From: Aphrocallistes beatrix
Lineage: Eukaryota; Porifera; Hexactinellida; Sceptrulophora; Aphrocallistidae
DNA length: 64,000 bases
NCBI GenBank assembly: GCA_963281255.1
Contig: OY725505.1
Span: 2,666,001-2,730,000, forward strand
Direction of reading: 5' to 3'
A program made the position numbers and the translations under genes. Below, in pieces: positions 1-64,000 of the stretch. Below the pieces are notes generated by a model, which saw only the letters and a list, made by a program, of their open reading frames with translations, was not told where the DNA came from and searched no databases. The first letter of the stretch is position 1; every line of letters starts with the position of its first letter.

Positions 1-509
1 CCAATAGAGCCTTTTGAACTGGTAGCTTAAGCTGAATAATTCTTGCCAACATATCTAGTAGCTAACTCCATCGAGTCTAACAATGAAGTATTAAATTTAA
101 TCTTTTGAGATGGATTACTCTAACATATTTTTGTAATGCTTCATTTTTCAATGGCGATCGCTTAAATTGTTTCACAATTCCGCGTATTTTGATTACAATG
201 TCATGGCATAGTTCAGGAGAGATTTCTTGTTCAGGGATATCTAACCATCTTCCTCCATCTTCCAAAGATTCTTCAATTTCATTAGAATCAATAGTAGTTA
301 AGATTAATTTTAGGCTTATAGGTTTGCTTTGATAGAATATATATTGTATAACTAACTGTAGTCCGTCAGCGTAGCATAATTGTTAGAATGGCGGTATTAT
401 TCGACCAAGTTTTTTCATCATCGCACAACCATCTGTTGTAATAGCAACAATATCTGTACGAAAATCTAAACCAAATTCCTTCAGCTTTTTAGAGATTGCA
501 ATATAGATT
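1..509 (-). pseudogene. Degenerate hAT-superfamily (ZBED-like) transposase fragment
   Basis: Read on the minus strand, this stretch gives transposase-like peptide in several pieces. The first piece (about 509-370) contains DIVAITTDG, the conserved TDG context of the first catalytic aspartate of hAT transposases, followed by MMKKLGRII and, after a stop, QLCYADG. The middle piece (265-77) is an open 62-residue stretch ending in KNEALQKYVRV and LNLILHC. The last piece (76-1) reads TRWS, stop, LLDMLARIIQLKLPVQKAL, the typical hAT continuation. In-frame stops and frame breaks show it is dead, and it runs off the left edge. The hAT assignment rests on remembered family motifs; the exact subfamily is not resolved. 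Confidence 0.75.
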
Positions 510-515
510 TACTAG

Positions 516-1600
516 ATGGCGGAACGTAAAGAATCATTCAAGGTTACAAAAGAGATTGACTATCTTATTGTGGGAGCCGGGATTTCTGGATCATTCTGTG
601 GTTACCAACTAATGAACAAAGGCATCCAAGCAAATCAGATTCATATTCTTGAAAGTTCAACCGTATTGGTGGGTTGCTGAAGTCGGAATAGTTGAGATAG
701 AGGGATATCGAATAAAGCAAGAAGAGGGAGGTGTGCGGTTCCACAAATATCACCGAGTCTATAAACTGGCAAAAGAACTCGGACTGAGTGATGACATTGT
801 CGAGTTCAAAATGGGAGGTGATTACAATTTAAAATATTTCAGAGGCTATCGTTTTACTCAAGATCCCAAGGACAACCCTATTTTGTTCAAAACTTTCAAT
901 ACAAATCAGGATGTGACAACAGACTTAACACCTAATGACATACTGAAAAATGTTTTTTATAAAATAAAGGAATTAAATGACAAAAAAGGAAAGGATCCTT
1001 CCACTCCAGAAGATTGGCAAAATGTCAGGCTTAATGGACTGTACCCGAATCCGGTATTCCAGTCCCTCTCTACAAGTGGGAATTTGGATACCTACTGAGA
1101 CACTTGGACCTAAACCCAGAGACGATTAAAATGATTCAATACGCAATGGGATTTAGATCCATCTTCAACCAAAATGTCAACGCAGGTTTCGGATTCCGAT
1201 CAAAGGCACACTGCCAATACCTACTGCACTCTAAAGCGTGGATATGATACGATTCCAAAAAGTCTATGCGAACGATTAGTGAAAAACGGTGCAAACGTGC
1301 AGCTGAATTCTGAAGTCGTGAAAATTCATGAAGAAAAGGGGGAATATTCGATTAAAGTCGAGTATATTCTGGATGGTACAACAGATAAAATCAGTTGCAA
1401 ATTCTTAGTTTTAGCCATTCCCAAATTAGCATTGCAAAAGTTATCAAACAATAATGAGTTCATGAACTCTCAACCAAACTTGAGTCTTTCTCCATAGTCC
1501 AGCAGTGGGTAGAAGGATCACTACATCACACACGGATTTGTCGATCAGCACTTCCAACAAATGAACAAGTAGGTTTGCTGAACTATAGTCATGGATAATG
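516..1600 (+). pseudogene. Intronless FAD-dependent amine oxidase pseudogene
   Basis: A start at 516 opens MAERKESFKVTKEIDYLIVG, followed by AGISGSFCGYQL: the N-terminal dinucleotide-binding motif GxGxxG of flavin amine oxidases. The frame breaks at about 658, where ESS should run into NRIGG, which is displaced by one base. Homologous peptide then continues in changing frames: FEE-like VRFHKYHRVYKLAKELGL (670-1080), YKWEFGYLLRHLDLNPE (1071-1170), KRGYDTIPKSLCERLVKNGA (1235-1490) and IVQQWVEGSLHHTR (1494-1600). At least five frame changes in about 1 kb rule out a working enzyme unless the assembly is very poor. No introns are seen, so it may be a processed copy or an originally intronless gene. 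The family normally deaminates amines or amino acids using FAD; the substrate is unknown here. Confidence 0.75.
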
Positions 1601-2229
1601 TAATCTGAGCCTACACTCTTGCAGAACCTTAGTGAGCTGAAAGCACTAAGGATATCATCTTGCTAAAGGTAAAGTTAGGTGCCATCTTTCTTGCCTACTG
1701 ATAGTCGAGTTTTTCTCTGTAACACGCTATCATATGCACACAGACATGCCATCATAGCATACAGACACGCCGCATGCACACATTCAGCAACTATCAGTAG
1801 GTTTAGCACCTCACTCAGATTGTGAATCCCCTGAGAACATATTAGCACATGGATTCGGGGGGTATATAAATCTATAAACTTTATATGGTTTAATATTGTA
1901 ACTTCATGAGCAGTGTGTTTACTATTACTTAAAGGAATGCCAGTCAAATTATATTCATTACAACTTGCATCACATACTAACTCATCCCAAATACAAACTT
2001 GTTTCCTAATTTACAGGGGTAATTTTTGAGAATGTAGCTTTTAAAATTTGATTAAAATCGACCAAAAAATAAAGACGAGTCATGACCTACTTAATGCACG
2101 GTCGTGTATGTTACTGAGAAGGCCTGAAAATAGAAGGCCAGTTTTAACAGAATTTATAGTTTAATTAGACCGATAAATCAAAAACCGTATACAATAGACC
2201 TTTGAAATGCTTTATTACCATATATAAAC
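1601..2229. other. Non-coding stretch, no gene recognised
   Basis: AT-rich sequence between the oxidase pseudogene and the foldback repeat. The only longer open frame, on the minus strand, has no recognisable domain and no codon pattern of a gene. I see no RNA gene. Confidence 0.5.
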
Positions 2230-2580
2230 CTAAGTTGACTAATTCATTAAAAATGGCAAAGAATTATGAATTATTCAAATAATTCATAATTCAAGCATGA
2301 ATTAGTCAATCAGAAGCTAAGTTGACAAATTAATGAATTAATGAATAATTCGAATAATTCATAATTTATGAAATATGAATTATTCGAATAATTCATAATT
2401 CAGGAATTATGAATTATTCCAATAATTCAGAATCCTGAATTATGAATTATTCGAAAAATTTATTCAAATAATTCATGATATTTTCCTGTAGAAAACTTTC
2501 AATTTTGAATAATTCTTCTCAGGCTTGATGAATTATCAATTATTCGAATTATTCATGAATTCATGAATTAGTCAACTTAG
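2230..2580. repeat. AT-rich foldback element with 18-bp terminal inverted repeats
   Basis: The left end CTAAGTTGACTAATTCAT (2230-2247) is the exact reverse complement of the right end (2563-2580). An internal degenerate copy of the left end lies near 2312. The interior is a series of self-complementary GAATTATTCGAATAATTC units, so the whole element can fold on itself. No coding capacity. It looks like a non-autonomous inverted-repeat element; the superfamily cannot be told because no clear target duplication is visible. Confidence 0.65.
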
Positions 2581-2686
2581 ATACAAACATCATATCGTAT
2601 GCAATTCAGCTGTTAAAAAGTCATGTGATTGCGATGTCGTTCTAGTTCATTTAAAACATCGTTATCTGCATTTCTAGTGCTTAACT

Positions 2687-2732
2687 TTTTGATAGAACAA
2701 CAATAGGAAGGCCTATTGTTGTTCTATCAAAA
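2687..2732. repeat. Perfect 21-bp inverted repeat, 4-base loop
   Basis: The 21 bases at 2687-2707 are exactly complementary to 2712-2732 with AAGG between them. It lies about 340 bases before the adhesion GPCR start. The function is unknown; it could be a transposon scar or a hairpin-forming site. Confidence 0.6.
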
Positions 2733-3025
2733 ATAGGAAGGCCTAAAGATTAATTAAGAAATCATTTTATTGATTTTTCAGAGTTCTAAGTTCTAACTAC
2801 TTGATAAACTCAATAATTCATAATCTCTATTATTTTATCCTACATATATTATAATGTTAAATATCTCACAGCAGTGTTAACATAATTGTTATGACCAACG
2901 CGGTTGTAGCATAAATAGAAAATACTTGTAAGAATTGTCGTCATTGAATACTTAGTATATACTTGTATAGCTACATATATGCGCTTACTCATCAGTTCCT
3001 ACATGAAATCTAGTATAAATTATTT

Positions 3026-3034
3026 TATATAAAA
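3026..3034 (+). promoter_or_regulatory. Possible TATA box of the adhesion GPCR gene
   Basis: TATATAAAA lies about 40 bases before the predicted ATG at 3072. In AT-rich DNA such a match is weak evidence. A transcription start just before the ATG would leave a very short leader. Confidence 0.3.
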
Positions 3035-3071
3035 TGATATTCGTTGACTAATTTTGATCATAAATCAAAAT

Positions 3072-6000
3072 ATGACGCTAATACTGAATATATTAGTGAT
3101 TTCACTGTTCTCAGTTGTTACTACATTTGCTCAAGGTAAACATATTAATATTTATAATTATAGTCAGTAAATGTTTAAATCTATATAATATATTGCAAGA
3201 TATTTTATCTCCTCTGCGATTCGAGTATTCAATTTTAAAATCATACTCTAGGGGTACGAATAAACGGCCCCCTCGCTTATTAATTTATGATTTTCTTCCG
3301 ACCCCCCTCGCTTATTCCAACCGCCCCGTTTATTAAATTTCGTAAATTGACTTTGAGAGTTTTATTCAAAAACAGCTTTTTATCGTATTTATCGCATCAA
3401 TTATATTCTATCTTAATTCTATATAATATTGGGCATGCCTAATTTCCGGGACGGGACGGGATCCCGTCCCGGAAATTAGGCATGCCCAGAATATTTTATT
3501 CTTATTCTAGACAATATGATGCGAATTACTATGTAATACATCACTTGATTTCAATTCAACCCCCTTTATTCGCACCCTAGAGTACGTGGCGTTGCTTAGG
3601 TAATAGTTGGGTTGGTAGGGCCATACCAATAATTTGTCGAAATCGATTAGCTTCCATTTATCCAAACTATGTTGCCTGAAACAATCCCAACTCGTACCTC
3701 AAGGTCTTCCCAATCATTTTCTCGAATCTACGTTTTCTATTTCACTATTTATAGCACCAACCAGTGGATGTGACCTGATCACAAGTGAAGGAAAATGTTT
3801 CAGCTACTTTTATAATTATTGGATCAATTGGTACGGTGCTAGAGGTAACTGTCAGACATGGGGAGGACATCTAGCGAGTATAGATTCTGCGAGCGAAAAT
3901 GAAGCATTACTTTACATAGTAAGCAGATTCTCGTGCTGGATTGGACTTAACGATAGGGAGACAGAAGGAACATTCGTATGGCTTGATGGGAGCAATAGTT
4001 TATATAGGAACTGGGCTCCCGATGAGCTAAATAGTCGAAGAGAAAATGAAGACTGCTGTGACAATAATTGGTCACAGTTTAGGTGGAGTGATCAGTCATG
4101 CAATGCGGGAAGACGGTGTTCCATTTGCAGTTCTCGAAATGGTAAGTTAATAAATAATCAATTCTACATGAGGTCGTTGACTCTGTAAGCATAATTTGAT
4201 TGTATTATGTCTATTGTCTATAGTAATGCTATTTGGGAGAATACAAGATGATAATACATTAGATGAACTGAGTAATAATACAATTCTCTTTGAAAACACA
4301 ACTCTGTATTGTATGACAGAGAACAGGAACACTCCACAGGTAAGTTGGAGTTATATTCTAGATGGGAACAGATCAGTTCTCAGTAGTACAATTGATGTCA
4401 CTACAGGAGTTAGTGTTCTGACTGTACCTGCTGATAAACCAGGCTACTACTCGTGTGAAGTCACTCGAGATAACGGAGTCAGTAGGATCTATAGTGTTCG
4501 GATGCTAAACTCTTCGGACCTGACAGGTATGAGTCGTCTCATTAGATGTTTATTCAAAATTAGGATACCTATTGGTTGTGAATTTGAATGATTAATTATG
4601 TTGCCTGTATCAAATTTCAAAACGATCTTTAAATGAACTGAATAGGATCATAGGAATGTAGATCATAACAGCTATCTCGACTTTAGTTCCCCGGATCACA
4701 TTCCCAAACACGGACATAACGAGGATATTAAATGGAACTGACGTTGTTATTGAAAGTATTGAATGCGTTGCTACAGGAGTACCACCACCAGACTTATACT
4801 GGACAAGAGATTTCACGTCAAAATTCATCGATTCGCCAATACTTCAAGTCAACATTCTAGATCTAGCAAATGATGGAGAGAAAATATTCTATTGCGTAGC
4901 AGAGAATGGAGCAGGAAGGGATGTTGCATCTGTCACCTATGAACTCAAATTAACCATTGAAAGCATTCAGGAGAATTTAGAAGAAATCAGCGATGAGTTA
5001 AATAGTGGAGAATCCTTTTCTGATGAGAGATCTGGACAAATTGCAGATCTTGCAAAGGTTGTTGTTGATGCAGCGAACAATGATGGTGAAATCAATAGTG
5101 AAAATAGGAGTATGATATTAGTGAGTGCTGTAATGGTGGTAGAATTGATTATTATTAAAACGAACGAGGCATTCAGTAGCGAGACAGCTGGAAAGATCAC
5201 TGGACTACTGAGTAGCATCGTGTATGGTACCTCATATTTGCAAGACCCAAGGAATGTAACTGAGGTATTTAAGCATATTTATACTACTAGTTAATTTGTT
5301 AAGTGCTATTCTACAATTGCTCTAGACATATCCTCTACCATTTTCGTCTATAATTAATTTTAAATGTGAAACAACCATAGCCATCTAATTTATTATGGGT
5401 TCACAGTACAGTCAGGGTCGCTTATTATGAACCCGCTTAATATGAACATTCGTTTATTATGAACTAACCTCCTGGTCCCAATTTCATTTTTAGATAGGAT
5501 TTGTATTGAATCAAGTTCGCTTAATATGAAGTATCTCTATTATGAACAGATTTTTTGGTCCCCTGGTGGTTCACAATAAGCGACACTGACTGTATCTATG
5601 TTAATTCGCTTTTCTAGCAACGACCAGAACAATCTATCTCAACCATATCTACAGCCTTGGCAACCGCGTTAAATACACTGGAGATGTTTTCACAGAGACT
5701 CATCGAGGATTTAGGAAATAGAGAAGCTAACACTGTTACAACCGTAGAGTCACGATTGATCACAATTGTAGTGCAAAATATTGCTCTAAACAGGAGCGGT
5801 GATGATAATGATACAAAAGCTGAAATTGTTCTCCCAAAGAAGATTTCTGATGACGTGCAGTATTCAGTGATGATAGAACTTTCAACAAATCTTGCTTTTA
5901 ATCTATCAACAGATGGGAAAAGTCTGGCGGTAAGTCAAAACCATATATAGGGTTTGGATTAGGCAGGGATTAATATTTAACCCTTGAAGCATTTGGGATT

Positions 6001-9000
6001 TTTCTATTTATAGTATTAATCCCAAACTTATATGGCTTCCCCATTGAAATGGCTTAAACCGGAAATGACGCAGCACATTCCTGTGGCAAGCGTGGGTTAA
6101 AACTAAACCAGAGATACAAGATCTAATAGTCAAATATCAGCAGTAGAACTAAACTGTGGCGAAGTCAGGTGTTTACACAATTTATATTTTAACTACACAT
6201 ACTTTCTCAAGGTTGCTACTTCCATTATTCAAAGAATTGAGAGTAAAAATTCAGATTCCAACAATGAAAAAAGTGGATCCAGACAGTCTACGACTATTCA
6301 AGGTAGTGATATTCTGACGATCGCTTTAGAGGGAAAGTCTGGTATAGTTGAATTAACCGAAAATGTGAGTTGTATTGCATTAAGATTGATTATTTAATGT
6401 ACGATGATATTTCATCAATACTAGTATCAGTGAACTCCTGTTCAAAGGAAGTATTCGAGACCTCTATTTTATTTCATTATAGATAGAACTTTGTAGATAA
6501 TGCACATCCACCGCTCTCAAATCGTTTGTGCCAAAATTCATTTAAGAACTGAGATATTTTCTCATTAACTCTATTTCTCCCAGTGACCTGGCGTTATTCC
6601 GAAGATATTGAAACCCTTGAAAATAAAGCATTTAAATATCAGTAGCTCTACAATTGGAAACGCTCTTTCTACTCAGTACAGGGTGCCTATAAGTTCAATC
6701 CCAAGGTTCATTAGGTATAAAAATTTTCATAAATTTAGAGTATTCGAGGAAAATGTGAGAGCTAATTTGTCCTAGAATTTGAAACAAAACACAGTTCCAG
6801 GTCTTAGACTCGAAAAATCTTTTAAAATCATTGAGAATATTCGAATTACAATCTCTAAAGACCATAATAACTAAGATTGTTTGAGTATAAAAATTTTATA
6901 TCTAATGAAGCTTGGAACAGAACTTATAGGCTACCCTGTATATGTCTTAATAATTAATAATATTTTAAGTTATTAGTTCATAGACACAACAATGATGGCA
7001 GGGTGGACATATCGATTAATTTTCTTAGCAGGATTGGCGCACCCTGTACTGTTGTATTGTAGCTGAGCAATTCTGGGTAAAATGGGCCTTTTTGTGTCTT
7101 TGTATTAGCTTTCAAATGCTTTAAAGTCAGCTGAGTAATCTCGCCATCAATTAAGTATTGTAGCAGGATGTACGAAATACTTTAACGTTCTCGTCTCTAG
7201 GCAACACTCTCATTCAATGTGTATTCTATCGGGCCTTCTGAAAGTATTTGTGTGTTCTTGAATGGAACAGATTGGGTCAGTAACGGTCTAGACACGGATC
7301 AAGAGAGTCAAAAAATCACAAACTGCATTTCTTCTCATTTCACAAGTTTCGCAGTATTCGTTACTCCTCATGAAATTAATAGAAGTTACGCCGAAACAAT
7401 AGCACTTTCATTCTTTAGTTATTTATTCGTTGGCATATCATTCATCTCTTTGTTAATATCTCTCTTTATATTCATCATAGTAGGAAAACCATTTTTCAAA
7501 GTGGAAGCCAACATTGTATACTTCAACTATTGCCTCTCTATGCTACTCGCCACTGGACTGTTCATGTTTGGTATTCAAGTTGGTACATATAACATTGTGT
7601 CATGTAAGATCATTGCTTTCCTACTGCACTACTCCTGGCTGGCAGTGTTCACCTGGACCCTGTGCATTGGAATACTCATCATTTATAAGATCGTCATAGG
7701 TGAGTAATTACTGCTTTTGAATGTTCGTACTTTTCTAACGCTACTACCGACCAGGGGTGTCGTTCCCATAGTACCAGGGGGACCCGGGCAGGGGTTTATC
7801 TAGGTGCTCGGTCGGCACTTATAGGTGCCAGCCTGGTATCGTCCGAGGAGCCAAGGTGCTTGCAGTGGGATTCGATTTTGGTCCCGGGTTGCTATCACCC
7901 CTGGAATTACAAGATAAACCACTGTTTCGGTGCCAGATAACTTTTATCACCTCTAAAAAGGTGCCGGATTGGAAAATCCTAGATAAACCCATGGACCCGG
8001 GCCTCCAAAATTTTCTAGACCCACTAGATTTTACATAGAGCCCATATATTTTCAATTCTTGAGTTAAATTGAATAAATTACAAAATATTTTCTCCTTTAG
8101 CTGTTTTGTCTACAAGGAAAATATATAGGTATCTCATCATTTTCGGTTGGATATTCCCCATTCTCATTCCAATCATCACTATAGCTGTTGCAAGAGATTA
8201 TTACGTGGATGCTAGCAGGCACTGTTTCCTCAACGTTATAGGAGGCGTCATTTGGGCTTTTATTGTACCCATTTGGGCCATGATCTTGCTTAACACTCTC
8301 TTCCTGATAATCGCGATAATTCGAATCATTCAAACTATATATCAAACAAAAGGAAGATTCTCGAAGGATCGCTAAGGATATAGTGATCACTGGGTTGGTG
8401 CTAACACCTGTGCTTGGATTGCCTTGGTTGTTCCTTGTCTTCAACGTTGCAATTCAACATTCCGCTCTTGAATGGGTTTTCATCATTATCAATGGCCTGA
8501 TGGGGCTAGTTTTCCTCTTTGTAGTTGTCCTCAGGAATAAAGAGGTATTGACATTTTTCAAGAATAAGGGTAAATTCACTGTTTCAAATACGCAAAAAAC
8601 TAACGGAAATAATACATCAAACTCGGGTACTGGAAATTTCCTGACAAGCAATCGGTTCAAGAAAAATACTCTAGAGAGACAATCCGCTGAGGAATCCAAG
8701 ATAAAAAGTGGTACGATTGGTAAGTTGTTCCTTGCAAATCCAACCTCCATCTCTGACATATAAATATAAAATTGACTTACTTTCTCATTCATTGATAGGT
8801 AAATGCGTATTCTACATTTCACATTATTAAAAATTTTAACTAAAGTTTAACCTTTTAGAATCGAAATCGGTGACTGAATCCCCTAAAATTGTAGAAGAAA
8901 ATATAAGCAAAGTTGCACCTGATGTGAAAGAGAAGTCTAAAATTTTTGGACTCGGAAAGAAAGTGAAAAACGCTTTAGTTTTTAAGAATACTGCAGCCAC

Positions 9001-9046
9001 TAGCACTACATCGAATGATCTTCCAACCCATAAGAACCTATCTTAA
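3072..9046 (+). CDS. Adhesion GPCR with C-type lectin and two Ig domains (nine exons)
   Basis: Exons: 3072-3135, 3755-4141, 4224-4526, 4687-5264, 5618-5929, 6212-6364, 7201-7699, 8101-8719, 8859-9046. All have GT-AG borders and compatible phases, giving about 1033 residues. Order: signal peptide (MTLILNILVISLFSVVTTFA); C-type lectin fold about 27-147 with CWIGLND, WLDGS, NEDC; Ig 1 about 155-245 with the C, W, YYSC pattern; Ig 2 about 255-345 ending FYCVAENG; a GAIN-like region; a GPS-like motif about 616-655; seven helices; and a basic, Ser-rich tail. The lectin domain lacks the classical EPN/QPD sugar motif (APDELN instead). The GPS keeps HFT at the cleavage site but has Leu and Ser where two paired cysteines normally sit. 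Exon 8 needs a one-base skip near 8349-8352 to join TM5 to TM6, either an assembly error or a real lesion. The role is inferred as a surface adhesion receptor; the ligand is unknown. Intron 7 holds a degenerate repeat (about 7741-8055). Confidence 0.85.
3244..3584. mobile_element. MITE-like inverted-repeat element in intron 1 of the adhesion GPCR
   Basis: Ends TACTCTAGGGGTACGAATAA (left) and the reverse complement of TACTCTAGGGTGCGAATAAA (right) form about 20-bp imperfect terminal inverted repeats with TA at the borders, as for Tc1/mariner/pogo-type elements. No coding capacity. A 57-bp hairpin sits inside it. Confidence 0.6.
3431..3487. repeat. Perfect 26-bp inverted repeat, 5-base loop, GC-rich
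   Basis: 3431-3456 is the exact reverse complement of 3462-3487, with CGGGA between. The arms begin GGGCATGCC and contain GGGACGGGA, far more GC-rich than the surroundings. It lies inside the intronic MITE. Confidence 0.7.
5409..5592. mobile_element. Pogo/Tigger-like MITE in intron 4
   Basis: The left end CAGTCAGGGTCGCTTATTAT and the right end, read on the other strand as CAGTCAGTGTCGCTTATTGT, are inverted repeats flanked by TA on both sides. Internal copies of GCTTAATATGAA recall the internal repetition of such elements. 184 bp, non-coding. Confidence 0.65.
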
Positions 9047-9896
9047 TTGTCTTAAACATATTGTCCAATGTATTTTGTGTTTATGAATCACCTCAATAAG
9101 AAGTTAAAATTCATGTAAATAATTTGTTCAGAAAAAAAACTCTTCATGTACAAGTAGAAATGTCTATTTACTTTAGACGTATTTCAATGCCTTTTTAAAA
9201 CTTTTTAAAACTACTTTTATCACATAATGTAATACCTTTCTTGACCTCATTCAAATTGTATATAGTTGAATTTACAAATAGAATGCATGTAATGTTTTGT
9301 GTTTATTGGTATTTTGGTGTGGATTAGATTTTTCTGAATGTTTTAATTATTACATTTTGATATGTGTGGGTTGTTTTATGAGTGAAATAATTTTACTGGT
9401 AAGAAGGAAAGCAGACTTTCAAAGGGGGAATTTTAACTTAATAGTACCGCAACAGTCAAAACAACTTTTCTATGAATATACCATTATGTTAACAAGGCAT
9501 CAACACTAAAATACCTCAGAGATCACTCATTTCACTATCTATGATATTTATGATATTTTTCCGTATATATCCTTATCTAGTTTCAGATATCCAAAAAATT
9601 ATCAGTCTATTATTGGGAGTATGGCTTCTTTTTGACATTCTAGTTTCTTTATATTAATAGCACAAAATTATCTCCTGAAAATCTATTGAAAATCGACACA
9701 ATTTTCGAATACTACTCAATTTCTAAAAATACTCAGACAAGTTAGAATATCACTTGTAGTTCCAAATTAGTATTCCATAACCAAGATTTTGACTGAAGTG
9801 CATTTCGAACTAATTTGAAGGAACGTGTAAATTGTCTAATAACTTAGCAATGTAGTGGTTGAGATTAATTTGGAGATCGTTTTCAAAGTTTAGCTG
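9047..9896. other. 3' flank of the adhesion GPCR, no gene seen
   Basis: AT-rich sequence. The first few hundred bases are presumably 3' UTR; no canonical AATAAA was found close to the stop. One 70-residue open stretch at 9297-9509 shows no domain. Confidence 0.45.
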
Positions 9897-10490
9897 AACT
9901 CATCAATATATTACTGCTTACTAGACATAACGTTGTAATGTTTGATGATGTTGCAGCTGTACAAAAACTCATCATGTATTACTGCTTACTAGACATAACG
10001 TTGTAATGTTTGATGATGTTGCAGCTGTGCAAAAACTCATCATGTATTACTGCTTACTAGACATAACGTTGTAATGTTTGATGATGTTGCAGCTGTACAA
10101 AAACTCATCATGTATTACTGCTTACTAGACATAACGTTGTAATGTTTGATGATGTTGCAGCTGTACAAAAACTCATCATGTATTACTGCTTACTAGACAT
10201 AACGTTGTAATGTTTGATGATGTTGCAGCTGTACAAAAATTCATCATGTATTACTGCTTACTAGACATAACGTTGTAATGTTTGATGATGTTGCAGCTGT
10301 ACAAAAACTCATCATGTATTACTGCTTACTAGACATAACGTTGTAATGTTTGATGATGTTGCAGCTGTACAAAAACTCATCATGTATTACTGCTTACTAG
10401 ACATAACATTGTAATGTTTGATGATGTTGCAGCTGTACAAATTACTCATCATGTATTACTGCTTACTAGACATAACGTTGCAGTAAGTAC
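9897..10490. repeat. Tandem array of a 68-bp unit, about 8.6 copies
   Basis: The motif ATCATGTATTACTGCTTAC recurs at 9971, 10039, 10107, 10175, 10243, 10311, 10379 and 10447, exactly 68 bases apart, with a diverged first copy at about 9902 and a partial last copy. Units differ at only one or a few bases, so the array is young. No open frame is maintained, and 68 is not a multiple of three. Confidence 0.95.
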
Positions 10491-11240
10491 CAGCAACTAC
10501 AGTGATCTAATTCAAAGTGGTTGTAACCACTTTAGATAAGGATTGAGATATTGTGAATTATTAAATACTTCGTCTAAAAGACTTAGATGCATCAGTTCCA
10601 GCATAAATCACTTGATGTAAAGTGATATTTTTAAACAATGTTAAGAAGAATAGTGACTGATGAGTGATGACTTAAATAAAAGCTCCAGTTGAATAATTAT
10701 TTAAATATTCCGTTGTGAGAGTTCCAGCGGTTTGTTTCCCAAAAATAAAAAGGATAAAGTCCTTTCGAAACAAATCAAAATTCCTCCAGGTTTTTATCTC
10801 AAAGTCAATTAATAGAGATGAAATAATGGCAATACTCGACTAAATCAATACAACTACTGAGATAAAATTTCCTGTTTTTAACTCTGACTGTAGTATTATG
10901 TCAGTATTATGTCATATAAATAACTTAAAATTTATTCAAAATGTTTTCATGAAAGTTAACGCCCTCTTAATGAATTCAATTAACTAATGAAATAAACAAA
11001 GCTGACATGAATAGTGTAATTATGATTATATTCAATACTCACTGGCATTGTCAAAGGTTTCGTCGGTCCAGCGAGTGAAAGTGACTAGAATGCGCCAATC
11101 GGGGATAATTCGAAGTTTTCAGGTTTATGACAGCCAATATTAAGTTGCTGGAAATGTAGCTTTAATCGATCTATTGCGGCTTTAACTACTATTTCTTTTT
11201 TTGTTGAATTAAATACTATTTTTTATCGAATTCAAGAAAC
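10491..11240. other. Non-coding stretch, no gene recognised
   Basis: AT-rich sequence without a recognisable gene or RNA. From about 11240 onward it becomes similar to the 3' flanks of the family A receptor genes. Confidence 0.45.
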
Positions 11241-11929
11241 AACTTTAGGGTACGTATTTATGTAAATATTGATTGTTAAAATTTCATTTAATTGTTACAC
11301 ATATTCAGTACAATGCAGTAATATAAATATAAATAATACTTATAAATATTACTCAATTATAAAATTGATTTTACAAGCTTAGTACTTTTATCCCAGACAT
11401 CAATGGGATTCAAACGATGAAGTAATTTCTCAGATAGACATCATTATTTCTTGTTATCATCATTCTTATCCGAGTAATATTATATTTGTCCTCAATTTTT
11501 CCAAATTTATTCCCAATGTTCCTGCAAAGTAGGCGAATAGATACCAACAGGTATGGTAAAGTTTTTAAAATTGTTCCAAGAGTAATGATGACATAAACTA
11601 GATCAGTAGTAAATCATCAAATCTGTCAGCAATGGTAGAATCATGAGCTGCTTCTTTAGTAGTACCATACAGTATAATATCTAGCCATGTAAGGGGAAAA
11701 TAGACAATCATACTGATGATAGAATAAATATATATAATAGAATATCCCAGTGTTTGTAGAAATATAGCAATTAAGAGGATAGTTGAAGCATATTTGAAGT
11801 TCCAATGTGCTCTTCTGAAATAGTTTACAACATATAGAGTCTGACATTCTAAGTACTGTGCATCGAACAGTTTTTTTAAAATGGGGATTTACATTCGGAT
11901 ATTTTCTCATTTACATTCGGATATTTTCT
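11241..11929 (-). pseudogene. Receptor A0: 3' fragment of a family A seven-helix receptor
   Basis: 11410-11873 on the minus strand matches the C-terminal 40% of the family A receptors, from LYKRLFDAQ-like peptide to the stop (TGA at 11412-11410). A one-base deletion near 11610 breaks the frame. Right after the coding remnant (11880-11929) comes the family's upstream sequence ATGGGGATTTACATTCGGAT, with a 22-bp piece doubled, so the whole 5' half of the gene and the promoter-proximal part are deleted. The rest of the A0 upstream region resumes at 18044 beyond the satellite and mariner. Confidence 0.85.
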
Positions 11930-12825
11930 AACATGTGTTATAACATGTGTTATAACACGTGTTATAACATGTGTTATAACATGTGTTATAACATGTGTTA
12001 TAACACGTGTTATAACATGTGTTATAACACGTGTTATAACATGTGTTATAACATGTGTTATAACATGTGTTATAACACGTGTTATAACATGTGTTAGAAC
12101 ACGTGTTATAACATGTGTTATAACACGTGTTATAACATGTGTTAGAACACGTGTTATAACATGTGTTATAACATGTGTTATAACATGTGTTATAACACGT
12201 GTTATAACATGTGTTATAACATGTGTTATAACATGTGTTATAACAGGGTTATAACATGTGTTATAACATGAGTAATAACAGTGTTATAACACATGTTATA
12301 ACAGTGTTATAACATGTGTTATAACATGTGTTATAACAGGGTTATAACATGTGTTATAACAGTGTTATAACATGAGTTATAACAGTGTTATAACACATGT
12401 TATAACAGTGTTATAACATGTGTTATAACATGTGTTATAACATGAGTTATACCACGGTTATAACACTGTTATAACACATGTTATAACACTGTTATAACAC
12501 ATGTTATAACACTGTTATAACTCTTGTTATAACACTGTTATAACTCATGTTATAACACTGTTATAACTCATGTTATAACACTGTTATAACTCATGTTATA
12601 ACACTGTTATAACACATGTTATAACACTGTTATAACACATGTTATAACACTGTTATAACACATGTTATAACACTGTTATAACTCATGATATAACACTGTT
12701 ATAACACATGTTATAACACTGTTATAACACATGTTATAACACTGTTATAACTCATGTTATAACAGTGTTATAACACATGTTATAACACTGTTATAACTCA
12801 TGTTTTATAACACTGTTTTATAACA

Positions 12826-13054
12826 CTGTTCTAACACTTATAATTTAATGCTCGGTGCATATTTTTTGTCTGTACATATGAAATATCATTCGAAATTACT
12901 TTTGGTTGTGGCAGTTCCATTGAGTAATATGTGCAGAGTAATCCTTGTGATTACAACGTGTATCGAATAGAATACTCACCTATAATTCAAGCTCCTATTA
13001 CTAAGGGCGTTCAAAAAGTTTACATCATTTGCTTCTTGCTAGATGTGTTATAAC
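12826..13054. repeat. Unique spacer copy 1 within the satellite (carries mariner 5' end)
   Basis: A non-satellite segment starting ACACTTATAATTTAATGCTC and ending in the left terminus of the mariner (AGGGCGTTCAAAAAGTTTAC up to CTTGCTAGA), after which satellite resumes directly. Copies 2 and 3 start near 13866 and 15999. Confidence 0.9.
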
Positions 13055-13865
13055 ATGTGTTATAACAGGGTTATAACATGTGTTATAACAGTGTTATAAC
13101 ATGAGTTATAACAGTGTTATAACAGGGTTATAACATGTGTTATAACAGTGTTATAACATGAGTTATAACAGTGTTATAACATGTGTTATAACATGTGTTA
13201 TAACATGTGTTATAACATGAGTTATAACACGGTTATAACACATGTTATAACACTGTTATAACATGAGTTATAACACGGTTATAACACATGTTATAACACT
13301 GTTATAACACATGTTATAACACTGTTATAACTCATGTTATAACACTGTTATAACTCATGATATAACACTGTTATAACACATGTTATAACACTGTTATAAC
13401 ACATGTTATAACACTGTTATAACTCATGTTATAACACTGTTATGACACATGTTATAACACTGTTATAACTCATGTTATAACACTGTTATGACACATGTTA
13501 TAACACTGTTATAACTCATGTTATAACACTGTTATAACACATGTTATAACACTGTTATAACACATGTTATAACACTGTTATAACTCATGTTATAACACTG
13601 TTATAACTCATGATATAACACTGTTATAACACATGTTATAACACTGTTATAACTCATGTTATAACACTGTTATAACTCATGTTATAACACTGTTATGACA
13701 CATGTTATAACACTGTTATAACATGTGTTATAACACTGTTATAACTCATGTTATAACACTGTTATAACACATGTTATAACACTGTTATAACACATGTTAT
13801 AACACTGTTATAACTCATGATATAACACTGTTATAACTCATGTTTTATAACACTGTTTTATAACA

Positions 13866-14019
13866 CTGTTCTAACACTTATAATTTAATGCTCGGTGCAT
13901 ATTTTTTGTCTGTACATATGAAATATCATTCGAAATTACTTTTGGTTGTGGCAGTTCCATTGAGTAATATGTGCAGAGTAATCCTTGTGATTACAACGTG
14001 TATCGAATAGAATACTCAC
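13866..14019. repeat. Unique spacer copy 2 within the satellite, cut by the assembly gap
   Basis: Nearly identical to copies 1 and 3 up to GAATACTCAC, where the run of N begins. The missing part presumably holds the same mariner left end. Confidence 0.9.
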
Positions 14020-14219
14020 NNNNNNNNNNNNNNNNNNNNNNNNNNNNNNNNNNNNNNNNNNNNNNNNNNNNNNNNNNNNNNNNNNNNNNNNNNNNNNNNN
14101 NNNNNNNNNNNNNNNNNNNNNNNNNNNNNNNNNNNNNNNNNNNNNNNNNNNNNNNNNNNNNNNNNNNNNNNNNNNNNNNNNNNNNNNNNNNNNNNNNNNN
14201 NNNNNNNNNNNNNNNNNNN
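14020..14219. other. Assembly gap (200 N)
   Basis: Exactly 200 N inside the satellite. A round number suggests a placeholder for unknown length. Confidence 0.95.
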
Positions 14220-15998
14220 CATGTTATAACACTGTTATAACTCATGTTATAACACTGTTATGACACATGTTATAACACTGTTATAACTCATGTTATAACA
14301 CTGTTATGACACATATTATAACACTGTTATAACTCATGTTATAACACTGTTATAACACATGTTATAACACTGTTATAACACATGTTATAACACTGTTATA
14401 ACTCATGTTATAACACTGTTATAACTCGTGATATAACACTGTTATAACACATGTTATAACACTGTTATAACTCATGTTATAACACTGTTATAACTCATGT
14501 TATAACACTGTTATGACACATGTTATAACACTGTTATAACATGTGTTATAACACTGTTATAACTCATGTTATAACACTGTTATAACACATGTTATAACAC
14601 TGTTATAACACATGTTATAACACTGTTATAACTCATGATATAACACTGTTATAACTCATGATATAACACTGTTATAACACATGTTATAACACTGTTATAA
14701 CACATGTTATAACACTGTTATAACTCATGTTATAACACTGTTATAACACATGTTATAACACTGTTATAACTCATGTTATAACAGTGTTATAACTCATGTT
14801 ATAAAACAGTGTTATAACATGTGTTATAACAGTGTTATAACATGAGTTATAACACTGTTATGACACATGTTATGACACTGTTATAACATGTGTTATAACA
14901 CTGTTATAACTCATGTTATAACACTGTTATAACTCATGTTATAACACTGTTATGACACATGTTATAACACTGTTATAACTCATGTTATAACACTGTTATG
15001 ACACATGTTATAACACTGTTATAACTCATGTTATAACACTGTTATAACACATGTTATAACACTGTTATAACACATGTTATAACACTGTTATAACTCATGT
15101 TATAACACTGTTATAACTCATGATATAACACTGTTATAACACATGTTATAACACTGTTATAACTCATGTTATAACACTGTTATAACTCATGTTATAACAC
15201 TGTTATGACACATGTTATAACACTGTTATAACATGTGTTATAACACTGTTATAACTCATGTTATAACACTGTTATAACACATGTTATAACACTGTTATAA
15301 CACATGTTATAACACTGTTATAACTCATGATATAACACTGTTATAACTCATGATATAACACTGTTATAACACATGTTATAACACTGTTATAACACATGTT
15401 ATAACACTGTTATAACTCATGTTATAACACTGTTATAACACATGTTATAACACTGTTATAACTCATGTTATAACAGTGTTATAACTCATGTTATAAAACA
15501 GTGTTATAACATGTGTTATAACAGTGTTATAACATGAGTTATAACACTGTTATGACACATGTTATAACACTGTTATAACATGTGTTATAACACTGTTATA
15601 ACTCATGTTATAACACTGTTATAACACATGATATAACACTGTTATAACTCATGTTATAACACTGTTATAACACATGATATAACACTGTTATAACTCATGA
15701 TATAACACTGTTATAACACATGTTATAACACTGTTATAACACATGTTATAACACTGTTATAACACATGTTATAACACTGTTATAACTCATGTTATAACAG
15801 TGTTATAACTCATGTTATAACACTGTTATGACACATGTTATAACACTGTTATAACACATGTTATAACACTGTTATAACACATGTTATAACACTGTTATAA
15901 CACATGTTATAACACTGTTATAACTCATGTTATAACAGTGTTATAACACATGTTATAACACTGTTATAACTCATGTTTTATAACACTGTTTTATAACA

Positions 15999-16176
15999 CT
16001 GTTCTAACACTTATAATTTAATGCTCGGTGCATATTTTTTGTCTGTACATATGAAATATCATTCGAAATTACTTTTGGTTGTGGCAGTTCCATTGAGTAA
16101 TATGTGCAGAGTAACCCTTGTGATTACAACGTGTATCGAATAGAATACTCACCTATAATTCAAGCTCCTATTACTA
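15999..16176. repeat. Unique spacer copy 3, leading into the mariner element
   Basis: Same spacer as at 12826 and 13866. Here it continues into the complete right part of the mariner instead of returning to satellite. Confidence 0.9.
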
Positions 16177-17150
16177 AGGGCGTTCAAAAAGTTACATCAT
16201 TTGCTTCTTGCTAGAAAAGTAATGCTAGAAAAGTAATGTAATATGAAACCATTGATAGCTGAAAATAGGGCTATCGATATGCTCTAAATTGCTGTAAAGT
16301 AATCGAATCTAGCTATTATACTTTTGAAATTTGAACTTCTTGAACTTAGTCAGCTTTCTGATAGTCTATTTTTATGGCTTCAAAATATTCATCAAGCAAA
16401 TATGAAAAAAACAAAAAAAACAAAGAGTGTCGTGTGCAAAAAAAACTCATCAAAAAGTATGAAGATTGTGATACACGAAGACTATATGAAATAGTTACAG
16501 GGGACGAAACATGGATAAAGTTCTCAGAGCCTGAACGAAAGGAGCGGAGCAAAGCATGGCTCCCAAAAAATTCGATCCCCCTTACAAAACCTCGGCCCGA
16601 TTTCAGAGAGGAAAAGGTACTATACAGTATATTCTTTGATGCATATGGCCCAGTAGCACAAATACCTGTACCTAAAGGCGGAAAGATGAATGGTGACTTT
16701 TACTCATCAAAATGTCTACGAGAGGTTGAAGATTTTTACAAAACCAGAAGACCAAGCACTGGCGCTCGTGGAATTAAGCTTCTCCACGATAATGCCAGGC
16801 CCCATGTCTCCAAGCTTACCAGACAAACTATAGATGAAATCGGGTTCGAAGTTTTAGAACATCCTCCCTACTCACCTGATCTTTCACCATGCGACTTCTG
16901 GCTATTTCCAGAGATGAAAAAACACCTTGGAGGGAAACATTTTTCAACAAGATCCGAACTGGGAACCGCCGTTTACCACTACCTACATAGTGTCGAGAGA
17001 GATGAGTACAAAAAAACGTTTTCGAAGTGGATTGAACGTCTGAAACTTTGCATCGATAATCAAGGAGAGTACTTTGAACACATTATGTAATTACATTGAT
17101 AGTAGATATGTTGGTTTAGTTAATATTTACAAATGATGTAAACTCGCCCT
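16177..17150 (+). mobile_element. Mariner element with TIRs, 5' part of the coding region missing
   Basis: Left end AGGGCGTTCAAAAAGTTACA and right end (other strand) AGGGCGAGTTTACATCATTT are inverted repeats bordered by TA (16175-16176, 17151-17152). At 974 bp it is shorter than the usual roughly 1.3 kb of mariner elements because the N-terminal third of the transposase is absent. Confidence 0.85.
16374..17090 (+). CDS. Mariner transposase catalytic domain (DD34D), N-terminally truncated
   Basis: An uninterrupted 238-residue frame from ATG 16374. It contains all three catalytic aspartates in their usual contexts: GDETW, HDNARPH and PPYSPDLSPCDFWLF, with 34 residues between the second and third Asp as in the DD34D mariner class. 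Mariner transposases are normally about 345 residues with an N-terminal paired-type helix-turn-helix that binds the inverted repeats; here that domain is missing, so the protein could not bind its ends by itself. The start chosen is simply the first ATG, and the upstream 190 bases do not encode the missing domain. The catalytic frame is free of stops, so the element is fairly young. Confidence 0.85.
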   Translation: MASKYSSSKYEKNKKNKECRVQKKLIKKYEDCDTRRLYEIVTGDETWIKFSEPERKERSKAWLPKNSIPLTKPRPDFREEKVLYSIFFDAYGPVAQIPVPKGGKMNGDFYSSKCLREVEDFYKTRRPSTGARGIKLLHDNARPHVSKLTRQTIDEIGFEVLEHPPYSPDLSPCDFWLFPEMKKHLGGKHFSTRSELGTAVYHYLHSVERDEYKKTFSKWIERLKLCIDNQGEYFEHIM

Positions 17151-18043
17151 TAATTAAGGGAAAGTTTATCTATAACTAAATTGATGATAGTTTTTTTTAG
17201 TACACTCAAATACGAGTTATACAACAACTAATTGTTTGTTAATTTCACTGCAGTAAATATTTATAATTTCATCATTCTCAATCACCCATAAAATACTTGG
17301 TTCTACGTAATAGCCTGTACTTAATTTAACTTTGATAACTTCGTTAAGTTTGATACACATTTGGATTTATTCGTAAATCTGTTCACTAGATGCTGTTATG
17401 TGATCAGTAATGGAGTAGAGATGTTTTCCTTCTGAGTCGAAAAAGAATTATTTCTCAGGTATGATCTAGGTGTTGCATAATCAATAGCTATCTGCATTGG
17501 ATATTAAATCTGATCAGGACCTTTCCATCTAGTGAGTAGAAATCAGACAGGGCAACATTCAGAAAATAGTCCACACTTTCTACAGGTTCCTCCTTCAGAC
17601 ACACAACCTTGCACACATTACTCACTGCGAGCTCCACCCCTGACCACCCAACTGTCGCACCTTCTCCACCCGACACCTGTCCAGCTCCTCTCTGACTGTA
17701 TTCAACTACTGGAATGGAGCTTTTTTCCTAACAATCGCTCTACATCTCATTCAGCTCTAGCAACATGCTTTTCTCTCTCTCTCTCTCTCTCTCTCTATAC
17801 TAGATGAGGGCAGTATTTGTGGTGTACATGGGTGCCTATCTACTCTGGATATATTTTGACTTGTGATACAATAGTTAGTTAATAGGCTGACTAATTGGTC
17901 GGAATTCAGAGGGTATGTATTGACCAACTATGCGTATATTTAAGTTTATAATAAGAATTAGATGGTTTGGTTTGATTAATTTGGGGAGAAAGGGATATAA
18001 TAAGAAGGTATGTTAATAGATACGACCGTATGCGTAATTACGC
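17151..18043. other. Non-coding stretch with a (TC)n run
   Basis: No gene recognised. A (TC)n microsatellite lies at 17772-17796. An open stretch over 17532-17807 is low-complexity and runs into the microsatellite, so I do not call it. This segment ends where receptor A0 upstream sequence resumes. Confidence 0.5.
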
Positions 18044-18430
18044 ACATAAATGACATTGAGATAGTGACATTATGATAGAAGGAGAAATAGGATATTTTAC
18101 CTTCATGGTTGCATCATAAATGTCTATAATACGTATTTGGTCTAATATTTACTGAAAACCCTAAAAGTACTTACCTTCAAAATACACAAATTGTACACTT
18201 TCTATTTCTCTGTTGCATCAGAGATAATAACAACGGTATTCAAGTGAATTGATACCTTTTTTTCAGCTTGCATGGAACCTCAGAAGTTCCATGAATACTG
18301 AAAGAATAGAAACTAAACATGTAAATTAACCATAAATGTCTGATATAAGGACGTCTCCACTGGGGGGGGGGCACAGGGGGTTTTAATGTCTCCTCTCGGA
18401 ACATTTTCGGGTTCCAAGGCAATGCCCTCC
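18044..18430 (-). pseudogene. Detached upstream region of receptor A0
   Basis: From ACATAAATGACATTGAGATAG onward the sequence follows, in minus orientation, the upstream block of the intact family A genes, including CATGGTTGCATCATAAA, CACAAATTGTACACTTTC and TGTTGCATCAGAGATAA. It is the continuation of the A0 upstream region that was interrupted at about 11929. Together with the A1 upstream block at 18690-18960 it forms a large inverted repeat, because A0 (-) and A1 (+) were head to head. Confidence 0.8.
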
Positions 18431-18963
18431 CCCTATGGCAAAAAATTATTCATAGTATTTAGAACTCCGTTAAAGATTTGGTGAAATAAATTTTCTAAAA
18501 TTATTACAATTATTTTGCCCAAATTTGAGGAATCTGGGCACACTTTGAGATAAATACAATCAACTTCTAGGAACTCTGCCCTTGGAGTCCACTGCCACCC
18601 TAGACTCCCAGTTTGGTTGTGTACCTCGATCAGAAAATCTGTTTTGTGATTTTCTTCGAAGAAAAGTATATAAAAAGAAAAGTATATAAAAAGAAAACTT
18701 GAATACCGTTGTTATTATCTCTGATGCAACAGAGAAATATAAAGTGTACAATTTGTGTATTTTGAAGGAAAGTACTTTTAGGGTTTTCTTCAAGTAAATT
18801 TCAGACCAAATACTTAATTATAGACATTTATGATGCAACCATGAAGATAAATTATCCTATTTCTCCTTCTATTATAATGTCACTATCTCAATGTCATTTA
18901 CTATGTCAATATCCGAACGTAATCCCCATTTAAAATATCCTCTTCTATGTTGAAATAATAATG

Positions 18964-18971
18964 TATATAAG
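18964..18971 (+). promoter_or_regulatory. TATA box of receptor A1
   Basis: TATATAAG about 59 bp before the A1 start codon. The same box, or TATATAATG, occurs at nearly the same distance upstream of A2, A3, A4 and A5, in an upstream block shared for about 350 bp. Confidence 0.7.
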
Positions 18972-19029
18972 TCAATTGATCTCAATATAATACAATCTCA
19001 ATATTTTTCACATAATTGATTATACAATA

Positions 19030-20205
19030 ATGAATTCATCTCATCTAACAACTTTCAATCACATTTCACAATTATCAGATAGCTACACTGCTATCATTTG
19101 CGCACCAATCATCCTTCTCAGTCAATCGTGTATCTTTACCCTTTCTTTGATATGGAGTTTCTACATTATTTACCAAATGATGAGAGACAAGCAGGTATTT
19201 AAAAGAATTAAAAAGTTGAAGAATACAATGCGTGAGTCGGAATTCATTAATATTGTAGAGAATGCAAACATCAGGCGCACTAAAAACCTATTATTTCTTG
19301 TAATATGCTTGTGTGAATACGGCATTTCTCTCTTAATATTAGCAGAAATAGTATTAAGTAATGTTTATCTGGTCGATCAAATGTTGTTACAATTGCCTCA
19401 TTCTCTCCCATACACTTCTGCCAGAAATCTTTTCTGCTTAGCTTTATTTTCCATATTAGAACGTATAAAAGTGATGTCATTTACTATGCTTTTTTACTCT
19501 ATAATAACATGCGCACGACTTCTGTCAGAATTCTTGAGTTGTAAATATCATTACTATGAAACTAAGCCTTATTTGTGTATCAGAATATTACTGTTATTCT
19601 GTGTTGTACTTGTACTAATGTTAATTGGAATATTTCGCCAATTGTTTCTATTATCGTTCATTGGAATTGTATTGGCTCTGATCTATCAATTCATACAACT
19701 CTGCTTTGCTGTGAAGAAACTAAAGAGATTACTTTACAAAAGACTGTTCGATGCACAGTACTTAGAATGTCAGCCTCCACATGTTGTAAACTATTTCAGA
19801 AGGGCACATTGGAACTTCAAATATGCTTCAACTATCCTCCTAATTGCTCTATTTCTACAAATACTGGGATATTCTATGTTATATATTTATTCTATCATCA
19901 GTATGATTGTCTATTTTCCCCGTACATGGCTGAATATTATACTGTATGGTACTACTAAAGAAGCAGCTCATGATTCTATCATTGCTGACAGATTTAATGA
20001 TTTTACTACTGATCTATTCTATGTTATTATTACTCTTGGAACAATTATGCAAGTCTTACCATACCTGTTGGTATCTATTCGGCTACTTTGCAGGAACATT
20101 GAAAATAAATTTGGAAAAATTGAGAACAAATATGATTGTACTCGGATAAAAGCGATGATAACAATAAATAATGATGTTTATCTGAGGAATCATCTTTTTG
20201 CCTAA
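19030..20205 (+). CDS. Receptor A1: family A seven-helix receptor, intronless
   Basis: A single-exon 391-residue protein. N-terminus MNSSH has a glycosylation sequon at residue 2. Hydrophobic segments: about 20-49, 87-110, 133-166, 183-203, 204-227, 266-297 and 328-354. Loops 51-86 and 228-265 and the C-terminus are rich in Lys/Arg, so by the positive-inside rule the N-terminus is outside, as in a GPCR. The TM4-TM5 extracellular loop is almost absent. The best conserved part is the TM5-TM6 loop (KRLFDAQYLECQPPHVVNYF). DRY and NPxxY motifs of rhodopsin-type receptors are missing. I do not recognise a named family; a chemosensory role is inferred only from tandem duplication, lack of introns and topology. 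It is the only family A member on the plus strand. Confidence 0.9.
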   Translation: MNSSHLTTFNHISQLSDSYTAIICAPIILLSQSCIFTLSLIWSFYIIYQMMRDKQVFKRIKKLKNTMRESEFINIVENANIRRTKNLLFLVICLCEYGISLLILAEIVLSNVYLVDQMLLQLPHSLPYTSARNLFCLALFSILERIKVMSFTMLFYSIITCARLLSEFLSCKYHYYETKPYLCIRILLLFCVVLVLMLIGIFRQLFLLSFIGIVLALIYQFIQLCFAVKKLKRLLYKRLFDAQYLECQPPHVVNYFRRAHWNFKYASTILLIALFLQILGYSMLYIYSIISMIVYFPRTWLNIILYGTTKEAAHDSIIADRFNDFTTDLFYVIITLGTIMQVLPYLLVSIRLLCRNIENKFGKIENKYDCTRIKAMITINNDVYLRNHLFA

Positions 20206-20446
20206 AGTAACATTTATATCTGAGAGATAAGTACTAAACTTTAGATTCCATTTTATCATTGTAATATTGATGCATTGTACTGAATATATGTAACAATTAA
20301 AGTAAAGTTTAGCAATCAATATTTACATATTAAACAGGGAGTATGTTGATGTCTTTAAATCTAAAGCTAGTTTACAAACATAAATACTACACTAAAGTTG
20401 TTTCTCTAAATTCGATTAAAAAAATGACACATTCCTGGGGCAACTT

Positions 20447-20970
20447 AGGGCTTAAAACTCGATTAATATGTATATATATATATATATATATATAAGCTGA
20501 TTTTTGGCATGTGGGAGTCCTTTGACAATGACTCCACTAAGTTCTGACCTCAGACAAAAATGTCGACTCATCATGGAATTACGACGTCATTATCATCTTT
20601 TCTAGAATTAGAAATTTCAGTTGTTCGACTATAACTCCGCTACTTGTATTTTAGGGGAGTGAAAGTTGAAATTTTAATAGACTGTGTATATTGATATACG
20701 TATCTCAAATACGATACAACTATCAACAAGAAATGATTACTCATTACTCTGTTATGACGTCATTATTTCGCATCAAAAAAATTTACAAATTGACAAATTT
20801 GATGGTTTTGTGAGTGATATCAATTATAACAGTAAGACAGACGCATTTCGAGATGTTATCTACCTTATGATTAATCGATGTGACCCTAGGCCCAAAGGGT
20901 TCCTCATGCGGACACAAAATGTCCGCCAGCCGCGCAGCGCAAGCAAGCGAAATGCGCTTGTGATTTTTAA
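20447..20970 (+). mobile_element. Helitron-like non-autonomous element, old copy
   Basis: Begins near TTAAAACTCGATTAATATG followed by (TA)n (20466-20494) and ends CAAGCAAGCGAAATGCGCTTG, a terminal hairpin shared with copies at 25393-27104 and 41269-41809. The first dozen bases have diverged from the TCCTTACTATT consensus. Non-coding. Confidence 0.65.
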
Positions 20971-21185
20971 AAATACAATGCACATTTTCTAGCGATTTTG
21001 GAAGAACAACTTTAGTGTATTTATTTCTGTAATACCAACTTGGGTTTTAAGACAACAACAACGTTTATTCATGTAAATATTTATTGTTTAATTGTATTCA
21101 TATATACAGTACAATACATAAAAATTACTCAATTATAAATTAGAATTTAAATTCTAGTACTTTTCTCTCTGACATGAATGGAACT

Positions 21186-22361
21186 TCAGGCAATGAAATG
21201 ATTCCTCAGATAAACATCATTATTTCTTGTTATCATCATTTTTATCTGAGTATAATCGTATTTGTTCTCAATCTTTCCAAACTTATTCCCAATGTTCCTG
21301 CAAAGTAGCCGAATAGATACAAACAAGTATGGTAAGACTTGCATAATGGTTGCAAGAGTAATAATGACATAGAACAGATCGGTAGTGACATCATTAAGTC
21401 TGTCTGCAAAGATAGAATCATGATGTGCTTCTTCAGTACCATACAGTATAATATCTAGCCATATACGGGGATAATAGACAATCATGGTGATGATAGAATA
21501 AATATATATAATAGCATATCCTAGTGTTTGTAGAAATATAGCAATTAGGAGGATAGTTGAAGCATATTTGAAGTTCCAATGTGCTCTTCTGAAATAGTTT
21601 ACAACATATCGAGGCTGACATTCTAAGTACTGTGCATCGAACAGTCTTTTGTAAAGTAATTTCTTTAGTTTCCTCACAGCGAAGCAGAGTTGAATGAATT
21701 GATAGATCAGAGCCAATGCGATTCCAATCAGTGAAAATAGAAACAATTGGCGAAATAGTCCGATCAACATGAGTACAGGTACAGCACAGAATGATAGTGA
21801 TATTTTGAGACATAAATAGGGCTCTATTTTATAGTAGTCATATTTACCACACAAGAAGTCTGTCAGAAGTCGGGCGCATGTTATTACAGAATAAAATAGC
21901 ATGAAAAATACCATTGCTGTTATACGAGGTGATACGGAAAATAGAGATTTGTGGAAAATTGTTCTGAGAGAAGTGTATGGGAGAGAATGAGGCCATTTAA
22001 ATTTTGGATTGTGTTTTCGATCAATAACCACTACAAGGACTAGATCTGCTAATATTGAAAGAGTAATGCCACATTCACACAAGCATATTACGAGAAAGAA
22101 TAGGTTTTTAGTGCGCCTGATGTTTGCATTCTCTACAACCTTATTGAATTCAAACTCATTCATTGTCTTCTTCATCTTTTTAGTCCTTTTAAGTATTTGC
22201 CTGTCTCTCATCATTTGGTAAATAATGTAGAAACTCCATATCAAAGGAAGATTAAATATACAGGATTGACTGAGAAAAATTATTGGCCCGCAAATGATAG
22301 CAGTATAGCTATCTGATAATTGGGCAACGTGATCAAAAGATGTTGTATGAGATGAATTCAT
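21186..22361 (-). CDS. Receptor A2: family A seven-helix receptor, intronless
   Basis: 391 residues, same layout as A1: MNSSHTTSFDHVAQLSDSYT at the N-terminus, seven hydrophobic segments, basic loops on the inferred cytoplasmic side, and the conserved segment FRQLFLFSLIGIALALIYQ followed by the FDAQYLECQPRYVVNYFRRA loop. The loop between TM2 and TM3 differs from A1 (VVVIDRKHNPKFKWPHSLPY), which is the most variable part of the family and faces outside in the predicted topology. Start fixed by family alignment and the TATA box 62-69 bp upstream. It converges with A1: the two 3' ends face each other across about 1 kb that holds a Helitron-like element. Confidence 0.9.
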   Translation of the reverse strand: MNSSHTTSFDHVAQLSDSYTAIICGPIIFLSQSCIFNLPLIWSFYIIYQMMRDRQILKRTKKMKKTMNEFEFNKVVENANIRRTKNLFFLVICLCECGITLSILADLVLVVVIDRKHNPKFKWPHSLPYTSLRTIFHKSLFSVSPRITAMVFFMLFYSVITCARLLTDFLCGKYDYYKIEPYLCLKISLSFCAVPVLMLIGLFRQLFLFSLIGIALALIYQFIQLCFAVRKLKKLLYKRLFDAQYLECQPRYVVNYFRRAHWNFKYASTILLIAIFLQTLGYAIIYIYSIITMIVYYPRIWLDIILYGTEEAHHDSIFADRLNDVTTDLFYVIITLATIMQVLPYLFVSIRLLCRNIGNKFGKIENKYDYTQIKMMITRNNDVYLRNHFIA

Positions 22362-22422
22362 TATCGTAAAATCAATTATAAATATGAAAATATTGAGATT
22401 GTATTATACTGAGACCAATTGG

Positions 22423-22430
22423 CTTATATA
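22423..22430 (-). promoter_or_regulatory. TATA box of receptor A2
   Basis: TATATAAG on the minus strand, 62-69 bp upstream of the A2 ATG, in the family's shared upstream block (to about 22830). Confidence 0.7.
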
Positions 22431-22839
22431 CATTAGAACTTTGCGAATGCTAACATTTCAACTTAGAAAAGGTTATTTTGAATGGGGATTTATATTCAGA
22501 TATTGTTTTACGTTACATAATTAACATTGAGATACCACTGGATGCTGTGACATTGTAATAGAAGAAGTAGGATTATCTATCCTCATGATTGTATCATAAA
22601 ATGTTCATAATTGGGTATTTATTTGAAATTTACCTGAAGATAAACCCTAACGGTACTTATCTTCAAAATACACAAACTGTACACTTTCTATTTCCTTGTT
22701 GCATCAGAGATAAAACGATGATATTCGATGATGAATGAATTGATACTTTTCTTTCAGCTTGCATGGAACCTCAGATGTTCTACGCATGCTGCAAGAAAAG
22801 AGGCTAAGCATGTAAATTAACCATTAAATATCTGATACA

Positions 22840-23240
22840 GGGGCTTCGCCACTAGGGAGTACGGGAGAGCAAATGCCTCCTCTCGGAACTTTTTCGTGTA
22901 TCCCCGGGTAATGCTCCAATGTATTTCCAGTATTTTGAACTCTCATCGAGATTTAATAAATAGATTTCAAAAATTATTGCAATTATTTGGTCCAAATTTG
23001 AGGAAGCTAGGCATATTTTGAAAATAATATTGTCACAACTTCCAGGGGCTCTGCCCCTGAACACATTGGATGCTCACAGTTTGGCGGTGTACCTTCATCA
23101 AAAAATATGTTTTGTGGTTTTCTCCTACTGCTAATTCGCCCTGCTTACCAATAAGAAAGATCCTTGCGACATCCCTGGTCTGATAGAGCTCATCAGGTTG
23201 TTGATAAAGAAGGTTTTCCCCCCTAAGATGAAAATGTTCG
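22840..23240. repeat. GC-richer repeat fragment upstream of A2
   Basis: Contains AACTTCCAGGGGCTCTGCCC and CCTTGCGACATCCCTGGTCT, which recur upstream of A4 (27410-27735), partly near 18540-18620 and 29580-29700, and near 51920-51970. Probably a dispersed transposon fragment that was duplicated together with the receptor units. No coding capacity recognised. Confidence 0.6.
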
Positions 23241-23603
23241 CTACTGCATAAGACTATATAGTTAGTCTAAATTGATGTGTCTGGGTCAATGAATGTTCAT
23301 ACAAGTGCCTTTTGCTCACTCTATGTCCGCAATACGAACCTGTTGATTTCAAGGGATAATGATTTTTAATTAAAAGATAAAATATATAATTTTTTAGAAG
23401 AGCAACTTTAGTGTACGCACTGCGCGTATTTAATATCGTAAACCAATTTTGGTTGAAAGATAACGTCAACAAACTTTATGTTCCCATTTATGTAATATTG
23501 ATCGTTTAATTATATACATAACTGCAGTACATTACATCAACATTACTCAATAATAAAATAGAATTTAAAGTCTAGTACTTTTCTTTCAGACATAAATGGG
23601 ACT

Positions 23604-24773
23604 TCATGCACTGAAATGATTCCTCAGATAAACATCATTATTTCTTGTTATCATCGTTTTTATCTGAGTGTAATCATATTTGTTCTCAATCTTCCCAAAC
23701 TTATTCCCAATTTTCCTGCAAAGTAGCCGAATAGATACCAACAGGTATGGTAAGACATGTAAAATGGTTGCAAGAGTAATAATGACATTAAATAGATCGG
23801 TAGTGAGATCATTAAGTCTGTCTGCAAAGATAGAATCATGATGTACTTCTTCATTACCATACAGTATAATATCTAGCCATATACGGGGATAATAGACAAT
23901 CATGGTGATGATAGAATAAATATACAACATAGAATATCCCAGCGTTTGTAGAAATAAAGCAATTAAGAGGATAGTTGAAGCATATTTGAAGTTCCAATGT
24001 GCTCTTCTGAAATAGTTTACAACATATCGAGGCTGACATTCTAAGTACTGTGCATCGAACAGTCTTTTGTAAAGTAATCTCTTTAGTTTCTTCACAGCGA
24101 AGCAGAGTTGAATGAATTGATAGATCAGAGCCAATACAATCCCAATCAGTGAAAATAGAAACAATTGGCGAAATAGTCCGATCAACAGGAGTACAGGTAC
24201 AATGCAGAATGACAGAAGTATCTTAATACACAAATAAGGCTTAGTTTCATAGTAATTATACTTACAACTCAAGAATTCTGACAGAAGTCGTGCGCATGCT
24301 ATTATAGAATAAAAAAACATTGAAAGTATTATTAATGTTATACGTCGTGATACGAAAAATAGAGAATGACGGAAAATATTTCTGAAAGAATAGTATGGGA
24401 GAGAATGTGGCCATTCTAATTTTTGATCGTGTTCTCGATCGATGATAAATACGAAATCTAGTAATATTGAAATAGGAATGCCGCATTCACACAAGCATAT
24501 CACGAGAAAGAATAGGTTTTTAACGCGCCTGATGTTTGCATTCTCTACAATCTTAGTGAATTCCGACTCACGCATTATATTCTTCAACTTTTTAGTTCTT
24601 TTAAATATTTGCTTGTCTCTCATCATTTGGTAAATAATGTAGAAACTCCATATCAAAGAAAGGGTAAATATACACGATTGACCGAGGAGGATGATTGGAA
24701 TGCAGATGCTACCAGTATAGCGATCTGATAATCGGGCAATGTGATCGAAAGATGTTGTATTGGATGAATTCAT
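23604..24773 (-). CDS. Receptor A3: family A seven-helix receptor, intronless
   Basis: 389 residues, intact. The N-terminus is MNSSNTTSFDHIARLSDRYT with the sequon kept. Seven hydrophobic segments are in the same places as A1, and the TM5-TM6 loop reads FDAQYLECQPRYVVNYFRRA. The first about 150 codons and the upstream region are almost identical to A5 (30010-31178), including the loop FIIDREHDQKLEWPHSLPYY, whereas the C-terminal half is closer to A2. This patchwork suggests gene conversion or unequal crossing-over. The function is inferred as for A1; no named family is recognised. Confidence 0.9.
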   Translation of the reverse strand: MNSSNTTSFDHIARLSDRYTGSICIPIILLGQSCIFTLSLIWSFYIIYQMMRDKQIFKRTKKLKNIMRESEFTKIVENANIRRVKNLFFLVICLCECGIPISILLDFVFIIDREHDQKLEWPHSLPYYSFRNIFRHSLFFVSRRITLIILSMFFYSIIACARLLSEFLSCKYNYYETKPYLCIKILLSFCIVPVLLLIGLFRQLFLFSLIGIVLALIYQFIQLCFAVKKLKRLLYKRLFDAQYLECQPRYVVNYFRRAHWNFKYASTILLIALFLQTLGYSMLYIYSIITMIVYYPRIWLDIILYGNEEVHHDSIFADRLNDLTTDLFNVIITLATILHVLPYLLVSIRLLCRKIGNKFGKIENKYDYTQIKTMITRNNDVYLRNHFSA

Positions 24774-24830
24774 TATCGTAAATCAATAATATGAAAAATA
24801 TTGAGATTGTTATATTGATGCCAATTGACA

Positions 24831-24837
24831 TTATATA
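24831..24837 (-). promoter_or_regulatory. TATA box of receptor A3
   Basis: TATATAA on the minus strand, about 58-64 bp upstream of the A3 ATG, at the family's usual position. Confidence 0.65.
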
Positions 24838-25208
24838 CATTAGAACTTTGTGAATGCTAACATTTCAACTTAGAAAAGGTTATTTTGAATGGGGATTTAC
24901 ATTCAGATATGATATTGGGCATTACATAAATAACTGAGCATCACTTGATGCTGACATTGTAAAGGAGGAAGTAGGATATTTTATCTTTATGTTTGCACGT
25001 ATCATAAAATGTCTATAATTGCGTATTTGATCTGAAATTTAAGATAAATCTTGAGGATACTTTACTTACATAAGTACACAAATTGTACACTTTCTATTTC
25101 TTTGTTGCATCAGAGCTATTAACAATGATGCAGTGTTATATTGACCCTCAAAGCACTGGTACGAATATGACCCAGAATTTGTTTTTACTCAACTCGAACT
25201 CGCCTTGC

Positions 25209-25378
25209 TTTGCAAAATTTGTCTCTCACCATTTGATAAATAATGTAGAAACTCCATATCAAAGAAAAGGTAAAGGTACACATTTGACTGAAAAAAAAAT
25301 TAAACTGCAAATGATTGCAGTACAGCTATCTGATAATCGGGCGATGTGATCAAAAGATGTTGCATGGGATGAATTCAT
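25209..25378 (-). pseudogene. Receptor A7: 5' fragment of a family A receptor
   Basis: From the ATG at 25378 the minus strand follows the first about 55 codons of family A: start, sequon region, TM1 and the MMRDK-like turn. The homology then stops at about 25209 and the sequence becomes the far upstream region of A3. Immediately before the ATG, at 25392/25393, the upstream region is interrupted by the Helitron-like element and resumes at 27105. The copy is dead, being both 3'-truncated and cut off from its promoter. Confidence 0.85.
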
Positions 25379-25392
25379 TATTGTAAAATCAA

Positions 25393-25418
25393 TCCTTACT
25401 ATTAAAACTCGATTAATA

Positions 25419-25461
<43 letters not shown>

Positions 25462-25476
25462 ATATAGATATATACA

Positions 25477-25537
<61 letters not shown>

Positions 25538-27104
25538 CTGTAACGAGTTGATTGAAGAAACTGCCAGGCACAGAAAGCTATTTTTTGGCATGTGAGAGTC
25601 TTTTGGCTATGGCTCTACTAAGTTCTGAGCTCAGAGCAAAATATCGACTCATCATGGAATTATGACGTCATTGTCACATTTTTAAAAGTTAAGCAATACA
25701 GTTATTCGAGCATAACTCAGCCATTATAGGAGATAGAAGGCTGAAATTTTAATAGAATTTGTATACTAACATACCTCACATATGACGCAACTATCATCAA
25801 AAAATGATGACTCATCATTTTGTTATGACGTCATCATTTTGCTTCAAAAATTTTAAAATTGACAAATTTGGTGATTTTTCGAGTGATATCGATTATAACA
25901 GTAGGACAGACCATAGCCTACTATATATAAGGGCTAAGAATAACTTAACCAGGGATGCAGTAGAAGATGGATGAAGAAATACATGAGCTACCTTAAATCA
26001 TTAACAAAGCACAATAGAGCTTAGGAATGTACTACCAGCATATATAAATATGGTGTCAAAGCACCCATATCCGTTGTTAAAATTTAGATTAGTCATCAAA
26101 TGATGGCGCAACAGGCTATTTTTGGGTCAAATTTAGTGATTTTCGGAGGTCGTTTAAGGGAACTTCTAAGTGTTTTTATTATAAAGTTTTTCGCTTAGAA
26201 CTGAGAAGTGAATGTGTTAATACTAAAAATTTGGAATTTTTTCATGGAATGTTCTTACATTCCAGTGTTGCTATGGAAACGTGTTTTGGTCAGTTGGAGC
26301 TATATCTTGAAAATAGCGATAGCTAGACATTCAAATATAATCCCATTTCATAGCAAATAGGCTACTTCCTATTTAGCTATAATACAATTTCTGTGTCTAA
26401 ATTCAATGGTTTACGAGATATTCGACAAATTAACAAATGTTACCAATATGATAAATTGTCTAATAACTCGTAAACTAGTGAATTAAGACATCTAAATTGT
26501 ATTATAGCTTAATAGGAAGTAGCCTATTTGCTATCAAATGGGATTAAATTTGAATGTCTAGCTATCGCTGTTTTCAAGATATAGCCCCAACTGACCAAAA
26601 CACGTTTCCATAGCAACACAGGAATGTAAGAACATTCCATGAAAAAATTCCAAATTTTTCGTAATAACACATTCACTTCTCAGTTCTATGCGAAAAACCT
26701 TATAATAAAAACACTTAGAAGTGCCCTTAAACGACCTCTGAAAATCACTAAATTTGACCCAAATATAGCCTGTTGCGCCATCATTTGATGACTAATCTAA
26801 ATTTTAACAACGGATATGGGTGCTTTGACACCATATTTATATATGCTGGTAATACATTCCTAAGCTCTATTGTGCTTTGTTAATGATTTAAGGCAGCTCA
26901 TGTATTTCTTCATCCATCTTCTACTGCATCCCTAGTGCCAAATTCGCAAGTTACTCTGAGGCCTTATTATAGTAGGCTGTGGACAGACATATTTAGAGAT
27001 GCTATCTCCCTTATAATTAACTAATGTGACCCCAGGCGATCGAAGGGAGCCTTCGGCGGACAGTGTCTGCCAGCCGCGCAGCGCAAGCAAGCGAAGCGCG
27101 CTTG
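25393..27104 (+). mobile_element. Helitron-like element between A7 and its promoter, with nested insertion
   Basis: Starts TCCTTACTATTAAAACTCG and ends in the hairpin CAAGCGAAGCGCGCTTG. Compared with the intact upstream regions of A2 and A4 (GTAAAATCAATTATAAT and GTAAAAACAATTATAAT), the insertion falls exactly between A and T with no target duplication. Lack of TSD, A/T insertion, 5' TC and a 3' terminal hairpin are features of Helitron-type elements, although the last bases are CTTG rather than the usual CTRR. It contains (TATC)n and (TA)n runs (25420-25532) and a 1.07-kb foldback element at 25912-26980. Without that nest it is about 630 bp and non-coding. Confidence 0.7.
25912..26980. mobile_element. 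Foldback element with about 490-bp arms and 8-bp TSD (hAT-like)
   Basis: Flanked by the direct repeat GGACAGAC (25904-25911 and 26981-26988); the same octamer occurs once in the undisturbed copy of the host element near 41390 (reverse strand). The ends read CATAGCCTACTATA and, from the other side, ACAGCCTACTATAATAAGG. Nearly the whole length is an imperfect palindrome: AGGGATGCAG at 25951 pairs with CTGCATCCCT at 26924, and the arms meet near 26442 with a short loop. An 8-bp duplication fits the hAT superfamily. No coding capacity. Confidence 0.8.
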
Positions 27105-27410
27105 TTATAATAAAATATTGAGACCAATTAGCTTATATACTACATTAGGACTTAGTGAATGCATTTCAACATAGAAGAGGATATTTTTAATGGAGATTTA
27201 CATTTGGATATTTTATCACATTACATAAATGACATTGAGATAGTGACATTATGATAGAAGGAGAAATAGGATATTCTACAATCATGGTTGCATCATAAAA
27301 TGTCTATAGTTACGTATTTGAACTAAAATTGACTTGAAGAGTACCCTAAAAGTACTTACCTTCAAAACAGTACTCAAATTATACACTTTATATGTTTTCT
27401 TGTTGCATCA
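27105..27410 (-). promoter_or_regulatory. Orphaned upstream block of receptor A7, with TATA box
   Basis: Matches the upstream block of A4 in minus orientation, beginning TTATAATAAAATATTGAGACC, with the TATA box at 27132-27139. It once lay directly before the A7 start codon, now 1.7 kb away. Confidence 0.75.
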
Positions 27411-27790
27411 GAGAGGCACGGGGGTTAACGTCTCCTCTCCGAACTTTTTCGTGTTTCAAAGCAACCCCTTATAGCTTTTTAAATTTGAGGTATCTGAGTA
27501 TATTGAGACAAATACTTTTAACTTCCAGGAACTCTGCCCCTGGACCCATTGAAGGCTCACAGCACCCCTCTACCCCGAGTTTGGTGGTGTACCTCATCAG
27601 AAATCCGTTTTGTGGTTCGCTCCTACTGCTAATTCCCCCTGCCTCTCTATAGGAAAGAGCCTTGCGACATCCTTGGTCTGATAGAGTTCATCAGGTTGTC
27701 GATAAAGAAGGGCTTTGGCCCCTAAAATATGAAAAGTCCGCCACTGCATAAGACTACATAGTTATGCTAAATTGATGTGTCTGGATCAAT
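27410..27790. repeat. GC-richer repeat fragment upstream of the A7 block
   Basis: Counterpart of 22840-23240, with AACTTCCAGGAACTCTGCCC and CCTTGCGACATCCTTGGTCT. The open frame at 27392-27652 in this repeat has no domain and is not called. Confidence 0.6.
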
Positions 27791-27959
27791 GAATTTATTT
27801 TTGTAATACCAACTAGATTTTAAGACAACAACGATGATGTTTATTCAGTAAATATTTATTGTTTAATTGTATTCATTTATACAGACAATACATCAAAATT
27901 ACTCAATCAAAAAGTGGAATTTAAAGTTTAGTACTTTTCTCTCAGAGATGAATGGGACT

Positions 27960-29126
27960 TTAGGCAATGAAATGATTCCTCAGATAAACATCGTTATTTC
28001 TTGTTATCATCGTTTTTATCCGAAAATAATCATATTTGTTCTCAATCTTTCCAAACTTATTCCCAATGTTCCTGCAAAGTAGCCGAATAGATACCAACAG
28101 GTATGGTAAGACATGCATAATGGTTCCAAGAGTAATGATTATATAAACTAGATCAGTAGTAAAATCATTAAATCTGTCAGCAATGATACAAGTATGTACT
28201 TCTTCAATACCATAGAGTATAATATCTAGCCATGTAAGGGGAAAATAGACTAGCATACTGATGATAGAATAAATGTATATAATAGAATATCCTAGTGTTT
28301 GTAGAAATAAAGCAATTAAGAGGATAGTTGAAGCATATTTGAAGTTCCAATGTGCTCTTCTGAAATAGTTTACAACAAATCGAGGCTGACATTCTAAGTG
28401 CTGTGCATCGAACAGTCTTTTGTAAAGTAATCTCTTTAGTTTCCTCACAGCGAAGCAGAGTTGAATGAATTGATACATCAGAGCCAATACAATCCCAATG
28501 AACGAAAATAAAAACAATTGGCGAAATAGTCCAATTAACAGGAATACAGGTACAATGCAGAATGACAGTAATATTCTGATACACAAATAAGGCTTAGTTT
28601 CATAGTAATCATATTTACAACTCAAGAATTCTGTCAGAAGTCTAACGCATGTTATTACTGAATAAAAAGACATGGAAAACAACATCACTCTTATTCGTCC
28701 GAATATGGAAAATAGAGCTACGTGGAAAACATTTCTGACACAAGTGTATGGGAGAGAATGAGGCCGTTGTAACATTAGATCGACCAGATGAACATTACCT
28801 AATACTATATCTACTAATATTAAGAGAGAAATGCCATATTCACACAAGCATATTACAAGAAAGATTAGGTTTTTAGTGCGCCTAATGTTTGCATTATCTA
28901 AAATCTTATTGAATTCCGACTCACGCATTGTATTCTTCAACTTTTTAATTCTTTTAAATACCTGCTTGTCTCTCATCATTTGGTAAATAATGTAGAAATT
29001 CCATATCAAAGAAAGGGTAAAGATACACGATTGACCGAGAAAAATAATTAAACTGCAAATGATAGCAGTATAGCTATCTGATAATCGGGCGATGTGATCG
29101 AAAGATGTTATATGAGATGAATTCAT
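27960..29126 (-). CDS. Receptor A4: family A seven-helix receptor, intronless
   Basis: 388 residues, intact. MNSSHITSFDHIARLSDSYT leads into TM1. The TM2-TM3 outer loop (NVHLVDLMLQRPHSLPYTCV) resembles A1 rather than its neighbours. The TM5-TM6 loop shows two unusual changes, FDAQHLECQPRFVVNYFRRA. The C-terminus ends NDVYLRNHFIA like A2. Upstream it shares the block beginning TTATAATAAAATATTGAGACC with the A7 remnant. Role inferred as for A1. Confidence 0.9.
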   Translation of the reverse strand: MNSSHITSFDHIARLSDSYTAIICSLIIFLGQSCIFTLSLIWNFYIIYQMMRDKQVFKRIKKLKNTMRESEFNKILDNANIRRTKNLIFLVICLCEYGISLLILVDIVLGNVHLVDLMLQRPHSLPYTCVRNVFHVALFSIFGRIRVMLFSMSFYSVITCVRLLTEFLSCKYDYYETKPYLCIRILLSFCIVPVFLLIGLFRQLFLFSFIGIVLALMYQFIQLCFAVRKLKRLLYKRLFDAQHLECQPRFVVNYFRRAHWNFKYASTILLIALFLQTLGYSIIYIYSIISMLVYFPLTWLDIILYGIEEVHTCIIADRFNDFTTDLVYIIITLGTIMHVLPYLLVSIRLLCRNIGNKFGKIENKYDYFRIKTMITRNNDVYLRNHFIA

Positions 29127-29167
29127 TATTGTAAAAACAATTATAATAAAATATTGAGACCAATTTA

Positions 29168-29175
29168 CTTATATA
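29168..29175 (-). promoter_or_regulatory. TATA box of receptor A4
   Basis: TATATAAG on the minus strand, 42-49 bp before the A4 ATG. It is slightly closer than in A2 because of small deletions between box and start. Confidence 0.65.
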
Positions 29176-29179
29176 CATT

Positions 29180-30009
29180 AGGACTTAGTGAATATGCTTC
29201 AATATAGGAAAGAGGCTATTTTAAATGGGGATTTACATTCGGATATTTTATCACATTACATAAATGACATTGAGATAATGACATTATAATAGAATAAAAA
29301 TGGAAGGATATTTTACATCCATGGTTGCATCATAAATGTCTATAATTACGTATTTGATCTGAAATTTACTTGAAGAAAACCCTAAAGATATTTATCTTTA
29401 AAATACACAAATTGTACACTTTCTATTTTCTTGCATCAGAAATAATAACAACAGCGATATTCAAATGAGCTGATACTTTTCTTCCAACTTGCAGGGAGCC
29501 TCAGATGTTCCATGCATGCTGGAAGAAAAGAGGCTAGCTATGTAAATTAACCATTAAATATCTGATACAGGACGTCGTCATTAAGGAGCACGGGAGGGCA
29601 AATGCCTTCTTTCGGAACTTTTTCGCGTCCCAGGGCAATACCCCCATAGAAAAAATTATTAACAGTATTTCGAACTCCCATCAAGATTTAATAAACTACA
29701 TTGAAACTTATGTGCTTTATTCACTTGAACACATTATGTCCGCAATAGGGACCTGTTGAATCCATGAAGCAATGATTTTTAAAAATGCAATATACATTCA
29801 TATATCGATTTTTGAAGAGCAAATTTAGTGTCGCTATTTTTGTAATAATAGTACCATCTTTGTTTTAAGATAACATCAACATACTCCATGTTTATTTATG
29901 TAATAGTGATTGTAATCGTTACAAATAATCAGTACAATACATCAAAATTACTCAATTGTAAAATGGAATTTAAAAGTTTAGTACTTTTCTCTCAGACATG
30001 AATGGGACT
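29180..30009. other. Spacer between A4 and A5: duplicated flank sequence only
   Basis: 29180-29540 is the family upstream block of A4, 29540-29700 the remains of the GC-richer repeat, and 29700-30009 the 3' flank shared by all A units. No further gene seen. Confidence 0.55.
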
Positions 30010-31178
30010 TTAGGCAATAAAATGATTTCTCAGATAAGCATCGTTATTTCTTGTTATCATCGCTTTTATCTGAAAATAATCATATTTGTTCTCAATCTTT
30101 CCAAACTTATTCCCAATGTTCCTGCAAAGTAGCCGAATAGATACAAACAGGTATGGTAAGACTTGTAAAATGGTTCCAAGAGTAATGATTATATAAACTA
30201 GATCAGTAGTAAAAGCTTCAGATATTTCAGTAAAGATAGAAGAATGAAATGTTTCGTCAGTACCATACAGTATAGTATTCAGCCATGTGTGAGGAAAATA
30301 GACAAACATGGTGATGATGGAATGGATATATAATATAGAATATCCCAGCATTTGTAGAAATAGTGCAATTAGGAGGATAGCTGAAGCATATTTGAAGTTC
30401 CAATGTGCTCTTCTGAAATAGTTTACAACATATAGAGGCTGACATTCTAAGTACTGTGCATCGAACAGTCTTTTGTAAAGTGATCTCTTTAGTTTCCTCA
30501 CAGCGAAGCAGAGTTGAATGAATTGATACATCTGAGCCAATAGAATCCCAATGAATGAAAATAGAAACAACTGCCGAAATAGTCCAATTAACATTAGTAC
30601 AAGTGCAATACAGAATGACAGTAATATTCTGATACACAAATAAGGCTTAGTTTCATAGTAATCATATTTACAACACAAGAATTCTGACAGAAGTCGTGCG
30701 TATGCTATTATAGAGTAAAAAAACATAAAAAGTATTATCACTGTTATACGTCGTGATATGAAAAATAGAGAATGATAGAAAGAATTTCTGAAAGAATAGT
30801 ATGGGAGAGAATGTGGCCATTCTAATTTTTGATCGTGTCCTCGATCGATGTTAAATACGAAATCTAGTAATATTGAAATAGGAATGCCACATTCACACAA
30901 GCATATCACGAGAAAGAATAGGTTTTTAACGCGCCTGATGTTTGTATTATCTACAATCTTAGTGAATTCCGACTCACGCATTATATTCTTCACTTTTTAG
31001 TTCTTTTAAATATTTGCTTGTCTCTCATCATTTGGTAAATAATGTAGAAACTCCATATCAAAGAAAGGGTAAATATACACGATTGACCGAGGAGGATGAT
31101 TGGAATGCAGATGCTACCAGTATAGCGATCTGATAATCGGGCAATGTGATCGAAAGATGTTGTATTGGATGAATTCAT
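30010..31178 (-). pseudogene. Receptor A5: family A receptor with a one-base frameshift
   Basis: From ATG 31178 the frame reads MNSSNTTSFDHIARLSDRYT and on to FKRTKK, then hits a stop. The sister gene A3 has CTTCAACTTTTTAG where A5 has CTTCACTTTTTAG (near 30992), so one A is missing. After the shift the frame is open for 327 more residues to the normal stop at 30010. All seven hydrophobic segments are present in the two pieces. Either a very recent inactivation or a sequencing error in a short homopolymer. The C-terminal part has its own variation (TDETFHSSIFTEISEAFTTD). Confidence 0.8.
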
Positions 31179-31235
31179 TATCGTAAAATCAATAATATGA
31201 AAAATATTGAGATTGTTATTTGATGCCAATTGACA

Positions 31236-31242
31236 TTATATA
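31236..31242 (-). promoter_or_regulatory. TATA box of receptor A5
   Basis: TATATAA on the minus strand, 58-64 bp before the A5 start, same spacing as A3. The whole upstream block to about 31590 is nearly identical to that of A3. Confidence 0.65.
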
Positions 31243-31878
31243 CATTAGAACTTTGTGAATGCTAACATTTCAACTTAGAAAAGGTTATTTTGAATGGGGA
31301 TTTACATTCAGATATTATATTGGGCATTACATAAATAACTGAGCATCACTTGATGCTGACATTGTAAAGGAGGAAGTAGGATATTTTATCTTTATGGTTG
31401 TACGTATCATAAAATGTCTTAATTGCGTATTTGATCTGAAATTTGAGATAAACCTTGAGGATACTTAACTTAAGCACACAAATTGTACACTTTCTATTTC
31501 TTTGTTGCATCAGAGCTAGTAACAATGATACAGTGTTAAATTGACCTCTAAGCACTGGTACGAATATGACCCGAAATTTGTTTTTAAATTCTTTCATTAA
31601 ATGCTACAGATTTTCAAGTATTAAAGTGAATCATTTTTATAGCCAATTTGCGTATGTCGAAACTTCTCAGGCAATTTCATGTATTAATTGTTAAAAATAA
31701 ACATTGGTACTCTTAAGTAGAAAACAAATTGATTCTAGCTTTTAATATAAAGATATTATGAACAATTTTTATAGTACAAGTCAATATGTTTTGGAAACTT
31801 TTCAATTGCAAAATTGGACTTTGTTTTCAAATGAGTTAATAATTTTCTTTCAGCATGCATGAGACATCAAATGTTGAA

Positions 31879-33018
31879 TTATCTTTGCAGATAAGCTTTG
31901 TTATTTCTTGATATCAGCGTTTTGATCAGAGTATGATTATATTTATTTTCAATCTTCCCAAATTTATTCCTGATGTTACAGTAAAGTAATCGAATCGATA
32001 CCATAATGTAAGGAATGACATGTAGACTGGTTCCAACAGTAATAATAACATAAACTAGATCGGTAATAGCATTATTACTATTATCAGCGAAGGAAAAGTG
32101 ACGAAATTGTTCTTCAGTACCATATAGTATAGTATTCAGCCATGTGTGAGGAAGATAGACAATCGTGGTGATGATGGAGTAAGTGTATAACATGGAATAT
32201 CCCAGTGTTTGTAGAAATAAGACCACTACAAGAATGATTGAGGCATATTTGAAGTTCCAATGTGCTCTTCTGAAATAGTTTACAACATGTGGAGGCTGAC
32301 ATTCTAAGTACTGTGCATCGAACAGTCTTTTGTAAAGTAATCTCTTTAGTTTCCTCACAGCGAAGCAGAGTTGAATAAATTGATAGATCAGAGCCAATAC
32401 AATCCCAATGAACGAAAATAGAAACAATTGGCGAAATATTCCAATTAACATTAGTACAGGTACAACACAGAATGACAGTGATATTCTGATACACAAATAA
32501 GGCTTAGTTTTATAGTGATTATATTTACAACACAAGAATTCTGTCAGAAGTCGTACGCATGCTATTATAGAATATAAAGACGTTGAAAGCAGTATTACTG
32601 CTATACGTCGTGATATTGAGAAAAGAGAATTGTAGAAAGAATTTCTGAAATTATGAAATTTTGGATCGTTCTTGTGACTAGTATTACTTATTAGAATATT
32701 CGCAAGCATTGAAAGAGAAATACCACATTCACTCAAACAAATTATCAAGAAAAATTTACTTTTGATTTGCCTGATATATGAATTCTCTAAAATATTATTG
32801 AATTCCAATTCACACATTATATTTTTCGACTTTTTAGCCTTTTTAAGTATTCGTTCATCATTTAGCATGTGATAAACAATGTAAAAGAACCATATTAAGG
32901 AAAGAGAAAATCTACAAAACTCATTGAAAAAATCAATTAATGTGATCAAGGTAGTATAGTAACTATTTGAGTTTTGAGCAATAATATTATCTAAAGGCAC
33001 GATATGAGATGAATTCAT
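31879..33018 (-). CDS. Receptor A6: divergent family A seven-helix receptor
   Basis: 379 residues, intact. The first about 140 residues differ strongly from the other A proteins (MNSSHIVPLDNIIAQNSNSY; short TM2-TM3 loop SNTSHKNDPKFHNF), yet from TM4 to TM6 it is nearly identical to A1 (LMLIGIFRQLFLFSFIGIV, FDAQYLECQPPHVVNYFRRA). The C-terminus is shorter, ending NNKAYLQR. The abrupt change from divergent to near-identical sequence within one exon suggests gene conversion of the 3' part. It is the last family A gene and is divergent from B1. TATA-like ATATAAAAG lies about 65 bp upstream (33083-33091). Confidence 0.9.
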   Translation of the reverse strand: MNSSHIVPLDNIIAQNSNSYYTTLITLIDFFNEFCRFSLSLIWFFYIVYHMLNDERILKKAKKSKNIMCELEFNNILENSYIRQIKSKFFLIICLSECGISLSMLANILISNTSHKNDPKFHNFRNSFYNSLFSISRRIAVILLSTSLYSIIACVRLLTEFLCCKYNHYKTKPYLCIRISLSFCVVPVLMLIGIFRQLFLFSFIGIVLALIYQFIQLCFAVRKLKRLLYKRLFDAQYLECQPPHVVNYFRRAHWNFKYASIILVVVLFLQTLGYSMLYTYSIITTIVYLPHTWLNTILYGTEEQFRHFSFADNSNNAITDLVYVIITVGTSLHVIPYIMVSIRLLYCNIRNKFGKIENKYNHTLIKTLISRNNKAYLQR

Positions 33019-33091
33019 TGGAAAATGTTAACTTTATTGGAGAATATAAGTGTGTAACTTTATTATATTAGTATGGATCAACTTTTATATA

Positions 33092-33827
33092 TTAGAATTG
33101 TGTCAATGTCATTGCCCAGAATGTATGGTATTTGACTAGAATTAATAAGTTCACGATGGAATAACATGGTACATAAATCAGATTGCATAAGCTTTTGAGT
33201 ATTATAATAGTGAATACTACATCATTTTAAAGAGAAAAGGATATTTTGCATAATAACTATATAATATGCTAAAGTGTAGATATATACTCTAATTTATTCA
33301 AAAATTCAATAACTGTAAATAGCCGGAAAGTTTACTTAGATTTTCACTCCTAATTTGACTAAAACTTCACTTCCTAATGGTTTGTTTTAGTTTTTAACAC
33401 TTATGCTGTCTTATTTAAAAATAAATCCCTACAATTCCTGCTATCATTTCCAACGCATAAAATAGTGTCTTGATGTATAAATCACGATGTATATCGTAAT
33501 GCATAAATATAACATATACGTATATACATTTAATCAAGATGTAATACTGATGTAATACGTAGTAGAGAGAAAGAGGATATTTTATCTTCATGGTCATATG
33601 CTAATTGTTTTGTGTTATCATTTCATCCAGAACAAGCGCGCTTCGCTTGCTTAGAGTATCTTCAAAGAGCATCTTTAGGGAAATATCACAGAATATGATG
33701 TATTCAAATGTCTGTGCTAATAATTAACCCCCAGAGTCTAGAGTATGACTAAGAGTAATGTGTCCTGAAACTAACTGTGCTTAATATACTAATTAGTTCA
33801 TTCCATACTCTGATAATTCAAAACGTT
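33092..33827. other. Divergent spacer between family A and family B
   Basis: Non-coding. Contains a solo 3' end of the Helitron-like element near 33633-33652 (CAAGCGCGCTTCGCTTGCTT) and, at 33531-33600, a stretch also found at 41881-41945 and 45660-45725. No gene seen. Confidence 0.5.
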
Positions 33828-34016
33828 GGTTCAACTTCCAATTGAGACCTCCGCTTCGAATAGACAGAGTGGCCCTCAGCCCTCTCCTACCCCAGGCACC
33901 TCCAGGTGATTGCGGGGTTGCTTATGGAGAGGAACCTCAGATCGGTTGAACCTACACACGCTCTCTTAGAAGAGAGCAATGCAGGCTAACGAAGAAAGCA
34001 ATTAACAAGTTGTCTT
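33828..34016. ncRNA. Candidate structured RNA block, copy 1 (upstream of B1)
   Basis: A 189-bp block, GC-richer than its surroundings, that can fold into nested stems: GGTTCAAC (33828-33835) with GTTGAACC (33945-33952); CCTCTCC (33881-33887) with GGAGAGG (33926-33932); CCCC (33890-33893) with GGGG (33914-33917); CACCT with AGGTG (33897-33908). A separate hairpin GCTCTCTT/AAGAGAGC lies at 33960-33977. A second copy at 36897 differs at only about four positions, none in these stems, while the flanks differ much more. Not a tRNA, 5S rRNA or spliceosomal RNA that I recognise. It could also be a SINE or MITE. Strand unknown. Confidence 0.4.
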
Positions 34017-34124
34017 AATGAACATTTAGCGATACATTTCTCGCTCTGTCATTTTTAATTAAAATGATATTAATAGCATGCATATATCCCTAAACCTAAA
34101 TGTATGGAATATAGGAGTTACGAA

Positions 34125-34480
34125 ACAACTTTAGTGACATAATGTTAAAGAATTGAGTGTAATACTCTAGTTTCATACTCAGTAATGGGAGTAATCAGTT
34201 CTCTAAATATCCTTAGATTATCTCCATGGAAATGTCACAGATTATATATGTATTCTCTCAATTAATGAATAAGTGTAAGGTCATTAAAATAAAACCTTAA
34301 ATTGGGAGAAAAAATGCAACATAATACTAATGATTCGAGTCAGGATACAGGAGTAATTATACTACTAGATAAGCTTGAGGGGAATCATAATGCATGTGGT
34401 CTTAATCGACTATGCAGAAGTTCAAATGACAAATTTAAGTAGATAGGAGAATAAATCAGGGAAGTATTAGACATATAAAG
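34125..34480 (+). promoter_or_regulatory. Shared family B upstream block and TATA box of B1
   Basis: Contains AACTTTAGTGACATAATGTT and CAGTAATGGGAGTAATCAG, repeated upstream of B2 to B5, and ends in CATATAAAG (34472-34480). The box is about 275 bp before the B1 ATG, against about 60 bp for B4 and B5, because extra sequence with a hairpin lies in between. Confidence 0.55.
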
Positions 34481-34537
34481 GCTTTTAATAGCAAATCATC
34501 TCAATTCCAGAATTGAGATGATTTGCAATTAAAAGCC
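34480..34537. repeat. 58-base inverted repeat just after the B1 TATA box
   Basis: GGCTTTTAATAGCAAATCAT on the left is matched by its reverse complement on the right, about 28 bp per arm with a single mismatch and a very short loop. It begins on the last base of the TATA-like box, so it would form a hairpin at the start of a B1 transcript. Not present in B4 or B5. Confidence 0.7.
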
Positions 34538-34755
34538 ACAATCAATAAATGTGCTTCAATAATACGTGTAGATTAGGTCAAATCTTGAGATATTTAACAC
34601 TTGCATGCCCATAGCGAAAGTGAAAGTAAATTGAAAGTGAAAATGAAAATGGGGTCATTTCTATTTATACCTTTGATCCCAAAGGCATTGCAGGGTTAAA
34701 GAGAATCAAATATTGATCTGTGAACAAAATAGAATATTAATCTGTTGTATTGAAC

Positions 34756-35865
34756 ATGGAAAACCAGACGGAACAGAGCTACACATATTACGCGACGCTC
34801 CTGAACACTATTTTATTATTCAGTAACATTCCTTTCATCATCATCACAATATTCGTCATTGCCTATTATAGCTATAGAATAGTCGCGCTGTTTCGAGCAA
34901 GAAACATCCCTGATGAAAGTTTGAGTAAGAAAGAGTTTAGGAAGACCAATATCCTAGTCTATAAGTTCATATTGCTAATCCTATTAATTGAGTTGTCTTC
35001 AAACATTCTCAGAGCTGTATCTGGATGGGTTAATGCTCAATTCCCTACTTACCAGCTACAGTCCATTCCACTGACAAATTCATGTAGAGTAAACGTCAGG
35101 ATGGACTTTCAAATGGAAATGTATCCAAATGGATTGTTCGCTTATTTTCCTAGTATTTTTGAGATATTTATCATTCAATTATTGCAACCAATTGTATCTC
35201 TTCTACTTTACATTCTTAGAAGAAAATACTTGTCTCTTCCTTACAAAAATGTATGCAAACGTTGGTTGATTACAATTCTCATTAGAAGTTGCATTATATT
35301 TCTACTCTTTTTGTTCTATCAAACATTTTATTTTGCAACTTTTCTCATAACTTTATCCTTTCTCATCGATTTTATCATTTATTTGATAAACTCAAAGCGA
35401 TTCCATTCACTTCTGAAGAACCGGAAAGAAGTTGCAAGATTGCATTCATCTCCTGAGGAATACAGAGACAAGTCCAGAGTTCTATCTCAATACAAAGTAA
35501 CTTCTCTATACACTACAGTCGTATTCTTCATTCTAACGCTGACATACATCTTTTGGGGAATAAAATTAAACATTCATGGCTTCGTGAGAATTCTCTGTAC
35601 CATTAATCTAATCACGTTAGGATACTCACCTTTAATCTTCTACGATTCTACAACATTACATATTGCACACAAAGTGTCCTTTTCCTTTTTCTTCATCATA
35701 GAATCCCTGGACTATCTCTACCAGATACTCATATCGTTTGCCTATTGTACTATCTGCTTTGGAATAAGCATACGCTTGTGTAGACGAGTGAAAAGATTCA
35801 GAGAAATCAACACTTCGATTCGACCCTTAGTTACTAACTATCACAGTACGCTTTATCTGCAATGA
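34756..35865 (+). CDS. Receptor B1: family B seven-helix receptor, intronless
   Basis: 369 residues from the ATG at 34756 (MENQTEQSYT); an upstream in-frame TTG is not a eukaryotic start. The sequon NQT is at residue 3. Hydrophobic segments: about 12-40, 66-88, 132-154, 168-188, 189-212, 250-268 and 318-341, with a further apolar stretch at 278-296. Loops 41-65 and 213-249 and the tail after 341 are basic and so probably cytoplasmic. The TM5-TM6 loop (LLKNRKEVARLHSSPEEYRD) is the family signature. No DRY or NPxxY. The layout matches family A, suggesting distant common origin, but direct sequence identity is low. No named family recognised; chemoreceptor-like function is inference. Confidence 0.9.
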   Translation: MENQTEQSYTYYATLLNTILLFSNIPFIIITIFVIAYYSYRIVALFRARNIPDESLSKKEFRKTNILVYKFILLILLIELSSNILRAVSGWVNAQFPTYQLQSIPLTNSCRVNVRMDFQMEMYPNGLFAYFPSIFEIFIIQLLQPIVSLLLYILRRKYLSLPYKNVCKRWLITILIRSCIIFLLFLFYQTFYFATFLITLSFLIDFIIYLINSKRFHSLLKNRKEVARLHSSPEEYRDKSRVLSQYKVTSLYTTVVFFILTLTYIFWGIKLNIHGFVRILCTINLITLGYSPLIFYDSTTLHIAHKVSFSFFFIIESLDYLYQILISFAYCTICFGISIRLCRRVKRFREINTSIRPLVTNYHSTLYLQ

Positions 35866-36896
35866 GAGATTCTCAATCTTCCTCTGGATTTGATAAATTC
35901 TAAAGTTAAATTTTAATTGATAATAGTATTTTAATATTTGTGTTCTAATTTAGACTCATTGAAACAACTTCTTTGTAGTGTATGTATTTAAGTTGCTCAA
36001 TACATTTTAGGCTGATCAGAGTTATGTATAATACTTAACTTTATAATTTATGTGCATGATAATTCCATTGATGTTTTTGGAGGACATTGTTTCCAATGTG
36101 CTTCTAAACACAATTTAGGGGGAGCAATGCCAAGCGAGCGCAGAGAGCAAATAAAAAATTTCGCACGAAATGGGTTATCTCCATTTGTGAACTTCACTTA
36201 GTAGAATATTTCCATTAATTACTGATTAAATATCATTGACTTCATAATTAGATTGTAAATATAACTACAACATACATTCATGAATAGCGGTGAAACTTTG
36301 CGCAAAGTTTCGTGTATCGTCACTATGATAAAAAAAACATGGATTGGGTATTCACATTGGAAGATATTATCCATTGCAATCACTGCAGCCATCACTTCAA
36401 AACCCAACCTGGAACCATTTCCAGCTGATGGTATCAATGAATCTTGAATTTCCTCGCTGAAAGATTCCAAGCTCCTGTGGAAGCTGACAACATTTATTGT
36501 ATAATATGCTCACATTAAATGAAGTTCGTATATACTTCTTGATAAATGGCAAAATACATGTAAACTTTGTACATTAAACCCTAACAACGTTTTAATTGTA
36601 AGCACTAATGTGACTATGAGGGAGCTTGGCGTAAACATTGGTCTGGCAGCCGCCTGACCTGATAGCCGGCCCCGGCGCCTCATGGGTCCTGGAACCTGTG
36701 CACCTCTCCTTTTGGTAACTCTAGTTTCACCCTTTGATTAATGGACATTTACAATGCTAATAAATACAATAAAGAAATGTCTGTGCTTATAATGAACTAT
36801 AGAGTCTAGACTAAGAGTAATGCACATTAAATCCTAAAAATAACTGTGCTTAATGCATCAATGAGCTTATTTCATACTCTGATCATTCTAAACGTT
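35866..36896. other. Spacer between B1 and B2, no gene recognised
   Basis: 3' flank of B1, then unit flank sequence that recurs near 42350-42640. A minus-strand open frame at 36219-36470 lies in this repeated flank and shows no domain. A GC-rich patch is seen at 36640-36720. Confidence 0.5.
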
Positions 36897-37085
36897 GGTT
36901 CAACTTCCAATTGAGACCTCCGTTTCGAATAAACAGAGTGGCCCTCAGCCCTCTCCTACCCCAGGCACCTCCAGGTGATTGCGGGGTTGCTTATGGAGAG
37001 GAACCTCAGACCGGTTGAACCTACACACGCTCTCTTAGAAGAGAGCAATGCAGGCTAACGAAGAAAGCAATTAGCAAGTTGTCTT
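36897..37085. ncRNA. Candidate structured RNA block, copy 2 (upstream of B2)
   Basis: Second copy of the block at 33828-34016, same length (189 bp), about four substitutions, with the listed stems unchanged. It lies 767 bp before the B2 ATG, as copy 1 lies 740 bp before B1. It is followed by about 240 bp not present after copy 1. No copy upstream of B4 or B5. Confidence 0.4.
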
Positions 37086-37424
37086 AATACGGTGTTTACG
37101 TTTTTCAAAACTCAAAATCTCTTTCCATACAAATAGAATGACATGGAGAGATATTTAGGAATTGTCTGCTTCTCTATTGCTATCTGCTCTTTTATACTTT
37201 CACTGTGCATACTCAATGAATTTTGTCCTGAATCAAATCTAAATTTAAAATGTAATCAATATTATTGTGTCTAATTAGTTTTGAATCCTTGAGCTTCTCT
37301 TTCAAATGATTAGATTAGAACATTTAGCGATACATTTATCGTTCTGTCATTTTTAATTAAAACAAAGAATAATAGCTTGCATACTATATCCCCTAAATCT
37401 ATATTTATAGAATAAAGGAAGTCT

Positions 37425-37798
37425 AAACAACTTTAGTGACATAATGTTAAAGAATTGAATGTAATTCTCCAGTTTCATACTCTATTAACACTAAATATGC
37501 ACATGGATCATCTTTAGGAAAATATCACAGAATATGATGTATTCTCAAAATTGAATAATAAGTGTAAGGTAGCAATTTCAAATGATATGAACAAAGTGCT
37601 AACTTTCAGATCCCTGAGCAATAACATGAGTAATCTGCAGTTCTTTAATTATACACGTAATTATTAGATAAACATAAAGGAAATATCATCATGTATGTGT
37701 TCTTAATTTACGAAGAGGTTAAATAACCAATATATGTGGATAGGAGATTAAATCATGGCAGTGTTTGCTTGTGTTAATTAGACATACAAGTATAAAGG
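37425..37798 (+). promoter_or_regulatory. Shared family B upstream block and TATA box of B2
   Basis: Same block as upstream of B1, ending in TATAAAGG (37791-37798) about 54-61 bp before the B2 ATG. Confidence 0.6.
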
Positions 37799-37851
37799 CT
37801 TTTAACTGGAACTAATAAATCGTATAATATTTAACTTGCTGTTTATTGAAC

Positions 37852-38961
37852 ATGGAAAACCAGACGGAGCATAGCTCTTCATATTGCGTGACGCTCTTGA
37901 ACACTATTTTATTATTCAGTAACATTCCTTTCATCATCATCACAATATTCGTCATTGCCTATTATAGCTATAGAATAGTTGCTCTGTTTCGAGCAAGAAA
38001 CATCCCTGATGAAAGTTTGAGTAAAAAGGAGTTTAGGAAGACCAATATCCTAGTCCATAAGTTCATATTGCTAATCCTACTAACTGAGTTGTCTTCAAAC
38101 ATTCTCAGAGCTGTATCTGGCTTGGTGTATGGTCAATTCCCTATTTACCAGTTACAGTCTATTCCACTGACAAATTCATGTAGAATTGATGTCAGGATGG
38201 ACTTTCAAATGGTATTATTCCCTAATGGATGGTTTGTTCATTTTCCTAATTTACTCAAGATTTTTATCATCCAAACTTTGCAGCCAACTGTCTCTCTTCT
38301 CCTTAACATTCTCAGAAGAAAATACTTGTCTCTTCCTCACATAAATATATGCAAACATTGGTGGATGACAATACTTATTAGAAATTGCATTATATTTCTA
38401 CTTTCTTTGTTCTATCAAACATTTTATTTTGCAACTTTTCTCATAACTTTATCCTTCCTCATCGATTTTATCATTTATTTGATAAACTCAAAGCGATTCC
38501 ATTCACTTCTGAAGAACCGGAAAGAAGTTGCAAGATTGCATTCATCTTCTGAGGAATACAGAGACAAGTCCAGAGTTCTATCTCAATACAAAGTAACTTC
38601 TCTATACACTACAGTCGTATTCTTCATTCTAATACTGACATACACCTTTTGGGGAACAAAATGGATCATTCATGGCTTCGTGAGAATTCTCTGTACCATT
38701 AATCTAATCACGTTAGGATACTCACCTTTAATCTTCTACGATTCTACAACATTACATATTGCACACAATGTGTCCTTTTCCCTTTTCTTCATCGAACGAT
38801 TCCTGGACTATCTCTACCAGATACTCATATCGTTTGCCTATTGTACTATCTGTATTGGAATAAGCATACGCTTGTATAGACGAGTGAAAAGATTCAGAGA
38901 AATCAACACTTCAATTCGGCCCTTAGTTACTAACTATCACAGTACGCTTTATGTGCGATGA
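37852..38961 (+). CDS. Receptor B2: family B seven-helix receptor, intronless
   Basis: 369 residues from ATG 37852 (MENQTEHSSSYCVTLLNTIL). The first 90 residues and residues 200-330 are nearly identical to B1, but residues 95-180 (end of the TM2-TM3 outer loop, TM3 and the loop to TM4) differ markedly: RIDVRMDFQMVLFPNGWFVH, FPNLLKIFIIQTLQPTV, HINICKHWWMTILIRNC. This is the most distinct member of family B. Intact, with the family signature in the TM5-TM6 loop. Confidence 0.9.
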   Translation: MENQTEHSSSYCVTLLNTILLFSNIPFIIITIFVIAYYSYRIVALFRARNIPDESLSKKEFRKTNILVHKFILLILLTELSSNILRAVSGLVYGQFPIYQLQSIPLTNSCRIDVRMDFQMVLFPNGWFVHFPNLLKIFIIQTLQPTVSLLLNILRRKYLSLPHINICKHWWMTILIRNCIIFLLSLFYQTFYFATFLITLSFLIDFIIYLINSKRFHSLLKNRKEVARLHSSSEEYRDKSRVLSQYKVTSLYTTVVFFILILTYTFWGTKWIIHGFVRILCTINLITLGYSPLIFYDSTTLHIAHNVSFSLFFIERFLDYLYQILISFAYCTICIGISIRLYRRVKRFREINTSIRPLVTNYHSTLYVR

Positions 38962-40016
38962 GAGATTCTCAATCTTCCTCTGGATCTGATAAATTCTGAA
39001 GTCTGAGCTATTAAGTTAAATTTTAATTGCTAATGGTACTTTAATTTCTGTGCTCTAAATTTAACCTCCTTGAAATATCTTCTTTGTAGTGTGACTATAT
39101 AAGTTGTTATAATTATCAGACTGACCCGTATTACGTATACCACTTGTAAATCGTCATGATAATTGCAAGATGTTTTCAGAGTGCATTTTTGAACAAAAAT
39201 GGATTGGAAACGATGCCGAGCTAGCGCCGAGAGCAAGCGAAACTTCACTCAGAATTGATTTCTTTTGTTTTGCCTGCCAAACGTGGTCTCCACTTGCTAA
39301 ATTTGGGTCTCTTTGACTAATTTTGGCAATATTTGGAACGGGGGACCAGTTTTGACTGCCAAAATTAGTCTGGGGGACCAGTTTGGTACAGTTTCTGTAG
39401 AGAAATACCTTTGTGGCAAGGCCATATGTATGCCTGTATCTCCGTACGCGCGCTACTGCGAAATTTAACAGTTTGATTTTACTAAATTTCGCATATAGGA
39501 TCTCTTTATGATGTAAGTATTCATCGTCAATATTTTTCGGAAATCTCATCGCTTCCAGTTTTTATAAGCGTACTATATTCATAATTTTTAACACTTTAAT
39601 AATTTACTACTACGAGTTATTAACATATGTATACGTATACACTATACATATTTTCACCGACCAAAAGTGGCTTTGATCTCACAATCACAACGAAACAACA
39701 ACGAACAAATCTAATACTGTAGTTTTTGCTTATACGTATTAGTTATCTGTAGCCATTTGACCAGGGTACTCAACTTTGATTGCTATCTGCTCCACAACCA
39801 GCCTCTCAATTCAGTTGCCAGCTATGGCATTGTATGAGTCCTAGATCTACTTATATTTCTTATTGTTTTAAAAACTAGTTTTTCCAACAACTTAATTAAT
39901 CTTTAAAATATGACATACGAATCAAACTGGTTGCCAACCTGGTTCCTGAACCAAATGTGGCGGCCAAAACTAGTTCCCTGACCAATTTTGACCTGACAGT
40001 ACTCAGTTTTGTTACG
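38962..40016. other. Spacer after B2: 3' flank and degenerate repeats
   Basis: 3' flank of B2, then sequence with repeated fragments such as GGGGGACCAGTTT (39339-39400) and CCAAAACTAG (about 39964-39973), probably an old transposon. The minus-strand frames at 39030-39549 fall in these repeats and are not called. Confidence 0.45.
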
Positions 40017-40382
40017 AAATATTTGGACCCCACAGAACCACTATTTCAGTGTTACGCTGAAATGATTGCTCCTCCAGTTAGTTTCGGCTAGTTCCTTGTG
40101 CTGCCGTTATGGACAAGTTCTACTGTATTCCACTTAAGTCCATTTCATTGTGTTTTATCACAGTAATATTCCTTTATGATGTGAGGGAATAAATAATTTC
40201 AGCACCTAGGGGAGACCAATCATTCCAGAGTAGTCATATATTTCAGTTTAACACTGAAAGATCTGGTTCCGAGAGGGATTCAAATATTTCGAAATATAAG
40301 GACCTGGGGGACCAATCATTTCAGAGGGGTCCATATATTTCAGTATAACACTAAATATTGGTTCCGGGGATCCAAATATTTT
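40017..40382. mobile_element. MITE-like element with long imperfect inverted ends
   Basis: The left end (AAATATTTGGACCCCACAGA, then TTTCAGTGTTACGCTGAAAT) and the right end are imperfect reverse complements over about 70 bases. Non-coding. Superfamily not determined. Confidence 0.5.
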
Positions 40383-40409
40383 AGGGTTCATCTATTTCAT
40401 GACAGTTAT

Positions 40410-40753
40410 CTAAATAAACTTAAATTATCTTCAGGAAGATATCAAAGATTAGTTGGATGAATAAGTGTAAGGTCAGGAAATTAAAACAAATTCTTAAATT
40501 GTGGGAAAAGTACCAACATAATGCTAATGAATTGAGTATATTAGTAGCTGAACAATTCCAACTGATAACACCAAAGTGCTTTCTTTCAGTTCCACAATCA
40601 GTAACAGGAGTAATCAGTTCTTTTATTATAGATTACTAGATAAGCTTAAAGGGAATACCATGATGCATGTGTTCCTTATATACTATGCAGAGGTTCTAGT
40701 TATCAATTTAAGTGGATGGGAGATTAAATCAGGGAAGTATTAGGCGTATAAAG
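40410..40753 (+). promoter_or_regulatory. Family B upstream block and TATA-like box of B3
   Basis: Follows the B-unit upstream block (TTATCTTCAGGAAGATATCA, ATGAATAAGTGTAAGGT). The TATA-like GTATAAAG is at 40746-40753, about 155 bp before the B3 ATG. Confidence 0.5.
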
Positions 40754-40905
40754 ACATTTATTTGCAACATCATCTCAATTCTGGGATATCAATAAATGTA
40801 TTTCAATGTTACGTGGTAGATTAGATGAAATCTTGAGATATTTAAAGAGAGTTGAATTGATCTGTGATCATAAATAATAGAATATTAACTTGCTGTTTAT
40901 TGAAC

Positions 40906-41191
40906 ATGGAGAATCAGACGGAGCATAACTCTTCATATTACGCAACGCTCTTAAACACTATTTTATTATTCAGTAACATTCCTTTCATCATCATCACAAT
41001 ATTCGTCATTGCCTATTATAGCTATAGGATAATCGCTCTGTTTCGAGTAAGAAACATCCCTGATGAAAGTTTGAGTAAGAAAGAGTTTAGGAAGACCAAT
41101 ATCCTAGTCTATAAGTTCATATTGCTAATCCTACTAAATGAGTTGTCTTCAAACATTCTCAGAGCTGTATCTGGCTGGGTGTATGGTCAAT
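40906..41191 (+). pseudogene. Receptor B3: family B receptor truncated by transposon insertions
   Basis: ATG 40906 opens MENQTEHNSSYYATLLNTIL and the frame follows family B through TM1 and TM2 to WVYGQ (about 95 codons). Homology then ends abruptly at 41191 in Helitron-like sequence. What follows on the far side (from 41882) is not the rest of the gene but unit upstream sequence, so the 3' part was also deleted or lost by recombination. Confidence 0.85.
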
Positions 41192-41221
41192 GCACGGCAG
41201 TTTCTTCAATCAATTCGTTAC

Positions 41222-41258
<37 letters not shown>

Positions 41259-41806
41259 TATATATATACAAGCGCGCTTCGCGCTTGCTTGCGCTGCGCG
41301 GCTGGCGGACACTTCATGTCCGCCGGAGGCTCCCTTCGGTCGCCTGGAGTCACATTGGTTAATTATAAGGGAGATAACATCTCTAAATATGTCTGTTCTA
41401 CTGTGCTAATCGATATCACTCGAAAAATCACCAAATTTGTCAATTTTAAAATTTTTGATGCGTAATGATGACGTCATAACAAAGTGATGAGTCATCATTT
41501 TTTGATGAAAGTCGCATCATATGTGAGGTATGTTAGTATACAGATTCTATTAAAATTTCAGCCTTCTATCTCCTATAATGGCTGAGTTATGCCCGAATAA
41601 CTGTGTTGCTTAACTTTTAAAAATGTGACAATGACGTCATAATTCCATGATGAGTCGACATTTTGCTCTGAACTCAGAACTTACTGGAGCCATAGCCAAA
41701 AGACTCCCACATGCCAAAAATCAGCCTTCTGCGCCCGGCAGTTTCTTCAATCAATTCGTTACAGATATATATATATATATATACAATCATCGAGTTTTAA
41801 TAGTAA

Positions 41807-41858
<52 letters not shown>

Positions 41859-41881
41859 TAATCGAGTTTTAATAGTAAGGA
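41192..41881 (-). mobile_element. Helitron-like element (outer copy, 3' truncated) interrupting B3
   Basis: On the minus strand it begins TCCTTACTATTAAAACTCG at 41881, with host base A before it. The undisturbed target is seen at 33537 and 45665 (AATCAAGATGTAATACTG-like). Its (TA)n tract received a second copy (41269-41809). The outer copy ends near the CTGCCGTGC junction at 41192 and lacks its 3' part. Confidence 0.7.
41269..41809 (-). mobile_element. Helitron-like element (complete inner copy, 541 bp)
   Basis: Read on the minus strand: starts TCCTTACTATTAAAACTCG (41809) and ends GCGCGAAGCGCGCTTG (41269), with the terminal hairpin CAAGCGCG/CGCGCTTG. Flanks on both sides are TA repeats of the outer copy, so insertion was again between A and T with no recognisable duplication. 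Internal sequence includes repeated ATGACGTCAT. Short open frames over it are not genes. Confidence 0.7.
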
Positions 41882-42656
41882 TGTAATACTGATGTAATAG
41901 TGGAGAGAAAGATGATATTTTATATTCATGGTTATATGCTAATTGTTTTGTGCTATCATTTCATCCAACCTAAAGATAAACCCCTGAAGCTTACTACACA
42001 GGCTAACTCTTCCTATTTTATTGTTGAACCATATATGTTACAATGAAGCAATAACATCATCTCTACGCCTATGAATGTGAGTTTTATTCATGACAAACTC
42101 ATGACCAAATTTCTGAACATTTGTTTAATTAACCTCTGGCCACGATTTGTTTGGTTTAACCCTACTTTGGTTAGGAATGTTGAATTGAAAGTGAATTGAA
42201 AATGAAAATGAAAGTGGATTTTTTTCTATTTATACCTTTGACCCCAAGTCATCTTAGGGTTTTAATTAAATACCAAAAGTATAGAGGAGAGGTCAAAACG
42301 TAGTTAGACGTTTTGACTCGAAATTAATATATTTCGTTTATCATCACTATATGTAAATAACAAAGATTGAGTATTCACAATGGAAGGAAGATATTATATA
42401 TTGCAATTACTGTTATTACTTCAAAACCAAAAAAAAAGTCCAAATTTGTGAGAAGCCATTGATGCCTATGCACACTTTCTGACTGTTAGTGTTAGGTCTT
42501 GAACTTTGAACTTCAACACTCTGCGCATGCATAATTATAACATGGAATCGGCAGTATATATGTGAACATTGTGTGAAATGCTCTCTGTTCAACGGAAAAT
42601 TTCCAACCTGAAACCATTTCCAGTTGATGAGACAGTATATTTTAATCATAAAATAT
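41882..42656. other. Unit flank upstream of B4, no gene
   Basis: Non-coding sequence duplicated at 45660-46235 upstream of B5. No gene seen. Confidence 0.5.
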
Positions 42657-42730
42657 GTAGAGTTTTGATCAGAAATGTGGAATTTGTATTAAGTAGTATT
42701 GAAATTCCACATTTCTGATAAAAATTCTAC
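42657..42730. repeat. Inverted repeat upstream of B4
   Basis: About 29-bp imperfect arms (GTAGAGTTTTGATCAGAAAT and its complement) around a 16-base loop; counterpart of 46236-46313. Confidence 0.65.
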
Positions 42731-42834
42731 CTTAGTTTCCTGACATAAATTTCTCGTTCTGTCATTTTTGATTAAAATGAGAGTAATAGCATGTATATAT
42801 CCCTAAACCTAAATGTAATATATGAGGTATTCAA

Positions 42835-43030
42835 TAACTTTAGTGACATAATGTTAAATAATTGAATGTAATACTCCAGTCATACTCAGTAATGGGAGTA
42901 ATCAGTTCTCAAATATCCTTAGGTTATCTTCAGGGAAATATCACAGAATATATATTCTCAGTTGATGAATAAGTGTAAGTAACATTTTCAACTGATAACA
43001 TTATTCAGAGAAGCGATAGATATATAAAGG
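42835..43030 (+). promoter_or_regulatory. Family B upstream block and TATA box of B4
   Basis: AACTTTAGTGACATAATGTT-type block ending in TATATAAAGG (43021-43030), 51-60 bp before the B4 ATG. Confidence 0.65.
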
Positions 43031-43080
43031 CTTTTAATTTATACTCATAAATAATAGAATATTAAATTTCTGTATTGAAC

Positions 43081-44190
43081 ATGACAAACCAGACGGAGCA
43101 TAGCTCTTCATATTACGCAACGCTCTTGAACACTATTTTATTATTCAGTAACATTCCTTTCATCATCATCACAATATTCGTCATTGTCTATTATAGCTAT
43201 AGGATAGTCGCTCTGTTTCGAGCAAGAAACATCCCTGATGAAAGTTTGAGTAAGAAAGAGTTTAGGAAGACCAATATCCTAGTCTATAAGTTCATATTGA
43301 TAATCCTACTAATTGAGTTGTCTTCAAACATTCTCAGAGCTCTAGAAGGCTGGGTGTATGGTCAATTCCCTACTTACCAGCTACAGTCTATTCCACTCAC
43401 AAATTCATGTAGAGTAAACGTCAGGATGGATTTCCAAATGGAAATGTATCCAAATGGATTTTTCGCTTATTTTCCTAGTATTTTAGAGATCTTTATCATT
43501 CAATTATTGCAACCAATTATCTCTCTTCTACTTTACATTCTCAGAAGAAAATACTTGTCTCTTCCTTACAGAAATGTATGCAAACGTTGGTTGATTACAA
43601 TACTCATTAGAAGTTGCATTATATTTCTTCTTTCTTTGTTCTATCAAACATTTTATTTTGCAATTTTTCTCATAACTTTATCCTTCCTCATCGATTTTAT
43701 CATTTATTTGATAAACTCAAAGCGATTCCATTCACTTCTGAAGAACCGGAAAGAAGTTGCAAGATTGCATTCATCTCCTGAGGAATACAGAGACAAGTCC
43801 AGAGTTCTATCTCAATACAAAGTAACTTCTCTATACACTACAGTCGTATTCTCCATTCTAACGCTGACATACATATTTTGGGAAATAAAATGGATCATTC
43901 ATGGCTTCGTGAGAATTCTCTGTACCATTAATCTAATCACGTTAGGATACTCACCTTTAATCTTCTACGATTCTACAACATTACATATTGCACACAAAGT
44001 GTCCTTTGTCCTTTTCTTCATCGAACGATCCCTGAATTACCTCTACCAGATACTCATATCGTTTGCCTATTGTACTGTCTGCTTTGGAATAAGCATACGC
44101 TTGTATAGACGAGTGAAAATATTCAAAGAAATCAACACTTCGATTCGACCCTTAGTTACTAACTATCACAGTTCGCTTTATGTGCAATGA
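43081..44190 (+). CDS. Receptor B4: family B seven-helix receptor, intronless
   Basis: 369 residues from ATG 43081 (MTNQTEHSSSYYATLLNTIL); sequon NQT kept. Closest to B5 and B1. Differences are concentrated in the TM2-TM3 region (ALEGWVYGQFPTYQLQSIPL) and the C-terminal quarter (HKVSFVLFFIERSLNYLYQI). All seven hydrophobic segments and the TM5-TM6 loop signature are present. Upstream region nearly identical to B5 for several hundred bases, so the pair duplicated recently. Confidence 0.9.
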   Translation: MTNQTEHSSSYYATLLNTILLFSNIPFIIITIFVIVYYSYRIVALFRARNIPDESLSKKEFRKTNILVYKFILIILLIELSSNILRALEGWVYGQFPTYQLQSIPLTNSCRVNVRMDFQMEMYPNGFFAYFPSILEIFIIQLLQPIISLLLYILRRKYLSLPYRNVCKRWLITILIRSCIIFLLSLFYQTFYFAIFLITLSFLIDFIIYLINSKRFHSLLKNRKEVARLHSSPEEYRDKSRVLSQYKVTSLYTTVVFSILTLTYIFWEIKWIIHGFVRILCTINLITLGYSPLIFYDSTTLHIAHKVSFVLFFIERSLNYLYQILISFAYCTVCFGISIRLYRRVKIFKEINTSIRPLVTNYHSSLYVQ

Positions 44191-44640
44191 GAGATTCTCA
44201 ATCTTCCCTGGATCTTAAAATCTAAAGATTGAGCTATAAACTTTACTATTTGTGCTCTACTTAAACTCATTGAAATAATTTCTTTGTATTGTAAGTATTT
44301 AAACTTTTAATACATTTTAGACTGACTGGTATTATGTATAGGACTTAATTCAAAAAATTATAAATCATTATAATTTCATGATCAGTATAGTGTTTTCTTG
44401 GGGTGGACGTGGGGGGCTCAGCCCCCTTTTTTTGCTAGGGTCATAGACGCCGAACCCTGGGGCGGCTGGGGAACTCGAGCCCCTCCCCTCGATTTGGGCG
44501 CAATACAAAATTTAGGGCTGAGCTCCCTTGGAACCCTGAAATTGTCCTCAGATTTCGAAAATTTCGGCGCTCCTGGCTCATCCCGAGGGGGGCGCTCCCC
44601 TCAGTCACTATTCAATTCTCCAAAATAAAAACAATTACCT
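44191..44640. other. 3' flank of B4 and a GC-rich patch
   Basis: 44398-44628 is much more GC-rich than its surroundings, with strings such as GGGGGGCTCAGCCCCC and GAGCCCCTCCCCTCG. An open frame across it is low-complexity and looks like the body of an old transposon. No gene called. Confidence 0.45.
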
Positions 44641-44829
44641 TGTTATTAATTAGGAGAGTAAAATTAAAAATTTCTTATTCAATCTATAATGGCAAGCTTT
44701 GCTCTTGATGCAAACTAGTTGAAGATCGTTATCTGAATATTTTATAATGAAAGTACATGAATAAAACAATTTATACTACAAAGATTTGATGATGAGACAA
44801 AAAACGATTTCATAGAAATTTTTGGTTAC

Positions 44830-45115
44830 TTGATACAGCAAAAATGGTAGTATATTGTTTCAAAAATAATTTATTCCCCAGCCCAAAACCATAATACTTC
44901 AAATGAATCAATATTCATGTTTTTTTGTACGTAGAATTTAATGGAGAGATCAGTTTTAATCTAAATTTGCTCAGAAATGAAATAGAGCCTTAGGGAACCC
45001 AAAAATCACGTTCAAAGGCAGAATCCTGAACGAATGCACTTAAATCAGATGTAGGAACCACAATAGATGTCCTGTCACAGCAACTCTAAGTTGATCCCCT
45101 GAGGTATACAATGGA
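44830..45115. repeat. Dispersed repeat fragment, related to 48720-49040
   Basis: Shares GATCAGTTTTAATCTAAATT, AATCACGTTCAAAGG and GATCCCCTGAGG-type strings with the interior and right arm of the element at 48361-49118. Here the terminal inverted repeats are missing. Confidence 0.6.
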
Positions 45116-45402
45116 TAAATCGAGAATATTTTGTTTCCAATAACTGGTGCGAATATGAAGGTTTTTTCTTGCTCTATTTCAAACTCGATATGCTCTGCTT
45201 TATTCAACGCGGAGTCCCATTATTGGATGCTTCAGGTTGCCAAGTGAATAATGTGATTTGAAATATTATTATTATTATTATTATTATAGCCAATTTCAAA
45301 TGTCGAAATTATTCAGATAATTCCAAGTACTTTTTGTTAAAAATAAACTTTGGTACTCTTAAACAGAAAACTCAATGATCCTAGCTTTTTAATATTAAGA
45401 TA

Positions 45403-45568
45403 TCCTTACTATTAAAACTCGATTCATGTTTGTGTATATATGTGTGGGTACACATATGTAGTATATCTGTAACGAATTGATTGGAGAAACTGACCGGTAT
45501 AGAAAGCTGATTTTTTTGGCTTGTGGGAGTCTTTTGGCTATGGATCCACTAAGTTCTGACCTCAGACC
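45403..45568 (+). mobile_element. Helitron-like element, 5' fragment
   Basis: Starts TCCTTACTATTAAAACTCG after a host A, follows the family for about 165 bases (TAACGAATTGATTGGAGAAAC, GTGGGAGTCTTTTGGCTATG) and stops at CCTCAGACC. The 3' hairpin is missing. Confidence 0.65.
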
Positions 45569-46235
45569 AACGAGTAAAATCTTATTTTGAATATGTAATT
45601 CATAAATTCATGGTTATACAAGTACGTATATCGTAATACATAAATATAACAAGTACATTTAATCAAGACGTAATACTGATATAGTAATAGTAGAGAGAAA
45701 GAGGATATTTTATTTTCATGGTTACATGCTAATTGTTTTGTGCTATCTTTTCATTCAACATTTACTTAAAGATAAACCCCTGAGGTTTATTACACAGACT
45801 GTACTCTTCCTATTTTATTATTGTATCATAAATGTTGGCAATGAAGCATTAATAACATTATCTCTATGTCTATGAATGTGAGTTGTATTCATGACCAACT
45901 CGTGACCAATTTTCTGGACATTTGTTCATACTCTGGTCACCATTTGTTTTGTTTAAATACCATCAGAATAGGGAAGAGTCAAAACGTAACCGTTAGACGT
46001 TTTGTAGTCACTACCAAAAAATGTTCAAATTTTTAAGACATGATGCTTATGCGCACTTTCTGACTGTTAGTGTTAGGTATTGAACTTTGAAATTCAGTAT
46101 ACTGCGCATGCATAATTATAACATGGAATCGGTAGGATATATGTGGATATTATGTGAAATGCTCTCTGTTCAACGGGAAATTTCCAACCTGAAACCATTT
46201 CTAGTTGATGAGACAGTATATTTTAGTCATAAAAT

Positions 46236-46313
46236 ATGTAGAATTTTGATCAGAAATATGGAATTTGTATTAAGTAGTATTGAAATTCCACATTTCTGAT
46301 CAAAATTCTACAT
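46236..46313. repeat. Inverted repeat upstream of B5
   Basis: About 31-bp arms (ATGTAGAATTTTGATCAGAA and its complement), one internal mismatch, 16-base loop. Same position relative to B5 as 42657-42730 has to B4. Confidence 0.7.
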
Positions 46314-46419
46314 TGGTTTCCTGACATCAATTTCGTTCTGTCATTTTTAATTAAAATGAGAGTAATAGCATGTATACTATATCCCTAAACCTAAATGTAT
46401 GGAATTAGGAAGTATTAAA

Positions 46420-46619
46420 CAACTTTAGTGACATAATGTTAAATAATTGAATGTAATACTCCAGTGTCATACTCAGTAATGAGAGTAGTCAGTTCTCTAA
46501 ATATTCCTTAGGTTATCTTCAGGGAAATATCACAGAATATATATTCTCAGTTGATGAATAAGTGTAAGTAACATTTTCAACTGATAACATTATTCAGAGA
46601 AGCGATAGATATATAAAGG
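46420..46619 (+). promoter_or_regulatory. Family B upstream block and TATA box of B5
   Basis: Same block as for B4, ending in TATATAAAGG (46610-46619), 51-60 bp before the B5 ATG. Confidence 0.65.
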
Positions 46620-46669
46620 CTTTTAATTTATACTCATAAATAATAGAATATTAAATTTCTGTATTGAAC

Positions 46670-47779
46670 ATGACAAACCAGACGGAGCATAGCTCTTCAT
46701 ATTACGCAACGCTCTTGAACACTATTTTATTATTCAGTAACATTCCTTTCATCATCATCACAATATTCGTCATTGCCTATTATAGCTATAGGATAGTCGC
46801 TCTGTTTCGAGCAAGAAACATCCCTGATGAAAGTTTGAGTAAGAAAGAGTTTAGGAAGACCAATATCTTAGTCTATAAGTTCATATTGCTAATCCTACTA
46901 ATTGAGTTTTCTACAAACATTCTCAGAGCTCTGGAAGGCTTGGTGTATGGTCAATTGCCTACTTACCAGCTACAATCTATTCCACTCACAAATTCCTGTA
47001 GAGTAAATGTCAGGATGGACTTCCAAATGGAAATGTATCCAAATGGATTTTTCGCTTATATTCCTAGTGTGTTAGAGATGATTATCATTCCATTTTTGCA
47101 ACCAATTGTCTCTCTTCTACTTTACATTCTTAGAAGAAAATACTTGTCTCTTCCTTACAGAAATGTATGCAAACGTTGGTTGATTACAATACTCATTAGA
47201 AGTTGCATTATATTTCTACTCTCTTCATTCTATCAAACATTTTATTTTGCAACTTTTCTCACAACTTTATCATTCCTCATCGATTTTATCATTTATTTGA
47301 TAAACTCAAAGCGATTCCATTCACTTCTGAAGAACCGGAAAGAAGTTGCAAGATTGCATTCATCTCCTGAGGAATACAGAGACAAGTCCAGAGTTCTATC
47401 TCAATACAAAGTAACTTCTCTATACACTACAGTCGTATTCTTCATTCTAATACTGACATACACCTTTTGGGGAACAAAATGGATCATTCATGGCTTCGTG
47501 AGAATTCTCTGTACCATTAATCTAATCACGTTAGGATACTCACCTTTAATCTTCTACGATTCTACAACATTACATATTGCACACAAAGTGTCCTTTGTCC
47601 TTTTCTTCATCATAGAATCCCTGGAATATCTCTACCAGATATTCATATCGTTTGCTTATTGTACTGTCTGCTTTGGAATAAGCATACGCTTGTATAAGCG
47701 AGTGAAAAGATTCAGAGAAATCAACACTTCGATTCGACCCTTTGTTACTAACTATCACAGTACGCTTTATGTGCAATGA
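46670..47779 (+). CDS. Receptor B5: family B seven-helix receptor, intronless
   Basis: 369 residues from ATG 46670 (MTNQTEHSSSYYATLLNTIL). Distinct residues again cluster between TM2 and TM4: ALEGLVYGQLPTYQLQSIPL and FFAYIPSVLEMIIIPFLQP. From residue 200 on it is nearly identical to B2 and B4, with FILILTYTFWGTKWIIHGFV shared with B2 rather than its closest relative B4, an exchange pattern expected from gene conversion. Intact. Last member of the cluster. Confidence 0.9.
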   Translation: MTNQTEHSSSYYATLLNTILLFSNIPFIIITIFVIAYYSYRIVALFRARNIPDESLSKKEFRKTNILVYKFILLILLIEFSTNILRALEGLVYGQLPTYQLQSIPLTNSCRVNVRMDFQMEMYPNGFFAYIPSVLEMIIIPFLQPIVSLLLYILRRKYLSLPYRNVCKRWLITILIRSCIIFLLSSFYQTFYFATFLTTLSFLIDFIIYLINSKRFHSLLKNRKEVARLHSSPEEYRDKSRVLSQYKVTSLYTTVVFFILILTYTFWGTKWIIHGFVRILCTINLITLGYSPLIFYDSTTLHIAHKVSFVLFFIIESLEYLYQIFISFAYCTVCFGISIRLYKRVKRFREINTSIRPFVTNYHSTLYVQ

Positions 47780-48360
47780 GATTCTCAATATTCCTCTGGA
47801 TCTGCTAAAATCTGAAGATTGATCTATAAGTTAACTTTTAATTGCTAATGGTACTTTAATTTTTGTGCTATAAATTTAACCTCATTGAAATACCTCCTTT
47901 GTAGTGTGAGTATTGAAGTTTTTAATACATTTTTAGACTCACTTATATTACGTATAATACTTAACTCAAAAATTTAAGGAACGGTCATTTTTTTGAGTAC
48001 ATTGTTTCCAATATGCATCTAAACACAAATCGAAAGTAAACAATGCCGCAGCAAGCGCCGGGAGCGGACTAAATTTTATTTGAATTTTCCTACGAAATTT
48101 TGTGCGGATAACGTTCGGTGAAATGTATCGATCTTGAAATTTTCTGAAAATCCTTTCTTTTGTGTAATGAACTTAAACTTTCTTATTCTTCACCTTCAAC
48201 CCAAAAACCTCCCTTCGAGGATTTTGGGGTGTTAAAATTGTCGCATGGAGCAATAACCTGCAAAGGAATCTTGTAAAATTGACGGGAATCGACACAGAAT
48301 TGTCTCAGCTTTACCTCAGATGCTCATAATCGTGACAAGAGGATTTTGCTTAGTTACTTA
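47780..48360. other. 3' flank of B5, no gene
   Basis: Non-coding; the first 300 bases resemble the 3' flanks of B2 and B4. No further receptor copy is visible to the right. Confidence 0.5.
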
Positions 48361-49118
48361 GGGCATTCAAAAAGTTCTCATCTCATATCTGTATCTCAAA
48401 TGATAGTGAAAATAGGATATTTCCGATTTATCCATTGTATTCCTTAGGGGATCAGCTTCCAATTTATATATTGGTTTATTTTAAAAGGACAATTATTGTG
48501 GTTCCTACATTATATTTTTTGTGCATCGGTTTAGGGTAGTGTCGAAAAGTTGGAATCTCCCCATTGAAAATGGCTTAAAACAAAATTTGGAGAATAAAAG
48601 TTGTGAAAATCGTAGAATAAGGTCATTAAAAGGTTAAATAATTAAGAACCAATGTGAAAAAGTAAACGGGAGGTGTTCAATAGTATTGCTCGTGTTGAAA
48701 AAATATCATGCTACTTTTAGTGGATTTTTTGTCAATTTTCGCCACTCAAAAAGTGGGACAAAAATGGTAGTAAACCACTTCAAAACATAGTATTCCCTCA
48801 GCCTCAAACTATAATACTTCAGAAAATTCAATCTATATGTTAGTTGATGCGTAGAATTCGATGGAGGGATCAGTTTTAATCTAAATTTGCTCAGAACTGA
48901 AATATATCAAAGGGAACCCGAAAAATCACGTTCAAAGGGACTACCTTAAACCGATGTACAAAAATATAATGTAGGAACCACAACAATTGTCCTTGTAAAA
49001 TAAACCAATATACAAATTGGAAGCTGATCCCCTAAGGAATACAATAGACAAATAGAAAATATCCTATTTTCACTATCATTTGAGATACAGATTTGGGATG
49101 AGAACTTTTTGAATGTCC
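48361..49118. mobile_element. Long-TIR element with mariner-like ends and TA target
   Basis: Left end GGGCATTCAAAAAGTTCTCA is repeated in inverse orientation at the right end (GAACTTTTTGAATGTCC). Inverted similarity extends about 180 bp on each side. TA flanks both ends (48359-48360 and 49119-49120). The end sequence resembles the left end of the mariner at 16177 (AGGGCGTTCAAAAAGTT). No coding capacity. Confidence 0.7.
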
Positions 49119-52100
49119 TAAGTATATAAGTTATATACTCTGCCATGTTCCGTATTGTTTGAACTTTAGGGAATTATAACTCGCAAAAACACGTATCACT
49201 ATTCTGAGTAGCTGAGGTTAAAGCTGAGATAATTCTGCGTCGATTCTAGTCAAGAAAATCAAGAACATGAAAACTCGCTGAGTTAAGCTCTAATAAAGAA
49301 ATATAGATGGAAATGTTTCAAAAAGATCCCATCGCAAGTTGTTGCTCCATGTTACAATTTTGATACCTCAATCCCACGAAGGTGGCTTTTGGCGGTTTTA
49401 GGTGAATAATAAGAAAGTTTAACAAGTTCATTCCCAAAGCAAATCTTTTTATGCAATTTTTAGAATTGACCCATTACCTCGAATGTTTACCTCAGTGCTA
49501 AATGATTTCGAATAGAAATATTTGGTTACTAGATACAGCCGGACAATGGGTGCGAATTTCATTTTGCGTGTAACTTTGCTTTGGGTATCCATTTATTCAA
49601 GAAAGAGCAAATGATTCGAGTTTAGTAATTGATATTTATCCCTATTTCTATACTTGTAGTAATCTTCCTTACTTTAGTAATCTTAGTATACTTTCTTAAG
49701 TAATCTTCCTTATCCATTGTACTATTCTCACTTCTCGATACGAAACTTATTCCCTACCCATGTGTAATATTCAAATCAATACATCATTACATTACTTACA
49801 TTTTATACTACTGTACAATTATTATAAACTTTTGAAACGTTTTGACCAAACACGGTTACCTAATTTTAAGTCTTTTTTGAAACTTATGCGAAATTGTAAC
49901 GAGCAAAACTTTTCTTAACGAACGGATGTTCGAAAATTGGTTTGTTTAAATGATTAAGAATTCATACGACTTGATATTTGTATATATTTGTGGGTACTGA
50001 AGTTAAGAAAAACTCTTGAAAAGTAATCCTAAAATCGATTTCTAAGAATATATGGCTAAACTATAGCGAATCCATCTTCACAATAAGTGCAAAGATTTTT
50101 TTTTCGACTGAAGCACTCAACATTGTCACAATCAATTGCAATATTTCGCAATTAACGCAAACGAATATCAGAGTATTCGGTTAATTCGTTTCAGCTCTAA
50201 TCTTTTCAAATATTTGAACTAAAATAATACTCATCATCATCATCATCATCATTGAAGAATAAAATTTATCAACTTCGATAACGATCTGTTATTTAGTCTA
50301 GATCAGTTTCAATTTCAATTGACATGTAATACTCATGTAATACAATTCAAGTTTCGATATTCAATCATTGCAGTGCATCTTCACTTTCAGATACGTCTGT
50401 ATGAGAATGACTCATCGCATCATATCGTTACATAACCACAAGTATTCCGTTATAATACTGATGATGATGTGTCTTGTAACTATTCTGGGTTCGAGATTTT
50501 GCTATCAGGTGACGATTACGATATTTTAACCACAATTACATTTGTTATATTAAATATAAATTCAAAATATTAGCTCTCATCTTGCGGTGAATTGCAGCTT
50601 GACATCATACGAAAATTTTATGAATTTAGTCAATATGCAGTAACCACACTTAATAAAAATTTGATTTATTCAAGCTGTGGTTATTCAAGGTGATTTTGTA
50701 ACATTGTGATTATATTAAAGTTGATCACCACATACAATATAGGAGTGATCAGTTTTAATAGTTGGTCATTTGTAGTGTAGATTAAATACTAAAAATATAC
50801 AATTATGTTAAGGCATGCCACGTGGATTCTTAGAGATAAACTAGAGTTTATACGTGATAGATTGGAATTATCAGTAATAAATATATTTTTGATATTTTCA
50901 ATGTTAAAACATTACCTCATTGATAGCTTTTCCATAACCTATACTTTCTGTACTCATTTCGAACATAGATATTTTCGTAATTAATCGAGATTTTAAACTT
51001 TCCTATCCATAACAACTGTACTATTGTAATGTGTTTTTTGTACATTCTTATTACAAACAACACAAAGAGCTTCCTTATAATCACAGCAGCTGCTCGTATA
51101 TTCACGTGTTGAGTGATGTATTGAAAAGAATCTGTAAACATAATCAAGGTTATTTCGATAGATAATGTTTACTACTAATGTTTAATTTGGTGTGAGTTTT
51201 TGACAAGTCGAATTGAATAGGAAGACAATGTAGTTTCAGTGCGTATTACATCATATCTGGATCACAATGGCATATACCTTAAATTTAATGGTAAAATATT
51301 TCCGTGCTTATTCCTGTCTTACGGAATTGCAAGCTCATTCTAATATGAATAAGCACTGTTTTGAAGTATGCCAACATTTATATATTCAATGTCCAATTAC
51401 TGCACAAATTAATTGAGACTGCAGCATTTGTCAACAGCTTTCACTTGCTCGAATTAATTTTTAAACTTGCTTGAATTAATTTAAGAATTAGTTTTCTATC
51501 GATTTACTTTTGTTACAAATGTGACTTAAGTTAGTTATGACTTTTTAATTAATCCTTCCGAACTTAAATATAGTAAATATATTAATTTGAACTCCATGCA
51601 GTTCAATGAATCATTATAAATTGGGAGCTAACATATACGTAAGTATAGTCATGAAAGCCAATAGAAGAACAAATGCAAGTTGTTTAAAGTATGATGAATA
51701 ATTTCAAAATTACAGTGAAACTTGTCAATAACAGTTAATTGTACAAGTAACGATTGAGTCGTTGACGTAGTGGGAGGAGGGTCTTGGGGGTCCTAGGACC
51801 CCAAAACTGGCAGACTGAAAATACAAAATTATAGAGCATACCTACCCTGCCAGGAATATGACACTCAGATCAGAGCCTAGTCACGCCGATGAGAGGGAGT
51901 GTCTTCGGACAAAATTATAAACAAATGTTGTCAGCTTCCAGGAGCTTTGCCCCTGGACCCCACTGGGGGCTTACAACGGCCCCACACCCCTAGCTGGCTG
52001 CTAGGCTGCCCCGATAGAAAATCCTGGCTATGCCACTGCGTTCACGGGACTGTTTGTGAGTGCCTTATGTATGTGTGATCCTATGTAGAGTGGCCGTTAG

Positions 52101-52630
52101 AACAGGTTCCATTGTATTTAAAATTCATCACCTCAACTCATTTGATCCATGGTGATGCTATGAAATCACAGCTTCCAGGTCGGACATAGTGGCTTCAATA
52201 TTGCCTCAATCATGATGTGGAGATCATATTTCTTTTTATGTTAATTGAACTCTACTTGGGAGCATTTCTTCACTATGTCACTATGCTGGTAATTAGTAGC
52301 GTATTTGTGCTTATATCAAGACGCCTGCTTATTTCGAAAAAGTCTGCTGGAAAATGATTATCTAGCAGATTTTTTATTATCTAGTTGAATATTTTCCGAT
52401 TGCAGCTATCAGCTAGTTTGTGGTTCAGTCATTGTATCCTTGAATGACGCTTCATTTACTCTGCTTACTTAGATTATTTATGTTTCATTCAACTTTGCAT
52501 ATATTCACAATATGAACACAGTCACCTCTTATACTGATAATGAATCTACGGCACTAATAGTTTTACAGATGTGTTATTTTAAATTTATCGCTATAATTCA
52601 ACTACTTTACATATGCTACCTCGTACTTGT
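49119..52630. other. 3.5 kb non-coding region
   Basis: AT-rich, no supported gene. Contains a short (CAT)n run at about 50231-50252 and a GC-richer transposon fragment at 51770-52050 related to 22840-23240 (CCAGGAGCTTTGCCCCTGGA). Confidence 0.5.
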
Positions 52631-52757
52631 TAGTAGAACCTCGATAATCCGACACCTGTTTCATATCCCAATGAGCTTCATACCATTCAAATTGTCCTGC
52701 ATAATCCGACACTTTTTTTCGTTTCCCAACGAGTGTCGGATTACGCAGGTTCCACTG
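52631..52757. mobile_element. Tigger/pogo-like MITE, 127 bp
   Basis: Left end TAGTAGAACCTCGATAATCC and right end, read inversely, CAGTGGAACCTGCGTAATCC; both continue into GACA. Typical of Tigger-type terminal repeats. An open frame over 52512-52895 runs straight through it and is not called. Confidence 0.7.
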
Positions 52758-55639
52758 AGTATGTCGTACACATACATATTCCTTAAACACAGCCCGCTTA
52801 TACCATATTTTGAAATAATTACTATTTTAGCCCTGCTTCATCATCAAATGTACCCAGTGTGGATCAATTTACTTGAATACATTATATCGGGTTAAAGTTT
52901 GAGTATTATGTTGCATTACTAGCTTTCAAGAGAGTAAGTAATTTCCCTGCAATTGAGTGTACCCACTTCTTTCTACCAGCATTATACTTGCCAGTAAATA
53001 TAGATTATTTTATGTTCAAAATTGGTTACTTTTGCCGTAGTAATCACTAGAAAAGGCAATAATACTACCTCCTAAGCACGTGGCCATATACAAATAATAT
53101 TAATTACGCAATAAATATACTTTATTTGTCAATGCATTATTTCGACATAAAATCACCCAGAGTTATATTTTTGGATCAGCTTGGATCAGTTTTCCAAAGT
53201 AAAATTTGCTTTCCAGTATTGTAGGGAATTTTTGTTGTAATCAGTTAGTAGGTTATAATAATGACAGCCAAAAAATATATGGTTGCACTGGAAACTTTCT
53301 AACGACGGAGCAATGTATTTCTGTCACTCTCAAAATGGTGATAGAGTGATCTGAATATTCAAGAAGAGAAACATTTTCACATTATACATTATACGTATAT
53401 AAATTTGGCCATTAAAACGTGCTTAACGCCGGAGGAGGAGAGTAAGGAAGAGCAAGCTAGGAGATAGAAAAACATTAGCTGGTAGAGGTGCTTAATTTCA
53501 GGGAAACTTGAGTTATATAACCTTTAACCTTAAAAGTTTAACATTTAAACATATCATGGGGGGAGTTATTAATCGTAAAAGAATTATCCTGAAATATTTC
53601 AAGATTTAGATTATACGATTAATGTCAACAAGGTCTAATATTCAGGAATCTTATGAAATGAAATGACTCGAGTACACAAATAGTTTACAAATTTAATGAC
53701 ACTGGACTGAAATTAGACCGTAGTTTCCAATGTCGCTATAATTTTTCACCAATTTACAAGTATCAATAAGCACACATTTCGTGCAGATGTTGTAATTGTT
53801 TTTTGGAAGTTACAATTCAGGTAGAAAAGTGTACAGGATTTATCTGATTTCATCAATACTTGTTCTCCGCTTCTATAGATCAATTGAATTAGCTTTATAA
53901 CCTAATATCTTATTTAACTCTCTAATAATAAGGAAGATTAGAAGACAAAAGAGATTAGGATACAGATCTTGTCTATAGAATTAATTTAATCAAATGGAGA
54001 CTAATTTAATTTAATTGTGCGTGCACTGTTGATATAAACCGCAAAATTAAAAGCTCTGCTCACCACTGCACACGTCAACTTCCTGTGTGAATGGATATTG
54101 GAAACAATGTATTTTAAAATTGAACATAATTTAATAGATAAATATTATATATCCATTTGTGCTATCTCACATGCAAAATATGACTGTTTATTATTCTCAA
54201 TTTAAGGCCATAGTAACGGATTTAAATAGGTTAGGAAGTAAATATGATTTCTCTCCAATCTGAGCAAAAAATATATTGAACAACTGTGAACTATTAGTTT
54301 GTCAGATAATTTCATTATATGCTTAGTAGAAAGTAGAACAGTGAGTGAAATTTTGTTAATTGTACCAGGGACGCAGACACGATTTAAAAAGTGGGGGGCT
54401 TGAAATCAAGGGGAGGGGGTGACAGCTAGCCTGAAGAGATGGGTAGAGAAACCCTGTATCCAAAAAGTTATTACAAGTATACTGGAGAATAGGGGGACTC
54501 AACCCTATTCCCTGTATCTTGTAATAACTTTTCTCTAAAACATAGAAGGCCCAAGTATTTAATTATTTCCCACAGCTGAATTTGTCCTGTAATCACTCCC
54601 ACCAAGCGTCACATCTATTCACTAACTGGATAGCGTCAGGAATGATATGATCAAATAAATAAATAGTTGAATAGTGATCCAGAGGTGTATTAGGATGAAA
54701 TGGTTATCTTTCCTGGTTAGATCATGAGGTTGTGAATAGATTAGTTATTACGATTCAATGAGTTTATGAGTCATATGATTGATCATGAGGATTTAGAATC
54801 ATCTGAATTATTTCCATAATAGCCACAGTTAGTCATTGGAGGCTATTGAATAAATTCAGGCAACCTTATTAAGTATAATTCTATTTACGTATTTGTAGAA
54901 TTATAATGAATTTACTAAGAAATCCTAGAACTAATGAGGTTAATTAAACAATTAGATATGTTATTTACTCTTTAAGTTGAGTTAAAATTTGATCATTTTA
55001 AAATAGAAAGCTCCTCCAACACAGAACTTTAGAATTTAAAAAATATCAAATAGACACTTCAAGAAAGTTTGTATAAATTTATAATTTTACTGAATAACAA
55101 TCTCGGTTACTTTTTAGAAGTTTAACTTAAATAGCATAAGAAATTGTAGTTATTTTCCTCATTAACATCTACACTTTAGTGAAAAATTGCTTGAAGATTT
55201 TCATCTTATTTCTTCAATATGTTGATCTATGTGGTGGAATTTTGGGGCTGCGTCTAAATCAATTTAATTTCAGGACCTTTTTTAGAATTTCTATGGGAAT
55301 CTTTCCAATGTGAGAAGGAAGGGGAGTTCATTTATCGGAGATATTTAGAATATATTATTGCATTTCAAAACAGAATTTTGTAATTTGGTAGAGTCCAATA
55401 AACTTAACAGACTAGCAAATTCTATTTTCTTGAAATATTATTTCAAATAATCATTATGAGAGATTTAATTAAACAACGAATTTGTTTTGAAAATTATTTT
55501 ATGTGAAGAGTTTTTTTAGTTTAAAGAGTTTAAAAAACGATATGAAATATGAAATAAAAAGTTGAAGTTTCATTGGTATACGTACCAACAGATCATACAT
55601 TTTCACAGAAGACATTTTTGGGATAATATATATCATATA
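52758..55639. other. 2.9 kb non-coding region
   Basis: AT-rich, no gene recognised. A purine-rich, GC-richer patch at 54370-54520 resembles transposon debris. Confidence 0.5.
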
Positions 55640-55827
55640 CAGTCGACTCCGCTTAATAGGGCCACTGTTTAATCGGGTCAGCCGCTTAATCGGGCCACTT
55701 TTGGCAGGACCGGAATAGCTCTCACACATAGAAGCTAATACAAAATATTTTCGGTTAATAGGGTCCTCCGCTTAATCGGGGCAAAATGTCCTCTGACCGA
55801 TGTGGCCCTATTAAGCGGAGTCGACTG
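55640..55827. mobile_element. Pogo/Tigger-like MITE, 188 bp
   Basis: Perfect inverted ends CAGTCGACTCCGCTTAATAG continuing to GGCCAC, at least 26 bp, flanked by TA on both sides. Interior has further copies of CCGCTTAATCGGG. Confidence 0.85.
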
Positions 55828-57195
55828 TATATATATATATATCTACATAGATACGTATTATCTATCCATACAATGCATTCCTATTATACTGTACTTGAAT
55901 TTAATTATTCAAATTTCAATTTCTTTTTGGGGAAACAATATTTTTTCTTAAATAAGACTGCAGAAGCATTTCAATGTAATCATTGCAGTTAAATGTATTT
56001 GGATAATTTATATTATTTGTATTTACAATACATCCATAATTAGATATAAATGATTTCTACTTTAAGATTGCGTTATAAAAATTTATTGCTCTTTTATTAA
56101 AATTTCGACATAATATTTCCCTTCTTAAATTATAATTTGATTGGGACTATCATGAAATTCACTTATCCCTGTTTATAAGTGTGCAGCTAGAAGTAAATGA
56201 TATTATGGAATTCACAGTCTGATATAATACAAAATTATTACATTCAATTATACAATTATAACGAATATAAATAAGATATGGTGTATTATCATATTGTTAC
56301 ATTTTAAATATTATTTACTCCATTAAATAATCCCATTCATTGCTCTGAACAATTTAACAGGCATGAACGTTTGATCAGAGAATTGTAATTATACTTAGAT
56401 AATATCACATAAGAATATGTGCAGCCTATTTGTGCAGTTTGTGAAATGTTATATTACACATGGGTGGAGCTTCTATTTAGGGAAGGAAATTTTGGGAATT
56501 TCCAATCTTCCACATCTGTCTGTGTTAAATGTACAAAGATTAAAAAACACTATAATATTTACACAAAAATCATTTGATTTGAGTTGAGCTATTTCAGTTC
56601 GAATTTTAAAAATAATGATGCAATATCATTTTTATTGCTCTCTCTCTCTCTATCTACATGTCCCTAAGTATAAATCAACAGAATTAATTAAATAGTGATT
56701 GCATAACTATTGTGTAAGCATCTAAGGTAAACTCCGGTAAACTAAGAATCCATGGTAGATCCCATTCTACTATTTAGAGTACAGCGCTTGTTTATATAAA
56801 TAAAATTAGACTGAATGAAATCTAATAAATCCAGTTTAGTTGTACTATACAGTTCTGATATACTAAAAACCTTTGCAAATTCTCTCAACAACTTTCCCAT
56901 TCACTTTCTCCATCTCGTCATTTTCATTCTCAATTGAGGTAATTTCATCATAAGTATTTGAATAGGTTTATAATTCAAGAAACTAAAACAAAGATGTTTT
57001 GCACACTAGAATGAGTAGGAATAATTTCTAACAATTTCTAACTTTGTTTGGAGGGAGAATGTTTGTGCTTAGCTAATCTTTAGCCTAAAATTCCCTTTTC
57101 CCCTGTAATAATCAATTTCTACTTTCATTATGTATTTTATAAAGTATCTCTCTCTCTTCAGATCAGATTTCTCACAGTCATATTCTATTACAAAG
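55828..57195. other. Upstream region of the Glass homologue
   Basis: AT-rich. A pyrimidine-rich acceptor (TCTCTCTCTTCAG, ending at 57161) just before the first coding exon suggests a non-coding or short upstream exon exists, but I cannot place it. Confidence 0.45.
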
Positions 57196-63487
<6,292 letters not shown>

Positions 63488-63836
63488 ATTTTCACTCGGA
63501 CCGGTATTTTCTAATCTGCGCAACCTTCAAGCATTCACTTTTAAAAGCTAGATTTCACTTCTATCGATACGATGTCAGCTCATTATTCATGCATGTGTGT
63601 ATATCTTGAAGGCTACTATCTCTGTATATATAGTTCTCGCATATAATTTGACCTCTAGATACGTAGGAATGTTTGGTGTCATATTCTCACCGTAAAATTC
63701 ACTTAATAGTTTTATACTACTAATTTATATGCTATTGTTTACACACATACATTTTTTATAATTGAGACCTTGAATTAGAATGTTCACTTATAATTGTACC
63801 TTTATTGTTAGTTCGTGGTTATATTTATGAGGTCTA

Positions 63837-63842
63837 AATAAA
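63837..63842 (+). other. Poly(A) signal of the Glass homologue
   Basis: AATAAA 350 bp after the stop codon, followed by a T-rich stretch; the best candidate end of the transcript. Confidence 0.5.
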
Positions 63843-64000
63843 ATGTTCTCTTATATTTCAGTCAGAATTTTGTTAATTAATTAAGGGGTAATGAACAATA
63901 GTATGGCATAATTTTGTCACGCATCTTGAAAGTTTGACAAATGGGTGATTGAGTATATTTGTCAAAATAGATCTTGCTTTCACAGAGTAGAAACGGCTTT

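Follow-up and report, generated by a model that had tools for sequence, protein, structure and literature searches.

A superfamily of intronless, predicted seven-helix genes in the genome of the glass sponge Aphrocallistes beatrix

We report a superfamily of intronless genes, with at least four families (A to D), in the genome of the glass sponge Aphrocallistes beatrix. Our preferred explanation, to which we give a probability of roughly 0.55, is that A–D form a lineage-restricted superfamily of several hundred intronless seven-helix plasma-membrane sensors of chemoreceptor type, most likely coupled to G proteins. By analogy, the proteins most likely function as chemoreceptors of an undescribed 7TM class; the analogy draws on the size of the superfamily, its tandem turnover, its intronless genes, an outside N-terminus and a partly variable outer loop. 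Surface location, ligand sensing and G-protein coupling are presumed on these grounds.

To our knowledge, the large chemoreceptor radiations described so far all belong to animals with nervous systems. If our reading is true, an extensive sense of the environment can arise in an animal without neurons and can draw on a receptor stock other than rhodopsin. The gene set could then serve to study the ways in which water, bacteria and its own kind are sampled by a syncytial sponge, and the universal glutamate of TM2 and the inner-loop-3 motif described below would be direct targets for tests.

Genes, copies and families

In a genome of 28 contigs and 100.5 Mb in total, the window, by which we mean the whole 64,000-base stretch analyzed, corresponds to C19:2666001-2730000. 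A preliminary description made from its letters had placed nine intact genes and four broken copies there, and all of them were recovered at those places, each intact gene as a single ATG-to-stop frame of 369-391 aa. Family A contributes five intact genes: A1 (19030..20205, plus strand, 391 aa, single exon) and, on the minus strand, A2 (21186..22361, 391 aa), A3 (23604..24773, 389 aa), A4 (27960..29126, 388 aa) and A6 (31879..33018, 379 aa), the last being the most divergent A copy of the window. The four intact family B genes, all on the plus strand and 369 aa long, are B1 (34756..35865), B2 (37852..38961), B4 (43081..44190) and B5 (46670..47779). The broken copies comprise a 5' part of an A gene (25219..25378, minus), A5, which is split into two overlapping frames (30010..31235, minus), B3, in which the match is limited to the first 98 codons (40906..41199, plus), and A fragments that lie outside the main cluster (11419..11882, minus).

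Ratios of dN/dS were 0.41-0.51 in the 10 pairs of intact window A genes and 0.42-0.60 in the 6 pairs of intact window B genes, which indicates that the frames are coding and constrained and that chance open reading frames are unlikely. The neighboring genes in the window are an amine oxidase, a genuine adhesion GPCR at 3.6-8.8 kb (with a C-lectin and Ig-like stretch) and a C2H2 zinc-finger gene. As these neighbors appear in the form of distinct exon-sized frames that give partial domain matches, the intronless state belongs to the A and B genes and not to the region. Scanning the window for Rfam families and tRNA genes gave no hit.

Across the genome, searches with E up to 1 located at least 59 places with a family A protein as query and at least 111 with one of family B. 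Family C, also single-exon, was found adjoining a B-type gene on C4, and family D was reached from C; the D search gave at least 103 matches, all with E < 1e-77 (103 of 411 candidates scored). After 359 typed rows were merged, A–D together occupy at least 329 distinct places on 20 of the 28 contigs, so that the radiation suspected from the window is far bigger than the window shows. At least 247 of the 329 places combine an open frame of no fewer than 350 aa with a match of no fewer than 250 codons, and 214 of these 247 have a stop-free match row. A neighbor lies within 20 kb for 241 of the 329 places. An EF-hand open reading frame adjoining L036 is unrelated. A family B search of viral contigs returned 39 pattern matches and no relatives; since viral contigs were the whole of the search beyond this genome, we infer, rather than observe, that the superfamily is apparently restricted to its lineage.

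The preliminary description had treated A and B as two families with little direct identity. The second point stands, as the two are 17% identical in the profile alignment, but their homology extends through 344 columns, most of the protein, and profile comparison replaces the two families with branches of one superfamily. Profile-profile scores exceeded the maxima of 40 block shuffles for A-B (74.1 versus 33.6), A-C (62.9 versus 24.3; 328 columns) and B-C (37.4 versus 31.0; 347 columns), the last being the weakest link, with a narrow margin. With D represented by 3 sequences, the scores for A-D, B-D and C-D were 81.1, 70.1 and 195.2, versus maxima of 25.1, 25.4 and 39.9 in 25 shuffles each. 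On this comparison of sequence profiles, we regard A, B, C and D as one superfamily.

When 54 members are aligned together (21 A, 23 B, 7 C and 3 D), TM2 carries a glutamate in all 53 rows that have a letter at that column, and this glutamate is the sole charged in-helix residue among the columns conserved at 70% or more. A leucine in inner loop 3 is present in 54/54 rows, followed three columns later by an arginine in 91%. The conserved arginines sit in inner loop 3 and where TM3 ends. All A and B members (44/44) have the TM3-end arginine, which is unaligned in C and D.

Contig C28 (17,996 bases) is mitochondrial. In the counted stretch of its COX1, TGA stands for Trp (11 TGA and no TGG), and AGA occurs at positions that are serine in animals. 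We take these to be conserved serine positions and the COX1 and COX2 stretches to be sponge-like; glass sponges read AGR as serine. The contig also carries atp9 (Pfam ATP-synt_C, 3.4e-14). Taken together, these mitochondrial features indicate Hexactinellida as the probable host group; a bilaterian host was rejected on the sponge-like COX1 and COX2 stretches and on atp9. Published glass-sponge genomes measure 61 and 80 Mb, according to the portion of PMC10282587 used here.

Predicted topology and the evolution of copies

Mean hydropathy profiles of A, B and C/D all contain six hydrophobic blocks at like positions, and block four has double length. The double-length block is best read, from the sequences, as TM4 and TM5 joined by a turn of about 3 residues, which would give seven helices with the N-terminus outside. 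Because hydropathy by itself yields six blocks, the count of seven depends on charge parity. With segment limits placed by hand, lysine plus arginine is higher opposite the N-terminus under the seven-helix reading in 21/21 A, 23/23 B and 9/9 C/D members (6 of the 7 C, L074 being left out, and 3 D), or 53/53 in total. When the block is instead treated as a single helix, which was tried for A and B, the charge excess falls on the side of the N-terminus in 20/21 A and 22/23 B. The layout first proposed, with seven helices, an outside N-terminus and basic inner loops, is thus compatible with hydropathy and agrees with the charge distribution throughout.

An N-terminal sequon, also part of that proposal, is found in most A (17/21) and B (13/23) members and in none of the 9 C/D members, whose N-terminus is very short and which all have sequons in outer loop 1 (9/9). 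Per 100 aa, N-termini contain 4.65 (A) and 4.14 (B) sequons and inner loops 1 and 3 contain 0.11-0.38; C-termini contain 1.07 (A) and 1.71 (B), in the tails of 7/21 A and 12/23 B members. A predicted B structure, computed from an alignment of four rows, had a mean pLDDT of 37.7 and a pTM of 0.20.

When the window is compared with itself, local copies about 1.0-2.0 kb long appear, most of them with flanking DNA included, which implies that the tandem copies arose by DNA duplication. We searched for gene conversion as runs of silent-site identity, with 2000 permutations and Bonferroni correction. A conversion-like signal was present in 4 of the 10 window A pairs, all involving A6, whose core shares silent-site runs with A1-A4; none of 6 pairs was significant when A6 was compared with three dispersed A genes and these with one another. 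Among nine B-type genes on C8, 14/36 pairs retained the signal after Bonferroni correction, every one of them within the 28 tight-tandem pairs, and the distant copy L046 gave 0/8. In A the tracts fall within residues 157-266 and in B within 137-195, which corresponds to the stretch from TM3 to inner loop 3; a single pair, L049 and L050, shares a longer one (40-223). These patterns of silent sites point to gene conversion of the core among tandem copies.

Divergence is distributed unevenly along the protein. Among A1-A4, dN peaks in outer loop 1 (0.328, versus 0.035-0.226 elsewhere) and is lowest in inner loop 3 (0.035), where dS is low too (0.023). For B1, B2, B4, B5 and L043, dN is highest in TM3 (0.167), followed by 0.122 in the C-terminus and 0.119 in outer loop 1, and a third group (L061, L063, L065 and L067) peaks at the N-terminus (0.649) and in outer loop 1 (0.261). 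The dN/dS of outer loop 1 is 1.18 in A, 0.33 in B and 0.51 in the third group; that of inner loop 3 is 1.53 in A and 1.55 in B, with dS near zero. Positive selection is not clearly indicated by these ratios, as values of 1 or more occur in outer and inner parts alike and some dS values are zero.

Seven loci contain the 5' portion of a B-type gene (reaching about codon 190 if complete) together with a second, inverted copy of the opening ~115 codons, either whole or as a remnant. Five of the seven elements are complete: they measure 1189-1354 bases, carry terminal inverted repeats and are bordered on both sides by an identical 9-bp sequence. The other two are truncated. In one of the five (L057), the 9-bp flanks are themselves similar to the terminal inverted repeats, making it the weaker case. 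The source is a gene of the L050 type (C8:4650034): the four copies that were compared are 93-96% identical to it across 615-618 bases, and 278 of 1084 21-mers of L050 are unchanged in one copy of the element. If transcribed, the element would fold back on itself as a hairpin almost without interruption (-883 kcal/mol for 1206 nt, an absolute value without shuffles). We take the 9-bp duplication and gene capture to resemble Mutator-like Pack elements.

Known receptor classes and competing explanations

The preliminary description had called the class unknown, and by sequence neither a described Pfam 7TM family nor a PDB chain was matched. Pfam 7TM families gave no match in the nine window genes with E up to 10 or in 21 A and 23 B members with E up to 1, nor in 6 of 7 C members, 3 D members and four consensus sequences (HMMER filters drop most hits above 0.1). 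Among the A–D members scanned, this covers 7tm_1 (GPCR class A), 7tm_6 and 7tm_7 (insect Or/Gr), the 7TM_GPCR_Sr models (nematode serpentine chemoreceptors) and 7tm_2 with GPS (adhesion/secretin GPCRs). Profiles of A, B and C+D found nothing among PDB chains at E up to 10. High-E hits to other Pfam families were DUF3040 (1.4e-3) in A1 and, in B, rve_2 (0.016-0.027), MWFE and SecE, each seen in a pair of close copies; we rejected them as true domains and take them as chance, since none passes the cut-off and none is spread through a family. In the open-licence PMC literature on sponge GPCRs, intronless receptors and chemoreceptor expansions, no such family appeared among the matches listed.

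These results bear on the possibility that A–D belong to a known GPCR class, e.g., sponge rhodopsin-like receptors, but have diverged too far for sequence profiles to reach, which we consider a live but not favored option. The topology agrees with it, and family B has LRRxxLxxP at the end of TM3 in register with DRYxxIxxP of GPCRs, which we presume to be a comparable motif. On the other hand, a rhodopsin-type gene of the same genome (L070) matched 7tm_1 at 2.9e-28 in the same scan as the C members, and the A, B and C profiles do not resemble it (scores of 18.1-24.1, L070 being one sequence). A genome search with PF00001 gave 1 match among 6 candidates and is too coarse to count rhodopsin-type genes. 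DRY, NPxxY and a cysteine-bearing second outer loop are absent in A and B, where the TM4-TM5 loop has about 3 residues and no Cys; their absence had been noted at the outset, and the want of a real second outer loop also speaks against known GPCRs. In favor of such an origin, nematode chemoreceptors are a lineage-limited expansion out of the rhodopsin superfamily, as stated in the sections of PMC11526382 that we draw on.

It seems improbable that the proteins are instead subunits of ligand-gated channels with seven helices, functionally similar to insect Or/Gr. The N-terminus of Or/Gr is inside, opposite to the outside N-terminus predicted in 53/53 members, and neither 7tm_6 nor 7tm_7 matched; for channels speak the large, fast-evolving, intronless and tandem families and, in the part of PMC10280926 consulted, the impulse conduction system of glass sponges. 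Slightly more doubtful still, in our judgment, is a non-receptor role as a membrane transporter, an enzyme or a self-recognition multigene family. The lack of a known functional domain would fit, an invariant acidic residue in TM2 could serve transport, and in the glass sponge Aphrocallistes AIG1-domain genes, connected in that work with pathogen recognition, have expanded in tandem and mostly as single exons (PMC10282587, in the portion cited). Against this, that glutamate is the only conserved charged residue within a helix, the arginines being at the TM3 end and in inner loop 3, and variation among A1-A4 is highest in outer loop 1.

If A–D are chemoreceptor-type sensors, as we favor, the outer half (outer loop 1, TM3 and outer loop 3) would contact varied ligands, and the conserved inner face (the L..R motif of inner loop 3 and the basic C-terminus, with the TM2 glutamate) would relay the signal, most likely to a G protein. 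New copies would come from tandem DNA duplication, gene conversion would keep their core alike, and birth-and-death would leave pseudogenes. The glass sponge Oopsacas minuta has 8 G-alpha genes, according to the excerpted text of PMC10280926. A bolder conjecture, to which we attach little weight, is that a nerveless animal built a large chemical sense from a non-GPCR 7TM class and that dsRNA from the transposon hairpin silences part of the repertoire.

Comparison with known systems

Insect Or/Gr are, like A–D, a large 7TM radiation without GPCR marks; however, A–D are predicted in the opposite membrane orientation and have no profile match to them. The genes for nematode chemosensory GPCRs (NEMCH) contain introns, unlike A–D, and NEMCH Pfam models find nothing in A–D. 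In the cited sections of PMC11526382, NEMCH are lineage-limited and very numerous 7TM genes, which recalls A–D, but are of rhodopsin superfamily origin. Vertebrate OR, TAAR, V1R and T2R have no sequence relation to A–D by Pfam. They share with A–D a tandem arrangement and birth-and-death turnover. They are also single-exon, as given in the same part of that source (PMC11526382).

Among sponges and their relatives, the GPCRs of Amphimedon (Krishnan 2014) include sponge-specific receptor clusters, but those are assigned to known GPCR families in the portion of PMC4302439 used. A choanoflagellate GPCR catalogue of 18 families contains one, GPRch3, that is unlike any other and also occurs in sponges; the excerpt of the catalogue mentions no such expanded intronless family (PMC12716839). 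The word "receptor" is absent, by term count, from the main text of the Aphrocallistes paper (PMC10282587). That paper reports that a single scaffold carries three expanded clusters, for two of which no function is predicted (PMC10282587), and these clusters could include relatives of A–D.

Loop cysteines and a probably young family C array

Among the branches of the superfamily of intronless, predicted seven-helix receptor genes, many members of families B, C and D share a recurrent pair of cysteines, one in predicted outer loop 1 and the other in outer loop 3, and these cysteines are nearly absent from family A. The pair in B, C and D may form a disulphide between outer loops 1 and 3 that replaces the usual TM3-loop 2 bond. 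Elsewhere in the genome, five family C genes form a regular array on contig C8 (3992485-4013495), in which alternate copies are spaced about 9.98 kb apart. This array is probably a young tandem amplification.

A hairpin transposon carrying half a receptor

In one non-autonomous DNA transposon, the opening half of a B-type receptor forms a long hairpin. The element ends in terminal inverted repeats and is flanked by 9-bp duplications (in L057 the flanks are themselves similar to the terminal repeats, a weaker case). Complete copies lie at five loci (L056 1294-2482, L057 1101-2454, L058 991-2306, L082 199-1487 and L083 194-1461), and truncated copies at L055 and L084. The element is a possible source of double-stranded RNA.

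Other window features and receptors of known classes

At window 11920-16215 lies a satellite-like array whose unit recurs about every 23 bases; one stretch of the array is withheld, and a broken family A fragment sits at its edge. A Mariner-type transposase fragment occupies 16374-17090 on the forward strand (Transposase_1, 1.2e-6). A forward-strand C2H2 zinc-finger exon (61800-62099) matches zinc-finger families only in the domain search, and looks like the finger array of Glass.

Forward-strand exons at window 3619-8763 encode an adhesion GPCR with C-type lectin, Ig-like (score below cut-off), GPS and 7tm_2 stretches. At another locus, L070, a single frame (1345-3198) encodes a classical rhodopsin-type GPCR (7tm_1, 2.9e-28); this gene may be of interest because sponge orthologs of bilaterian rhodopsins are described as undetected in PMC12716839.
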